Shown here one piece after another: positions 1 through 64,000 of a stretch of 64,000 nucleotides of DNA; the stretch's first letter is position 1; every line of letters begins with the position of its first letter. The DNA lies in assembly GCF_037975245.1 (NCBI RefSeq), contig NC_092565.1:10596499-10660498 (forward strand), written 5' to 3'. The DNA is from Apostichopus japonicus. Its lineage: Eukaryota > Echinodermata > Holothuroidea > Aspidochirotida > Stichopodidae. Made by a program: the position numbers and the translations under genes. The notes beneath the pieces were generated by a model. That model had not been told where the DNA came from. It searched no databases and saw nothing but the letters and a program-made list of their open reading frames with translations.

Positions 1-251
1 CATGTCTTAAATACTGTTCCGTACATCTCTTAAAAGTTCTTTCCGATACCCACAAAAATTAACCCCTCTCTGCAACAGAGAAAGGTTGAGAGTGCCGTCA
101 TATCTGAATGTCAAGAGGTGCTAAATTTGTCAAAATAAGTTCACCCAAGGACAAAACCATGTTTGGGTGAATGTGGACTTTTCCTTGGGAGGGGGGGGGA
201 CCCATTTCTATTGCTGCATCGGCGGCCAGCTTGCTCCTTGTTATGCCACTG
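1..251. mobile_element. Right-hand end of a hAT-like repeat, paralogue of the element at 52062-52857
   Basis: The first 90 bases match 52195-52284 (GTCTTAAATACTGTT, TTCTTTCCGATACCCAC and CAACAGAG are shared or near-identical), and bases 165-251 match 52775-52857. The copy ends in GTTATGCCACTG, which pairs with CAGTGG-type left termini. This copy lacks the MITE found inside the other and so shows the empty site near 76-92. The left part lies outside the window. Confidence 0.5.
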
Positions 252-3200
252 GTGCTGGATAGTGAAAAATTTGCAATGAAGAACTTGAAAGAAAGTGCAA
301 AACAAAAACAATACTCATTTTACTCAAAAATGCAATTTTGTGACAGTATTGTGTATTGATGTTAGAAGCCACTCCACATATGAAACAAGCATTTAATTGT
401 ACAACAAAAGGTTCTGCTTATTCATTTCAATGAAAAAAATTTACAGATTTTTGTCTTGTTTTCTTTTGATAAGCTTAACAAAAAAAAACAAGAACACCCT
501 GAGGGCAGTGATAACTGCCTTCCATCTTTGACTCTGTTGACAGAGAATATATTGTATAAATACTATATTAAATATACTTGTCATTATGAAAATTAGTCCA
601 TGGCACAAAGTACAAACTACACTGCTGTCATGACAAACATGGAGGGTAGGGAGCAAGTGGGGTGGGGGAATAAGCCCCCCTTTGCCCTTCTCATTTGGCT
701 ACACCTGTCCCAGTGCCTCAAATAGCTCTATGCACCTCGGGATGGGTGGGGGAGGAGGGAGAGAGAATTCCTTTCAAAAGGTCATCTGCAGTACACTGGT
801 AGTAGAAATTCTTGAAATTTATAATCAAGTTTTACATAGATGTAATGAAGAGAACTATTAAGGCAATTACATCAACTAGAGGGTGAAATCTCCCCATCAC
901 CTAAGACTTAATCGAATTGACCCCCTCTAGGACTATCGCTCCCCTATTAGTACGTCCCACTTGTATCTACTGCCACTCAATACCTGAGGTTAAATGCTTC
1001 TAGTTAACTAATTCATTCCTATTGCTTAAACACAAATCTCAGTTGCTTCAATTTCTACTTATTTTTATTTGGATGAAGGCAAACAATTTTAACTTTTAGG
1101 GTTTACTAAATGATATTTCTTTTTACATTAAATCTCAATTTTATCGTCTGGCCGACTGACATTTTATGCCATGCATCAAGAATAACAGTTTCCCTTGAAA
1201 AATAACCCACAAACTGTAAAGACAAGGAAGAAAGAAAACAATAATTTTAAGGAAAGTTAAAGATAGATTAATAGAGAGAAAGAAAGTGGGGGGCAGAGAG
1301 GGCACTTAATGCTAGGTTTCAACATTAAGTCTGAAAAGAGATAAGAATATCAGGCACTAAAAATAAAATCGTTTTAGTAACTTTCTATTATTACTGCATT
1401 ATGCACCCCCCCACTCCTTCCTTACCCCAATATGTCCAGGAAAATGAAGGAGTAGTGATGAGAAAGGACAGATATTTTGATTTACCCATTTTTGTTTTGT
1501 TATGTCATTGTTTTTCTTGCATTAAACCCACTGGCAATTTGAATATTATCAAAACAGACAATCATAGACGACAAACGTTTACGGTTTGGGTCAATTGAAA
1601 CAAGGATTTTGCAAACATAATCTGCTCAGCATCGAAGAAAGTGGAGACCATAGCCCTTCTTTTTTTACACCCATGGCCAAACGAAATACACTACATCTTA
1701 ATGTATTCACGATGACCATATATTGAGGCAGGAATTACCAAAGACAGAAAAACAGAAAATGAGCCCTTTTGATGATTTTCAGAGTGGAGCCCTAGCTCAG
1801 CAAAGTATTTGTTCTATTTGTAAGCTCTTCTGAACATATTTTACAGCCGTTGTCAATATTTAAACCGATACAAGAGATTCTGGGTAAATGTTATGACTAG
1901 AGTTGTCACTTGACAACTGTCCAAGCTATGGAAGAATGAGGTCATGGAATATTTCCCCCCTTTTTTTTTTCTTTCTAATGACAATTGAAAGTTTCAACTG
2001 CCACTATGACCCTGGAACTAACAAGTACTGACTATTACTTTACATTTACTACTAACTTAATACTTCTTGATATCTACATGTTATTGCATCCTCACCCTAC
2101 AGGCATTACGACTTTTAAATTCAGATCGAGAAGAGGGGGAGGAAGGGGGTACGGATGGGGGACAGGAGGGGGGGAGGGTGATGGTACAAAATAAGGGGGT
2201 GAAGAAAGTATTCCTGTATGATGACCAAGGAAGACATCAAAGAAATTGAAGAAAAAAAAAAGTATATAGAGAAAGAGAGATTATTATGAAACTTAAACAA
2301 TTTCTTGCACAGAATTTTAACTTTTGCACTTGAGGTATGATTTTTTTTGTTTTTCTTGTTTAACTATTAATAAGCCTCTAAATTTTAGAGTCAAATTGTG
2401 CTATGTATATCTATTGCTGTTGATATTCAATATCTGAATCATTCCCCCCTTTTATTTTATTTTTTTTTGGAATGAGAACCACCCATTGGTATCATCCTAT
2501 TGGATCGGGTTTGTGGGGATGGTTGGAGGGTAGTGTCTTACTGTACACATAGTATTGTGTGTTGGAGATTAAGATACTTTGATAATTTTACACCAAATAA
2601 ACTCAACTTGCAGATGACAATAAGCGGTAGGTTTATGCCACCTTCAGTTTTGCCTTTTTATATGATGAGCGATTTTGACACGTTTGAACAAAATCATGGT
2701 TTTTGAAATAGTTTTAAGGATGGGAAGAAGTGGAAAGTTAAATGAGACCTGCTAAGATTTGTGCCCACCCTACAAAAATAAAGTAAAGAATAAAAGATTT
2801 TCTAAAGATGAACTATCTTGAAGAGTGAACTTTTGATTGCTGACATTGCTAGTCCCTAAAAGAGTTTGCCAAAAAAACACCAAAAAAAGGCTATTAAATG
2901 TGAAAGAAGATAAAAATAAACAATAGAAGGGCAGTCTAGAAAAAAGAAAAGCGAAAAAAACTTTGTTCCGATGAGGTATTCTAAAAAAAGTTCTCTGTCC
3001 AACTGTGCTGGGAAAATAAAAATTTAACCCCAAACATTCCTTCCTGGGTACGATACTGAAATAAATATAAAATTTCAATGGAAGCTATTTCCAAACAAAA
3101 TGTACTTCTGCCAATAAGAGCATCTAGGGCTCGACACATTTGAGAGATAGATATAAACTAGAAAGTTTGTTTCCGAAATGTGTGAAAGATGAATGAAATT

Positions 3201-3340
3201 CCTGGCAGCCAAGTAAAACCAAACTATGTTAGGTGTTTTAAGATTAAAGAATGGGATAAAGTACTCTTTGTGGATAACTAAAAGGAGGATAAAAACAAAC
3301 CAAAATTGTCCCACTCTGTTGTGGGACGGCTCTGAACATA
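252..3340. other. 3' flank of ZFYVE28, no gene recognised
   Basis: AT-rich sequence with homopolymer and purine-rich tracts (for example G runs near 1290 and 2145-2180, T runs near 1965 and 2340). Only short open frames without recognisable motifs occur. I see no exon, RNA gene or well-bounded repeat here. Confidence 0.5.
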
Positions 3341-3831
3341 AAGCCCTGTTCACACTGTGTAAGATATGACACGATAAGATAGGATCAAAACAAAAAATCT
3401 GTGTTCATGCTACGTGTGATGAGTTGATGCGATAAATGTGACACCGATGGAAATATTTGTTGTCACCTCTCTTGCAACCAACAGTCATGGTGTAGACCTT
3501 AATTTTGGGCATCACGTGTGGTGGCAACAGTACGAGATGTTGAACACCTTGGATGAAATTGAACTAGTTATTGTCACTCTGCTCTACATATGGAACAAAC
3601 ATTTAAGCATATGGACATTACGTTTGTGCTCATATCGGTCAAATCAAAATACCGTCAGTCTGACACACATTTATCATATGACAAAAGTTAAAAATATATT
3701 TTATAGCATTGCATCGCCTGTAGTGTTAATGGGCTCATAAACTTACACAGTTTTTCAACTTTATTTTGGTTTGTAACGTATTGTGTCGTGCCAAACCTTG
3801 TGGTTGATTGAAAAGAGTGTGAACAGGGCTT
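3341..3831. mobile_element. MITE with 16-bp inverted termini
   Basis: The left end AAGCCCTGTTCACACT is mirrored exactly by AGTGTGAACAGGGCTT at 3816-3831. The 491-bp interior has no coding potential; a 100-aa open frame at 3438-3740 is not recognisable. No convincing target duplication is visible beside the ends, so the superfamily is undecided. It lies downstream of ZFYVE28. Confidence 0.65.
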
Positions 3832-4385
3832 CACCCATAGAAGACTAATTGAAATGAAAAAATAACCACTTGGTGGGCAGAGGAAGTTCTACTTATTGCA
3901 GAAAATAGTTATACTGACTTCCAGAGGATAGATAGATAGATAGATGAGGGGGCTATGCTGAAATACATTCAAAGACATGTAAGGGCAACCTCAAATGCAT
4001 TCAATACTATACAATGCACTCTCGGTACACTTGTTCATGTGAATGCCAAAGCTACCCTTTTCTTCTATATCTTTAGGTTACTTCCACTGTATATTTTAAT
4101 ATCTACATCCTTAGTCAAGCCCAAACTATGTAAATCTTCAATGGCAAAAGGCAGCAAGTTTGACACAATTTGAAGTCTCAGGACAACTAGGTTGGTATAA
4201 ATAATAACGTAACAAAACAAACATATATTTCTGGGAGTATTCCTCTTAAAACAAAAACAGTTTAGTAACCTCTCAGGAAGAGGGTCATACCCTGCCTTTG
4301 ACATATCCTGGCTATTTTAAAGGGCATCTTTGGGGGGGGGGGGGAGGGGGACACTACATGATTCGGTGGACTCAAAAAGTAAACA
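3832..4385. repeat. Low-complexity tracts in the ZFYVE28 3' flank
   Basis: A short GATA tetranucleotide run lies near 3928-3945 and a G-rich tract (a 12-base G run, then AGGGGG) near 4332-4350. Nothing else is recognisable up to the polyadenylation signal. Confidence 0.6.
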
Positions 4386-4391
4386 TTTATT
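4386..4391 (-). promoter_or_regulatory. Candidate polyadenylation signal of ZFYVE28
   Basis: TTTATT on the plus strand reads AATAAA on the gene strand, about 120 bases after the stop codon at 4509-4511. A short 3' UTR ending near 4365 is plausible. Other AATAAA-like words occur further downstream, so a longer UTR is possible. Confidence 0.5.
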
Positions 4392-4508
4392 CCAGGCTCG
4401 TTGTCAACCTCACGAACTGAATTAAATACTGGTCAGCCTCAAAGAATCTTTAACCAAAAGGGAAGGTTACTATTTACAAGACTACTGGAGGAATGCAAGG
4501 CACACCTC

Positions 4509-7500
4509 CTATGGTTGAAATGGAGTGACCTGAAACATGTAACATCTATTGCACACGCGTACTGGTTTGGACTGTCCGAATCTCGGCAGAGGTACCATAT
4601 TGGCTGAACATCGAGCGCAGAAAATCTGAAAGAGATTTACAAAACGATAACAACTTTGAGTCAGTTTTTGATGTCAGAGAGCTCCTGCTACTGATTAAAA
4701 GTGATGGCGATAAATCATCATGATAAATTATTCAAAAAATGGTCCTGATTTAATTTTGCTTCATCCGTTTCACATGTCTAGTTCTTTTCTTTGTTTAGGA
4801 GAGGGGGCGACCATGAAACGACCCAGTTAGACCGAATCCCCTCGTTTATTCCTTCTACTCATCGTGGTTGCGAATGACAGCTAAAGAGACAGAGACTTCA
4901 CTCTTGGCTCATCTTTGTAACCCTCCCTCATTCCCCTACATCTCCATCTCCCATCTCCCAATTGTCTGGCTCCAGCATATCTAATCAAGACAAATTAAAT
5001 CCGGCGCATAAAACTTGTTAAGCTAATCTAGGAGAAAGAAAACCCTGAACCTGACTGTTCCACCCTATTTATTACTCCCTAACAAATATAAAAAGAATAG
5101 GTTGTAACTATTGGAACCCTCGAGACTTAGCGGCTGGCTCTCCGACAATACTTAACCGTTAGAAAAAGTTCGGACATGACTACCGGACCATCGATAAAGG
5201 ACTAATAACACACATATATAGTAATGCGACTCCATTTAACACACGTATATTCGATGCTCTTCAACGTTCAGTACTTGTTTTAATATTGTGCTAAAACTCC
5301 ACTTTTTCAGACCTGCTCTTACCTTCCCACAGTTTCTGCAGTGGTGCTTTCGTCTTAGGACTGTGAAAGTAGACTTGCAAGCCAGACATTTATTGACACT
5401 GTCATCTGATACCCAAGGAGGAGGTTCTGTAAGAGATGGCAATTAAGAAATGCTGACTACATTACCCAGTTGTAAAAAATAGGCTTATGGATTTTTGCAA
5501 ATATACAAATGGTAAATGTTCTCATATTATACAAGCTAATTGTCTCGGTTTCAAATTCATCATTTAGTTATGCCTCTTGATTTCTCTTGATACTAGTTTT
5601 TCCAATATACTTTGCTTGAAACACTTCCTATGAAACACGACCTATGATGCTACATTCCATATTGCACTTGCATTTCATACTTGTTATGAAACCAAGGTTT
5701 GTTTGTTCCATGCCAGAATGAGATGGCCTTTAAAAGACTCAGTCTGACCTCATATCAACATGCAAGCAGTACTGTTGTAAGACGCCCTCGATGCAAGTCA
5801 AACACACACTCGCTAACAACCACACTACTTTAGTGAGGTCTACCTCAAGCCCATCGCACACTGTCCGACTGATCGAGACAAGACTCAACGCAACCCTCGT
5901 TACGGCGAAAAATGTGGACGGTGTGATTAAAGACTACAACAGGTCATCGTCTTGGCAGTTTTACATCGCATCTTTATGAATCATGAAAACTGGCAGTTGG
6001 TAGTGTGCGGTGGCTCAGAACAAACAAGAAAACTGTCCAGCCTGAACAAATGTAACCAATCACAGCAAAGTAATTTTGAATCGGTCTTTAACGAGAAAGG
6101 AGTCATCCTGGGTGTCCGTCCTTCGTTTTGGCAATTTTACGCTGTGGGATCTGCACCACTATCGAAAACTAGGTCAAGGACGGTTGAGTCGTGATCAGTC
6201 AAGTAGTGTGTGCGTGGCCGGCTTAAGTCTAACGTAAAACTTTTTTTTTATGAACTGATGACCTAGTCTGTGACTCCACCTGTCCGGTCAATACCACAGG
6301 TCTCACCTTCCATAGAGTGTGCTCTGTTCCTGGACCCGTTGCTCCTATGTCTCCTCCGTCTACTGGCCCCTTCAGCTGCTGCTGGATCTTTATCCTGTGC
6401 GACGACTCCGTTGCTGGCAGCCTGCGCCTCCCCCTCTATCCATGTGGAGGTCTCCGGCGGCAGGCTACCGTGATAAGTGGGATTCTCGGCGCACACCTCG
6501 AACACTGTCTTCAGGATGCCTCTCAAGTCACTGGCATAATTTGTTTGCAGCTGGTCGGCCACGCCTGTGTAGAACGAGAAAATGACAGCATGACATTTAT
6601 ACAGTCAATGACAAGACGACAACCATTGTCTCACATTAGAAATAAGAGAGTAATATTCATATAACTGAATCTGCCAGTTGCTTCACCATTGGTACACAAT
6701 TTGAAATATGGTGAATGCTGACAAATAGGAAGTTATAAACACGGATATATGCAAGTCTAAAATCTACAAAATTGACTGAGCCAGTGAGCGATAAGTCAAT
6801 ATCGAACAGGTACACAAACCAAATGATTCAATTCAACAATTGGAACATATTTCCAACTACAGGAAAAGACTGCAGAACATTGGAGACACCCCATATGGTG
6901 TTACTGTCCTGTATTGTACTGTAATGTATTGTAATTTACTGTACTGTATGGTACTGTACTGTTTTGTACCATACTGTATTGTACTGTATTGTACTGCATT
7001 GTACTGTACTTTATTGTATTATATTGTACTGTATTTTACTATACTGTACTGTAGTGTGTAGTACTGTACTGTTATGTTCTATACTGTATTGTATTATATT
7101 ATATTGTACTGTATTGTACTATACTGTACTTTCTTGTATTATATTGTACTGTATTTTACTATATCGTACTGTATGGTACTGTACTGTACTTTCTTGTACT
7201 TTACTGTGCTGTAATGCATTATATTGTACTGTATTGTATTATAACGTACTGTACTGTATTGTATTATATGTACTATACTGTACTGTATTGTACTGTATGG
7301 TACTGTACTATACTATACTGTACTTTATTGTACTATACTGTTCTTAAATGTATTATATATATTGTACTGTATTGTATTATAATGTACTGTAATGTATTAA
7401 ACTGTACTGTATTGTACTGTATCGCATTGCACTGTATTGCACTGTATCGCATTGCACTGTATCGCATTGTACTGTATTGCATTACCAAAAACATTACATT

Positions 7501-10500
7501 TCATGATTTTTGACCTCTGCAAATATTCCAATATTATTTCTGTCCTTATATTGAGCTGACAACACACGGGGACAGCGACGTAGCCAGGAATTTGAAAGGG
7601 GGGGAGCACTTTTTGCGATAGATATGGATTTTCAAAGTTGTAGGCATGACTATCTGAGCGGAGCGCCACCTTCAGTTGGCGCGGAGCGTACAAGAAAAAT
7701 TTTTGGTTTTACAAACCCCCCAGATGGCCGGAAACGGCCATTCCTGAGTGTTCATTCTGGTTCCCTGGCCTCATGCTAACTTGAGACACCTCATTCAATA
7801 TTACTTTTAATCCCAAAAACAAACGAGTTAAAATAGTACGTAATTCAATACTACATAATGTATTAAAATTAGCAAGGTACGTGTACAGAGTAGTCTAACT
7901 TTTCAACTTCTGATACTTGTAGATACAAAGATAGGCCAGAAATGTCTTTGATACAACTATAGCCAGTAGTTGTCTTTGATACAACTGTAGCTAGTAAATG
8001 TTTAAGTTAGCCTAATAAGAGAAGGCGAGAGCTATCTGACGATTGCCATCTGATGCAAATTTCTCAACTGTTTTCTCAACTGAAATATTATCTGCGTAAA
8101 CGGGTTCTTAACTACATGTTAAAAAACTGACAAGATCGGATCCTAGTCTTTTTCGGCGGGTAGAGTGTTGAATGAAACGGCACGCGATAGAAATGACAGC
8201 CTATAGATGACAGAAGAATAGGTCACCTAATTTAGCCATATTCTTGCTACGTTCATTTCAATAGTTTTTCCTGTCTATACTCTTAAACTCGTCCAGCAAG
8301 CTTATCGATTTGAATTATGGGTGTTTTTAAAAAAAAGATAACTTGGCCAAAAAAATGTAGGCCCGGGCCTACAGTGCTACATACTGGCTACGCCCCTGAT
8401 CATATGATATCATTATCAGCAGATTTTGTTTCCTGTTTGAATTCTTTTACATGTTCTTTTACATAATATATCAGAAAGACAAACATATATCAGAAAGACA
8501 AACATAGTGCTCTCAGTGGCGGAGCTACGGGTATTGGTCAGTATGGGCGAGAATGATCTGTAGGGGCGCTTTCGACACAATCTAAGCGGAGCGCCACCAC
8601 TGGTTGGCGCGTAGCGTACAGACAATTTTTGAGTAAAGATACTCCCTAGATCGCCGGAAATGACCCTTTCCGGGCCTGGCTAATTTGCAGATAAACGAAG
8701 AATAAATAGGTGTCATCGCCAAATTACACCAACAAAATGTGACAAATGTCAATAAGTAGATGAGAGCGCAATAAAAAAGTCAATAATCTAGAATAAGTAA
8801 AAAGTGGTAAAGAGCTGAAAAGGGCGCCAGCAGTCCATTTGAGTCCGTCAGGGGGGGGGCATCCGCCCCCCTGACTGTATGGACGCTCCGCCACTGAGTG
8901 CTCTTTTACAATTTTTTCCAGTAGGATGATTCTTGTTTATTGTCCAATGTCTGGACTTTAATACATTTGACGAACTTAACTGATGGACAATATAAACTTT
9001 CATATTTTGTAATATAGCCAGATATGCAGTGGCCTAAAAACAAATATCGTTATCGCAGTGTATTAGCAGTGTAATACTTATTATAGGAAGTGCGTATCAC
9101 GTACGATTGCTAGCTTAGCTTCATAACATGCTGTTCGTGCAACAACTTACGACGACTCATAGAACGAACGTTGTCGACGTTGTTGTGCACACAGTTCGTG
9201 ACATTCCATAGAGTGCTGTTAGGTAGGCAATATGTATTTTATTACGCAGTGGCCAACTGTAGGCTTGTAATTGGCTATAAGCTAAATTTAGCTAATTGCA
9301 TCTACCAAACTAAGTAAGTATAGTTGAATGAGTAGGCGTGAATGTTACTACGATTACAATCGAGTTAACGGAGCTGACGAGTATTCCAGATCAAAAGAGC
9401 ACTGACAAAATACCATGCTAAAAAAACGACAGTTTAAAAAAAAAAATCGACACTGAAAGGGGGGGAGCAGTCGCTCCCCCTGCTCCCCACCTGGCTACGT
9501 CCCTGCACGGGGACAAGAATGTTTCTTAAATAAGATACACCTGTAGAGGAATGTTACGCTGCTATCACAAATCGCTTGACATAATCAGCATGCAGCCAAA
9601 CAGGTGCAGTCTGCACATTCAATACGTATATATAGCGTTCTCCTGCTATGATCTGCATTTCCGGACTACTCATTGCCTCAGTTTTGTCAGTCTGAGAGCA
9701 GAGTAAAACACTAGCAAAGGGTGACGTCATGTAAAGGGAATTCTGCCAACATCCCTGCTGGGTTTGTCTCCACTCAAGCCATGACAGAGTTGTGTCATTA
9801 AAAGCAATATACAAAAACTTCTCATAATTATATTTATTATATATGTTGCCATGAGAGTGTTCCAAATACATCCATCAATCCATCAAAACTCATTGCAATG
9901 GTGCACTGAGAGTGTCCAAGATATATTCAATAAATGAAATATCAGGATTGGGGTTATCGATTACATTTTTTGGAAGTAATAGTAATCGATTACTTCGATC
10001 AAAATGCAAAGGAATCTTAATAAATTATACTTTGGCAAAATAATCATACTTTACGATTACAAATGAAGTATCAATCAAAATTTGCTAAAATTAAAGAAGT
10101 GAAGACTTCAATGACACCATGCACAAGGGGTCTTCATTTTTCTTGGTAATGGGGGTGGGGGTGGGGGCGGGTGTTGAAAGCATACAGAATTGCTGCATAA
10201 TATTTTCAGTGTTAAGAAAGCTAGACATTTATTGTATCTATATTTCTGGATGAACAAGTACTACAGACTTACATACTCATTACGACAAACTTGAATCTTT
10301 TGAGAAGCATTCTCATTAATACTCATGCAGCTACAGTATGTGTAGAAAAAACGTTTCTTATCTTCATTTCTCTGTCTTTACTTCTGGCAATTAGTTTTGG
10401 GCACTCTGCCAGAAAACTTTGTAACCAATGACATTGGCAATGATAACAAAAAGAGGTATTACAGTAAATTACAACTATTGTTTATTTAGAATTCTTTCTT

Positions 10501-13500
10501 GTGGTTTTCCAATTCCTGTTTAAATTCCTACATATGTGACAATGATGATATTCATTACAGAAGAAGTGTGTGGGAAGGTGATCATTGGATTAGGCTGTTA
10601 GTTTAGTGCTTAATGATATCAGGCATGTACACCAGTTAGTGATAAATGATAACAAAACTCTAGAACTAGCCATAGCACACAGTCATAATTATGGAGTCTC
10701 TTCTTTTGTTTTATATTTTGTTGCACTTGGAATAACTTTGGCATCATTTGATTCACAGTGTAGTGTATTTGAACATTTTAACATGCCAAGTTTAGTGACT
10801 GAAAGCAGGTTAATTTTTTTCTTCACACAGAAAATTATATGTTATTGATCAGGGGTGGGCAACCTACGGCCTGCGGGCCACATGCGGCCTGCCAGTGATT
10901 TTTTTGCGGCCTGTGAGATGTCTCAAAATAAAGCAAAAAAATCTATTTTACATCATCACAAAAAACGAGCTGGCTGCTTAGAAATTATCGGCACTAATGG
11001 TGATGTCAGGTAGGCCTTTTATCCCCATTAATTATCAACTGTACTGTATTGACATTATGTTTTTGTGAATACAGATTAAGTACACACACCTATTGCTTGA
11101 AAGTCCTCGGAATCAAAGGTTTGAAATCAACAGCAGGTCATTGGTTAGTAGCTGCCCAGTCAATTTTTCACCCCTTATATCTGGCCCATTCATTCAAAAA
11201 GGTCGCCCACTCCTGATGTAGATATTTCTCAACTCATCAGCAATGTGTTACGGTTTGTTTGTTATAATTGAAAGTTTAATCTCTCTTATCAATATATAAA
11301 CTTGTTTTACACAGTAACCTTACTCCAAATTGATTATTTTAACTTTTGTGATTTTGCAAAGTTTGCACAAATTAAAAACATAATTCTCTACCCTCAGTTT
11401 CTATTTTAAATGTTTTTCTTGTCTCACATGACTCCACTCTAACCTTGCAATTTTTCTGTTTTCACTTTGGTTGACCTGCAATTGTGAGTTAATGCATTTC
11501 TACTTTTGATTTCCATTGCAATACCCTTTTTGACACCTACATGTATAAATGAGCTACGATGTGAGAGTGTCATTAAACCCAAACCAAACTTATCTAAATA
11601 AAGTGTTACAATTCCTGTGGAATAGTTAAGAGCTCACTACATGTAAAACATATGGGGATCATCTAGGCAAACATAGAAAGAGCTCAAGACGTTTATCCAC
11701 TTTACAAACAGTCAGAAAATTCATTTAATCAGACAACATTGTCATGATTGTAATCACGACTACATGCCCAAGTAATCTTATCCTTTGATTCCTTTGATTT
11801 TAGTCGTAAACATAATTGTAATCGTAATCATAAAATTTGAAGTAATCGTAATCCATTACATTTCACATATCATGTGGGCACATCCTTCCATAACAAAACA
11901 AATCATAGCAAAATAAACAAAACAAAGTATAACCCGGTTGGCAAAATTTACCTGATATGCAGACAAAGAGACGGTGAACCAGGTCACTGGAGCTGGAGAA
12001 ACGGGATCGGACTTCTTGCCTAGCTGCGATTTCCGCTGCTTGGATCGCCATTTTGATCTCCTGCGCGTCTGGATTGTCGGTCAGACTTGATTCTGAATCG
12101 CTGCTGGAGGGAATACATCCATATCTTCAAATAATGCATTTTAACGGACAGTTATCTAGACAGCTTTATTACCCCTTTATTATTGTCATATGACGTACAC
12201 AGTGAATGATTTATCCGGGTATCGCACCACAAAATGCCATGTAAGATTGCTGTACAAGCGCAAAGATGCATAGCGATGTTTGTACACGGAGTCATAGTAT
12301 TTTATAAGAGGGCAAAGTTCACAGCCTTCAAAGAGTGCTGTTCAGAAAATGTACACTAAATTATTTCCTGTATAGTATAGTATGTATGGATTTATATGAG
12401 ACCATGATATGTGTACGGGTTGACATTTCCTTTCATTTTCATTTTCTACAGTTTTGATGAATTATGCAGAGGGAGGGGTGTGTCTCTACTCATTCATTGC
12501 TTGCATGCTCAAGTCACAAGTTTAAATATTTACCTAAACCCAATGGGGTTTCCAAGATGAAGAAGGTTCACATGTAAACAGGGTTACCGATATATCGGGA
12601 TGGAAAGTGGGACACTGCGTTAGTACTAACTGAAGGTTAGTCATTGGGTCTTAACAATGTTATGTTGACCTAATGTTAAAACTAAAGTACTTACATGATT
12701 ACATAACGTAATAGCTACATTGACGTTAGTGTCACAAGGCTTTTCCCGCCTAGCTTTTGGGGCTAGTATGTCCTCATCAATAATGGTTTGTGTGTTGAAA
12801 ATGCCTCTTATGATGCTTCCAAAATGGTCATGTATTGTGGTGCGTACTACTCTGCCTGTACTTTTTTTTAAAGTTTGGGTATCGTACAAACAGAGACACT
12901 TTTGAATGTCACAAAGACCTTTAGAATACCAGGACACTTTTGGTTATCCAGAGGGACAGTATATTTTCCTTTCAACAATAGGACAATCCGGATTAATCAG
13001 GACATATAGTGACACTGCATGTCAACAGTGACTGTCATGCAAAAAGGATAATGCACCCTTAGAAGAATTTGACTACTACTACTTTGGTTAGAATTGATGA
13101 AAAAGATGGATATCTACTGGCAATGGGATTCAACTCTTTTCTCTTTGTTCTGAACCTACTGGGAATGAGAGGAGGTGGGTAAAACTGATTTCTAAGGTAG
13201 AGAGGTATAAATGTATGAAGGGTGCTCAGGTGGTTTGGATTACCAGTCAGTGGACATCGTCATGATTTATACTAGGGTTCACAGAATAGTTTTCCCTGTG
13301 AGTAAGGAAGACATACCTGTCATCTGATTCCCACTGGTAGTCTGGTTCCTCTTCGCCGTCACTGTAGGAGCAGCAAGAGCAAGTGCTGCCACAGGACCCC
13401 ATGCTGCTCCCCGTAGATCCCGTCCTGTTGGACGCTGCCGCCAGCCCTAGCAGCCCCGTGACTCTGTTCATGCCGCTGGTGGTTTGTATGTTGGACCCTG

Positions 13501-16500
13501 TGCTGGATCCCGACGGGTTGCGGAGCCTCAGGCGTGACCTCTGGGAAGATGTGCTGTCCGATTCATGGGAAGCGTCGCCGGAACTATCGACGGTGGCCCA
13601 CATCAGGGAGTGGACCATCTCATTGTCAAAGACGTCGTGGATGGTTGTGCCCACACTATCTGTGGTGTTTAATTCAGTACTAGCTAGACCTTTACCAAAA
13701 TGAAGAAACGAATCGACGCCGTTCGGTTTGAACTCGGCAGATTCCACCTGAGGCAATTTCCTCTTGGTGTTTTTGTCCTCTCTGAAAATATCGTCTGTCT
13801 CCGTCATCTTTTGAACAATGTTTTTGTCCCCCTGAGGAGGTTGACCTATCAACCCCTCGAGGGGGGCTCCGTCCCCCTTTTCCGACCCATCGCACGCAAA
13901 GTTATCCTGACAGGACTCGGGGGAGGTGTTCTCCATGGAACAGCAGTGTGAAGGGGTACCCAAGCCACTGTCCTCTCTTTCCACAGTCGTCCTGGCGGTC
14001 TGGCAAGGAGCACTAGCGGCTTCCACACCATTGCAGGTCACGTCCGTCTCCGGTCTGCAATTCGTTGCGTCCCTCTTCTCGCTATCGCTTGAAGATTTCC
14101 GCCTGGAGGTCTGCCGTACGGTTCCCTTCTTCCTACAAGAGGTGTCCACCTCCAGGGATTCCGGACTGACCACCGGCGGCTGGGAGCGGCGCCGTCTTCT
14201 CTTCTGGCTGGGGATGTTGATCCCTTCGCTCTTTGCATGGCCTTTATGGCAGTATACTACTTCGGCATCGGGGATGGGTGTTCCGGATGGCGGGAGACTA
14301 GATTTCCTGGTGGCCTCCATGCTGGCAGCGCCCACGCTGGCGTCGCACCAGCTGTCGTTGGCTTCGACCCTCAGACGGTCCTCCAGCATGCTGAACGATG
14401 GTACGCTGCTACAGGCGGTCTCGCACTCTGTGACCGAACTCTCCACTGGTGAAATGTAGCTTTGGGCATCGTAGTAAGATCCGCTCTCTTCGTACGAAAG
14501 TTGAAGTTCATTTAACTGCTTTTCGATATCTTCCCAAGAGTGTTCATTGCTGCACAGAGCCTTCTCGAGTAAGTGGACCTCTTCCGTTGTCAGAGTCCTC
14601 AACAACTGTCTGTAGGACGACGGAATAAGACAAAATGTAAATAAGGGCTAAACCATAGATCTCTATCAATGCTGGAAGAGTGAATTGAATCCCCTAACAT
14701 CTCTCCTGAACTACACTATAGGACACTCCAATCCTCTCCATATTAAACGACTCATTCCACATCATTAGAAGCCAAAAACAGGAGACTGACAGAGAACTTA
14801 CAAAGAAATGATTGACTAAACCAGTGAACTCAACCAATAGGAATATTTGACCTCAAATGACCTTTGATGGCCACAGATAACAATAGGGTTCTTCTACTCA
14901 CTCAGATGTATCCACACACCCAGTACTGAGTTGAACAACCATACCTACTTACTGAGTTATAAAATTTACAAGCCAAGGCATCACACACACATACATGAAC
15001 ACACACATACCAACACACACACCATCACATAGATTCTTGTTGCCTCTGGAAACAAAAACATATCAATATATTACTTGTACATCAACCCTGGATATGGACA
15101 AAACTATCCTCTTACCTAATTTTGAACAGCAGTTGGTAAAATGGTTTAAAAAGTTCTGAAATATTATCAGGATTCGTGTCCAAGTTAAGAGGTCCTTCTG
15201 GAAATATTACTAATCCGCTGTGGACAATAAAAAAAGAGGAGAAAGGATGTCAAACCGTCCCAAAAAGCAAAGAATTTTAACCAAATCGATTTGTAAAAGT
15301 TTTGAATGGACGCCTGCTTTTACCTTAGAATAGCTAGCCTCGGTATTGTGACCATAAGGCCCGGTTCGTAATCATCAACCTCTTCTTGGGTCAGCAAACC
15401 GGTGGTCAGGGCCCTGGATGAGGACAAAGAATATTAGAACGGATCAAGAGCCATGGAAGAAGGTTTTGGACCTTAAAACACATTCCATTCTACAACAGAA
15501 TTTGGAGATTTGAAGCATTCTTTTCCCACTTTTTATTCGATGTTTATTCAATGCTAAATTTCCATAACGACTGCAATTCATTAACACATTCCTTTAATAA
15601 TAAAAATAACAAATAATAAAGAATTTTTATAGAATGTTTTTTTCTTTCCAATTGGTGTTTAACATGTGATTTATACTACAGCAAAATATGTCTAGACAAC
15701 GGGTGAACGGTTGAATAGATGTCAATCACTACTTATTATTAGAGTCATTTACTTTCATTTGTTGAAAACATCTAAGAGTGTGTCATAGTTTTTTTTTCCA
15801 ATTTTGCTATCAATTTGATTGAATCAAATTTCATGGACAAATCAAGGAGATTACTATAAATAGTATAGAGAAATGGTAAACTTCTCCAAGAAAAATTTAC
15901 CATGACAATATCACAGACCATCCGTATAAACTTAAGAGATGAAGAGTTGTTATTCTCCTTTTCAAATACTTTTCAAAACATTTTGCCAACATAGCAAATT
16001 GAATCTGATGTGCGCAGTTTATCAATCTTTTAATTCCAGTCTCTACCATCTGGCACCTGCTATGTAACTTTGACCCAGCATGTACTTGAACTAATGGCAT
16101 CTCCCACATATCCCAATTATCTCTCTCATTTTTTATTTCTCCCAACAATGACAGTCCAGAGGGAACCATGTATGAGCAAAAACACAATTGACACAGCTTG
16201 GTGATTAATAGCACAAACAATCTCGAATTCTTAGATCACTTTAAGTCACAAATTATCCTGACACCTTTGAAGAAAAACAAAAGCTGCTACATCTCCAAAT
16301 CTTGGTAGCAACTTGCCAATTGTGCATAGCATTTTGGCTATTCCATAACACCCATAATTAGTTATATGGCGATACCCCATTAATGACTCCCTGAATGACA
16401 TAAATGAAAGGTTAACGTACATGTCGTCCACTCTTTTCTCAATTATACCAGACGGATACATCGATCCGTTGGGTGTTACATACATATAAATGAGAGTAAA

Positions 16501-19500
16501 TGATTTCTGGATGTCACCTTCATCTGCACTCACCTCTCAAGAGTCTGACAGAACATGACTATAACATCCTGCAGGGTGTCGTATTCCAGCGCACTCTTGA
16601 CCGGTACCATTGCACTTACGTAACTTAGCTCAAACTCAGCAAACACTTCGTCAAATTTTTGAAGGGCATTCTTCACCTGCAGTGAGAAAATTGGGAGGGT
16701 TTCAATTTCTCTGGCAGCTTTCAATGCCAAATCAACATCTCACATTTATTTAGTAGTAAACAACTATTGACTTTCTTCACTTCCAATCCCAAGCACCTCC
16801 CCCCACCCCCCATGCATACACAACCTCTGTCCCTAAAACACCCATTAGTTTGTTTGCAGCTTCACTATAAGATGCAAATAAGTTAAAAATACATCTCTTT
16901 CTAACTTAATGCAAGTTAATTCTTTGAATCTCGGATCAAACTTGGGGCACACTGTGGTTATAAGATGTTTGTATTTATCCCTGTTTAATGTGGTAAGGTA
17001 CAGTGGAACTCACACACCTGTAGATAAAGATCAACTCTGCTCAATTTCCATGTTGGACATGAAATGTTTAATTTCTTGACTTCCGTGCCAAGTTTGGAAT
17101 TTGAATGTGCCAACTATCCATTAAGTGTATTATACAGGCAGCCAAGTTAAAGTTCAGAGGGGGTTCATTGTGTTTTCCTCTCTCATAGGGAATGATGAAA
17201 CAGGAAACAATGATTAAAAGAAGCAAAGTATCAAAAACAAAAAGTTTTAAGCGAAAGATTTACAAGGCAAATGCTAATTTTAACAGACCTTAGTCGAGTA
17301 GGTAGTGGTGTTCTTATAGCAGTGATCCCTCAGAATCATCCTGAGACTGTCGATTGTTCTCGTCAGAAACCTAGCCAGCGGTCTCAGGGCTGCACTCTCG
17401 ATTTCACGATTTAGAATGACTGACCCCGCTGCTAGACACTGAAATATAAAGCATTTGTAACATTTTATCGATATAAACGAGGAAGACATGATCAATTAAA
17501 AGAACGTTGGATTAGTTTAACTTTGGATCAAGAAACATTGCACCATTCTGACCAAGGCATTTAATAATTGTTCTAGAAATTTAAGAAAGCCTGAAATGTT
17601 TAAGAGTTCAAGTATATATCCTTTTAACTGCCTCCCCCTCCCACCCCCCCCCCACAAAAAGAAAACCAGCTAAGCAAAATCTTTGTCAGATTGGGAAATA
17701 ACCTAGTTCAAATGTTGCATCTGGGTGCTGTCATTAGGTAAATCTGTGATGTCATAGTGCCCACTACAATACGATCTGTTCAAAAACGGTTTACTTTCTC
17801 CGTTTTTCTTTTCATATTTTCGACGTAGAATGTTGACAGTGCAGACACTGAAATTATTTCCCATAATGAGGTCATGTGAAGAGCTATTCCAATATTTTAT
17901 ATTCACCATTTGCAAAACTTGTAGAAAATATACTTTGTTATAAATGAATCAAAAAAATTGAAGAACACATGGCTTGATGATGTCATGTTTAGACTTGATC
18001 AAGTCTTCAGTCTTGTGTGTGAGGAACCATTAAGTCTGTGATATCAGTCTTGTGTGTGAGGAAGCATTAAGTCTGTGATATCAGTCTTGTGTGTGAGGAA
18101 GCATTAAGTCTGTGATATCAGTCGTGTGTGTGAGGAAGCATTAAGTCTGTGATATCAGTCTTGTGTGTGAGGAACCATTAAGTCTGTGATATCAGTCTTG
18201 TGTGTGAGGAACCATTAAGTCTGTGATATCAGTCGTGTGTGTGAGGAACCATTAAGTCTGTGATATCAGTCTTGTGTGTGAGGAACCATTAAGTCTGTGA
18301 TATCAGTCTTGTGTGTGAGGAACCATTAAGTCTGTGATATCAGTCTTGTGTGTGAGGAACCATTAAGTCTGTGATATCAGTCTTGTGTGTGAGGAACCAT
18401 TAAATCTGTGATATCAGACTTGTGTGTGAGGAACCATTAAGTCTGTGATATCTCCTACAAGGAATAAGACTTTTCTGAGCTATTTTGGGGATGTTGTTAT
18501 CTATGACAAATAATGTTGATTGGGTCTGTGCCTTTCTTTAAGGTAACACCAATGTACAAAAATTAACATTTTACCAAGTCACCTATAAACTCACCTCAGC
18601 ACCGAACCATAGTTGCCCACCTAGCGTCTCTTGTAAAACGTCGTCTGGAAACTTTGCCCTGAATTCTCTACTTGCTCTTTCATTTCCCAGAGAATCTTGC
18701 AGAATTTCTTCAATTATACCTTCAAGAAAATTTCAAGAAAAAAAACAAATGGTAAAACCAAAACCTAATTCTCTTTACTGAGATACAGGGGAAAGGGGAG
18801 AGCTAGGTCTGTGCTGTGATAAGCAAAACAAACATTACATACAGTAACATACTCTAAATTTCCCATTGCCATTGATTCTATGTTTGCACAGTAGCACCTT
18901 TGACTCAGCATGGTTTAAGAAAAGAAAACAACTCTGGCGGGAGATCCTGCCATGCACTCATCATGCTCATGTTCTAAAATTCCTTTCATTCACTTACATC
19001 ACATCTGCAGTACATCCACAGTTATTTCAACTACAGGAATCTTTTTGAACTGCCTGTAAAAACATTGCATAATCCTGGCAAATGTTAGTCTTCCTATGCT
19101 GTATGTACGTACAGCCAATGACACAGTGCCACTCTCAGCAGCATCCTGCTACAAATACTAGAACACAGAGCAGAAGCAGTCAAATCTTCTACATGGTGAT
19201 TTCCTTGACATTAATAAAAATTATGAAAACAGTCTTCCACACATACAGTACAGTAACGCATGTATCCATGTATGCTTAAAGTTTACATCATACAGTAGAC
19301 TCAGACTAGGTGGGAAAATTCTTATCAAGTGTTGCATCACCAATTACTATGCAAAATGGTCAAATTGCTATATATATATATGCACATGACATTTTGCCAA
19401 GATACTGTAGCACTTTAATGTGAACATAGGAATCATCACAGTTTAATAATCTGAGCAAGTCCAGAGCCTTCAAATTCTGCAACACAAACTTTGAACACTA

Positions 19501-22003
19501 AATTGAATTTGAACTAAATTATATCCTGGTGCCGGACACAATTTTCTAGGTTTTGTTATTGTAGAGAACAGAGTATCGTCAAATCGAAGTACACACTGTA
19601 CCCAAACTTGTAACATCAACATGCCTAAGTGATTATAACTGTGGACAGAAAATCCTATAGAGTACAGTATATACTGTACATACTGTAGCATGTACTCAAG
19701 GACTCACAGATCAAAACTGCTTCTGGTGCGTACTGGTGCGTACTATCTTTATTATGTACAGTAAATTGTCAATGTCAGAGGTGGCCCTAGATGGATCTTA
19801 CATGCAAAAATGAAATTTGGTACCTAATTTGTGTGCTGCAATACTTAAGCATTCCTTGTCTTTTAACAATGTACTTGCAATTTTATCCCTAAAATGATTG
19901 GGAGAAGAGCAATTTATAGCACGTCGTAAACATTATTAAAGTGAAATAATTTTTTTTTTCATTCGTCCCAACTTTCCAACAGGTTTAAATTGGTCTTACA
20001 ATTGTGTAATTTACATTCTCTCAGTTAGACATGAAAAGGTAGACAGTATTGTAACAAGATAGGTCCAAAACGTTGATCTGTTTTCGTATGCACTCATGTT
20101 GAGCAATGACACTTACCAAGCACTCTGTCTTGACATGTTCGCAGCCTGTTAACCAACACAGTACATCTTTCGGGATCCTGGCGTCCATCAAAACTGTCAA
20201 GTTCCTTAGAAATATCTACTAAGTCTAAATCAGCAAAGTAAAACCTACCAAGGGGATGGAAGTCAGTTTTCTATAAAAGATATAAACAAATTAGATAGCT
20301 TATAGTTGTACAAGAGCTATATATTTCTGTTATTGTGTCCACTGAAAATGGTGAAATGCAACAACTACAGTAGTTATCCTAATCAGTCACTTAATGTCAA
20401 AACCATCAGAAGTGAAAGTTATCTGATGTAAAAGTTTTTTTAGTTTTGACAACAGATTAGATGAAAATATCTCATGATGTGTTTGATCATGAGACTTTGA
20501 AAACAAGAATCACAAGAAAACTAAAACTGACATGTGAAGAAGGATAGAATTTGGGTTTCCTGATGCCACAAAACAATTCCCTTAGTAGAGAATTTTACAT
20601 TGAATTTACCAAAAATGAAATGAGATTGATCATGTAATTAACAAAATCTAGAGAGTATTGTTTCACTTTTGACCCCTCAATGTGTGATGGTTTCAACCTT
20701 TCAGCCAGGCAAAAAGACAATTGGCATTTTGACTAATATCTGAGTCATGGTATGTTAACATCTTTCGATGGCTAGATCTTTTGGTGGCTAGAGTTTATTG
20801 TTGGCTAGTTTCTGATGGCAAATTATGTTAGCCCTAAGCTGTAAGCAAAATTTTGTTACTTTCCAGCATTTTATATTAAATTTAGCTACAGTGTACAGAG
20901 TAATGTGCTTTCAAAGGAGGCCCCACTCCCAAGATGTTACTGTTACTGTCCAGCAATTATTTTACCACCTGACCTACCAAACTTTCACAAAACAAAATAA
21001 ACATACTGTAGCTCAAAAGTGGTCTCTGTGACTCAATGACACACAGTGTTGTGGTTGGCAGGAATATCACCTTATTTTAAACTCAAACTTTGCGTCAGGC
21101 AAGTACAAAATTAAGTATTTAGACCAAACTTCTAATAGCATGTACTCAGTGTTATAAATGTTATCCACAACATGCAAAATCTATGTTGATGATGCAATTA
21201 GCTGTCCTGTTGTTACTTAATAAACAGTCCAGTAATATCTAATTAACCTTAATTCATCTCACAAAAGCATTTAAATTTCAATTCTAGAGGATTTCAACTT
21301 CAATTTATAAGAAAATAATCGAGAAAGCTTTCATAATTCTTTGGTCTTTTCATTCAAAATAGGTGGCCAGATGGCAGATAGGAAAATGATTGTAACTTGT
21401 ACACTAAGTCACACAATTCTAGGCTCGGTAGAGTGCTTCATCATAAAAAGTAAAGACATACCTACTTCTTTACAAAACGAACATAATTTCACTTTACATG
21501 TAAGTTTCTCTACCTCCCAACCGCCTCCCCCTTTGTTTTCCTTTCTTTGTTGGAAATACTGATCATCAAAGTTGAATCTGAACTGACTCACTTGTGGTTT
21601 ACAACTTCACATGTGACATTCACAAGGTTGAGAATTATTTTGGGATTGCTATGCCCTACCATCTGCTACTGCTAGCAGCTTCCAATTTAGTTTTCATTGT
21701 TTAATTTAAGGCCAAACTAAGACATAAATTAACCATGTAAGTGTAACTGAGAGTAACTTGAAAGTGTATGTGTCCGATACTTTGGCCCAACACATTTGGG
21801 CCTAGGCCTTATTGAATATTCAGGAGTTACACCTGGCCTATTGAGGTTTATGCCTAACTGTTAACTGTTAGGCCTAGGATTACAGTAACACTAAATTACA
21901 TCTAAAGGATAGGCTACAACTTGTACAAATTGAAATGGGCTAATCTTCCTGAAATAAATTAACTTACCTTTGGCTTGTAAAGCCATTTTCTTATGGCTAA
22001 CAT
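4509..22003 (-). CDS. ZFYVE28: Lateral signaling target protein 2 homologue (FYVE-domain protein), complete, 12 coding exons
   Basis: Coding exons in transcript order (high to low coordinate): 22003-21968, 20270-20117, 18719-18595, 17438-17289, 16676-16534, 15413-15324, 15217-15116, 14609-13317, 12103-11952, 6564-6307, 5426-5323, 4625-4509. All introns are GT-AG and the phases add up to 907 aa; human LST2 is about 887. The N-terminus carries RKWLYKPK. The conserved N-terminal region (about residues 1-285) includes [14 protein letters not shown] and [14 protein letters not shown]. The 1293-bp exon encodes a low-complexity Ser/Glu-rich linker. [10 protein letters not shown] and NYASDLR precede the FYVE zinc finger (about 839-898), which has [14 protein letters not shown], four CxxC pairs and RVC. 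FYVE domains bind PtdIns3P on early endosomes; in the family, LST2 promotes EGFR degradation and its location is controlled by mono-ubiquitination (established knowledge). Sequence upstream of the ATG gives no clear promoter. Identity is very confident; alternative exons were not assessed. Confidence 0.95.
6905..7485. repeat. TACTG/TATTG-type microsatellite in a ZFYVE28 intron
   Basis: About 580 bases of degenerate five-base units, mainly TACTG and TATTG, ending in a purer TACTGTATCGCATTG phase near 7410-7480. The 5-bp unit leaves several frames open on both strands, which creates Tyr/Cys/Leu/Ile-rich reading frames that are not genes. It lies in the 5.4-kb intron between ZFYVE28 exons 9 and 10. 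Confidence 0.9.
7573..9505. mobile_element. Non-autonomous hAT-like element with 8-bp target duplication, interrupted by a second element
   Basis: Termini are CAGCGACGTAGCCAGG at the left and CCTGGCTACGTCCCTG at the right (one mismatch as inverted repeats), each followed inward by G/C homopolymers. Perfect 8-bp duplications CACGGGGA lie at 7565-7572 and 9506-9513. The 1.93-kb interior has no transposase frame. It holds a conserved hairpin module (7653-7700) and the nested element 8514-8896. A truncated reverse-orientation relative is at about 33294-33814. It sits in a ZFYVE28 intron. Confidence 0.88.
8514..8896. mobile_element. Nested hAT-like element, family CAGTGGCGGAGC, 8-bp duplication
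   Basis: Ends are CAGTGGCGGAGCTACGGG and GACGCTCCGCCACTG, flanked by perfect duplications AGTGCTCT at 8506-8513 and 8897-8904. At 383 bp it is non-coding. It carries the hairpin module (8579-8632) and a G/C-run near the right end. The related sequence at 33.55 kb shows the uninterrupted target. A second copy of this family is at 27542-27948 in opposite orientation. Confidence 0.9.
9951..11865. mobile_element. Probable repeat with AATCGATTAC-rich paired ends
   Basis: The left end (9951-10075) is rich in ATCGATTAC and AAGTAAT motifs and contains CAAAGGAATC. The right end (11745-11865) carries inverted counterparts, GTAATCGTAATC and GATTCCTTTGATTTTAG. Flanking words AAATATCA and ACATATCA are similar but not a clean duplication. 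No transposase frame was found. The element would contain the insertion at 10850-11215. Boundaries and class are uncertain. Confidence 0.35.
10850..11215. mobile_element. hAT-like MITE, termini CAGGGGTGGGCAACCT / CCCACTCCTG
   Basis: CAGGGGTGGGCAACCT at the left pairs with AGGTCGCCCACTCCTG at the right, with two mismatches. The interior starts with GGCCTGCGGGCCACATGCGGCC. CAGGGGT(C/G)GGCAACCT ends are typical of hAT elements in many animals (established knowledge). The flanks TTATTGAT and ATGTAGAT are not a good 8-bp duplication, suggesting age. 366 bp, non-coding, in the same ZFYVE28 intron. Confidence 0.65.
17740..18530. repeat. Dispersed repeat, copy 1 (contains the 37-bp array)
   Basis: Shared landmarks with 48325-48660 in the same order and orientation: TTTTCATATTTTC, GTAGAATGTT, ACAGTG, then CTTGATGATGTCAT, TTTAGACTTGATCAAGTCTTC, and later TTGGGTCTGTG. 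No inverted termini or coding potential were seen. The copy is lengthened by expansion of the 37-bp unit. Confidence 0.7.
18008..18452. repeat. 37-bp minisatellite, about 12 copies, in a ZFYVE28 intron
   Basis: Twelve head-to-tail units beginning CAGTCTTGTGTGTGAGGAA and ending CTGTGATAT, differing at only a few positions (CTT/CGT, AACC/AAGC). It lies inside a dispersed repeat (about 17740-18530) whose relative at about 48325-48660 holds a single diverged unit. It is located between ZFYVE28 exons 3 and 4. Confidence 0.92.
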
Positions 22004-23123
22004 CGCGGACCTTTTTCATATCAGACAAGTATTGGTTAAACCTACATAAACGTTACGATTGGTACAGAAAACCACTAAAAACTGTCAGAAATATTTGGTA
22101 TTTTGCTACACTTGCACAGTATGTTCGTTACTATATTGGTAAATTACCCAAAGCATGAGCTGGATGTTTCCAGTTTGCTTACTATTGACGCATCGGATAT
22201 CCTAGATTCATTATCACGCGTTCGGTAACAAACTTGTTGCGCTTCCAATGTGTTCACCTTGAATATTTATTATGTAGGCTACAAACATCCGGATATATGT
22301 ATTAAAAAAACTACAGAATGGAGGAGAGGAGTGGTTACAGCACGCATCAAACAGTTAAACCCAAAATATAAACTCAATATGGGTGTAGGTGGTGCAGGAG
22401 CCCAAAATATATCATAGGGTGCCTTAGTCATCAAACTTTAAAAACTTGTGCAAAAATATATATATTCCGCTGAGGTTAAGGTTGAATTTGCAAGTGACCA
22501 GTACTTTGCTATCAAAGTCCGCTTTAGCAGTATAGGTAGGTCATTTTTCATATTTATGTGACTAAAAGTTTCTTTTGCTTCTGTGAGAGAACACTATAAC
22601 CTTAGTCAAAGCCATACATAGGGACTTCAGATGGCCCGGAGAGGCTACTGGCAGTTACATGTTTGTAGATTTATTTATTGCAACTCTTTCACGGTAAAAT
22701 ATGCCTCTTTTTTTCTTTTGTGTAAAATCAAGGTCACCGATCTCTGCATGCACATTATATATCTCGAAAAGGACGACACTGAACCCGTTATTCTTGGCCT
22801 GCAAGCACTGACACCCGCAAATTATGCAAAACACTAGACAGAAATGAGATGCTATGTGGAAAACATGCGGTAGTTAATAATCCTTGTTCGGTGTAATTTC
22901 ATTCAGTTTCGTGTTTAGTCATGTGGTCTGCTTATTTTCTGCATACGCGGCATCGTTGATGACTGAAGTGAAGGGTTAATATAAGTCTTACTCAACCGCC
23001 TACACACTTCCAAGGTTGTAAACTCTGCTATAGTGTAATACTGCGTGCGCACCTAAAACGAAAGTACCTGCGGATATTACATCAGAGTTGTTCTTTGTAA
23101 ATGTGCTAAATTTAGACATAGGC
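22004..23123. other. 5' flank of ZFYVE28, no gene recognised
   Basis: This stretch lies upstream of the ZFYVE28 start codon and should hold its 5' UTR and promoter. I cannot place a transcription start, a TATA box or a further exon with confidence. Small open frames at 22631-22837 and nearby have no recognisable motif. Confidence 0.4.
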
Positions 23124-23483
23124 TTAAAGAGGCCATGACACGAAAAATCCAACTCATCGAGAGTAACTTCCTCTGAATCTATGAGAAAATCTATGTTCAA
23201 AACTATCCTCAACACCTTGAAAACCTCAAGGACTAATTAGTAATTAACGTTTTAATATTCGCATCCGAAAATAGATATCTGAGAATGCGATTTCACAACA
23301 AGACAATGATGACGTCATGTTAGGAACACACGTGCAAAGCTCAGGCATGTATCGGATGCGCGACGATCATACCGTTCCATATACAGTACACGCACATTTA
23401 CACTGAGAGAACAACCACTGTATTACGCTATATCGTTAGAAATTTCAAGTTTGTTTTACAACTGTTGTAAACTATCCGAGAGA

Positions 23484-23669
23484 AATGCCGGTCCGTTGTG
23501 TTGTTGGGGCTGCATAAATATCATTACCCATGCAATTAGCCTTCATCCATGGCTGAAGGACGAAAAAAAACACGGCGATTATGACCAAGTTAGTGCACAA
23601 CACCAGCGCCGATTTCACTGGACCTAGCCAGTATGCAGCTCCGAATGAAGCGAACACTTCACGGAAGCA
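23484..23669 (+). pseudogene. Degenerate THAP-domain fragment inside the TTAA element
   Basis: Reading starts MPVRCVVG. A one-base frame change gives GCINIITHAISLHPWLKDEKK, and a further shift gives TKLVHNTSADFTGPSQYA, followed by a damaged SEHF-like end. The order MPxxCxxxGC, then HP and KDEKK, then TSADFTGPSQYA, matches the THAP zinc-finger layout. At least two frame changes and loss of the final zinc ligands show it is broken. THAP domains are DNA-binding modules of P-element and Kolobok transposases and of host proteins; the TTAA-flanked setting favours a transposon origin. Confidence 0.6.
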
Positions 23670-25678
23670 TACTACGATCCCTCCTTTTTGTTATGAAATA
23701 AAACAAATGGACTTTAACGGTTCGACATAAAAAAGTCATTCTTCTGTCAAGTAATCCACAAAAAACTACTCTGAAGACCAGATCGGGGAACAGAAAACCT
23801 CCAATGGGGCAAGTGGCGGTCCTTAGGAGGTAGCGCGCCGAGCACTAGTAGTACTATAGTATTAGCGTTACTACACTGAAGTCGCAATAGACGAAGAGAT
23901 TTTACTGTATCATCTAAATTAACACCCCCTTCATTGCTCTATTGTATACTAATAAGCTATGAGGTTAGCTTCAGAAGCGATGGGTTACATCTTCTTGTGA
24001 ACAAATCTCAGTGCCCCAATTTATTCTGGAATATGCTGGATCAGTTAATTATAGCAATAATTTCTTATTCCTATTCCAGGAAAACCATTTATTATGTTGT
24101 GGAGGGAGTGGGGTAATGGGGATGGGTCAAAATAGGTAGGTAAAAAGATTTTATTCCAAAGGTTGTTTAATTAAATCTCAAAGCGATTTATTTTAAAGTC
24201 ACAGAGCCAAAAATTCACACAACATAGTTCAAGTGTTAAATCATTGAACAAAATTTATTCAATATCAGTTCTAGACAGTCATTCTGGACAATCTGAACTA
24301 ACATTAACAACAATCATTGTATTATATGACATAAAAGTAAAACTGTACTTTCCATAAACATTATCATTCTTAAATTACACTAATGTAATTTGTGACATCA
24401 AAGGAGGTTAAAAGAAAACAACTTACATGAATTTTTTGCTTTAAGCCTACAAAGCAGTTGCATGTCCATCGCTATCAATCGTTGTTGTGACAAATTAATT
24501 AGAATAATCCAGAAGCAAATACAATACAGGGTTATTTAAACCAAGAAACACTGCACGACGCAACTCACATGCAAAAATGTTACCCACGCACGACGACACG
24601 TACAACACTGATGGGCAATGTGAAACACAGCATCACACGCATTAAAACAATCGAAGACCATTAACAGGGTGTACTGCTGAGTTTTTGAAGAAAGACTACA
24701 AAACAAACCAACTGCTGCTGAAGAAACAGTCTAAACATTCAAGAGTTCTGCTGCCTCCATTGGTCTTTATTATGACTTTTCTGTCAAATATCATTGGTGA
24801 TATGGATATTTTGGCTTCCAGATTAAAGGTACGAATCAAACGAGGTAAATGCCCCTAAAAAGGTCAATGCCCGTTCCCTTATGCACATTTTATATGACAT
24901 CACGGTCACGCCAATACTTGTGTCCAAATGCTTCAAAACATGCCTTTTCTTTTATTGTTGATGTTGGGTCTGGAAAATAACCTTTTCATCCTGAATTAAA
25001 AGTCTTGAATTTCAATATATCAACACTGAGGGAACCCTGACGGATTGATAATCCAACACAATCGTAGTTTAGAAAGGCTTCCTATACAATGAGTTTTCTC
25101 CTGGCAACTTGAATCCAGTGTAATGACCATTGGCTGGAAAATCACTTCTGATCCTTTGGACTGCACATGATGGTAGCACAACCCTGACGTGTCTTGCTAG
25201 GAACCCCAAGTATCATTGAACCTGTTGACCGTAGGCTATGTATCTGTACTGCCTGGGAAAAAATTTATGAAAGTTCAAAATGTATTAATGTTGGCCATGA
25301 TGTCCACAATAACAAGCAGGCACACAATGTACAGTTATGGTTACATTTGTTGTGATTTTACACCTTCCATGTATCATGAAACATTCTTTTGTTTCAGAAA
25401 ATTGATTTGCAAAACTCCAGGCCAAAGTACTAGCCAAGTAATAATGAGTATGAAATAACACATATGCCTACCTAGCATGGCTGCATAATGCAACTTACAT
25501 CCCCGAGCCAAACTTTCAGTATGCAACCAACCCTACTAGTACTACACACTCTACATATGGGTTGTAAGTTACCGTAACACAACGCACAATACGGTTTAGG
25601 GTGTTCCGCGAATTCCAACAACACATGCACAAAATGGACTGGATTTTGTTTTTAAATGCTTCGTTAATAAATTCTTAC

Positions 25679-25953
25679 CACGTTGTATGTTCCTTGCAAT
25701 GGTTTCGAACGGATTTCTTCTTCGATATGTTGTGGAGCTTCAATTTCGGCTCGTTTAACAGGCTCGAACTGATACGGTTCTAACACCTCCGCTCCACCCT
25801 CAGCGTTCGGTTCAATATTGGAATGATCATCGCCTTCACTCTCTGCTTCGAATATGAGAAAGGGCACTCTAATTATAGCCCAATTTCACTGCCTAGTGAA
25901 GAACCATAATCACTTTGAACTTCGGTTGCCGCATTTGGCTCTGGATCCGCCAT
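25679..25953 (-). pseudogene. Possible first exon of an unidentified element-encoded protein (PYQFEP motif)
   Basis: The minus strand starts ATG at 25953 (MADPEPNAATEVQSDYGSS) but meets a stop near 25875. The adjacent frame continues as an acidic stretch, EAESEGDD, then GGAEVLEPYQFEPVKR, up to a GTAAGA donor at 25679. The acidic N-terminus with a PYQFEP box recalls multicopy invertebrate proteins annotated as P2X purinoceptor 7-like, from memory only. It lies near the right end of the TTAA element, antisense to the THAP remnant. The frame change suggests decay. Confidence 0.35.
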
Positions 25954-26286
25954 TTCACAGGAAATTTTGATTTGATATCGCACTTGTGATCGGTGTTTTG
26001 TTTAGTAACTACTAGTGGTATGTGTACTTGTCTACTGTGTACGTGAATGGTACCGTAGCAGCGACAACAAATATGTGTTCAAAACGTGACGTCACATGAC
26101 GTCATGCGAATCGGAAAATTTTCGAGTAAACAAAGTTTCAAACGCCGAAAAGGGTAAATTCATTCTCAATTTTCGACTTGAAAAATCAAGTTTTAAACTG
26201 GCAGATTGGTTGATACATGTTTTAGAGAACATTCTTTGATGGATCCCAAAAATATAGGACTTTGAAATTTTCGTGTCATGGCCACT

Positions 26287-26350
26287 TTAAAGGCATTGAA
26301 GACTCGCCCTAAACAGTTGCGCCGTCTTTAAAAAGCTAACTTTCCGGCCC
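26287..26350. mobile_element. Left-end fragment of a TTAA-flanked MITE (family of 53173-53529)
   Basis: TTAAAGGCATTGAAGACTCG followed by CCCTAAACAG, then CTTTAAAAAGCTAACTTTCCG, matches the left end of the copies at 53173 and 60439. It abuts the TTAA of the larger element, so one TTAA serves both. The right part is missing. Confidence 0.65.
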
Positions 26351-27173
26351 ATATTTTGCGATCATAGCAAGAGGGCAAATTTCATTCACATTGAGTAATA
26401 AAGACGCGCACAGTGGCGGCGGAACCGGGGGGCTTGGGGGGCTCAGCCCCCCCCCCCAATAAAAAAGTTGAGGGGGCAAATGCATGATAAGCCCCCCCAA
26501 TATTTACCAAGGCTCCGAAACGTGCATCTGCCCATTTTTCAATGCATACTTGTCGATCTGTCCGATGCACACGTAAACTATATAGGTGTAATAATTTTAG
26601 TAAAGGCTGGGGGACCCTCGGACCGTCCCCTGGCTATAGACCACATTGTCACCCCAACCGCGTCTTCACGCCCCGTGAAAAGTGGAAGCAGTGTGTGTGA
26701 GTACCGGTACACTACGATTACACGCAAGGTGTGGAACATGGCTCTTTGTTTAAACGCAATAATTATTAAACGAACAAACTCACAATATTAGCATTTCACC
26801 TGTACTGTATAGGGTACTAAATCGCGACAGTGCGTGGTTCATAGAAATTTGTTGGCAACTGCACATAGTTTTGGACTTACCCATTTGTTGACATTAAGAA
26901 ATGCTTTCTGTTTTTTCTTATGACATTTATTTAATTATTGCATTTAATTGCAAGTACCGTAGTAATTTACTACACTCAAAAACGTCTTTGCGAGTACCGT
27001 AGCTACTCTCTTAAAACACCATCGAATGTACAAATTACAATGTTTTTTACAGATTTTTACGTGCAATCTGAGAAATTGCAGGCTTGAGACCAGGGGCGTA
27101 GCGAGCGGGGGTGTGGGGGGTGTCACACCCCCCAATAATTTGGTCGCTGTCGGCAAATTTTGGGTCTGTCGGC

Positions 27174-28267
27174 CAGTGGCGGCGGAACCGGGGGGGCTTG
27201 GGGGGGCTCAGCCCCCCCAATGAAAAAGTTGAGGGGGCAAATGCATGATAAGCCCCCCTCAATATTTACCAAGGCTCCGAAACGTGCATCTGCCCATTTT
27301 TCAATGCATACTTGTCGATCTGTCCGATGCACACGTATACTATATAGGTGTAATAATTTTAGTAATTGCTGGGGGACCCTCGGCCCGTCCCCTGGCTATA
27401 GACCACATTGTCACCCCGACCGCGTCTTCACGCCCCGTGAAAAGTGGAAGCAGTGAGTGTGAGTACCAGTAAGCGTAACACAACTTCGTCTTAGGCCAAT
27501 GACTTGCCTCATTTCAGCCAGTTCTCCAACATCCCCTTACTTAGTGGCGGAGCGTCCATATATACAGTCAGGGGGCGGATGCCCCCCCCCCCCCCCGACA
27601 GACTCAAATGGACTGCTGGCGCCCTTTTCAGCTTTTCACTATACTTTTTACTTATTCGCTATTATTGACTATTTTATTGCGCTCTCATATACCTATTGAC
27701 ATTTGTCATATTCTGTTGGTGTAATTTTCCGACAAAATGGCGACGACACCTATTTATTCTCCGTTTATCTGCAAATTAGCAAGGCCCGGAAAGGGTGATT
27801 TCCTGCAATCTAGGGAGTATCTTTACTCAAAATTTTTCTGTACGCTCCGCGCCAACCTGTGGTGGCGCTCCGCTTAGATAGTGTCGAAAGCGCCCCTACA
27901 GACCATTCTTGCCCCCCCCCCCGACCAATACCCCTAGCTCCGCCACTGCCCTTACTACACTCAAAAACGTCTTTGCGAGTACACTACGAGTATAATAGCT
28001 ACTCTCTTAAAACACCATCGAATATACAAATTACAATGTTTTTACAGACTTTTTGCGTGCAATCTGAGAAATTGCAGACTTGAGACCCATATTTTAGGGC
28101 TAGGTATTCGCAGCATAAAACACACGGGAAGTGCCGTTTCCGGCCATCTGGGGGTTTGAAATAACCCAAAATTTTCTTGTACGCTCCGCGCCAACCGATG
28201 GTGGCGCTCCGCTTAGATAGTCTCCACACATTAGCCCCCCAATAATTTTTCCGTTCCGCCGCGCCTG
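27174..28267. mobile_element. hAT-like element A' (same family as A) inserted in B
   Basis: Ends are CAGTGGCGGCGGAACCGGG and CCGTTCCGCCGCGCCTG, as in A. Perfect 8-bp duplications CTGTCGGC lie at 27166-27173 and 28268-28275. The terminal 280 bases at the left are nearly identical to A, but the middle differs. The hairpin module lies at 28169-28222. It is interrupted by element C. Confidence 0.9.
27542..27948. mobile_element. hAT-like element C inserted in A'
   Basis: Ends are TAGTGGCGGAGCGTCC and CTAGCTCCGCCACTG. Perfect 8-bp duplications CCCTTACT lie at 27534-27541 and 27949-27956. It is the same family as 8514-8896 in reverse orientation, with the hairpin module at 27831-27884. Long C runs lie close to both ends. 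407 bp, non-coding. Confidence 0.9.
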
Positions 28268-28874
28268 CTGTCGGCAAAAGGAGAAAAGGTGAAGAGAGCG
28301 GAAGGGGAAGAAAGAAGGAAAGCTGAATAGAGAAAAGGAGAACGGGAGCTTCTTCCGTGCCAAATTTGACTTAAAATATGCACCAGATTGCATCTAAGGA
28401 CGTTTCAAAACTAAAAATTTTCCAAAGGGGAGGGGTAGACCCCCTCCCCTTAGATCCCTCCCCCATTTCAGTCACCACTTCCAGATCCGTCGGCAAATCA
28501 AATTTGACTTAAAATATACACCAGATTGCATCTAAGGACGTTTCAAAACTAAGAAATTGCCAAAGGGGAGGGGGACACCCCTCCCCTTAGACCCCTCCCC
28601 CATTTCAGTCACCACTTCCAGATCCGTCGGCAAATCAAATGCTCCACACCCCCCCCAACAAAAACCCCTTCGCTACCCCCTGCTTGAGACCCATATTTTA
28701 GGGCTAGGTATATTCGCAGCATAAAACACTCGGGAAGTGCCGTTTCCGGCCACCTGGGGGTTGAAAAACCCTTGTACGCTCCGCCCAACCAATGGTGGCG
28801 CTCCGCTTAGATAGTCTCCACACATTAGCCCCCCCCCCCCAATAATTTCCCGTTCCGCCGCGCCTGGACGCGCA

Positions 28875-29436
28875 TACGGTTAGGCTGAGAGAGTTCCTTA
28901 TTTCTTTATTTTAAACATTTCTGCGGTCGCTAAGTAACTTCACAACCATATTATAAGACGATCTTCAAATTTTATTTTGGTCAAAATAAATTAAACGAGC
29001 ATATTAAGTTCGACTTTTTACTTTCATTCGATCGGCAACTGACCTGATGTCTTGGTTTGATCAACTTTATAGATACAGGCCTATACTCATAATTTAGTAT
29101 ATGCAAATAAAAACTCAACACAAAAGCATACTGTTTTAAAGGAACACTGCATAATTGTAAACCGGGTGCGGAAATTCATTAACGACTCAGCAATTATTCG
29201 CCTAAGAAAAAAAAGAAAAGAAAAAAAAAACAATAACATAATTATAAAAGAAAGACTTTGGCCCGACTTTTCAAGTTTCAGTACGATTGACATAAAAAAG
29301 AACTGATTTTACAATATCTACACTTTAAATGGCCAATTGACTGGGAACTTATGAACAAACTTAACTTGAAAAGAGAAAAAGGAACCTTTTACTAGATAGG
29401 ATTCCAAGCAACTGATCGAGTGACCTCATGGGCGTA
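28875..29436. other. Intergenic spacer without recognised features
   Basis: AT-rich sequence with an A-rich tract near 29205-29235. No coding motif, terminus or tandem repeat stands out. Confidence 0.4.
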
Positions 29437-30475
29437 AACCCTGCCATAGGTGTACGAGGCGGGGGGGGGCAGGGGGCAGACTTCCCCCCCAAATTTCCAG
29501 AGGACAAGAAATTCGGGCAAAAGTCCTGAAAAATTCGGGCAGCCTAAGAGGAGAAAAAAATATATATATATAAATATGTAGTAGCTTGCCCGAATTTTTT
29601 TCATTTTCATATTTTTGCCTGAAAATTCCGTGGAGAGCGTTCTGTGTTATTTGTTTTGTGACATTAATATTAATATAGGCCTAATGATTTTCTTTATGTA
29701 GCATCATGATGCCCGAATTTTTCCGTGTAACACCACCGTAAGCGCAGCTCATCTGGGCTACCACGCTTTTTGCACTATCGCCGCTCACAATCGTGGTGAC
29801 AAGCATGCATGGAGATTAGCAGTCTCTGAAGTGAAAAAAACCGCGGTAAACATATTTTTATAACTAATCAACTGTATATCTGGACATCCCAGACATGAGT
29901 GTATATAAGAAACATTTTCTTTTTCATGGATGGTTGGGGGGGGGGGTGCCTTCAAGCCTAAAAGTACAGGTTTATCATATTCTTTGTTATTTTTTATACT
30001 TTTTGTGAGACAAATTGCAGTCTCACCCGACACCGCGACGTTTTCCCGCCTACGTGTCGTTGAACAATGTATGTTTTTCTTGGGGTAGCTGAGTACTGTG
30101 TTAAAATAATAAATACCGTAACTAAATAGGAGTTAACAAATATACTGTCCTAGTTTTCCCCGTCAAAGTGATGTTACCATTTTTTCTTCTTCTAATTTAC
30201 CAAATTTTTGGGGAAGTGTAAATTTCTAAACGTGAGATTATAAAATAAAGAATGTTTAGATGCGACTTGCAAGGCCTCAGAAGTGCCATTTCCGGCAATC
30301 TGAGAGGCATATTTTGCCAAAAAAATTCTTGTACGCTACGCGCCAACCGATGGTGGCGTTCCGCTTAGATAGTGTCACGGGAAATTTCGGGCACAAAAGT
30401 TTCTGCCCCCCCAAACCGAAATGGTCCCGTACGCCTATGAACCCTGCGCTCTACCAGTTGAGCTTTCCAGTAAGG
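29400..30475 (-). repeat. tRNA-like sequence or SINE head split by the 995-bp element
   Basis: On the minus strand, 30475-30440 reads AAGCTCAACTGGTAGAGCGC (a tRNA D-arm and A-box pattern) followed by AGGGTT. Across the insertion, 29444-29400 continues through GGGTTTACGCCC to GCTTGGAATCC, a degenerate B-box. Removing the insertion restores D-arm to B-box spacing expected of a tRNA. The acceptor and anticodon stems do not pair cleanly, so a tRNA-derived SINE or pseudogene is likelier than a working tRNA. Confidence 0.45.
29445..30439. mobile_element. hAT-like element with 8-bp duplication, inserted in a tRNA-like sequence
   Basis: Ends are CATAGGTGTACGAGGCGGGG and TCCCGTACGCCTATG, with perfect 8-bp duplications AACCCTGC at 29437-29444 and 30440-30447. 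The 995-bp interior contains TTCGGGCA motifs, long G runs and the hairpin module (30320-30375). No transposase frame. It is distinct from the CAG-ended families by its CATAGG terminus. Confidence 0.85.
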
Positions 30476-31040
30476 TCGGGTGGCGATCGGACTTATATAG
30501 GCCAACAGGTCATGAGCCACATGAGTCAAAAGCCACAGTAGACAATTCAGTGACAAATGTGAAAAATAGTACCGGGACGTTGTACTGTCATTTAAACAAA
30601 GTTATGCAGGCGAACTAGCACAATGATGACATAAGCAAACAATCCAAATGAACATTAAATGTCAAAACGTAGAAATACATTCCCAGTTGGGAAAATCACA
30701 GTAAACAATCAATCACATTTTAAGTTGAATAGAAAATTCAATAGTGTAATGGAGGTTTGGAAGGGATGGAGCCCAACCAAATACTATGGAAGCGCATAAG
30801 TGTCACAAACATGGAATAACAAATTTTGTATTTGCGACGTGTTCGGTTGTGCAGAGCATGAAATGTAATATTTCTGCTAGATTGGTAAGCAAATAAGGAT
30901 TAACCAGTTTCCGTTTACATCTCCTACCTCAAAGAAGACTTTATTGTTCATGATCGTTTTAGCGTATCATGCACGAAAAAGAGACAATCATCTTTTTCCG
31001 TAGCATTGTGTGAATGAACGTAAACCGTACATATACCATG

Positions 31041-32220
31041 CATGGAAGCCACTTGGTCCCCAGTGTACTGAAGCATACATGGAAGCCACTTGGTCCTCAG
31101 TGTACTGAAGCATACATGGAAGCCACTTGGTCCCCAGTGTACTGAAGCATACATGAAAGCCACTTGGTCCCCAGTGTACTGAAGCATACATGGAAGCCAC
31201 TTGTCTCCAGTGTACTGAAGCATACATGGAAGCCACTTGGTCCCCAGTGTACTAAAGCATACATAAAAGCCACTTGGTCCCCAGTGTACTGAAGCATACA
31301 TAGGGGCCACTTGGTCCCCAGTGTACTGAAGCATACATGGAAGCCACTTGGTCCCCAGTGTACTGAAGCATACATGGAAGCCACTTGGTCCCCAGTGTAC
31401 TGAAGCATACATGGAAGCCACTTGGTCCCAAGTGTACTGAAGCATACATAAAAGCCACTTGGTCCCAAGTGTACTGAAGCATACATAAAAGCCACTTGGT
31501 CCCCAGTGTACTGAAGCATACATGAAAGCCACTTGGTCCCCAGTGTACTGAAGCATACATGGAAGCCACTTGGTCTCCAGTGTACTGAAGCATACATAAA
31601 AGCCACTTGGTCCTCAGTGTACTGAAGCATACATAAAAGCCACTTGGTCCTCAGTGTACTGAAGCATACATAGAAGCCACTTGGTCCCCAGTGTACTGAA
31701 GCATACATGAAAGCCACTTGGTCCCTAGTGTACTGAAGCATACATGGGGGCCACTTGGTCCCCAGTGTACTGAAGCATACATGGAAGCCACTTGGTCCCC
31801 AGTGTACTGAAGCATACATGGAAGCCACTTGGTCCCAAGTGTACTGAAGCATACATAAAAGCCACTTGGTCCCCAGTGTACTGAAGCATACATAAAAGCC
31901 ACTTGGTCCCCAGTGTACTGAAGCATACATGGGGGCCACTTGGTCCCCAGTGTACTGAAGCATACATGGAAGCCACTTGGTCTCCAGTGTACTGAAGCAT
32001 ACATGGGGGCCACTTGGTCCCCAGTGTACTGAAGCATAAATAAAAGCCACTTGGTCCCCAGTGTACTGAAGCATACATAGAAGCCACTTGGTCCCCAGTG
32101 TACTGAAGCATACATGAAAGCCACTTGGTCCCCAGTGTACTGAAGCATATATGGAAGCCACTTGGTCCCCAGTGTACTGAAGCATACATGGGGGCCACTT
32201 GGTCCCCAGTGTACTGAAGC
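31041..32220. repeat. 37-bp minisatellite, about 32 copies
   Basis: Head-to-tail units of GAAGCCACTTGGTCCCC then AGTGTACTGAAGCATACAT, with variants confined mostly to the GGAAG/AAAAG/GGGGG/TAGAAG positions and the CCCC/CTCC/CCTC positions. One unit near 31200 is shortened. 37 leaves remainder 1 when divided by 3 and the minus strand has no stop in the unit, so all three minus frames stay open for hundreds of codons (up to 395 aa at 31097-32284). I treat these as artefacts. Confidence 0.95.
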
Positions 32221-32221
32221 A

Positions 32222-32360
32222 AATACCTTGTGTAATTTGTGTAGCATGACTGGTGATATTTGTCTTCAATAGCCAGGATACCATGCAGTGTCATCTTTTC
32301 TTTAGCTGCTTGCTGAAGTTTTGCAGCTCCTATGGTAGAACACATCACTACATGTGTCAA
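32222..32360 (-). pseudogene. Fragment of a multicopy element-type protein (HxxxCYxxYT motif)
   Basis: The minus strand before the minisatellite encodes KLQQAAKEKMTLHG, then a short spacer, then KYHQSCYTNYTRYL. The pairing of an AAKEK helix with YHxxCYxxYTR is a pattern I recall from many uncharacterised, high-copy invertebrate proteins, probably zinc-binding and transposon-linked. It reads straight into the 37-bp array, so the original protein is truncated. Family assignment is from memory. Confidence 0.45.
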
Positions 32361-32427
32361 TCTACAGTGTCACTTTCTTATATCAGAAAATTGTAGGCTA
32401 TGTACTAAATTTACTGTGGGCTAACGT

Positions 32428-33033
32428 CAAGGGCGGCGGAAGCACTTTTAATCTGGGGGGGCACCGACATCAAAGGGCACTTTGCAGAAATTCGATTGGA
32501 CTGATGTAGCCTGATATTTAGTACCCTTTATAACTCTTACTGTATTATCTTATTTGCGTATACACATCACTCCATCAACGCCCCCCCCCCCCCCCCTCAA
32601 GGAAAATATGCATACTAGCACTGCAATATCCAATGTGCAAATTGGAAAACAAGGAACAAGTTTTCTATTGAGACAAATGAGGCGAAATCATGCTAGTTGC
32701 TAATGTAGGAAACTTCCGAATTAGAGTTTATTTCTTGTTTGACCCACATAAATTCATTAAAAGTCAGGGCGTAGCCATGATTTGCAAAGTTGTATGCACG
32801 ACTAACTGAGCGGAGCGCCACCATCGGTTGGCGCGGAGCGTACAAGAAAAATTTTGGTTTTACAAACCCCTCAGATGGCCGGAAACGGCCCTTCCCGAGT
32901 GTTCATTCTGGTTCCCTGGCCTCTTGCTAACTTGAGACAACTCAATTTTTATGTAGAAAAAGGGCACATTTTTAACCCTGAGGAAAAGTGGGGGGGCACG
33001 TGCCCCCTGTGCCCCCCGGTTCCGCCGCCCTTG
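32428..33033. mobile_element. hAT-like element, family CAAGGGCGGCGGAA, copy 1
   Basis: Inverted termini CAAGGGCGGCGGAA and TTCCGCCGCCCTTG are exact. Perfect 8-bp duplications GCTAACGT lie at 32420-32427 and 33034-33041. The interior has a C run near 32581, a GTAGCC motif, the hairpin module (32801-32856) and G-rich sequence by the right end. 606 bp, non-coding; closely related to 55819-56468. Confidence 0.92.
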
Positions 33034-33293
33034 GCTAACGTGTGACTTAAAAGTCCTTTGCTTTTTTTTTTCTTTTTTTTTGAGTTAGTAGTCTCATCAA
33101 GTTTCATCAGATTTAGTAATGCAACTATGAATGAACGTGGAAAAAAATCAATTAAGATTTTACTTTATTAATAAAAGAAAAAAGGAAAAAACATAGAAAA
33201 TGTTTGCTATGTGCTACGCTTAGTTAGTTTGCAGAGCCTATACGGCTCCCTAAAGGTTCGCCCCTCCCTTTGCAAATTCCTGGCTACGCGCCT

Positions 33294-33814
33294 GATGATT
33301 CGTACTAGATAGTTGTTGCACGAACAGCATGTTATGAAGCTAAGCTAGCATTCGTACGTGATACGCACTTTCTATAAATAATTATTACACTACTAACACA
33401 CTGTGATAACGACATTTGTTTTTAGGACACTGCACATCTGGCTGTCTTACAAAATATGCAAGTTTATATTGTCCATCAGTAAAGTTTGTCAAATGTATTT
33501 AAGTCCAGACAATGGACAATAAACAAGAATCATCCTACTGGAAAAATTGTAAAAGAGCACCATTTTTGTGTTTCTGATATATTATGTAAAAGAACATGTA
33601 AAAATTCAAACAGGAAACAAAATCTGCTGATAATATGATATCATATGATAATGATGAAACTGGCAAAATATTGCACCAGATCGAATCTAAGGACCTTCAA
33701 TTGTTGAAAAATCTCCCAAAGGGGAGGGGACACCCCATCCCCTTAGACCCCTCCACCATATCAATCGCAACAAAAGTGCTCCCCCCCCCCTTCAAATTCC
33801 TGGCTACGTCGCTG
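33294..33814. mobile_element. Truncated relative of the 7573-9505 element, reverse orientation
   Basis: 33310-33640 matches the reverse complement of about 8410-9150 (for example GTTGTTGCACGAACAGCATG, AGTCCAGACAATGGACAATA and GTAAAAGAACATGTAAAA). The terminus TTCAAATTCCTGGCTACGTCGCTG ends at 33814. The target of element 8514-8896 is uninterrupted here. The other end is lost, probably against the terminus GGCTACGCGCCTG ending at 33293. Confidence 0.75.
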
Positions 33815-34718
33815 ATTTGAGCCACATTTCTGGTTGACAGCAGAAAGTTGATACTGGAGTTCGCACTTCCAGCTGTAAAGCTGGGTGCTTATCACTCTTG
33901 TCAGTGTACACAAATTGCATGGCCCAGGCAAGACCACTATTTATTACGCTTGGATAACTTCAGAGATGGCTTCTTTTGCATTTCAAAACTTGTTTGTAGC
34001 CATTAATGATAAAAATTATTTAGCCCATAGGAGGCTGGCCTATGTCGTATGATTAGAGTTCGAAGTTGATCAACCATACAACCACTTACCTAACATCACA
34101 ATATGCTATTCAATAGTATTATGTAAAAACATCGTAAAATTAGAAAAACATCGCAACTCTTGGCAACAAATAGATTGCTATATGATGTTTCTCACCGTTC
34201 AAGGAGTGCCATTTTACGACGAAATCAAAAGTTTCTCTACCATGTCCTATGACAGTGAACTTGCGAATTTGCTCTTCGGTTTGAGATGTTGCACATGTAG
34301 CATTTCAAGGCGTTTCCATCTCCCGTAGGAGCTGACTTGCTGGTAGTTGCATGCCAGTTCATAAGGGGTTACAGCTTTTCACGTTGCATTTAATGATAGT
34401 AAAATATATATCGATAACCGACAGTGAAACAGTTAGTTTCACCATGGAGGTAAAACTAGACATCAATGGTTTCCCACTAGCCCTTGCACTCTACAGCCTC
34501 GCGAAATGTTGACGGTAGTACAAACCAAACAAGCTAACAGAATTTTTTTTTTAAATTTTTGCCAATAATTTGAATGTATAATTGCGAGTCAAAGGTCAAG
34601 TTGTTGCCCTGTGAGAGCTAGATATGAGTCGAGACACATTTTCTCTCCATGATTTGACTGTTTTCATGTCCACCACCCCCCCCCCCACCCGATGTGCGGC
34701 ACAGATAGGCTTGTGCAG
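33815..34718. other. Intergenic spacer without recognised features
   Basis: No terminus, tandem repeat or coding motif recognised. A C-run lies near 34673-34690. Confidence 0.4.
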
Positions 34719-35711
34719 GGCCGTCTGAAGAGATCACCGGGCCCTGGGCCCGGCAATGGAGCGGGGCCCTTGAATCAAGTGAGTTCGAAAAAAGTTGCGT
34801 GAACAATTGACATCCTTGACAATCGCTCAAGCATAGACATGCCTGCATTTACCACCCCTCCCTTTGTCGCGCATAAAGCATAAAACTTTAGCTGAATAAC
34901 ATACGTGATATATCTAAAAGCTGAAATACATTATAGAAGAGTAATCTTCCAGTTGCCCTCCATCCCTTCCCTAACAATACTAGACTCACCATTTGTAACA
35001 CCCTTGTGTTGAGTCTTTCAACTGGGGAAACTAACGGAACTTGCGGCATTTCTTGATCGTAAACTGTTGTATGATTGGCTGAAAGTCAATATTTTTGAGG
35101 ATGTCGCTTTCTATGCACATGAGAGAGAGCCTATTAAGTCTCCGTTGCCCCATTCTGTTCCGGAGATTATTCTTGATTAGTTTTAACCTTGAAAATGTAC
35201 GTTTCCCAGTACAATTTGTAACAAAATAACTGGTGCTCGGACCGCGGACACGAGTTGTCTGGTGTTGTAAGTCTTCGGGCATTGTATATTCCAGGGTTGC
35301 CAACTCCGATTCGAATATTTAATGTCAAACTCTCAAGTGTTTCACCAACTCTCGTCAAAAGTTGTCAAGTATCGAATTCAATCAGGCATAATGGCCTATT
35401 CAATAAATTTTCCTCCCAGATTAAGACATGGGGTTACTACGATTGGAGCCCCGGACATCGCGGGGCCCTGAACCAGGGCCCAGTGGGCCCATGCGTTAAG
35501 AAGGCCCTGTATTGGATATTGTATTACAGTGTACCACGATATAGTATGATAATTATAAATATTGCAGTACAATAGTATTGTATACTAGCATGCTTATGAA
35601 CCTGCTGTTCGAATATATGTCGACATAGGGGGTTACTACGATTGGGGCCCCTGACATCGCGGGGCCCTGAGCCAGGGCCCAGTGGGCTCATGCGTTAAGA
35701 CGGCCCTGTAT
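34719..35711. mobile_element. Internally deleted hAT element with CAGGGCCGTCT termini
   Basis: CAGGGCCGTCTGAAGAG at 34719 pairs with AAGACGGCCCTG ending at 35711 and with an almost identical end at about 35505 produced by a local duplication. G/C-rich GGGCCC blocks flank both. The interior encodes the C-terminus of a hAT transposase on the minus strand. No matching 8-bp duplication was found, so the exact outer end is unsure. Confidence 0.6.
35031..35240 (-). pseudogene. hAT transposase C-terminal (dimerisation) remnant
   Basis: The minus strand reads GKRTFSRLKLIKNNLRNRMG, then QRRLNRLSLMCIESDILKNI, then DFQPIIQQFTIKKCRKFR and a stop at 35031. This follows the hAT C-terminal pattern (E/K)R(S/T)FSxLKxIKxxLRxxMxxxRLxxLxLxxIE seen in ZMYM1-like hAT proteins. 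Upstream residues lose similarity near 35250, so the catalytic region is absent. It belongs to the deleted element at 34719-35711. It is an insertion relic and not expected to be active. Confidence 0.75.
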
Positions 35712-35755
35712 TGGATATTGTATTACAGTGTACCACGATATAGTATGATAATTAT
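35432..35755. repeat. Direct duplication of about 125 bp
   Basis: 35432-35558 and 35629-35755 match closely: GGGGTTACTACGATTGG, GACATCGCGGGGCCCTGA, CAGGGCCCAGTGGGC, CATGCGTTAAGA and GTACCACGATATAGTATGAT occur in both. The copy includes the hAT right terminus and about 45 bases beyond it. The second copy runs into the 12-bp array. Confidence 0.85.
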
Positions 35756-35758
35756 TGG

Positions 35759-35915
35759 TCCTGGGATGAATCCTGGGATGAATCCTGGGATGAATCCTGG
35801 GATGAATCCTGGGATGAATCCTGGGATGAATCCTGGGATGAATCCTGGGATGAATCCTGGGATGAATCCTGGGATGAATCCTGGGATGAATCCTGGGATG
35901 AATCCTGGGATGAAT
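35759..35915. repeat. 12-bp tandem array, 13 copies
   Basis: Perfect repeats of TCCTGGGATGAA. On the minus strand it reads as repeating RIHP or SSQD and on the plus strand as NPGM, which are artefacts of a unit divisible by three. It is followed at once by the 15-bp array. Confidence 0.95.
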
Positions 35916-35917
35916 CC

Positions 35918-36286
35918 GGGATAGCTCGACCTGGGATAGCTCGACCTGGGATAGCTCGACCTGGGATAGCTCGACCTGGGATAGCTCGACCTGGGATAGC
36001 TCGACCTGGGATAGCTCGACCTGGGATAGCTCGACCTGGGATAGCTCGACCTGGGATAGCTCGACCTGGGATAGCTCGACCTGGGATAGCTCGACCTGGG
36101 ATAGCTCGACCTGGGATAGCTCGACCTGGGATAGCTCGACCTGGGATAGCTCGACCTGGGATAGCTCGACCTGGGATAGCTCGACCTGGGATAGCTCGAC
36201 CTGGGATAGCTCGACCTGGGATAGCTCGACCTGGGATAGCTCGACCTGGGATAGCTCGACCTGGGATAGCTCGACCTGGGATAGCT
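35918..36286. repeat. 15-bp tandem array, about 24.5 copies
   Basis: Almost perfect repeats of CCTGGGATAGCTCGA. The first eight bases CCTGGGAT are the same as in the neighbouring 12-bp unit. Minus-strand frames read SQVEL or PGRAI repeats for about 200 codons, with no initiation context or flanking coding sequence. The array ends about 250 bases before the PYROXD2 start codon. Confidence 0.95.
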
Positions 36287-36538
36287 TCAGGTTGGTGCGC
36301 AAAGGACTTTGTAAACATTGGCGGATGGCAACACTGGGCCTTTTTGCCCCTCGAAAGAACGAAAAGCAAGCAAGTTGAACTTGAAGAGGCCTATACCTCC
36401 GGAGTAGGCTAGACTAGGTCGTCCATTGATGAGCTCGGCTAGTGCTAAAAACAGTGGGACGAAGTTAGTCTCAGCAAATTGCTCCCGCGGGATCCAGTAA
36501 CTAATTCGATATAGCCTAGTTAGTATTTGCAGTAGGAA
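36287..36538 (+). promoter_or_regulatory. 5' flank and probable 5' UTR of PYROXD2
   Basis: A short stretch between the 15-bp array and the ATG must hold the proximal promoter or 5' UTR unless a further non-coding exon exists upstream. It contains a palindromic CCCGCGGGATCC at about 36484. No TATA box is evident. The minisatellites lie within 250 bases of the start codon. Confidence 0.4.
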
Positions 36539-39500
36539 ATGGCCTCGTTAGGTAAGAAACGGATGGCAACCATAAGTTTGGCCTAATTTAACTGAGGGTT
36601 AGGCCTAGGCCTAGATCTTTCCATAAACCTAGGCTAGTCAGGCTTTTGGCATGTGGTATAGTCAGTATTGCGAAGTTCGCCATACTGCGAAGTTCGGGCA
36701 CCCTAAGAAATACACGATTTTCACCATGAAAACCTACAGGAAGAGCCAAATTTCACCAAAAAGTACGAAGCTACAGTTATTTTATCTCCAAAATGACCCG
36801 TGTGCAAGAAATTACTTACATATTTGTCAATAAAATGACGAAGATCTATGAAGTCTGTTATAATGACTGAAAGAGCAACAGCGCCACCAATTTTTACCAG
36901 CGCCACACTGTGGGTTGCGTGTCCGAACTTCGCAATACTCTAGCAAGAAATACCAGTTCCACAATCACGAAGAATCTTCTTGGAAAACAACGTGAAAACA
37001 GTTTGCAGGAAAGAAAGTTTGGTCGTGTATCGTACTATAACAAAATTCTCCCACCATATCAAGTATATTTTCAAATGATTTATTACCAGAAGATTTAGTT
37101 TTGGGGTGTTTTAAGTCTTAAGTGGCCGAACTTCGAAGTCACCATCCTACTTTACCTCATGGCAGTCATGCTTACTAACTGGGCCCAGTCCACTACTATA
37201 AGAGAACTGTTCTCTGGAGTGGGGGAAGTGGAGGGTAATCCAAATTATTGGCAAAAATTTGATGTTATTAGTAACTTAAACCAGCCCATTGACACCAAAC
37301 TTAAATAAAGTATAGGCTTAGCTGGGCCAACAAGTATTGGTAAACTTAGGCAAAATTAGTAAAGGAGAAGTAAATCATGCATGCTGATGGCAAAACTACT
37401 TTGGGTCCTACAGATATGCCCAGCTGATGTGTGTGTGTGCTGAAGAATGTGGTGCAATTAATTAAGATAAAGATGTGGAAAAGTTGAAGTAGGCCTATAC
37501 CTGGCAAAAGTAGATACAAATTTGCAACATTGTTTGTAGTGTCTAGTTATATGTCTCAGTATCCAGACGGTGGCTTCAAATGCGACATTGGATGACATTT
37601 TAATATTTGTTTACCATGCATGCCTGTTAAGTTGTAACTTACTGTATTATGATGCTTTTTGAGAAATCTGTTTTCTGGCAATAATTTAGTGTTTGCATCA
37701 TTCTTACAAATGAAGTATCTTCCGTTTACGGTACAAAAGATTCTCTTCGGTAAGAAAAATGCTCAGAGCTTGCAAGGGCATAATATTTCACAACAAGAGT
37801 TCTGAGGTAGAGGTTCTAGGCAAATATATAGTTCTAAGTTAAAGCCTTAAGTATACAGTAGTATTGCGAAGGTATGGCAGGGAATAATTAATGTTCAAAT
37901 TTTGTGTAGCAGGTTTGAAGGAACTGTTTTTTTGTCCCTTTAAAATACTGTATAGATACTACTGTATGTGGCATCTTAGGACTTGCAGACCAATTTGATC
38001 GTTTCGCAATGCAATATACAGGATAAATTATTACCTGCAGAGATTATCTATCTGTGTTCCTAAGTGGTCTCAAAAACAGGTCAAAATTGGTAACCTATTT
38101 ATCTGTGACATAATGGACTTAAATTTCTTTTAGGAAAAGCCATATTAATTGGCAGTACGTATGTTAATAAAAAAGATTTTGAAAATGAATTGAATAATTC
38201 CCAGTCAATTTTTCCCTATCTTTTGCAGGAAACAAAATCAGAACAGTGAAATCCCTTGGTAAACCTTATTGGTATTTGAGATTACCCTGGCTACAACAAT
38301 GCCGTCCGGCATCGGGTGGAGATCCTTTGACCAAAGACTACGATGTGATCATCGTAGGAGCTGGCCATAATGGCCTGGTTGCTGTAAGTTTCCTTAAATA
38401 ATTACTATCACCAGCAAGCGTATCAGTCCTGCAGTTGTAGCGAGCATTTTCATCTGTCAAAGGGATGGAGTGGATGCCTAAATTTGCAAACACTCTTCTC
38501 CCCACAAGTAGGAAAAGACAAAAAATGAAAGAGAGATTGCAAGCAAGCATTTTAGTAACTGGTGCAGCATTTATTCTGCTTGAGGCAACATTTTAAACAA
38601 CTGCGGAAAAACTGAGACGTGCTTATAAAAACCTTAGGGAAACTTAATTAGGCACTGATGTGAAATAATTGTCAATTTAATTTGTCTGTTCAAAGAACTG
38701 AAAAAGATGCCATCCTTAATTTGCATATGAGCACAATCAATTGAAGAAAACAAAAAGGGGGGGGGGGAGGACATTCACTACCTATTTTGAAACAATTTTA
38801 GAAAAGCTACAGAGCATACATACTGTTCAAATCAGGTGGGGGGGGGGGGTAAAAGTGTCCTGTTGTGTGAGTTTCAGACGTTAACAGTGTCACAGCGGTA
38901 TGTGAACAAGAAATAAGGACACAAACAAAAAGTTGAATTAAACAGTGAAAATAAGCTCTTCATCTGGCTATAGATATCTACTACTGAATACAATGAATAT
39001 GTCAGGAGGGAATCAAGCTTGAATTGAGCTGTGCAAAGCACGGCTCCTGCAGGTCGAACCACTCTGAATACAATCGGTTCAAGTTTCATCTTATATACTC
39101 CTTGACAATGGATTACAGAGGCTATGGGACAGGAAGTTACTCTGTCCACATATTTACCTTTCTCCTGAAGGGTCAGAGGTTTAAACTACTACGAAATGAC
39201 CACACTATGACATCATTGGGAGTGCCATGATCATACTGAAGGTTACTTTATTGGTAGAGATCTGATATAAGGTGCAAAGGCAGGTGTAGTGTTTCTGTTG
39301 TAGAGATTTTCTGTGGAGGTCAAAGTGTCATGTACAGTGGGAGGATTTCCTGTCTGTGCTACTAGCTAAGGGATTGTAAAGGTGAACTTAGGGTAAGGGT
39401 GAAGGGAAGATAATGGTCAAATGCGTTCTGTTATTTAACAGTATCCCAAGTTTCATCCATTTGCAGTTAGTGGTATTGTTTCCAACCTGGTAGAGAACCA

Positions 39501-42500
39501 ATATCATTTTTTGGTTGTTGAAATATGATATTCCTCTTTGGATAAAGTGATTTAAATATTCAAATGTAAAAACAAAGAGTTTGTTAGCTCAATTGCTACG
39601 ATAACCTCATTCACTCTGCTGCTGCAAGATGAATTCACAAAGTACCGCCTAATCTTGAAAAAATTACATTTTTTACTTTTGCCATATTAAATGCTATATA
39701 GCTGGATGTGTGGTTTTGACCCTTTCAAGATGCAGAGCATGTCCAACGATTACGTGAAGTTAATCGACTTCAGCCACCACAGAATATCCTTTTGAGTGAT
39801 GCAACATTGTTTCAATATACTGGTTTTTGCATTTTTCAGTCTGCTTATTTACAAATGGCCGGATTACAGACTCTCGTACTGGAGAGGAGACATATCATTG
39901 GTGGTGCAGCTGTCACAGAGGAAATCATTCCAGGTTAGTGCTTCAGAGTGAAATGATTCCAACACTTTGATGTGTACGTACAGATAGCTGGATATATAAC
40001 AAAGTTCTGTCCTATATGGAAGGGGAGTGTTTGTGGATCAATATGTGTTTAAAGGTTGATTCCAGCGGCAGTAAATTTAACATGATAGCAGCGAAGACTA
40101 AGAAAACGTGCGCTTAAGCTTGATCATATTAATTCGATCCAGAGTTCTGCGAAGAGTACAGATTACTCGCGTAAGGAATTGAAGTGACAGCGCCCTCGGT
40201 GGATTACGTTGGAGAGTCACATTGAGAAGTAATGAAATCTGTCTCTTTGTTTCATTCTCATTCAGGGTACAAGTTTTCTAGATGTTCTTACGTTCTCAGC
40301 TTGCTTCGTCCTCATATCTACAAAGATCTTGAACTCAAGGTATGTATTGTCAACTGTGTGCACTGAATTTTATAATTTACATCTATAGACATGGATATAA
40401 CCAAAACAATAATATATTTTCTCTTCTCAGATATTGAATTGGGCTCTGAGAGCAATTCAAGTAGCAATTTTAAATGTAAGTTGCCAGCAAATATTGTTGG
40501 GCTGCTCTCATAAGCCTTCAAGTACAGTAACTGGCATATGTTTAAAATTCCAATGAGAACTTGATTGTAGCTTGTACCTTTTATATTAAACTCTAGCATT
40601 ACTTAGCAATTTTTTTTTTTTTCTACAGAAAAGGGGGCTGAAGGTTTACACCAGACCACATTTTGCCTTTACACCCCTTCTTGAGGAACCAGGTCAGAAT
40701 GGTCGTCCAAGGTCTCTACTACTGGGAAAGGATCACGAAAGTACATATCAACAGATTGCTAAATTTTCTAAAAAAGATGCAGAGGTGAATATAAAGATGA
40801 TAAAGAGTCATGCAATTTTTCATCTTCTCAAAACCATTTATTCAACTCCTTGCAAAGAGATCTTGCAAAAGTGATATTTTGTTCCTCCAGACAGGTTTAA
40901 ATCACAAGAGGATAGTAAGGCGGTGTGCATGTGCAATAAGGCTACTAATGATCAAGTTTTGCCCTGGCAATTTTGTAGTTGCATTGGCCTCAGTCCACAA
41001 GACAACATTCGGCAATGTGCTGGCCGTTCAGTACTAAAACTGCAGTTGTATGAAACAGAACCAATAATTGGTAAAACAAACGAGCACTGTCTATAGAGAG
41101 AGAACAGTCATAATGTGTTCTCATCAATCATTCAGGATGATTACTTATCTACCCAGCTGATCGAAAAACTTGGTCTCAAACAACCGTCGAGTTAAGTCGG
41201 GTCTCGTTAAGTCAGTGTGTGGCCATGCTTTACACTTGAAAATTGAGTGATAAAGAAACATACCGAACATAAGCATTTAACCTAGTTGGCCAGAGTCCTA
41301 ATACTTTTTGGTCTCTATACTAGCTGATAAGATTTATTTGGCTGTTTCATTTCATATGCATAAGCCAAGATTTGTTAAATGGTTTTGAAAGTTGCATTAA
41401 TGTACTCCAGAAAATGTAAATGTACTCCTATTCTTCACTATAACAAACAATTAATGTGTTGCTTAATTATCTTGTTGGAAACTGTGTGTTAATTTTAAAA
41501 TTTCTCTGTTGATTTACTTCTAGAAATTCCTCTCCCGTGATATGCATTCTGATTTATTAGACATCTTGTGACTTTGGGTGTTCTATCAACACTGGTTAAA
41601 TTGTTAAGGTTTTGTTAATTTAATACTATCTTGTTGATTGTTTGCAAAGTTTTCATGATTAAATTTATTCACAGGCGTTTCCAGAGTACGAAAAATATAT
41701 AGCCAAGCTCGGCGAGGCAATCGAACCATTACTTGACATGAGCCCAGTAGATATTCAAACCCTCACCGAGGGGACACTCCGAAAGAGGTTGAAGGCCTTA
41801 CCAGCCCTGAAAACATTAACGCAAACAGGTTAAAACATGGAATGTGTACATCCTTTGTTAATAGTTTATGTCTTCAGCTTTCTTGAAGGATGACTTTAGG
41901 CACATCATTAATTTTTATATATCATAGATAACATTGGATTTCTATACCACTGCCAGTTTTAGAGAAATTACCGTATAAGCATCTGTGACTCGTCTATGAA
42001 ATTTTATTGGACTCTCACATACTCTTTTCTTATGTACTGTATTATGATTTTGAAAGTGGTGGTATTTTCTCTTATGAATGTCCATGTTGGACATTCATAA
42101 ATGGAAAATAGGAAATTCAATAAGGAAAAATTGGGAAATTTTGGTCATTAAATGACCCTTTAAACATCTGAGACTCGTCAATGAAATTTTATTGGACTCT
42201 CACATACTCTTTTCTTACGGATTATGATTTTGAAAGCCGTAGTATTTTCCCCTTATGAATATCAATGTTGGATCGCCCTTCAGTTATATATAGATAATGA
42301 TAAGAGGTAGTTAAGTGTCCTGATAAAATATTTAACCGTGATTAATCAACAGCAGGAAAATGTCAGAGATATTATCAGTCAGTTTGTAAAGGCTTCAAAG
42401 ATTAACTTGGACGGGATTAAAACCTTGTGTAATATCAAGTTAATTCTACCAATTGAGCCATTTACCTGTATATGTGATGCTCCCAATTATAAACAAATCA

Positions 42501-45500
42501 ACATGTCCTTACTGGGTACCAATGCTGCTTAAAATGTAATATCATATTGCAAGACATTCATAATCATCTGTTTTGCTTATTTTCTGAAGACCCTTTGGAA
42601 GTTTTACTGCTAAACTAAAACCCTTCATCTCTTTTTATGTCAGCTCAAAGCATGTTCATAATATTTCACACCATGCAAGTTTCTCTCGAAGATCATGCAG
42701 TCCTTAAATGTTAAACTGTTAGTCAGCCTTTATGCGAATGTCAGTGTTTGTTTCAAATGTATTTGATTGATAAATGGAGGCCTTAACCATTGACAACTTA
42801 CCATCATCTCCTTTTCACTATAAAAGGTCTGGCTCTTGGGAAAGATATTCCAACATTTTATGAAATACTAACTGCTCCAGCAAAGAAGGTAAGTTGGTCA
42901 AAAGTTGAATCCCATGATATAGCCTCAATTTGCAATAGCATTTTTAAATCAAAGTTTTATAATATGACGTATATTAAATTGTAATGCTCTGTTTACTGAC
43001 AGAAAAAGAAGGTCTGGTGTGTCAGGCTTAATGATGATCGTTTCTTGGTTAGATCATGATGCTATCATTCAAATGGTTTTGTTTGCAATGCAGTGACTCT
43101 TGTCAATATATATATGTTACATATTACTCTCCCATTCATATATATAAGAATTGGGGCGGAAGTTGTTAACTTGTTAAAATCGCCATTGACTGTTTAGCTG
43201 AACTATTGTAAAGCTTCACGATCGTATACCACCGGAATTATTTGTACGAACATTTTTTGCTACATTCAGTGAATCTTGTGTAAAGTGAAGTTTGGTGGCA
43301 TTCCATTGCATTCATGTCCATCTGGCTTCCATGTGTGTCCTTAGGGCCATTAATCCTGCATTGTCTAGCATTTGTATATTGTCAAGATAGTAAGTTAGGT
43401 ACAATAGCAAGGAACTTTTCGTTTAGAGCAGGTTCCGAACCATTACCGCTCACATGGTGGGCAGTTTCAACGCTTCGTCAACCGAGACAATTAATGGAGG
43501 TCAACCTCTGTCACGATTTCTTCATATCTTTCCAAATTTGTCTTTGCTTCCCACTTTATTCTTTAATCGTATGTTATGGTACGTAGTAATATCGTCAGAG
43601 ACGGCCAATGTATACTATTCTCAATTCTGAACAGATCCTCGATCGATGGTTCGAGTCCGAGCCACTCAAGGCTACTATCGCCACAGACTCTGTTATCGGA
43701 GCAATGTTGACACCGGATCAACCAGGCAGTGGGTATGTACCCTTACTTTTAAAGGGAAATGTTTGAAACTGACGGTCGATTAAATTGTCAGAGAATGTCA
43801 AAACAAAAATTTAAAAAGGCCTTTGATAGAATCTCTCTTGAAAACATCTAGTTGCTTTTGCATTATGCAATAGTACCAGTTTTTTTAATGGTACTGTTGG
43901 TGATTAATACAAGAGGAGTTGGGGGGGGGGATTTAGTTAGATTCACCCTATAAGGTAACATGGAAGAAGACAAAAATGGAGAGGTGATATCAGTGAAAAT
44001 GGAGAGGTGATGAACCGTGGTCATTGCAAGTCTTCTCAATATATTCTCTGCCAAGTCATACAACATCAGCTAAATTTGACTTTGAAAGGATATTAGGGAA
44101 TGCAAAGCAATTCTTTGCTGATGGAAATTACTCCACTGAGCAAACTGGTCAAAAGCTACAGTATCAAGCTGGATTATATATGGATGCATTGAATTTACCT
44201 CAACAGTAACCTTAATAGGGTGTAAAGGTAAAATGTGGGAAGCTGTGATGACGATCATAACTACGCCATGACAGGATTCCCTTTACCGAGTACTGTGCCC
44301 TGGGGGTTTCTGCATTTACATTAGCTGCAGTTTTACTGTCATCGGAGAAGTATTACTTTATGTCAGTTGCAACTGAGACTGGATGGGTTCAACTGTCGGG
44401 CAACCATAGTTTTTTTTTGTAAATATTACAGTTATATTTTGTATGTTTCTTTTTGTCAGTTATGTACTGCTACATCATGTGATGGGCCAGATTGATGGTG
44501 AGAAGGGTGCATGGGGTTTTGCGGAGGGTGGAATGGGTTCCGTATCAAGGTGCATCAGTGAAGCTGCCCTAGAGCATGGAGCTACCATCTTGACTAATAA
44601 GGTAAAAGTACTTTCATTTTCTATGTACAGCTTAGCTTGAAAGTGAAGAATACATTCCACATTTGGCACATGTGACAGACCTGCTTACGATGAGCAACTT
44701 GCCTCACACAGCTAAGAATAATTCCATTCCCTTAAGGACCTATCATAGAGGCCACTATACATAATCACAGAGTCACTATTGCTTGTTTTGTTAGGTTTGT
44801 GAAAAAGAGAAAACATTGAATCACTTTTTTTTAGTGTCACTTTGTTCATTTTCTTTGGTAGAAATGTAATTTGCAAATGTTGCAGATATAGCCATTGGTT
44901 TCAGAAGTAATACTGCTGCTCGGTATCACCATTTAAATGTGGAAAGATGAAAAATGAAAAACTTAGATATTTTACCTAGTTTTAGTGATGTTGTTCGTCA
45001 TGAATATCTCAGTCTTGTAGGACAAAGAAAGTAGTTGGGTATGCTTAACTCAAATAACAAATAATATTCTGTAAATTTTTCTTCTCCATTTCTCTTGCAT
45101 CCTTTGAACAGCTAGTATCTGCTAGGCCCTGTAAATATCAATAAACTATTCAATGACATTGCATTTTAAGGCTTAAGTCGAAAGAGAGTTTCATTTAGGA
45201 GCACCGGAAATATTGTTTTCTATATGATGTCTTTTTTACTTTGTTAAACCTCCCTAGTAAAGCAATGCTCATCTTTCCAAAACCATGTCTCCTCTCCTGT
45301 GTATTACTTAGTCAACTCTCACATGAGACATTCTAAACTGTTGGAGGAATGGGGGAGAAGAGGGGGTGGGGGGAGGGGCTGATGAATAGGAGAAAATGCC
45401 ATAGGTGGTAGTCATTTTGGCATAAACAAAAAGATGAATTGCTATATTGTGCACTGACACTGGGAAGACTCTGGAGTAGTGTGGGTCTCAGGGATATAAT

Positions 45501-48500
45501 TTAGGTCTTTATTTCTCAACTTGGAAGGGGGATGGTGTGTGGGTGAGGTTTGCTCTTCTCATTAATTGTATTTTTTTTTAAATTATCTATTCTCTAAGTT
45601 CTTTGGTTTCAAGTCATCTCGTGTGAAAAACAAATTGACTGCATTGTCTGTCATTATTTCGCCCTCCCCCCCACATATTTTTTCTGCAAGCAAACAAACT
45701 GTTTCCAACAACCTCCCTCTGTCCAAAAATCTGAAATGGCCATATTACCTCTCTCAGTTTTATTTGTCTGTTTCTTGTTACAGACTGTCAGCTCTCTCCT
45801 CTCTGATTCTGACAAGAAAGTCTGTGGAGTCGTTCTTGAGGATGGCACCGAAATCAGAAGCAAAGCTGTCCTGTCCAATGCTACCCCTAAGGTGACCTTC
45901 GTGGACCTCTTACCCACTGGTCTAATCCCTGCAGAGCTGGTTCAGGATTTGAAGGGATTTGACTCTACATCCCCTGTAACAAAGATTAATGGTAAGCTTG
46001 AAGAAAGGTTTCAAGTTTGAAACAAAAGTTGAAAATATAGTCAGAGCAGTCCTGTAGTATTGACAGGTATAAAAGAAATTGCTGACTGGCATCTGGCTTA
46101 TGGATTCCTTACAATGGTGATGGCATATATGTATTCGTGGGTACGTGTTGTGATAATCACCATGCAGAGCCTACACGAACTTCATACTCGTTTATGCAGA
46201 TTTCACTAATTATCAAATTCTTGGTTGCTTGAGGTCAAAGGCCATTTGTGATCGTTAGTGGCCAAATTAGGGAAACTTTGTGAAATTTTTATTAATGATG
46301 ATCCTTTATTTGTATGTTGATACCTCTTGGTGGAGATCAGCAAATTGTCAAATTTTGAAAACCTGGCTAAATATACTAAATAGATGTATGGTTGGTGAAT
46401 CACATACTTGGTATGTGAATGTCACTGAAAGAATCAAACCCAGCGTGGGTATTGATCAACTAATATCAAAGTATGAACTCTCTATCAGTTATTATATCAT
46501 GCATCACACTTACGGGACAACTTTAAGGTGTTGCTAAACAAATTCAAATTGCACAACCCAACCAGTATTTTAGAGAAGATCTAAAAAGTCGACTTCCACT
46601 AGAATTGAAATTTATCTATGCTAACTTCACAGGTCAATAATTGCATGACCAATGAGCAAGTAAATATATATTGGCCTGGTTGTACATTTTATGGTCAAAT
46701 AATTGCTCCTTTCCTTCTTAAAAGTTGCTGTGAATAAGCTGCCGAACTTTACAGCTCTGCCGAACGTCAGTGAAAATGTGCCCGGCCCTCACCACTCCTG
46801 TACGATTCATCTGAACTGTGAGTCCATGAACATGATTAACGAGGCTTACTCCAGTGCAATGGCCGGGGAACTCCCGAAGAGGTGAGTGAACACAAATAAA
46901 AAACTTTATAATAGGATGAGAAAATTAACCATCCTCTGCCACATATGCAAAAGACTTGTTTTGAATGGGGGGGATCTCCCTCACACAGCGAAGGAAAAAT
47001 CTTGTTCTGTTGTGGTATCGTCATGGTATCCACTAGTGACTGAATACGACATTTAATTAAATACTTAAGTATTGAATCTTGGATTAACACTACATAATAC
47101 CATTTCGGTACTTAGTTTCCTCAGTGGCAGCTCTTTAATGGACATAATGACAGCTGCCCTTTGATATGCAATTTAACCTTTGATATCTCACAAGTTAATT
47201 CCCCCCCCCGCAACCTCCTCCCCACCCCCAACACTCCCTTCTAATAAAACACAAAAGAAGACAGTGAATGGATCACCTTTGGTATCTCTCCTTAGCAAGG
47301 TGAAGAGATTGATTTATATTTAAATAAATTTTCGGAAAGGAAAAATATTTTACAGTGAAGGATATCAAGATACAATCCACTTCTGAAGATCCAAAAAGAC
47401 CTCATTAAACCTGCTTCTCAGAAGGTGACACTTCTAATTTGTGGGGATGCGGTCATTAAGACCTATTTCCAACAATCTGTTTGCTGTTTGTGATTATTGA
47501 TAAATGTAGGTCCATTTATCATGTTTGTAGTGCCTGCACTTATAATACAGTGGCTATGCACAAAATAATGGCACAATTATAGTTGGTACACTGCTATAAC
47601 TAGTTAAACTATTATATCCAAGGAGTGTGTCATATTGCTATTGTTATAGATGCATGATGTAATATATACTTTCTCATTTATGTGGTTTTTTAATGCTAAT
47701 ATTCATAACCAGCACACCGAGAAACAATCGAATTGAGTCAAAGAATTGATGAATACTTCTTCTCTTCATTTTATCACCGTTTTTTCAGACCGATGATCGA
47801 ACTTTGTATTCCTTCAACCGTTGACCCCACCCTGGCTCCAGAAGGTCACCATGTGCTGTCATTCTTCACCCAGTATACACCCTACCATCTCAGTAATGGT
47901 AGAGAATGGGATGAGGAGACCAAGAAAGCTTATGCTGACATAGGTACGAGGGAGTGGTTTTATTCTTTGCCTGGTCCTCTACCGTTTGTCATATCGAGTG
48001 CTCATAATTGCTTAACAGGATATTCTGTTGGCAGATGATGGGAAGCTCACCGCACTGATAACCTCGTCTCCATAACTTTACCTTAACTTGAGATATAGTT
48101 GAATGATTGTAACCTTATTTGACTAGCTAAACCATCAACCATCCCAGAGTATCACATCAGGTGGTCCTGTGACGTCATCATGTCACATGTTCTTCTTAAG
48201 CTCTACTCTCCTTTTACAATCTTCTTGTTGATTTTTTCTCCTTCTCAAAATGCGATACATTTGGAACGTTTACTTGGCTGTCGATTTGGTTTAAAGGTTG
48301 TTTTTCTGGGAGCGGTCATTTTGTAAACCTGTGATGTCACATTGCCATTAGGGTCTGAAAGCTGTTACTTTCTCATTGTTTACCTTTTCATATTTTCAAG
48401 GTAGAATGTTAACAGTGTTAACGTTTACTATTTTTAGATTCTGCGTTTGCATATAAAAACTTGAAACACTTGTAGCTTGATGATGTCATATTTAGACTTG

Positions 48501-51261
48501 ATCAAGTCTTCAGCCTTGTCTGTGAAGATGTGATAAAACCTGTGATATCTCCCAAATGGAATAATGTTTGTCTTTACAGAGCCTGTTTGGGCAAGTTGTT
48601 CATGACAGCTATTTCTATCACATAAGACTAATTATGATATTTGGGTCTGTGTCTCCTCCGTTAACTTATAATACCATACATGGTGTTAATGTAAAGTTAA
48701 TCTGGTTTATTTTCCTTCCTGTATTCTAGTATTTGATGCGGTCGAGCAGTATGCTCCAGGATTTAAGGACAGTATTGTGGGTGCTGATATTCTACCGCCA
48801 CCAGAACTAGAGAGAATATTTGGTTTAACAGGAGGAGTAAGTTCTTTATCGTTTTTGTAATCGTTCAATTCATTAATAGAAATATTTGGCATAAGATATG
48901 TTACTTAATTTCATTTGGACATGCTCATTGTAAAGTCTTGCTGAGTGGTAGCCTTAAAGGAGTTTTTTGTCCCTGGAGGGAGGGAGGGAGTGGGAGGGAG
49001 GGAGGGGAAGGGAGGGAGGGGGATGGAGGGAGAGGGAGGGAGGGTGGAGGCAAGGGGCAGGAAGCAGGTTGTTGGTAATTCGTCAAAGTGCTCTCCCGCT
49101 CGGATTTTAAGTCCAGCAGTCTTTCTTTGATTTCAAAGTCAGTGAGTTTCATGAAGACAATACTACCACGAGTGGGCAGGGTGCACATTTCCGACAGTCC
49201 ACAAGTTACCAATCCTAACTTATTAATGCCGCCTTCAGCAGAGCACTTCACATTATGCAACCAAACATGAAATAGATATGCTACAGGGTAGTTTGCATAT
49301 GTTAGGGGGTTGCCTTTACTTGTGGTAGGAAATTAAAAAAAATTAATAAGACATCAATATCAGCTGCTCGTTGTTTGAATGTTTTGTTTGTCTTTTTGCT
49401 CATCTAATCTTTGACCTCATTATGAACTCATTACCTAAATTTGTGTATGTTTACGTGTATATGTTTATGTGTATGTTTATTAAGGCATTTCTCTCTATGC
49501 TAAGTGTGGAATGTTTACTAATTAGTGAAACATCATCTCCATTGAGGCATTTCTCTGTATGCTAAGTGTGTAATGTTTACTATTAGTGAAACATCATCTC
49601 CATTGAGGCATTTCTCTGTATGCTAAGTGTGGAATGTTTACTATTAGTGAAACATCATTTCCATTGAGGCATTTCTCTCTATGCTAAGTGTGTAATGTTT
49701 ACTATTAGTGAAACATCATCTCCATTGAGGCATTTCTCTGTATGCTAAGTGTGGAATGTTTACTATTAGTGAAACATCATCTCCATTGAGGCATTTCTCT
49801 GTATGCTAAGTGTGTAATGTTTACTATTAGTGAAACATCATCTCCATTGAGGCATTTCTCTCTGTGCTAAGTGTGTAATGTTTACTATTAGTGAAACATC
49901 ATCTCCATTGAGGCATTTCTCTGTATGCTAAGTGTGTAATGTTTACTATTAGTGAAACATCATCTCCACTGAGGCATTTCTCTGTATGCTAAGTGTGTGA
50001 TGTTTACTATTAGTGAAACATCATCTCCATTGAGGCATTTCTCTGTATGCTAAGTGTGGAATGTTTACTTTTAGTGAAACTAAGTGTGTTAGAATGTTGA
50101 ATGTAATCCCAATTGTTATCACAGAATATCTTCCACGGGGCATTGTCACTGGATCAGCTGTACCTAGCCAGACCATACACGTGGTGTTCCAGTTACCGCA
50201 CCCCAGTCAAAGGGCTTTACCTCTGTGGCAGTGGAGCCCATCCAGGTAAGGGTTGTTATTGGTTTTATGATAACATGATCTTAAAATGAGGTATTGAGTA
50301 GAAACTCGTGGAGGGCGGGTGGACAATGGAAAGGCAATGGACTTGCAATCAAAGGATTGCAAGTTCCATTCCCCGGTCAGGAAAAGGCAGTTAACCTTCA
50401 TTGCCTCTCTTCACCAAGGTGTGTAAATGGGGACTTGCAAAATCACTTTTATCTTGTTGTTTGTGCCGGTTTGTGGCTGGAAGTCGGCCAGTGAACACAT
50501 AAATATGGGATAAAGATGATAAATGTATTCCTATTTCCATAATAAAATTGAGAGCAATTTAAGAGTGGAATATGGGACACCAAAGTGACATAATGTTCCC
50601 CCCTTTGGTTGTGAGGTGACTCTTGATGCCTCTGGGGAGTATGTCCTCCATCTTGATATCATGGCAGTGCAAGGTGTTTTAAGTATGGCTGTTACTTAAG
50701 ATAAAAAGCAATGTACTGAAAATATAAATAAACGAAATAATACATGATCAAAAGAGGGTTATTATTCACTGTTGTCAGGATATTTCAAACTATTCAAGTA
50801 TTGCATACACACTCTTAAAGGTAGTCAGTATAGGCCCCAAATTATAGCACGCTATGATTGTTTTCAAAAAGGACTTTCCTTGAGGTCTTTACTCACCAAA
50901 TCGTTCTCAGACAATTTTAAGGAACGCACAAGATGACTTAATGTCCCACTGATGAAAATTTCCTACAAAGGTTGTAATAAACCAGTCTAAGAATTTTGAC
51001 CAAAGGTGACCATATTTGAGTATCTAGCATATTTTGGGCCAATACAGCATAACTTTAGGGACATATAATAGACATTAGACAACAAAGATGTCATATGTTA
51101 TTGATCAAATTATACTTGCAATTACCTGGATGGAAAGAATATTGTTGTTTGCTAGTGTTTTGATAGCTTCTCTTTCCCTCTCGTTGACAGGTGGTGGTGT
51201 GATGGGAGCACCCGGGTATAATTCTGCCCAGATCGTCAAGACGGATTTTGCAGCTATGTGA
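36539..51261 (+). CDS. PYROXD2: Pyridine nucleotide-disulphide oxidoreductase domain-containing protein 2, complete, 15 coding exons
   Basis: Coding exons: 36539-36551, 38229-38383, 39840-39933, 40266-40339, 40629-40784, 41675-41828, 42827-42888, 43635-43732, 44460-44601, 45784-45991, 46725-46881, 47789-47943, 48730-48836, 50125-50245, 51191-51261. All introns are GT-AG and phases join to 588 aa (human about 581). The N-terminus ([17 protein letters not shown]) is basic with no acidic residue before 36, fitting a mitochondrial presequence. [13 protein letters not shown] (42-53) is the FAD-binding GxGxxG motif, followed by [31 protein letters not shown] and PVTKIN are central family motifs. 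The C-terminus has [20 protein letters not shown]. The family resembles phytoene desaturases; the mammalian protein is mitochondrial and its substrate is unsettled. The start is supported by A at -3 and G at +4. Confidence 0.95.
36664..36939. mobile_element. MITE with 16-bp inverted termini in PYROXD2 intron 1
   Basis: AGTATTGCGAAGTTCG at the left is mirrored by CGAACTTCGCAATACT at the right. A second internal GCGAAGTTCGGG lies at 36687 and a related CCGAACTTCGAAG near 37124. 276 bp, non-coding. No clear target duplication. Confidence 0.6.
41965..42270. repeat. Tandemly duplicated segment in PYROXD2 intron 6
   Basis: ATGAAATTTTATTGGACTCT, followed by CACATACTCTTTTCTTA and ATTATGATTTTGAAAG, occurs at about 41997-42057 and again at about 42180-42238. 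A small hairpin, TGAATGTCCATGTTGGACATTCA, sits at the end of the first copy. It has no coding role. Confidence 0.75.
48325..48660. repeat. Dispersed repeat, copy 2 (single 37-bp unit), PYROXD2 intron 12
   Basis: Colinear with 17740-18530: TTTTCATATTTTC, GTAGAATGTTAACAGTG, CTTGATGATGTCAT, TTTAGACTTGATCAAGTCTTC, then one diverged unit ending CCTGTGATATC, then TTGGGTCTGTG. It is the unexpanded counterpart of the 12-copy array in ZFYVE28. Confidence 0.7.
48974..49060. repeat. GGGA-rich purine tract in PYROXD2 intron 13
   Basis: About 85 bases made almost only of GGGA, GGGAG and GGAGG words on the plus strand. It is a purine tract able in principle to form triplex or quadruplex DNA. The open frames across it are artefacts. 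Confidence 0.85.
49482..50080. repeat. 61-bp minisatellite, about 10 copies, beside PYROXD2 exon 14
   Basis: Units begin GAGGCATTTCTCTGTATGCT, continue through AAGTGTGTAATGTTTACTAT, and end AGTGAAACATCATCTCCATT; copies differ at GTA/TA, GGAA/GTAA and CTCT/CTGT positions. The array ends about 45 bases before the exon 14 acceptor at 50124, so it occupies the usual branch-point neighbourhood. Confidence 0.93.
50309..50525 (+). mobile_element. tRNA-derived SINE in PYROXD2 intron 14
   Basis: The head GGGTGGACAATGGAAAGGC resembles an A-box region. GGACTTGCAATC and GATTGCAAG pair as an anticodon-like stem, and GTTCCATTCCCCGGTC is a near B-box. The body includes GTGTGTAAATGGGGACTTGC and GCCGGTTTGTGGCTGGAAG; the latter recurs near 54745. 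The 3' end has short GATAAA/GATAAAT words as expected of a SINE tail. Confidence 0.65.
50819..51057. mobile_element. TTAA-associated MITE, copy 1 (PYROXD2 intron 14)
   Basis: It follows TTAA (50815-50818) with AGGTAGTCAGTATAGGCCCC and ends in TTTTGGGCCAATACAGCAT. Near-identical to 53649-53893 in inverted orientation. The right TTAA is eroded. It ends about 130 bases before the last PYROXD2 exon. Confidence 0.75.
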
Positions 51262-52061
51262 ATGCAGAGATTTCTATGTATGTTTTCAATTTGCTTTAAA
51301 GGCTCAACACTCATTTTATTTTTGATAATGTGACGTACGTAGCAAGTCACAAACAAGTTTTTGGGGAAAAGGCTAAATGTTTACATGGTTTATAGTAATC
51401 ATACACAGCTTCTGTTTCTATTGTCTGCAAGTTTGGCAGCATTAAGATGTTAGAGCATTTGGTTGTTTTCAAATACACAACAGCATTCACTTTTTGATTT
51501 AGGAATAAGGCATAGGGTGTGTGAGTTCTCTATCAGTACTTTGAGCATTATTATTAACTAGTAATTAATAAGTATTCATTTCTCGCAGTGGGTTAACACA
51601 TTCACTTTTCAACGGTGGCTTATTTGTACGGATCAGGCATTGTGTGGCGTGTGTAATATTAAACGCAGCTGGTCTTGCATTCAGTAATTACACATATTCC
51701 CTTTATACTTAAATAACATGTTTCATTTCCTGCAGTATAACATTCCTTTGCACAGAACTATAATGACAATTTGCTTTCATTACTGTGAGATCGGATTTGT
51801 GAAGACTGTTTACTTTTCGAGACAAGCATGAAACCTTTGTAATACTAAGTAGATGTACCTAGCCATACACCATGGTTTGGAGTGAAGTAGCCTTTCATTA
51901 TTACATCCAAAGTAGACATTTTAACACAAAATATAAAAACTTGATATTTCACTTGTGTAAATAGCATTGCATTATTAAAATGAGTTAATCTGCCCAAGGA
52001 GGTATATTAACTTGGCTTGTGCTTTCTTTCATGGTTGATGAGAGAATGGTTGGGTAGAGTG
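51262..52061. other. 3' flank of PYROXD2
   Basis: The 3' UTR begins after the TGA at 51259-51261. I did not find a canonical AATAAA at a convincing distance; variant signals are possible. No other gene or bounded repeat is visible. Confidence 0.4.
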
Positions 52062-52857
52062 CAGTGGCAACAGTAGGCCGGTGCTCCAGGGAGGCCTGGT
52101 GTCATGGACCAAAAAATAAGACAAGTTTTAATATTAGAAGATTGTTTTCATCTTTTTATATCTTAAATAACGCCAGGCCCACTTACTTTTACACGTCTTA
52201 AATACTGTTATGTACAGTTTTTTTGAAGTTCTCTCCCGATACCCACCAAATTGGGAATTCAGACAAAACCCTTTCCACAACAGAGGCCTGGTCACACTAC
52301 AGAGATATTTTATCGGAATACGGTCTGATTTTTCCGATTTTAGGCCGAAGAGTGAGGTTTGTGGTGGTGAATGTAATGAATGTAATGGAATATTCGAATA
52401 CCTACTCCAAACCTGAGGGGTTCTGGAACGGACTACATTCTGAAGTGACGTCACATCGAAAATACGAAAAACGATAAAAATCGGAAGAGAAATCGGGTAG
52501 CTATCCGATAAAAGAAAACGGAGTCAATATCAAAAGTTAGGAGAGAGCTATTCCACATCGGAATGGCTCAACAGATAGCAAATCAGGTCCTTTATCACTG
52601 TGGCTAGAAGACCCGAACGAAAAACAGGCTGTTTTGATTCCTCCTGGAAAATCGGATAGTATTCCGATAAAAAATCGGTATAGTGTGACCGGGCCTTAAG
52701 AGTGCTATATTTGGTAGTGTAAAGGTGCCAAATTTACATAAAAAAACAGTCTCAATCAAGCCCAAACCATAATTGGGATTGGGAAAATTTGGACTCTTCT
52801 TTGGGGACCCATTTCAATTGCTGCACCTGGGCCAGGTTGCCCCTTACTACACCACTG
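52062..52857. mobile_element. hAT-like element containing a nested MITE
   Basis: The left end CAGTGGCAACAGTAGG and right end CCCCTTACTACACCACTG have CAGTGG-type complementary tips. The outer parts match the repeat at 1-251. No clear 8-bp duplication was found (GTAGAGTG against GGTGTATG). Superfamily assignment rests on the termini only. Confidence 0.45.
52285..52697. mobile_element. MITE with GGCCTGGTCACACTA termini, nested
   Basis: GGCCTGGTCACACTACA at the left pairs with TATAGTGTGACCGGGCC at the right with two mismatches, and the next segments (TATCGGAATACGGTC and GGATAGTATTCCGATA) also pair. The interior is rich in ATCGGAA and CCGATA motifs. The paralogue at 1-251 lacks this block, showing it is an insertion. 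Confidence 0.8.
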
Positions 52858-53172
52858 GGTGTATGGGAGGATTGGGAGAACCGTTTCTGCATGTTATCAT
52901 GAGCCAGTATTACTCCATTATGAGAGTAAGGTGTAAGTTGGGTAAGCGCGGTTACTGCCCAGAACTTAGTTAAGCAAGGTAAGAGGTTTCTTCAAGTTTA
53001 AAGATGTGCTAATTTGTGCTTGCAAAGAGGTTAATTAACATAATTATGTATTGTATCCAAATCTTCATTCCTAGTCGTTGTTCTTCCATGAATATTTATG
53101 CAAAGCTCAAAGAGCATTTTACTTTTGATATAATTTCGATTGAATAATCCTTCATAATCATGTCAATTTTAA

Positions 53173-53529
53173 GGCATTGAAAACTCGCCCCAAACCGTGT
53201 GCCATGCTCTGAAAAAGTTAATTTTCCATTTCTTGCAACTGAAGTTTTCTTCTTGTCGCTACAAAATGCAGACAGTAATGAAACGTGATACCTTGTTATT
53301 TTTTATCTAGACCTGAGATGTCCACCGCTGCTATGTACACTGTATTGTGGGTATTGACTGTAGCTGTATGTATTGACTGTACACTAGTGTCTAATTACTG
53401 ACGGTAGCAAACTGTGTGTGTATTTTCTGGGGTCGATGTTGGTGTCTAACACTTCTGTTACACCTCATTCGAAACTAGGTCAGATTACCGGCATGAGACG
53501 TTTCTTTGTGAGACGAGTCTTCACACCCT
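53173..53529. mobile_element. TTAA-flanked MITE, GACTCGCCCC family, copy 1
   Basis: Flanked by TTAA at 53169-53172 and 53530-53533. The left end GGCATTGAAAACTCGCCCC and the right end CGAGTCTTCACACCCT are imperfect inverted repeats. 357 bp, non-coding, with a near-identical copy at 60439-60797 and a fragment at 26287. TTAA targets fit piggyBac-like or Kolobok-like mobilisation. Confidence 0.8.
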
Positions 53530-53648
53530 TTAATGTATTCTTTACTTGTATTTGTTTTTCTTCTTGTGTAATTGAACACTCCTCAATGTGTGGAAGTAAT
53601 TTGGAGATCCGCAGGCTAAAATTAGGGGCCAATAATGATGACATTTAA

Positions 53649-53893
53649 AGATATGCTGTATTGGCCCCAAATATGCTAGATATTCAAATATGGTCACTTT
53701 TGGTAAAAATTCTTAGATTGTTTTTATTACAACCTTCGAGTAAATTTTCCTCACTGGGACATTCAGTCATCTTGTGTGTTCCTTAAAAAATGTCTGAGAA
53801 CAATTTGGAGGGTAAAGACCTCTAGGAAAGTACTTTTTGAAAACTTCTAGCAATTAAAGCGTGTATAATTTGGGGCCTATACTGACTACCTTT
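53649..53893. mobile_element. TTAA-flanked MITE, GGCCCCAAAT family, copy 2
   Basis: TTAA at 53645-53648 and 53894-53897. Ends AGATATGCTGTATTGGCCCC and GGGGCCTATACTGACTACC share the core GTAT(T/A)GGCCCCAAAT as inverted repeats. 245 bp; inverted relative to 50819-51057. Confidence 0.8.
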
Positions 53894-54169
53894 TTAATTG
53901 TGTTATGCTTTTTTAATGTGATGAAATCCTGTTCAATACAGGGTTATAACTGATGACTGGACAGATAAAGTTATATTTATACAGCTTATGAAATTGTTTA
54001 AATTTCAATCCAGGATGGTTTTTAGCAATTCTGAAATCTTTTTTTAGGCTGGGTTGTTTTCAAATATGACCCAACAGATACCATCACAATATATTTAAGA
54101 AAATGGTACTACTTGATCACAAGAGAAAATTCAACACAAGAACAAGCAGTTCCAATCAATCATGGTTTG

Positions 54170-54700
54170 AAAGCACACAGAACTTGTTTATTTACTAGAC
54201 AACCCAGCGGCATAATTTAGTAAAAAACATTCAAAAGATATGTGAATAATTAATAATAATCTAGGGTATACTAATCCATATATTTTGCTATAATTCTGTC
54301 CCCCCCCCCCCCCACACCCTTCTTAGGTATTTTTACTAGACAACAGAGTGATAGTCACTATGCAAAACATTCAATTGATACATGAATATGATGATCAGGG
54401 CTGTTGGTCAAGGATATATTAGTACACATATTTTTCTATCATTCTATAGCCCCTTCCTTTTTTTTGGGGGGGGGGGGTAAATTTGCTAGACAATCAGGTG
54501 AGTTGGTCACCTGCAAAACCATTCAATATTATATGAATGTATTTATTATTAGGGGTTTTATTTGGTCTAGAATACATGAGTCCATATATTTTTCTATCAT
54601 TCTGTACCCCTTTTTCTCTTTTGGTATGTTAACTTGACAGTGCAGTGACATAGTCACAGTATAAACCATTCAAAAGATACATGAATGTTTATATTGCTGG
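54170..54700. repeat. Diverged tandem repeat, period about 150 bp, 3 to 4 copies
   Basis: Recurrent ordered landmarks: CATTCAA(A/T) with GATA(T/C)(A/G)TGAAT, then CCATATATTTTTCTATCATTCT, then a C or T/G homopolymer, then CTAGACAA, at spacings of about 145-152 bases (copies near 54283, 54428 and 54581). Copies have diverged and the homopolymers differ (C run, T-G run, T-rich). Confidence 0.65.
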
Positions 54701-54704
54701 GTAT

Positions 54705-54800
54705 TAGACCTGCAAGGAACCTTGTCAGTATTGTTGTGTGTGCTGGTTTGTGGCTGCACCCCTGGAAGTCTCCTAGGGGTCACGTAGATGTGGCACACTG
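54705..54800. mobile_element. Possible SINE body fragment
   Basis: GACCTGCAAGGAACC and TGTGCTGGTTTGTGGCTGC correspond to the body of the SINE at 50309-50525. No A-box/B-box head is present, so it is a partial copy. Confidence 0.35.
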
Positions 54801-55810
54801 TAGTGCCTCGGGATTGACGGTTTGAACTGTACATACGTACTTGGGTATTTGGGTGTAACAAAATTACCAATGACCAGGGTTTAATTGTTGTCAAGTAACG
54901 TGAGACTTTGCTTTTATACAATAATGTTAACCTTTAATTTTAATGAGTGAATATCAGCAGGCTTTGAGGAAAATATAATACAGCTTCAAGTATGTTATTA
55001 TTTTCTGTATTTCTTTACTGCATTGTGTTTGCATAGAGCATGCATTGGAGTTGATAAAATTATGTTAGCTAATATTCAGTGCTATCCATAGAACTATACA
55101 CCCCATGGTTACTTCAGACCTTTTATTCTTGCACCATTTGGCATGTTTGAATGTCACTTGTTTTCTTTTTTGTTAATCTGTATTCAGCTAATAATGTAAA
55201 TCTCGTTTGAAGTAATGTTTAAATGTATGGAATTGAAATTAGCAAGACACATGCACTGTATTACTGAATGATGAAATATAAAGATTGATCAGATGCAAAG
55301 TTAAATGCTTTGAAATTCACTTAATGTTACTTCCGGAATGGTTGAAGGATAATTGCAACAAGCAAGCACGTCCTGCCGAGGAGATTAAAATCACAAAGAG
55401 CAATTCAAACATTCATTTCACACACCCTTTGTGAGGTGATTGGTAATTTGGTATGGCCATTAAGTTGATGGCATGAAGAATTGGTTATGTGTAATCTAGC
55501 AATGGTTCATCTATCCTATTATCAGACTACCTCCACCTTTCACTATGGTTACATATCAAGTGTACGACTTGCACAGAATTTCAAAGGTAGGGGCAGGCAG
55601 CTCAAACATTGACTGATATTAGGCAGAGGCACAAATCTTGATAGATGGGTAGTGGGCAGATCACAAATTTTACAAATGGGGGTAGTGGTTGTGGGTTCGT
55701 TGAAAGCATGGATGTAAACGGGTGGGGGCTGATGAATTTCCTCCCCAAGAAGAAGTTTAGGTGTATTTATATTGGTTCTTAAAAAAAATGTATGACTGAT
55801 GATGTAGGTG
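54801..55810. other. Intergenic spacer without recognised features
   Basis: AT-rich with no coding motif, terminus or tandem repeat that I can support. Confidence 0.4.
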
Positions 55811-55818
55811 GGCATGGC

Positions 55819-56468
55819 CAAGGGCGGCGGAAGCACTTTTAATCTGGGGGGGCACCGACATCAAAGGGCACTTTGCAGAAATTCGATTGGACTGATGCAG
55901 CCTTATATTTAGTACCCTTTATAACTCTTATTGTATTATCTTTTTTTGCGTATACACATCACTCCATCAACGCCCCCCCCCCCCTCCCTCAAGGAAAATA
56001 TGCTTACTAGCACTGCAATATCCAATGTGCAAATTGGAAAACAAGGAACAAGTTTTCTTTTGAGACAAAATGAGGTGAAATCATGCTAGTTGCTAATGTA
56101 GGAATCTTCCGAATTTGAGTTTATTCCTTGTTAATATCTTAACAAATTTTTTCCATTCGAAATAGCTTTGAGTTTGACCCACAGAAATTCATTAAAAGTC
56201 AGGGGCGTAGCCAGGATTTGCAAAGTTATATGCACGACTATCTGAGCGGAGCGCCACCATCGGTTGGCGCGGAGCGTACAAGAAAATTTTTGGTTTTACA
56301 AACCCTTCAGATGGCCAGAAACGGCCCTTCCCGAGTGTTCATTCTGGTTCCCTGGCCTCTTGCTAACTTGAGACACCTCAATTTGTATGTAGAAAAAGGG
56401 CACAATTTTAACCTGAGGAAAAGTGGGGGGGCACGTGCCCCCTGTGCCCCCCGGTTCCGCCGCCCTTG
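55819..56468. mobile_element. hAT-like element, family CAAGGGCGGCGGAA, copy 2
   Basis: Exact termini CAAGGGCGGCGGAA and TTCCGCCGCCCTTG, with perfect 8-bp duplications GGCATGGC at 55811-55818 and 56469-56476. It is colinear with 32428-33033 throughout, including the C run and the hairpin module (56237-56290), but 44 bases longer. Non-coding. Confidence 0.93.
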
Positions 56469-57101
56469 GGCATGGCCCTTCCACCGCTGTGCACGCCACT
56501 GGTTAAGTGGAAAACAAAATGGCAAAAACTGGTTATCTAGTTGCCTATATAGTGTTTGTGCTTTATATCAAAATCTGCTGCAAGCCTGATGATGTGTGGT
56601 ATCAGCATCAGTTCCAAAGTTTCAAGTAAGAAAGAAAAAATAGAATTCCAGCACAACTAAAGATGTTAGACCTACTGTGTGTGTCCACTGCATGTGAAGT
56701 GCACACAATTTTGACACCCTTGTTACTGCAGATATGGCTGGTAGTCACAAAATGTTTGGCACTTTTAGCTTCAAGTTGCATTGAAAAAATGGAAATTAAA
56801 TGCAGGGACTTCAAAGTTGTTGGAAATCAAAAGGAAATGACTTACAACAAAAATTATCCAAAGGCTATCATTATTTCTATGCTATCAAAGAACAACTCTG
56901 GTACATTTCAAAAGTACTTTGCTAGGAAGCTCTGACCCTCCATATTATTCCTATACATTAAGACATGTTTGAGTGTTATTATGTTGAGTTGAATCAGTAG
57001 TTCCAAAGGGCATAGATCCTTCCATAGCTCTACAATTCACATTCAAACTTGTTAACACATGTGAGAAATCAGTCAAGAGATTGTTTATCTTTTTCTTCAT
57101 T

Positions 57102-57107
57102 TTTATT
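57102..57107 (-). promoter_or_regulatory. Polyadenylation signal of RPL26
   Basis: TTTATT on the plus strand, AATAAA on the gene strand, about 42 bases after the stop codon. A short 3' UTR is usual for ribosomal protein genes. Confidence 0.75.
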
Positions 57108-57148
57108 GAGTTTTCGAAATTATAACATTGTCAGCGTGCAGTGGATAT

Positions 57149-58986
57149 TTACTCTGCGGTGGCAGCCACAGCATCTTCTGTGTGCTTGCCCTTAAGCTTC
57201 TCATCTGCAGCACGCCTTCCAGCATCCTTGCGTTCCAAGATCTTCTTCCTGTCTCTATCAATCTTTAGTTTGGTGATGACAACCTGAAAAAAATGAACGG
57301 GGAATGTGTTTAGAATATGTCTACTATTAAAAAGAGCGTTTTAAGAGACCACTGCAATGGGCTGTTCACTATTGACCATAATTTGCTACAGTGATTTACT
57401 ATTGTAACACCTCGCACCACTGCTTCTCCTCCTTTCCACTCTTGTAAAAACTTATCTCAAATTTGTGTATAATACTTTATAACTACTAGTTGTTCAGGAT
57501 TTTATTGCACCCAAATCAGGAACAGTTTTTAAATTTTAATTTCTTAACAATGCTCTTTTTGTTCTCTGTCTTTAAATGAGATGTTTACAAAGCTAAAGGC
57601 TACCAAGAGCTCTGTGTTTCTTGTTAATCTTGGTAGCATATTGCCTATTAACAGGAAAGATAGGGTCCCTGAAAACAGGTGTTTCTTTATTCAACCAAAA
57701 ATAGAATTTGGGATGAGGCCATGTCAAAACTCTGGCGGTAGCATTTGATCTTTAGAATTTACACCGCAATATTTCACTCCCACAAGATACCCTCGATAAT
57801 GAGATCACCTTTCTGTACAAACCCTAGAATTTTATACTATTTTGATTGTTTTTCACCCAGATTATCTTTCCCTGTTAATGACACCTTTTGACTGATTCTC
57901 ACTGAGCTTACTTGTAGAAATCCACAATCTGCAATACTATCTGGAAATTCTAGGAGAAAATGTTATTGCTTTGCAATAGTTTCTGACAAACTTTGAAAAT
58001 GAACCAGATTTCTGAACAACACAAGCCAAGCACAGGCACTCCTAACCATGTTACAGGTTTGCATGATAGTATGGTACTAAAAGAAGTCCTATTGATGGCT
58101 TCTAACAAGCTTCACAACATAAACTCACTGACTCGCTTTTATTGATGAAATGATTAACAAGAAAGTCATTAGGAGAATAATGGCACCAACAAAAACATGA
58201 TTGATATGAACTCACATTGCTTGGATGGATACCAACAAATACTTGGTTGCCATTCGCCTTTTCTCTGTTGATGCGCTCAATGTAAATGACAAACTTCTTC
58301 CTGTAAACTTGTACCACTTTGCCAACTTGCTGGCCCTTGTAATGTCCCCTCACCACCTGCACAAGAAAACATGTTAAAGTCAGCTATTGTAACTTATTAT
58401 CTTTAACATATGAACATGAGCTTATTAGCACATCAATATTTTTTACTCAATTCTACTTATTTGCATATGTGTACACAAAATTTGAAGTACTTTTTTTGAT
58501 GGCCAACATAGCACCATCAACACAGAGTAATCAAACCTTGAAAGCCTTGTTAGTACTGCTAAATGTGTATTACAGAGTAGGCTACACAAATTTTGAGGAA
58601 AACATCATACAGGCAGAACATTTAGAATATAGGGAATAACTGATCCAGTAATGCATAGCCAAAATGCTATGTAAATGGTCAAGCTGCTACACAAGTTGAA
58701 AGATGTATAACTGTGTTCCTACACAGCAACCATAGTATTTCATGAGAGACAAAATTCAGAGACTTCATAATTGCTTCACAGAATCCGTAAACTAAATTAT
58801 TTCTTGGTATGTGATTACCTGGACTTCGTCGTCCTTCCTGACTGGCATTGTTCTGACATTGTACTTCGCTCGCAAGTCCTTGGACAAAGATGAACTCATC
58901 AGCTTCCTTCTTATATGTGAGGGCGCATTGAAATGGCGCTTGCGGTTCTTCCTCCGCGATGATGTAACAAACGGATTCCTCTTCAT
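57149..58986 (-). CDS. RPL26: 60S ribosomal protein L26 (uL24), complete coding sequence, 3 coding exons
   Basis: Coding exons in transcript order: 58986-58819, 58356-58216, 57283-57149; 444 bases, 147 aa (human 145). The N-terminus [20 protein letters not shown], then [12 protein letters not shown] and [23 protein letters not shown], is diagnostic. [20 protein letters not shown] is the KOW motif, followed by [12 protein letters not shown] and [13 protein letters not shown]. The C-terminal tail ([19 protein letters not shown] to the end) is basic then acidic and differs most from human. It sits near the peptide exit tunnel of the large ribosomal subunit. An acceptor lies three bases before the ATG (exon starts at 58989), so a non-coding first exon lies upstream; I could not place it. 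Confidence 0.97.
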
Positions 58987-58989
58987 TGT

Positions 58990-60434
58990 CTAAAGAAGAA
59001 AAATAAAACCTGTCAATAGTAAATACCAGTTACTGTGTAACAACCACAAGCTTTATTCAGTTGTTGGGAAGTTTACTGTAATGCATCTCATAGTGCCAGA
59101 ATGGTGTGCATCAATGATCAAGCAGCAATCAGTTTGGGTCAACGTCAAGGGCCATACAACGGAACATAGGCCTACACAAAAGTGATTGCATCAGGAAGCA
59201 AGATCATTACCTAGGTGAATGCATAGCTTAATGGAAACTAAGCAAACAAAATTTGACTTCAATATTGCTGCAGAATAACACTAATATCAGAGATAATAAT
59301 GAAACAAAGTACTGAATAATGAAATACATATTGTCTTGTTATTCATAATTGACTAGGGTAAGCTATTCAAATTCTTCTGTTTGAAGAACACTGAAATCCT
59401 GCCATACCACTTACCAGGGAATTTAATTTTGGGTTCAAATTTTGCATAGAAGTTTTAAAGACACATAGACATAAACTCTTAAAATACCATGGTTCCTGTG
59501 TACAAACACTTCTTTTTCCAATGTGTTAATGGATACAGTATTCCCTGCACACTCGGAACAAGACAATAGTTTACCGGAGATGAATCTCTTCAAACAAGTT
59601 AATGACATTCCGGCCCTAAATCAACAGCCACAAGACAGTCATACCAAGAGTACCCACACTCCCTCAGATGTCGAACAAGATTCGGTATATCACAGCACAT
59701 TGAACCTACTCTTACTAGCATTGCCATTAGGCTATGCCATTATGCTACTGTAGGTGAGTTAGCCAGGCTTGTCTGGCAGGTAAGTCCCTAGTAGTAGTGG
59801 AATAGCGATTATTACTCAATCTGAGATACCAGAATCCACTTTAACAATGCTTAGTGAGTTGTACTGTCTCACAAAATGTGTATAAAACTCTAATATCACT
59901 ATAGCCTAATCCAGTGCTTCACAATCACATCATTTGCGAATTCTTATTAGCCTAGCCCTGACATAGTGCGTTTGCGAGTGTTAGTGATGGTTGTGTGGTT
60001 AGCGAAAAAATATCGAGACGTATTTTCGCTCAAATACCGTATCATGCGACAAATATACTACTCTTCTTATTTTAAATAATATTATCATATACTTTGTATC
60101 ATATATAGTCATGATGAGCTTATTTGAGGGAAAATAAAGGGGATGTTGTACTAACGAATATTGTTCCTCTGTATCGAGAAACACAGGTAAGAACCAAGAG
60201 GTCGAAGGTCACAGCGAAGTTGATGTACTAGTATATGCATGGAACGCGAATATGGACAAATTGAATGAAAATGAAAAACTGATTGATTATGATAGCAACT
60301 CGTGGACGGGGCCCAAGCAACATTTTTGCTTCGAAGGTGGGGGTTTCACGTATAGTCGTAGGGGAGGGATGTAATTGATAGGGATCCTCACCCCTATGAG
60401 TAATTTGGGTATAATGGACGGTGCTGTATTTCGC
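58990..60434. other. RPL26 upstream region
   Basis: It should contain the RPL26 non-coding first exon and promoter. Minus-strand donor-like GTAAGT (near 59412) and GTAATG (near 59208) are candidates. A plus-strand open frame (59523-59753) is listed separately. No repeat is bounded here. Confidence 0.4.
59523..59753 (+). CDS. Small open frame of unknown status (76 aa, hydrophobic C-terminus)
   Basis: MLMDTVFPAHSEQDNSLPEM begins a polar, Pro/Ser/His-rich region and the frame ends in LNLLLLALPLGYAIMLL, which could be a membrane anchor. A GTGAGT donor-like site overlaps the stop region (near 59753). I do not recognise a family. It could be an unlinked exon, a small tail-anchored protein, or chance. 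Confidence 0.15.
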   Translation: MLMDTVFPAHSEQDNSLPEMNLFKQVNDIPALNQQPQDSHTKSTHTPSDVEQDSVYHSTLNLLLLALPLGYAIMLL

Positions 60435-60438
60435 TTAA

Positions 60439-60797
60439 AGGCATTAAAGACTCGCCCCAAACAGCGTGCCGCCATCTTTAAAAAGTTTACTTTCCGTTGC
60501 TTGCAAGTGAAGTTTTCTCCTGTCCCTACAAAATGCAAACAGTAATGAAACGTGATACCTTGTTATCTTTAGCTGGACCTGTGATGTCCATCGCTGTATC
60601 GTTTGTACACTGTGATGTGGGTATTGACCGCAGCTGCATGTACTGACTGTACATAACTGTCTTAATTACCGACGGTAGCAAGCTGTGTGTGTATTTTCTG
60701 GGATCGATGGTGGTGTCTAACACTTCTGTTACACCTCATTCGATATTAGGTCAGATTACCGGCATTATACGTTTTTTTGCGCGAGTCTTTACACCCT
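60439..60797. mobile_element. TTAA-flanked MITE, GACTCGCCCC family, copy 2
   Basis: TTAA at 60435-60438 and 60798-60801. Left end AGGCATTAAAGACTCGCCCC, right end GCGAGTCTTTACACCCT. Same orientation as 53173-53529 and near-identical through GTAATGAAACGTGATACCTT and ACGGTAGCAAGCTGTGTGTG. Confidence 0.85.
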
Positions 60798-60801
60798 TTA
60801 A

Positions 60802-62408
60802 ATAATGAAAAAGAATTTTGAACTGTTCTAGGATCAGGAAACTAGTTTCTTTGTTGTTGTCTTTCAAGAGTTATATTTAATATTTAGAGGAATCTCGTTT
60901 CGGAAATGGATGCAAATGGGAATATTTGAGTGTGTATTGTGTTGTCAACTGAATTTGTAGATAAAAAGGTTTGATTCTGTGTTACAGTACCATCTTAACA
61001 AAAAAAGATTTTAAAATTTTAATCAGACGTTAACTTAAAAACACAAAATAGCTGGCCCTACATGTTCGCCAATAGAGATTAACATTTTCGTCGATGAAGA
61101 GGAAATTTTGTTGGTAATGAAACAAGCCGATATGAAATTCACACAGCACGAGTTCCATCATGTATTGTTCGCTAGCTTCGAACTTGTAGCCAACATTGAC
61201 AACATACATTACGTAATATAATACCATGTAACAGAGGTCACCACGAACCGAACCAAATACCAAGAGTAGACTCAGCCTTTTTGAATGACATCGTCCATTA
61301 ACAACTTATCAAACAAATCATGGGCATTTTCACGAAGATAAATTTGGTAAGAATAATTTCGATGCTCATGTCTGTTTCGCGAAACATAATCCACGTTGAA
61401 ACTTTAGCCGCCCTAACCTAGCGACGTTTAGTCGCGTAAGTCGTAGCCTAACGTTACATGTATAGGTCAGTTAGTTCACAATTCTATTAACTTCCTAGCA
61501 ACTTACTAGCATGGCCAACGTACCTATAACGTTATAAGTTTTATAAGTAAGACGTCGAACGTTCCAGTGAACTTTTATTAATGACGAGGCTAGCTCTTAA
61601 AGCTTGGGCTATGAATTATGATTGTGTTCATGAATTCCCTTGACAAGAGGCTTTAGACGTAGTATGAGTGAGTGGGCTAATGCTGACTAACAACACTGCA
61701 GTAACAGGTAAACTTTTAACTATTGAGGGCCTTTTGAAAAAGTTCAGGCATATCCCAGGGTCAGTACATAAACCGGCACATGTAATCCAGGGAAGTTTGG
61801 TTAGCCTAGGCCTATACAGGACAGTACAGTATTCAGTAACATTGTCTTACCTTAGAAGAGTTTCCTGTCTTTTAATTTGATTGAATGAGATGGCATTTTT
61901 TTTTACTGCCTAAGTGTGTGTTGTAAACATCAGTCTTAGCTCTGTTCACTCTCTGTATGAAAGCTTGTGAAAGGAGATATTCAGCAAGTGTTAGTCATGT
62001 TTTCACTGATTGTCAAAAATCATGCATAATTCCTCTTGGCAAGAATTGTAGACTTATAAATACTCTGTTTCTATAGAAAAATATATTGCAAAAAATCTGA
62101 AAGTTTCTGTGGTGGATGGTATTAACAGAGGAGAGAGAAAAGAACAACCAAATAAAAATTATGATAGGTGAAAATTAGATCATGTTTGACGTATATAGGC
62201 CAATAGGAATCAAGCTCATCGGGATAAATCAAATTCACCTATCAGTCACATTTTCACAACAGCTACTCCATGCCCTCAGGCCTCAGATTATGTAAGTACT
62301 ATGATATTAATACATGACAAAGATTTATGATTTACTGTATTGTATGATCATCAAAATAGCAACTTAAAATATCATATTGCAATTACAACAAGTTTTTGTT
62401 TACCCCAG
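60802..62408. other. Upstream region and first intron of the ACADSB-like gene
   Basis: The first exon should lie here. ATGACGAGGCTAGCTCTTAA at about 61580 encodes MTRLALKAWA, which looks like a mitochondrial presequence start, but I find no donor in the right phase. No repeat is bounded in this stretch. Confidence 0.35.
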
Positions 62409-63401
62409 GGCTTGAGAGCTGCGAATAGGTTAACGTTGCCGTTGAATCGGCCTTACCATGCCATACGACACACGCAGAAAATAAGGACATTGTCGACCGT
62501 ACCACAACCGGAATACTCACTGGAAGGGGTTGTACCGGCTGTCACCCAACTCTCAGAGGAAGAACAGATGATGAAGGATGCAGCGGCTAAGTTTGCCCGA
62601 GAGCAGATCGGACCATTAGTGAGACAGATGGATGAGGGAAAGGAGACGGACATGGGTGTCATTAAGGGATTATTCGAAAATGGGGTGAGTCCTTTATAAA
62701 GAGTGAAGAAAAGCAGGAGAAGACATGTTGGTGTGCTGCATACATGTACACTATATCAAGAAGGTTTATAGCGTAACTGTCATTTATGTTAAAGTACAGC
62801 TACTGTACAATGCATTGTTGTGTGGTGCATATCAGATGTTACTCAGTCAAGGAAAGGTGTCCATGTGTGTGTGTACCGGGCAGTAGAGGAGATATCGCCA
62901 GCATCATTGACCATATTTAAGTGCTTCTTTTTTGCAGATGTCGGTAGATGAGGTCATATAGATATTGTACTAAGTTGATAAAGTTACTGCATACAGTACT
63001 GTAGGTAATTATTAAAGACTAAGAAAAAATTCAAAGTGTTTGATAAAAAAATATTACATGAGAGGAGTTAATCACATAAGTGAAAAAAAAAGGTTTCCCT
63101 AAAGAAATGGGGATGTATAAATACAAGTTGTTATCAAAAAACAAGTGTCTGACAACCCCCTCAAAAGTGACATAATTTATTTGTTTATTTGCAGTTTATG
63201 GGGATAGAAGTCGAAGAGGAGTATGGAGGTCCACAGTCGACATTCTTCATCACGAACCTCATCATAGAAGAGATTGCCAAAGTCGACCCATCGATCAGTG
63301 TCTGCTGCGATATACACAACACCCTCATAGCTCTCATCTTTAGACGGTACGCTTCCGAAGAACTCAAGCGAAAATACCTTCCAAAGCTTGTCTCAGAATC
63401 G
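62409..63401 (+). CDS. ACADSB: Short/branched-chain acyl-CoA dehydrogenase, partial (two internal exons)
   Basis: Exon 62409-62684 (acceptor TACCCCAG, donor GTGAGT, 92 codons) and exon 63195-63401 (69 codons) join in phase 0. The first encodes a basic, Arg-rich segment (GLRAANRLTLPLNRPYHAIR), probably part of a mitochondrial transit peptide, then LSEEEQMMKDAAAKFAREQI and PLVRQMDEGKETD. The second reads FMGIEVEEEYGG, IIEEIAKVDPSISVCCDIHN, YASEELKRKYLPKL. These are the N-terminal helical domain of acyl-CoA dehydrogenases and resemble ACADSB most (GLMGIEVDPEYGG, IEELAKVDASVAV). The enzyme oxidises 2-methylbutyryl-CoA and similar substrates in isoleucine catabolism in mitochondria. The start codon is not found, and the FAD-binding and catalytic exons lie beyond 64000. 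Another close ACAD member is possible. Confidence 0.88.
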
Positions 63402-64000
63402 GTGAGTAATTGCCTATTCTTCTTTTCATGATGCACTTACTTATCTCTTTGTAGTAGAGGAGGGAGTTTTTTGTCAGACTTCTCTGATGTATTTGTTTCA
63501 GTATGGAATTGTGGATTTGTGACTGGGAACCTAGTGTTGACTAATTTAAGGTGTGATTTGACTGGTTAAGACCTGTTGGCCATTAAAATTATTCAGTGTT
63601 ATTGGTCTCGTGATATTTATTGGTACTCAAAGAATGAAAACCCTGGAATAACAAAGTGCTTATCTACTGCCAGATAACCAGTGCACTAGGTATGAAACCA
63701 CTGCAAGTGGACACTAATCTAACACTGACAACTAATAATCTAATCGTTATAGGACAGTGTTATTGGACGTTATAGGATGCAACATTATAGGATGTTGGAT
63801 CCTCGCTGGCCCTTCTTCAAAGGCTGAACTATTTTACTTTTGTCTATTTTCGTTTCAGTCCTGCTAGGATGGAAATGCTGTAGGGATAGAGCCATCACGA
63901 CATATGCCAGTTATTGAATCATAGCTTTAAACTATTTCTGTTTATTCATTTATAGTCTGTCTTCTAACCCTTGTAAAGGTAGATCTGTCACCATTCTCAA
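63402..64000. other. ACADSB-like intron running to the window edge
   Basis: No further exon is recognisable before 64000; the next expected motif, GSFCLSE-type, was not seen. Short repeated GTTATAGGA(C/T) words occur near 63747-63792. Confidence 0.5.

Follow-up and report, generated by a model that had tools for sequence, protein, structure and literature searches.

Eight copies of a non-coding block, block A, lie in the window, that is, the whole 64,000-nucleotide stretch of Apostichopus japonicus DNA that was analysed, and each is situated within a mobile element. Eight places with a common hairpin module had been listed in the initial annotation, and the block was found at 8/8 of them. Seven copies have a 20-base core within 0-2 mismatches, where a search tolerating 3 mismatches gave 0 matches in 100 shuffles; the eighth core (28767-28817) has one base missing from the left stem arm, plus another gap nearby. 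The differing termini reported for the host elements are real as well: exact 8-bp duplications (TSDs) surround six window elements and delimit the F5, F8, F4, and F1 hosts, and the TSDs of two F9 (CAAGGGCGG) elements were identified by eye. The blocks and their hosts are as follows.

7573-9505, minus strand: F5 host element of 1933 bp; an F8 element is nested in it, and the left end of a nested F3 lies near 8398; exact TSD TCCCCGTG
7649-7743, minus strand: block A in the F5 element, core match
8514-8896, minus strand: F8 element, 383 bp; exact TSD AGAGCACT
8577-8671, minus strand: block A in the F8 element, core match
26411-28866, plus strand: F4 element, 2456 bp including nested insertions; exact TSD GACGCGCA
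27174-28267, plus strand: F4 element, 1094 bp, containing the F8 element of 27542; exact TSD CTGTCGGC
27542-27948, plus strand: F8 element, 407 bp; exact TSD CCCTTACT
27786-27882, plus strand: block A in the F8 element, core match
28127-28221, plus strand: block A in the 1094-bp F4 element, core match
28733-28815, plus strand: block A with deletions, in the 2456-bp F4 element, core with one-base deletion
29445-30439, plus strand: F1 element, 995 bp; exact TSD AACCCTGC
30280-30373, plus strand: block A in the F1 element, core match
32428-33033, minus strand: F9 element (CAAGGGCGGCGG); TSD ACGTTAGC, by eye
32801-32895, minus strand: block A within the F9 element, with a leftover F3-type end beside it, core match
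55819-56468, minus strand: F9 element; TSD GCCATGCC, by eye
56237-56331, minus strand: block A within the F9 element, core match

In F9 the block is internal and is followed by the leftover end of another family (CCTGGCTACGCCCCTG). A module of 55 bases had been proposed, and the common block turned out to be longer, about 95-125 bases. Similarity between families declines gradually to the left of block A, and to the right it stops, between most families, at AGATAGT; beyond this edge, F3 and F5 have about 24 further bases in common, and F2 and F13 about 8. The palindrome placed about 35 bases from the module varies and is broken in some families. Subterminal palindromes are frequent in hAT elements of other marine invertebrates and of mammals.

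Other repeats and frames are present in the window. A tandem repeat of CTTCAGTACACTGGGGACCAAGTGG-type units with several open frames occupies 31000-32290, and a tandem minisatellite with several open frames on both strands occupies 35700-36410. A long inverted repeat at 50807-53903, whose arms are 85-90% complementary with some 2.6-3.0 kb between them, resembles a further terminal-repeat element. The open frames at 45598-46020 and 62331-62699 appear to resemble exons of pyridine nucleotide oxidoreductase and acyl-CoA dehydrogenase.

Host families across the genome

Genome-wide, the block is common: the exact core occurs at 5,527 places (2,734 + 2,793) in the 671,581,487-base genome, and a longer pattern with free loop positions and up to 3 mismatches at 19,824 (9,999 + 9,825), the reversed control giving 0 in both searches. 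The first family sample (n=48) comprised the eight window copies and 40 exact-core copies from contig C1. In 34/48 copies a recognised family end stands 51-97 nt past the end of the core, 13/48 copies are internal to F9-type elements, next to a leftover F3 end that is either whole or decayed, and 1/48 is truncated. The F9 contexts were set apart by eye, and the automatic F3 count (9) includes 7 F9-type relics. The second sample, 40 copies picked for other loops, added further termini, and 87 sequences were sorted into 15 groups. Two of the 15, F12 and F17, have no clear terminus; F17 is one copy with no clear end, and the apparent end of F12 is a relic, because 9/9 copies have common sequence beyond it.

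The hosts are hAT transposons; judged from sequence, their 3' termini are of about a dozen kinds. Duplications were checked for F1, F4, F5, F8, F9, and F10, and 8-bp TSDs were found at six window elements, at two more by eye, and at five transposase-domain copies. Terminal inverted repeats of the form CA...TG are present, the exception being the window F8 copy with TSD CCCTTACT, whose left end begins with TA, not CA, and a C-run stands ahead of the 3' end in most families. At the left ends of nine hAT elements (F1, F8, and F9 in the window; L052x, L065, L056, L055, L058, and L059), a hairpin, mostly with a G-run, is located just inside the terminal repeat; its inner stem varies by family and is fully different in F10.

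Position at an element's end is not needed for the spread of block carriers, since the block is internal in F9 (the 13/48 copies above) and the end of F12 is a relic.

Transposase-coding carriers of block A

A search for an autonomous element with the module had been suggested, and block A does occur near the 3' end of transposase-coding elements in three families. A profile search of the genome with PF05699, the hAT dimerisation domain, gave at least 150 matches, from which 20 transposase loci were hand-picked for intact or repeated copies. A strong block A match was found at seven of these 20, one of the seven being partial; at 13 there was no clear block A in the DNA covered (about 2.2 kb downstream), and these probably include single-copy host genes. 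At three of the seven, L052 (F4), L049 (F5), and L056 (F10), one element has the block, the transposase domain (PF05699 above cut-off), both ends, and an exact duplication. With their second copies, five TSD-flanked transposase-domain copies from three families (two F4, two F5, and one F10) carry the block near the 3' end, on the transposase strand. Four other loci (L051, L055, L045, and L060) were rejected as block-bearing transposase elements, the block lying in a neighbouring, nested, or truncated element of the fetched DNA.

The F4 element, a hAT of 5.5 kb whose open frame spans 796 aa, is present as two copies:

L052x 4430-9949, 5,519 bp
L062 1363-6884, 5,521 bp

These are 99.96% identical and have different TSDs, which suggests that F4 has been mobile recently. 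The L052 transposase matches Hermes chains weakly (E 0.012-0.019). The F5 copies, L049 and L065, are 96-97% identical and both have two ends, with split frames. In L056, F10 is 2,342 bp long with an ORF of only 308 aa, the C-terminal part of a transposase; L064 is 99.7% identical to F10 over the final 1.96 kb of that element and has a longer frame of 514 aa, and a left end was looked for there and not found.

The transposases of these families are 25% identical over 459 aa (F4/F5), 29% over 301 aa (F4/F10), and 23% over 264 aa (F5/F10), whereas the blocks are 91.4% identical over 105 nt, 90.3% over 93 nt, and 86.0% over 93 nt, respectively. When the F4, F5, and F10 loci were compared (blastn, 1e-10, over 60 nt), the matches listed were only copies of the block. 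The hosts are therefore not one family with diverged, worn ends, a relationship that the initial annotation had named as making the module a matter of simple common descent. The 91% block match of F4 and F5 is itself, at least partly, a product of capture and not of long selection, as the history of F5 indicates.

Block B and the two forms of F5

In other families, the place of block A is occupied by block B, which is mostly different from it. Three stretches of the window are of this kind:

28380-28475, plus strand: block B within F4, the first of a pair spaced 138 bp apart, edges approximate
28518-28612, plus strand: block B, second copy, edges approximate
33673-33814, plus strand: F5-type 3' end with block B in place of A; within 5 kb, no left end was found whose duplication matches

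The hairpin of block B, of the GGGGAGGGG...CCCCTCCCC type, precedes TTAGA, and the exact hairpin pattern has 1,138 + 1,157 genome matches, with 0 in the reversed control. Block B forms the end of three transposase loci, L048 and the pair L046 and L047, which are copies of a single family, and B-type ends without one hairpin arm occur at L054, L059, L147, L148, and L153; at L046, L047, L048, and L054, no element end other than the 3' one was found. Block B also occurs in head-to-tail units of about 138 bp (28427 and 28565 in the window), seven of which stand in a row at G000 C1:2188354-2189208. Locally, A and B match best at the right arm (11/14 bases), a level reached by 1.2% of shuffles, which may be taken as a hint of a common origin.

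F5 exists in two forms whose left and right ends are identical in kind. F5-A contains an F3 element minus its last 14 bases, fused to the F5 end, and F5-B contains block B. Across the genome, F5 junctions with up to 1 mismatch were found at 382 places with A and 295 with B, with reversed controls of 0. Among 14 fetched F5 copies (6 A and 8 B, with 2.2 kb each searched for a left end), an exact TSD with the F5 left end was present in 2/6 A copies and 3/8 B copies; two of these three B copies have one TSD in common and may be a single insertion that was copied. One further F5-B copy has a duplication with one mismatch, and the remaining copies have no matching duplication within 2.2 kb. The internal F3 start was found in 5/6 F5-A copies and in 0/8 F5-B copies. 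The script flag for A was positive in 6/6 A copies and the strict B flag in 3/8 B copies, the other five F5-B ends, often decayed, being called by eye. In the coding F5 copies, the F3 start motif is present in L049x, and its letters differ in L065, though the stretch aligns at 97%. Since F3 is also present outside F5, at L011, where both ends but no matching duplication were found, the A form appears likelier to be derived than the B form. Repeated exchange between elements had been one of the proposals of the initial annotation; one case, F3 into F5, is demonstrated by the sequence, and part of the block sharing is exchange.

This swap bears on two accounts of the block. According to the first, a single old hAT lineage diverged in its coding parts while selection kept the end block, with no exchange. 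The general layout common to the families, with a left-end hairpin in the nine elements folded and a C-run before the 3' end in most, would fit such a lineage. However, the A/B swap in F5 points to exchange, and the L048 transposase, of a block B element, is nearer to that of F4 (36% over 726 aa) than is the transposase of F10, which has block A (29% over 301 aa). Simple common descent is thus already contradicted in part, and we regard it as very unlikely.

According to the second, the block has no function and spreads as a passenger by nesting and recombination, so that its similarity reflects recent copying. The capture of F3 by F5 is an instance of such transport, nesting is frequent in the window, F9 and F12 are carriers in which the block is not at a live end, and, in 40 copies selected by flanks outside the core, the core and the neighbouring parts decay equally (3.4% and 3.6%). 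Against it, the loss of B in F5 coincides with the gain of A, pairs such as F4/F10 have only the block in common among the matches listed (blastn, 1e-10), and similarity has one right edge between most families, F3/F5 and F2/F13 extending further. A functionless block is rather unlikely on this balance.

Folding and proposed recognition of the block

A functional RNA hairpin had also been proposed, and the block could then belong to the 3' untranslated part of a transposase transcript, with three stems (P1, P2, and P3) serving export, stability, or processing. A nested fold of these stems can be drawn on 14 family representatives with 91% of cells paired, versus 38-44% when slid. The second stem, P2, speaks for pairing, since its strands pair better with their own partner than with that of another family (partner shuffle, p 0.002-0.007), but energy shuffles of P2 do not reach significance for one strand or the other (Fisher p 0.23 and 0.11), and covariation over the structure as a whole is not clearly in excess of the shuffle control in the 14 representatives. 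No RNA structure is claimed. Single-sequence folds of the eight window copies (z -2.4 to +0.2) were set aside as a sign of structured RNA, one copy being clearly below its shuffles. P1 (ATCT../..AGAT) was likewise set aside as structural support: it is 94% paired, never changed on both sides, and broken in F13.

Compensatory changes are rare in the main stem, P3. Seven of its eight pairs are invariant among the 14 representatives, which were themselves found via the core. For one pair, a changed base was accompanied by a changed partner in 2/100 listed places (of 142), and for another in 10/100 (of 288). The pair was restored in nine of those ten, five being A-T, within reach of ordinary CpG decay, and four belonging to one small subfamily (4 of 100 listed copies) with a T-A version, which would suit a selected stem. 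The flank-selected copies had 7 one-sided and 0 two-sided stem changes. Between families, the core differs by 5-8% and the neighbouring stretch by 30-32%, a contrast that is partly built in by core-keyed searches, and core conservation was therefore discarded as proof of selection.

In addition, no Rfam family was matched, either in the whole window at gathering scores or, with the limit relaxed to E 1, in 27200-33300. Between the stop codon and the block, three of seven loci, two of them from one family, have AATAAA, and another two have ATTAAA, an arrangement that counts against a place within the transcript. Overall, the evidence for a selected fold is weak, and a structured RNA is improbable.

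The reading we prefer, with a probability of roughly 55%, is that block A would be a 3' subterminal DNA end-recognition block of a hAT network, exchangeable between families. It is suggested by the 3'-end position in transposase elements, the right edge common to most families, and the replacement of A by B. The block may act at the DNA level as a recognition or assembly site near the transposon end, bound by a transposase or a host protein; on this view, proteins would bind at the palindrome and at the repeated CGCTNCGC words, which would not be parts of a folded RNA. Its spread would combine descent with capture, in which an element inserts near the end of another and the old block is lost. 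The transposase binding site of the initial annotation is compatible with this reading and is preferred among its proposals; what is observed is that the block stands close to the 3' end in transposase-coding elements of three families, and the binding is what we infer from it.

The usual view is that the ends of a transposon match its own transposase. It is conceivable, and we put it forward only tentatively, that hAT end cassettes (A, B, and perhaps more) are interchangeable and work with transposases about 25% identical, so that a family may swap its cassette and stay mobile; the cassette would be recognised through its shape or by a host factor common to the families, and not by each transposase's own sequence preference. 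A block about 90% identical across barely similar transposases, together with F5 carrying either block, amounts to a natural experiment on end function. If block A is a family-independent recognition site, this would help to explain the spread of thousands of short non-autonomous copies.

No such block appeared in titles or abstract openings among the literature matches listed, a scope that mostly left out subscription journals and so does not show absence in print. In Hermes, a solved hAT system, BED domains bind a quasi-palindrome beside the left terminal repeat, and mutating further internal binding sites had little effect (PMC10368747). The likeness to block A, whose putative role would be comparable, lies in a hAT element with a palindromic site near one end, which in Hermes helps to assemble the transposase complex, and in required ends that extend past the terminal repeat (PMC10368747). 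However, the Hermes site is described there as short and adjoining the left repeat, whereas block A is about 120 bases long, lies well inside the 3' end, and is common to families with very different transposases, with binding at block A being putative. Highly conserved SINE domains, such as V, which is also present in the DNA transposon MER6 (PMC6887750), are similar in being non-coding blocks of otherwise different mobile elements, one of which once moved into a DNA transposon. In contrast to the RNA-copied SINE hosts, those block A hosts for which both ends are known are hAT elements with 8-bp duplications, the comparison being one of descriptions. Block A also differs from maize Ac/Ds, whose members depend on one autonomous element (PMC3260210), in that it spans several transposase lineages.
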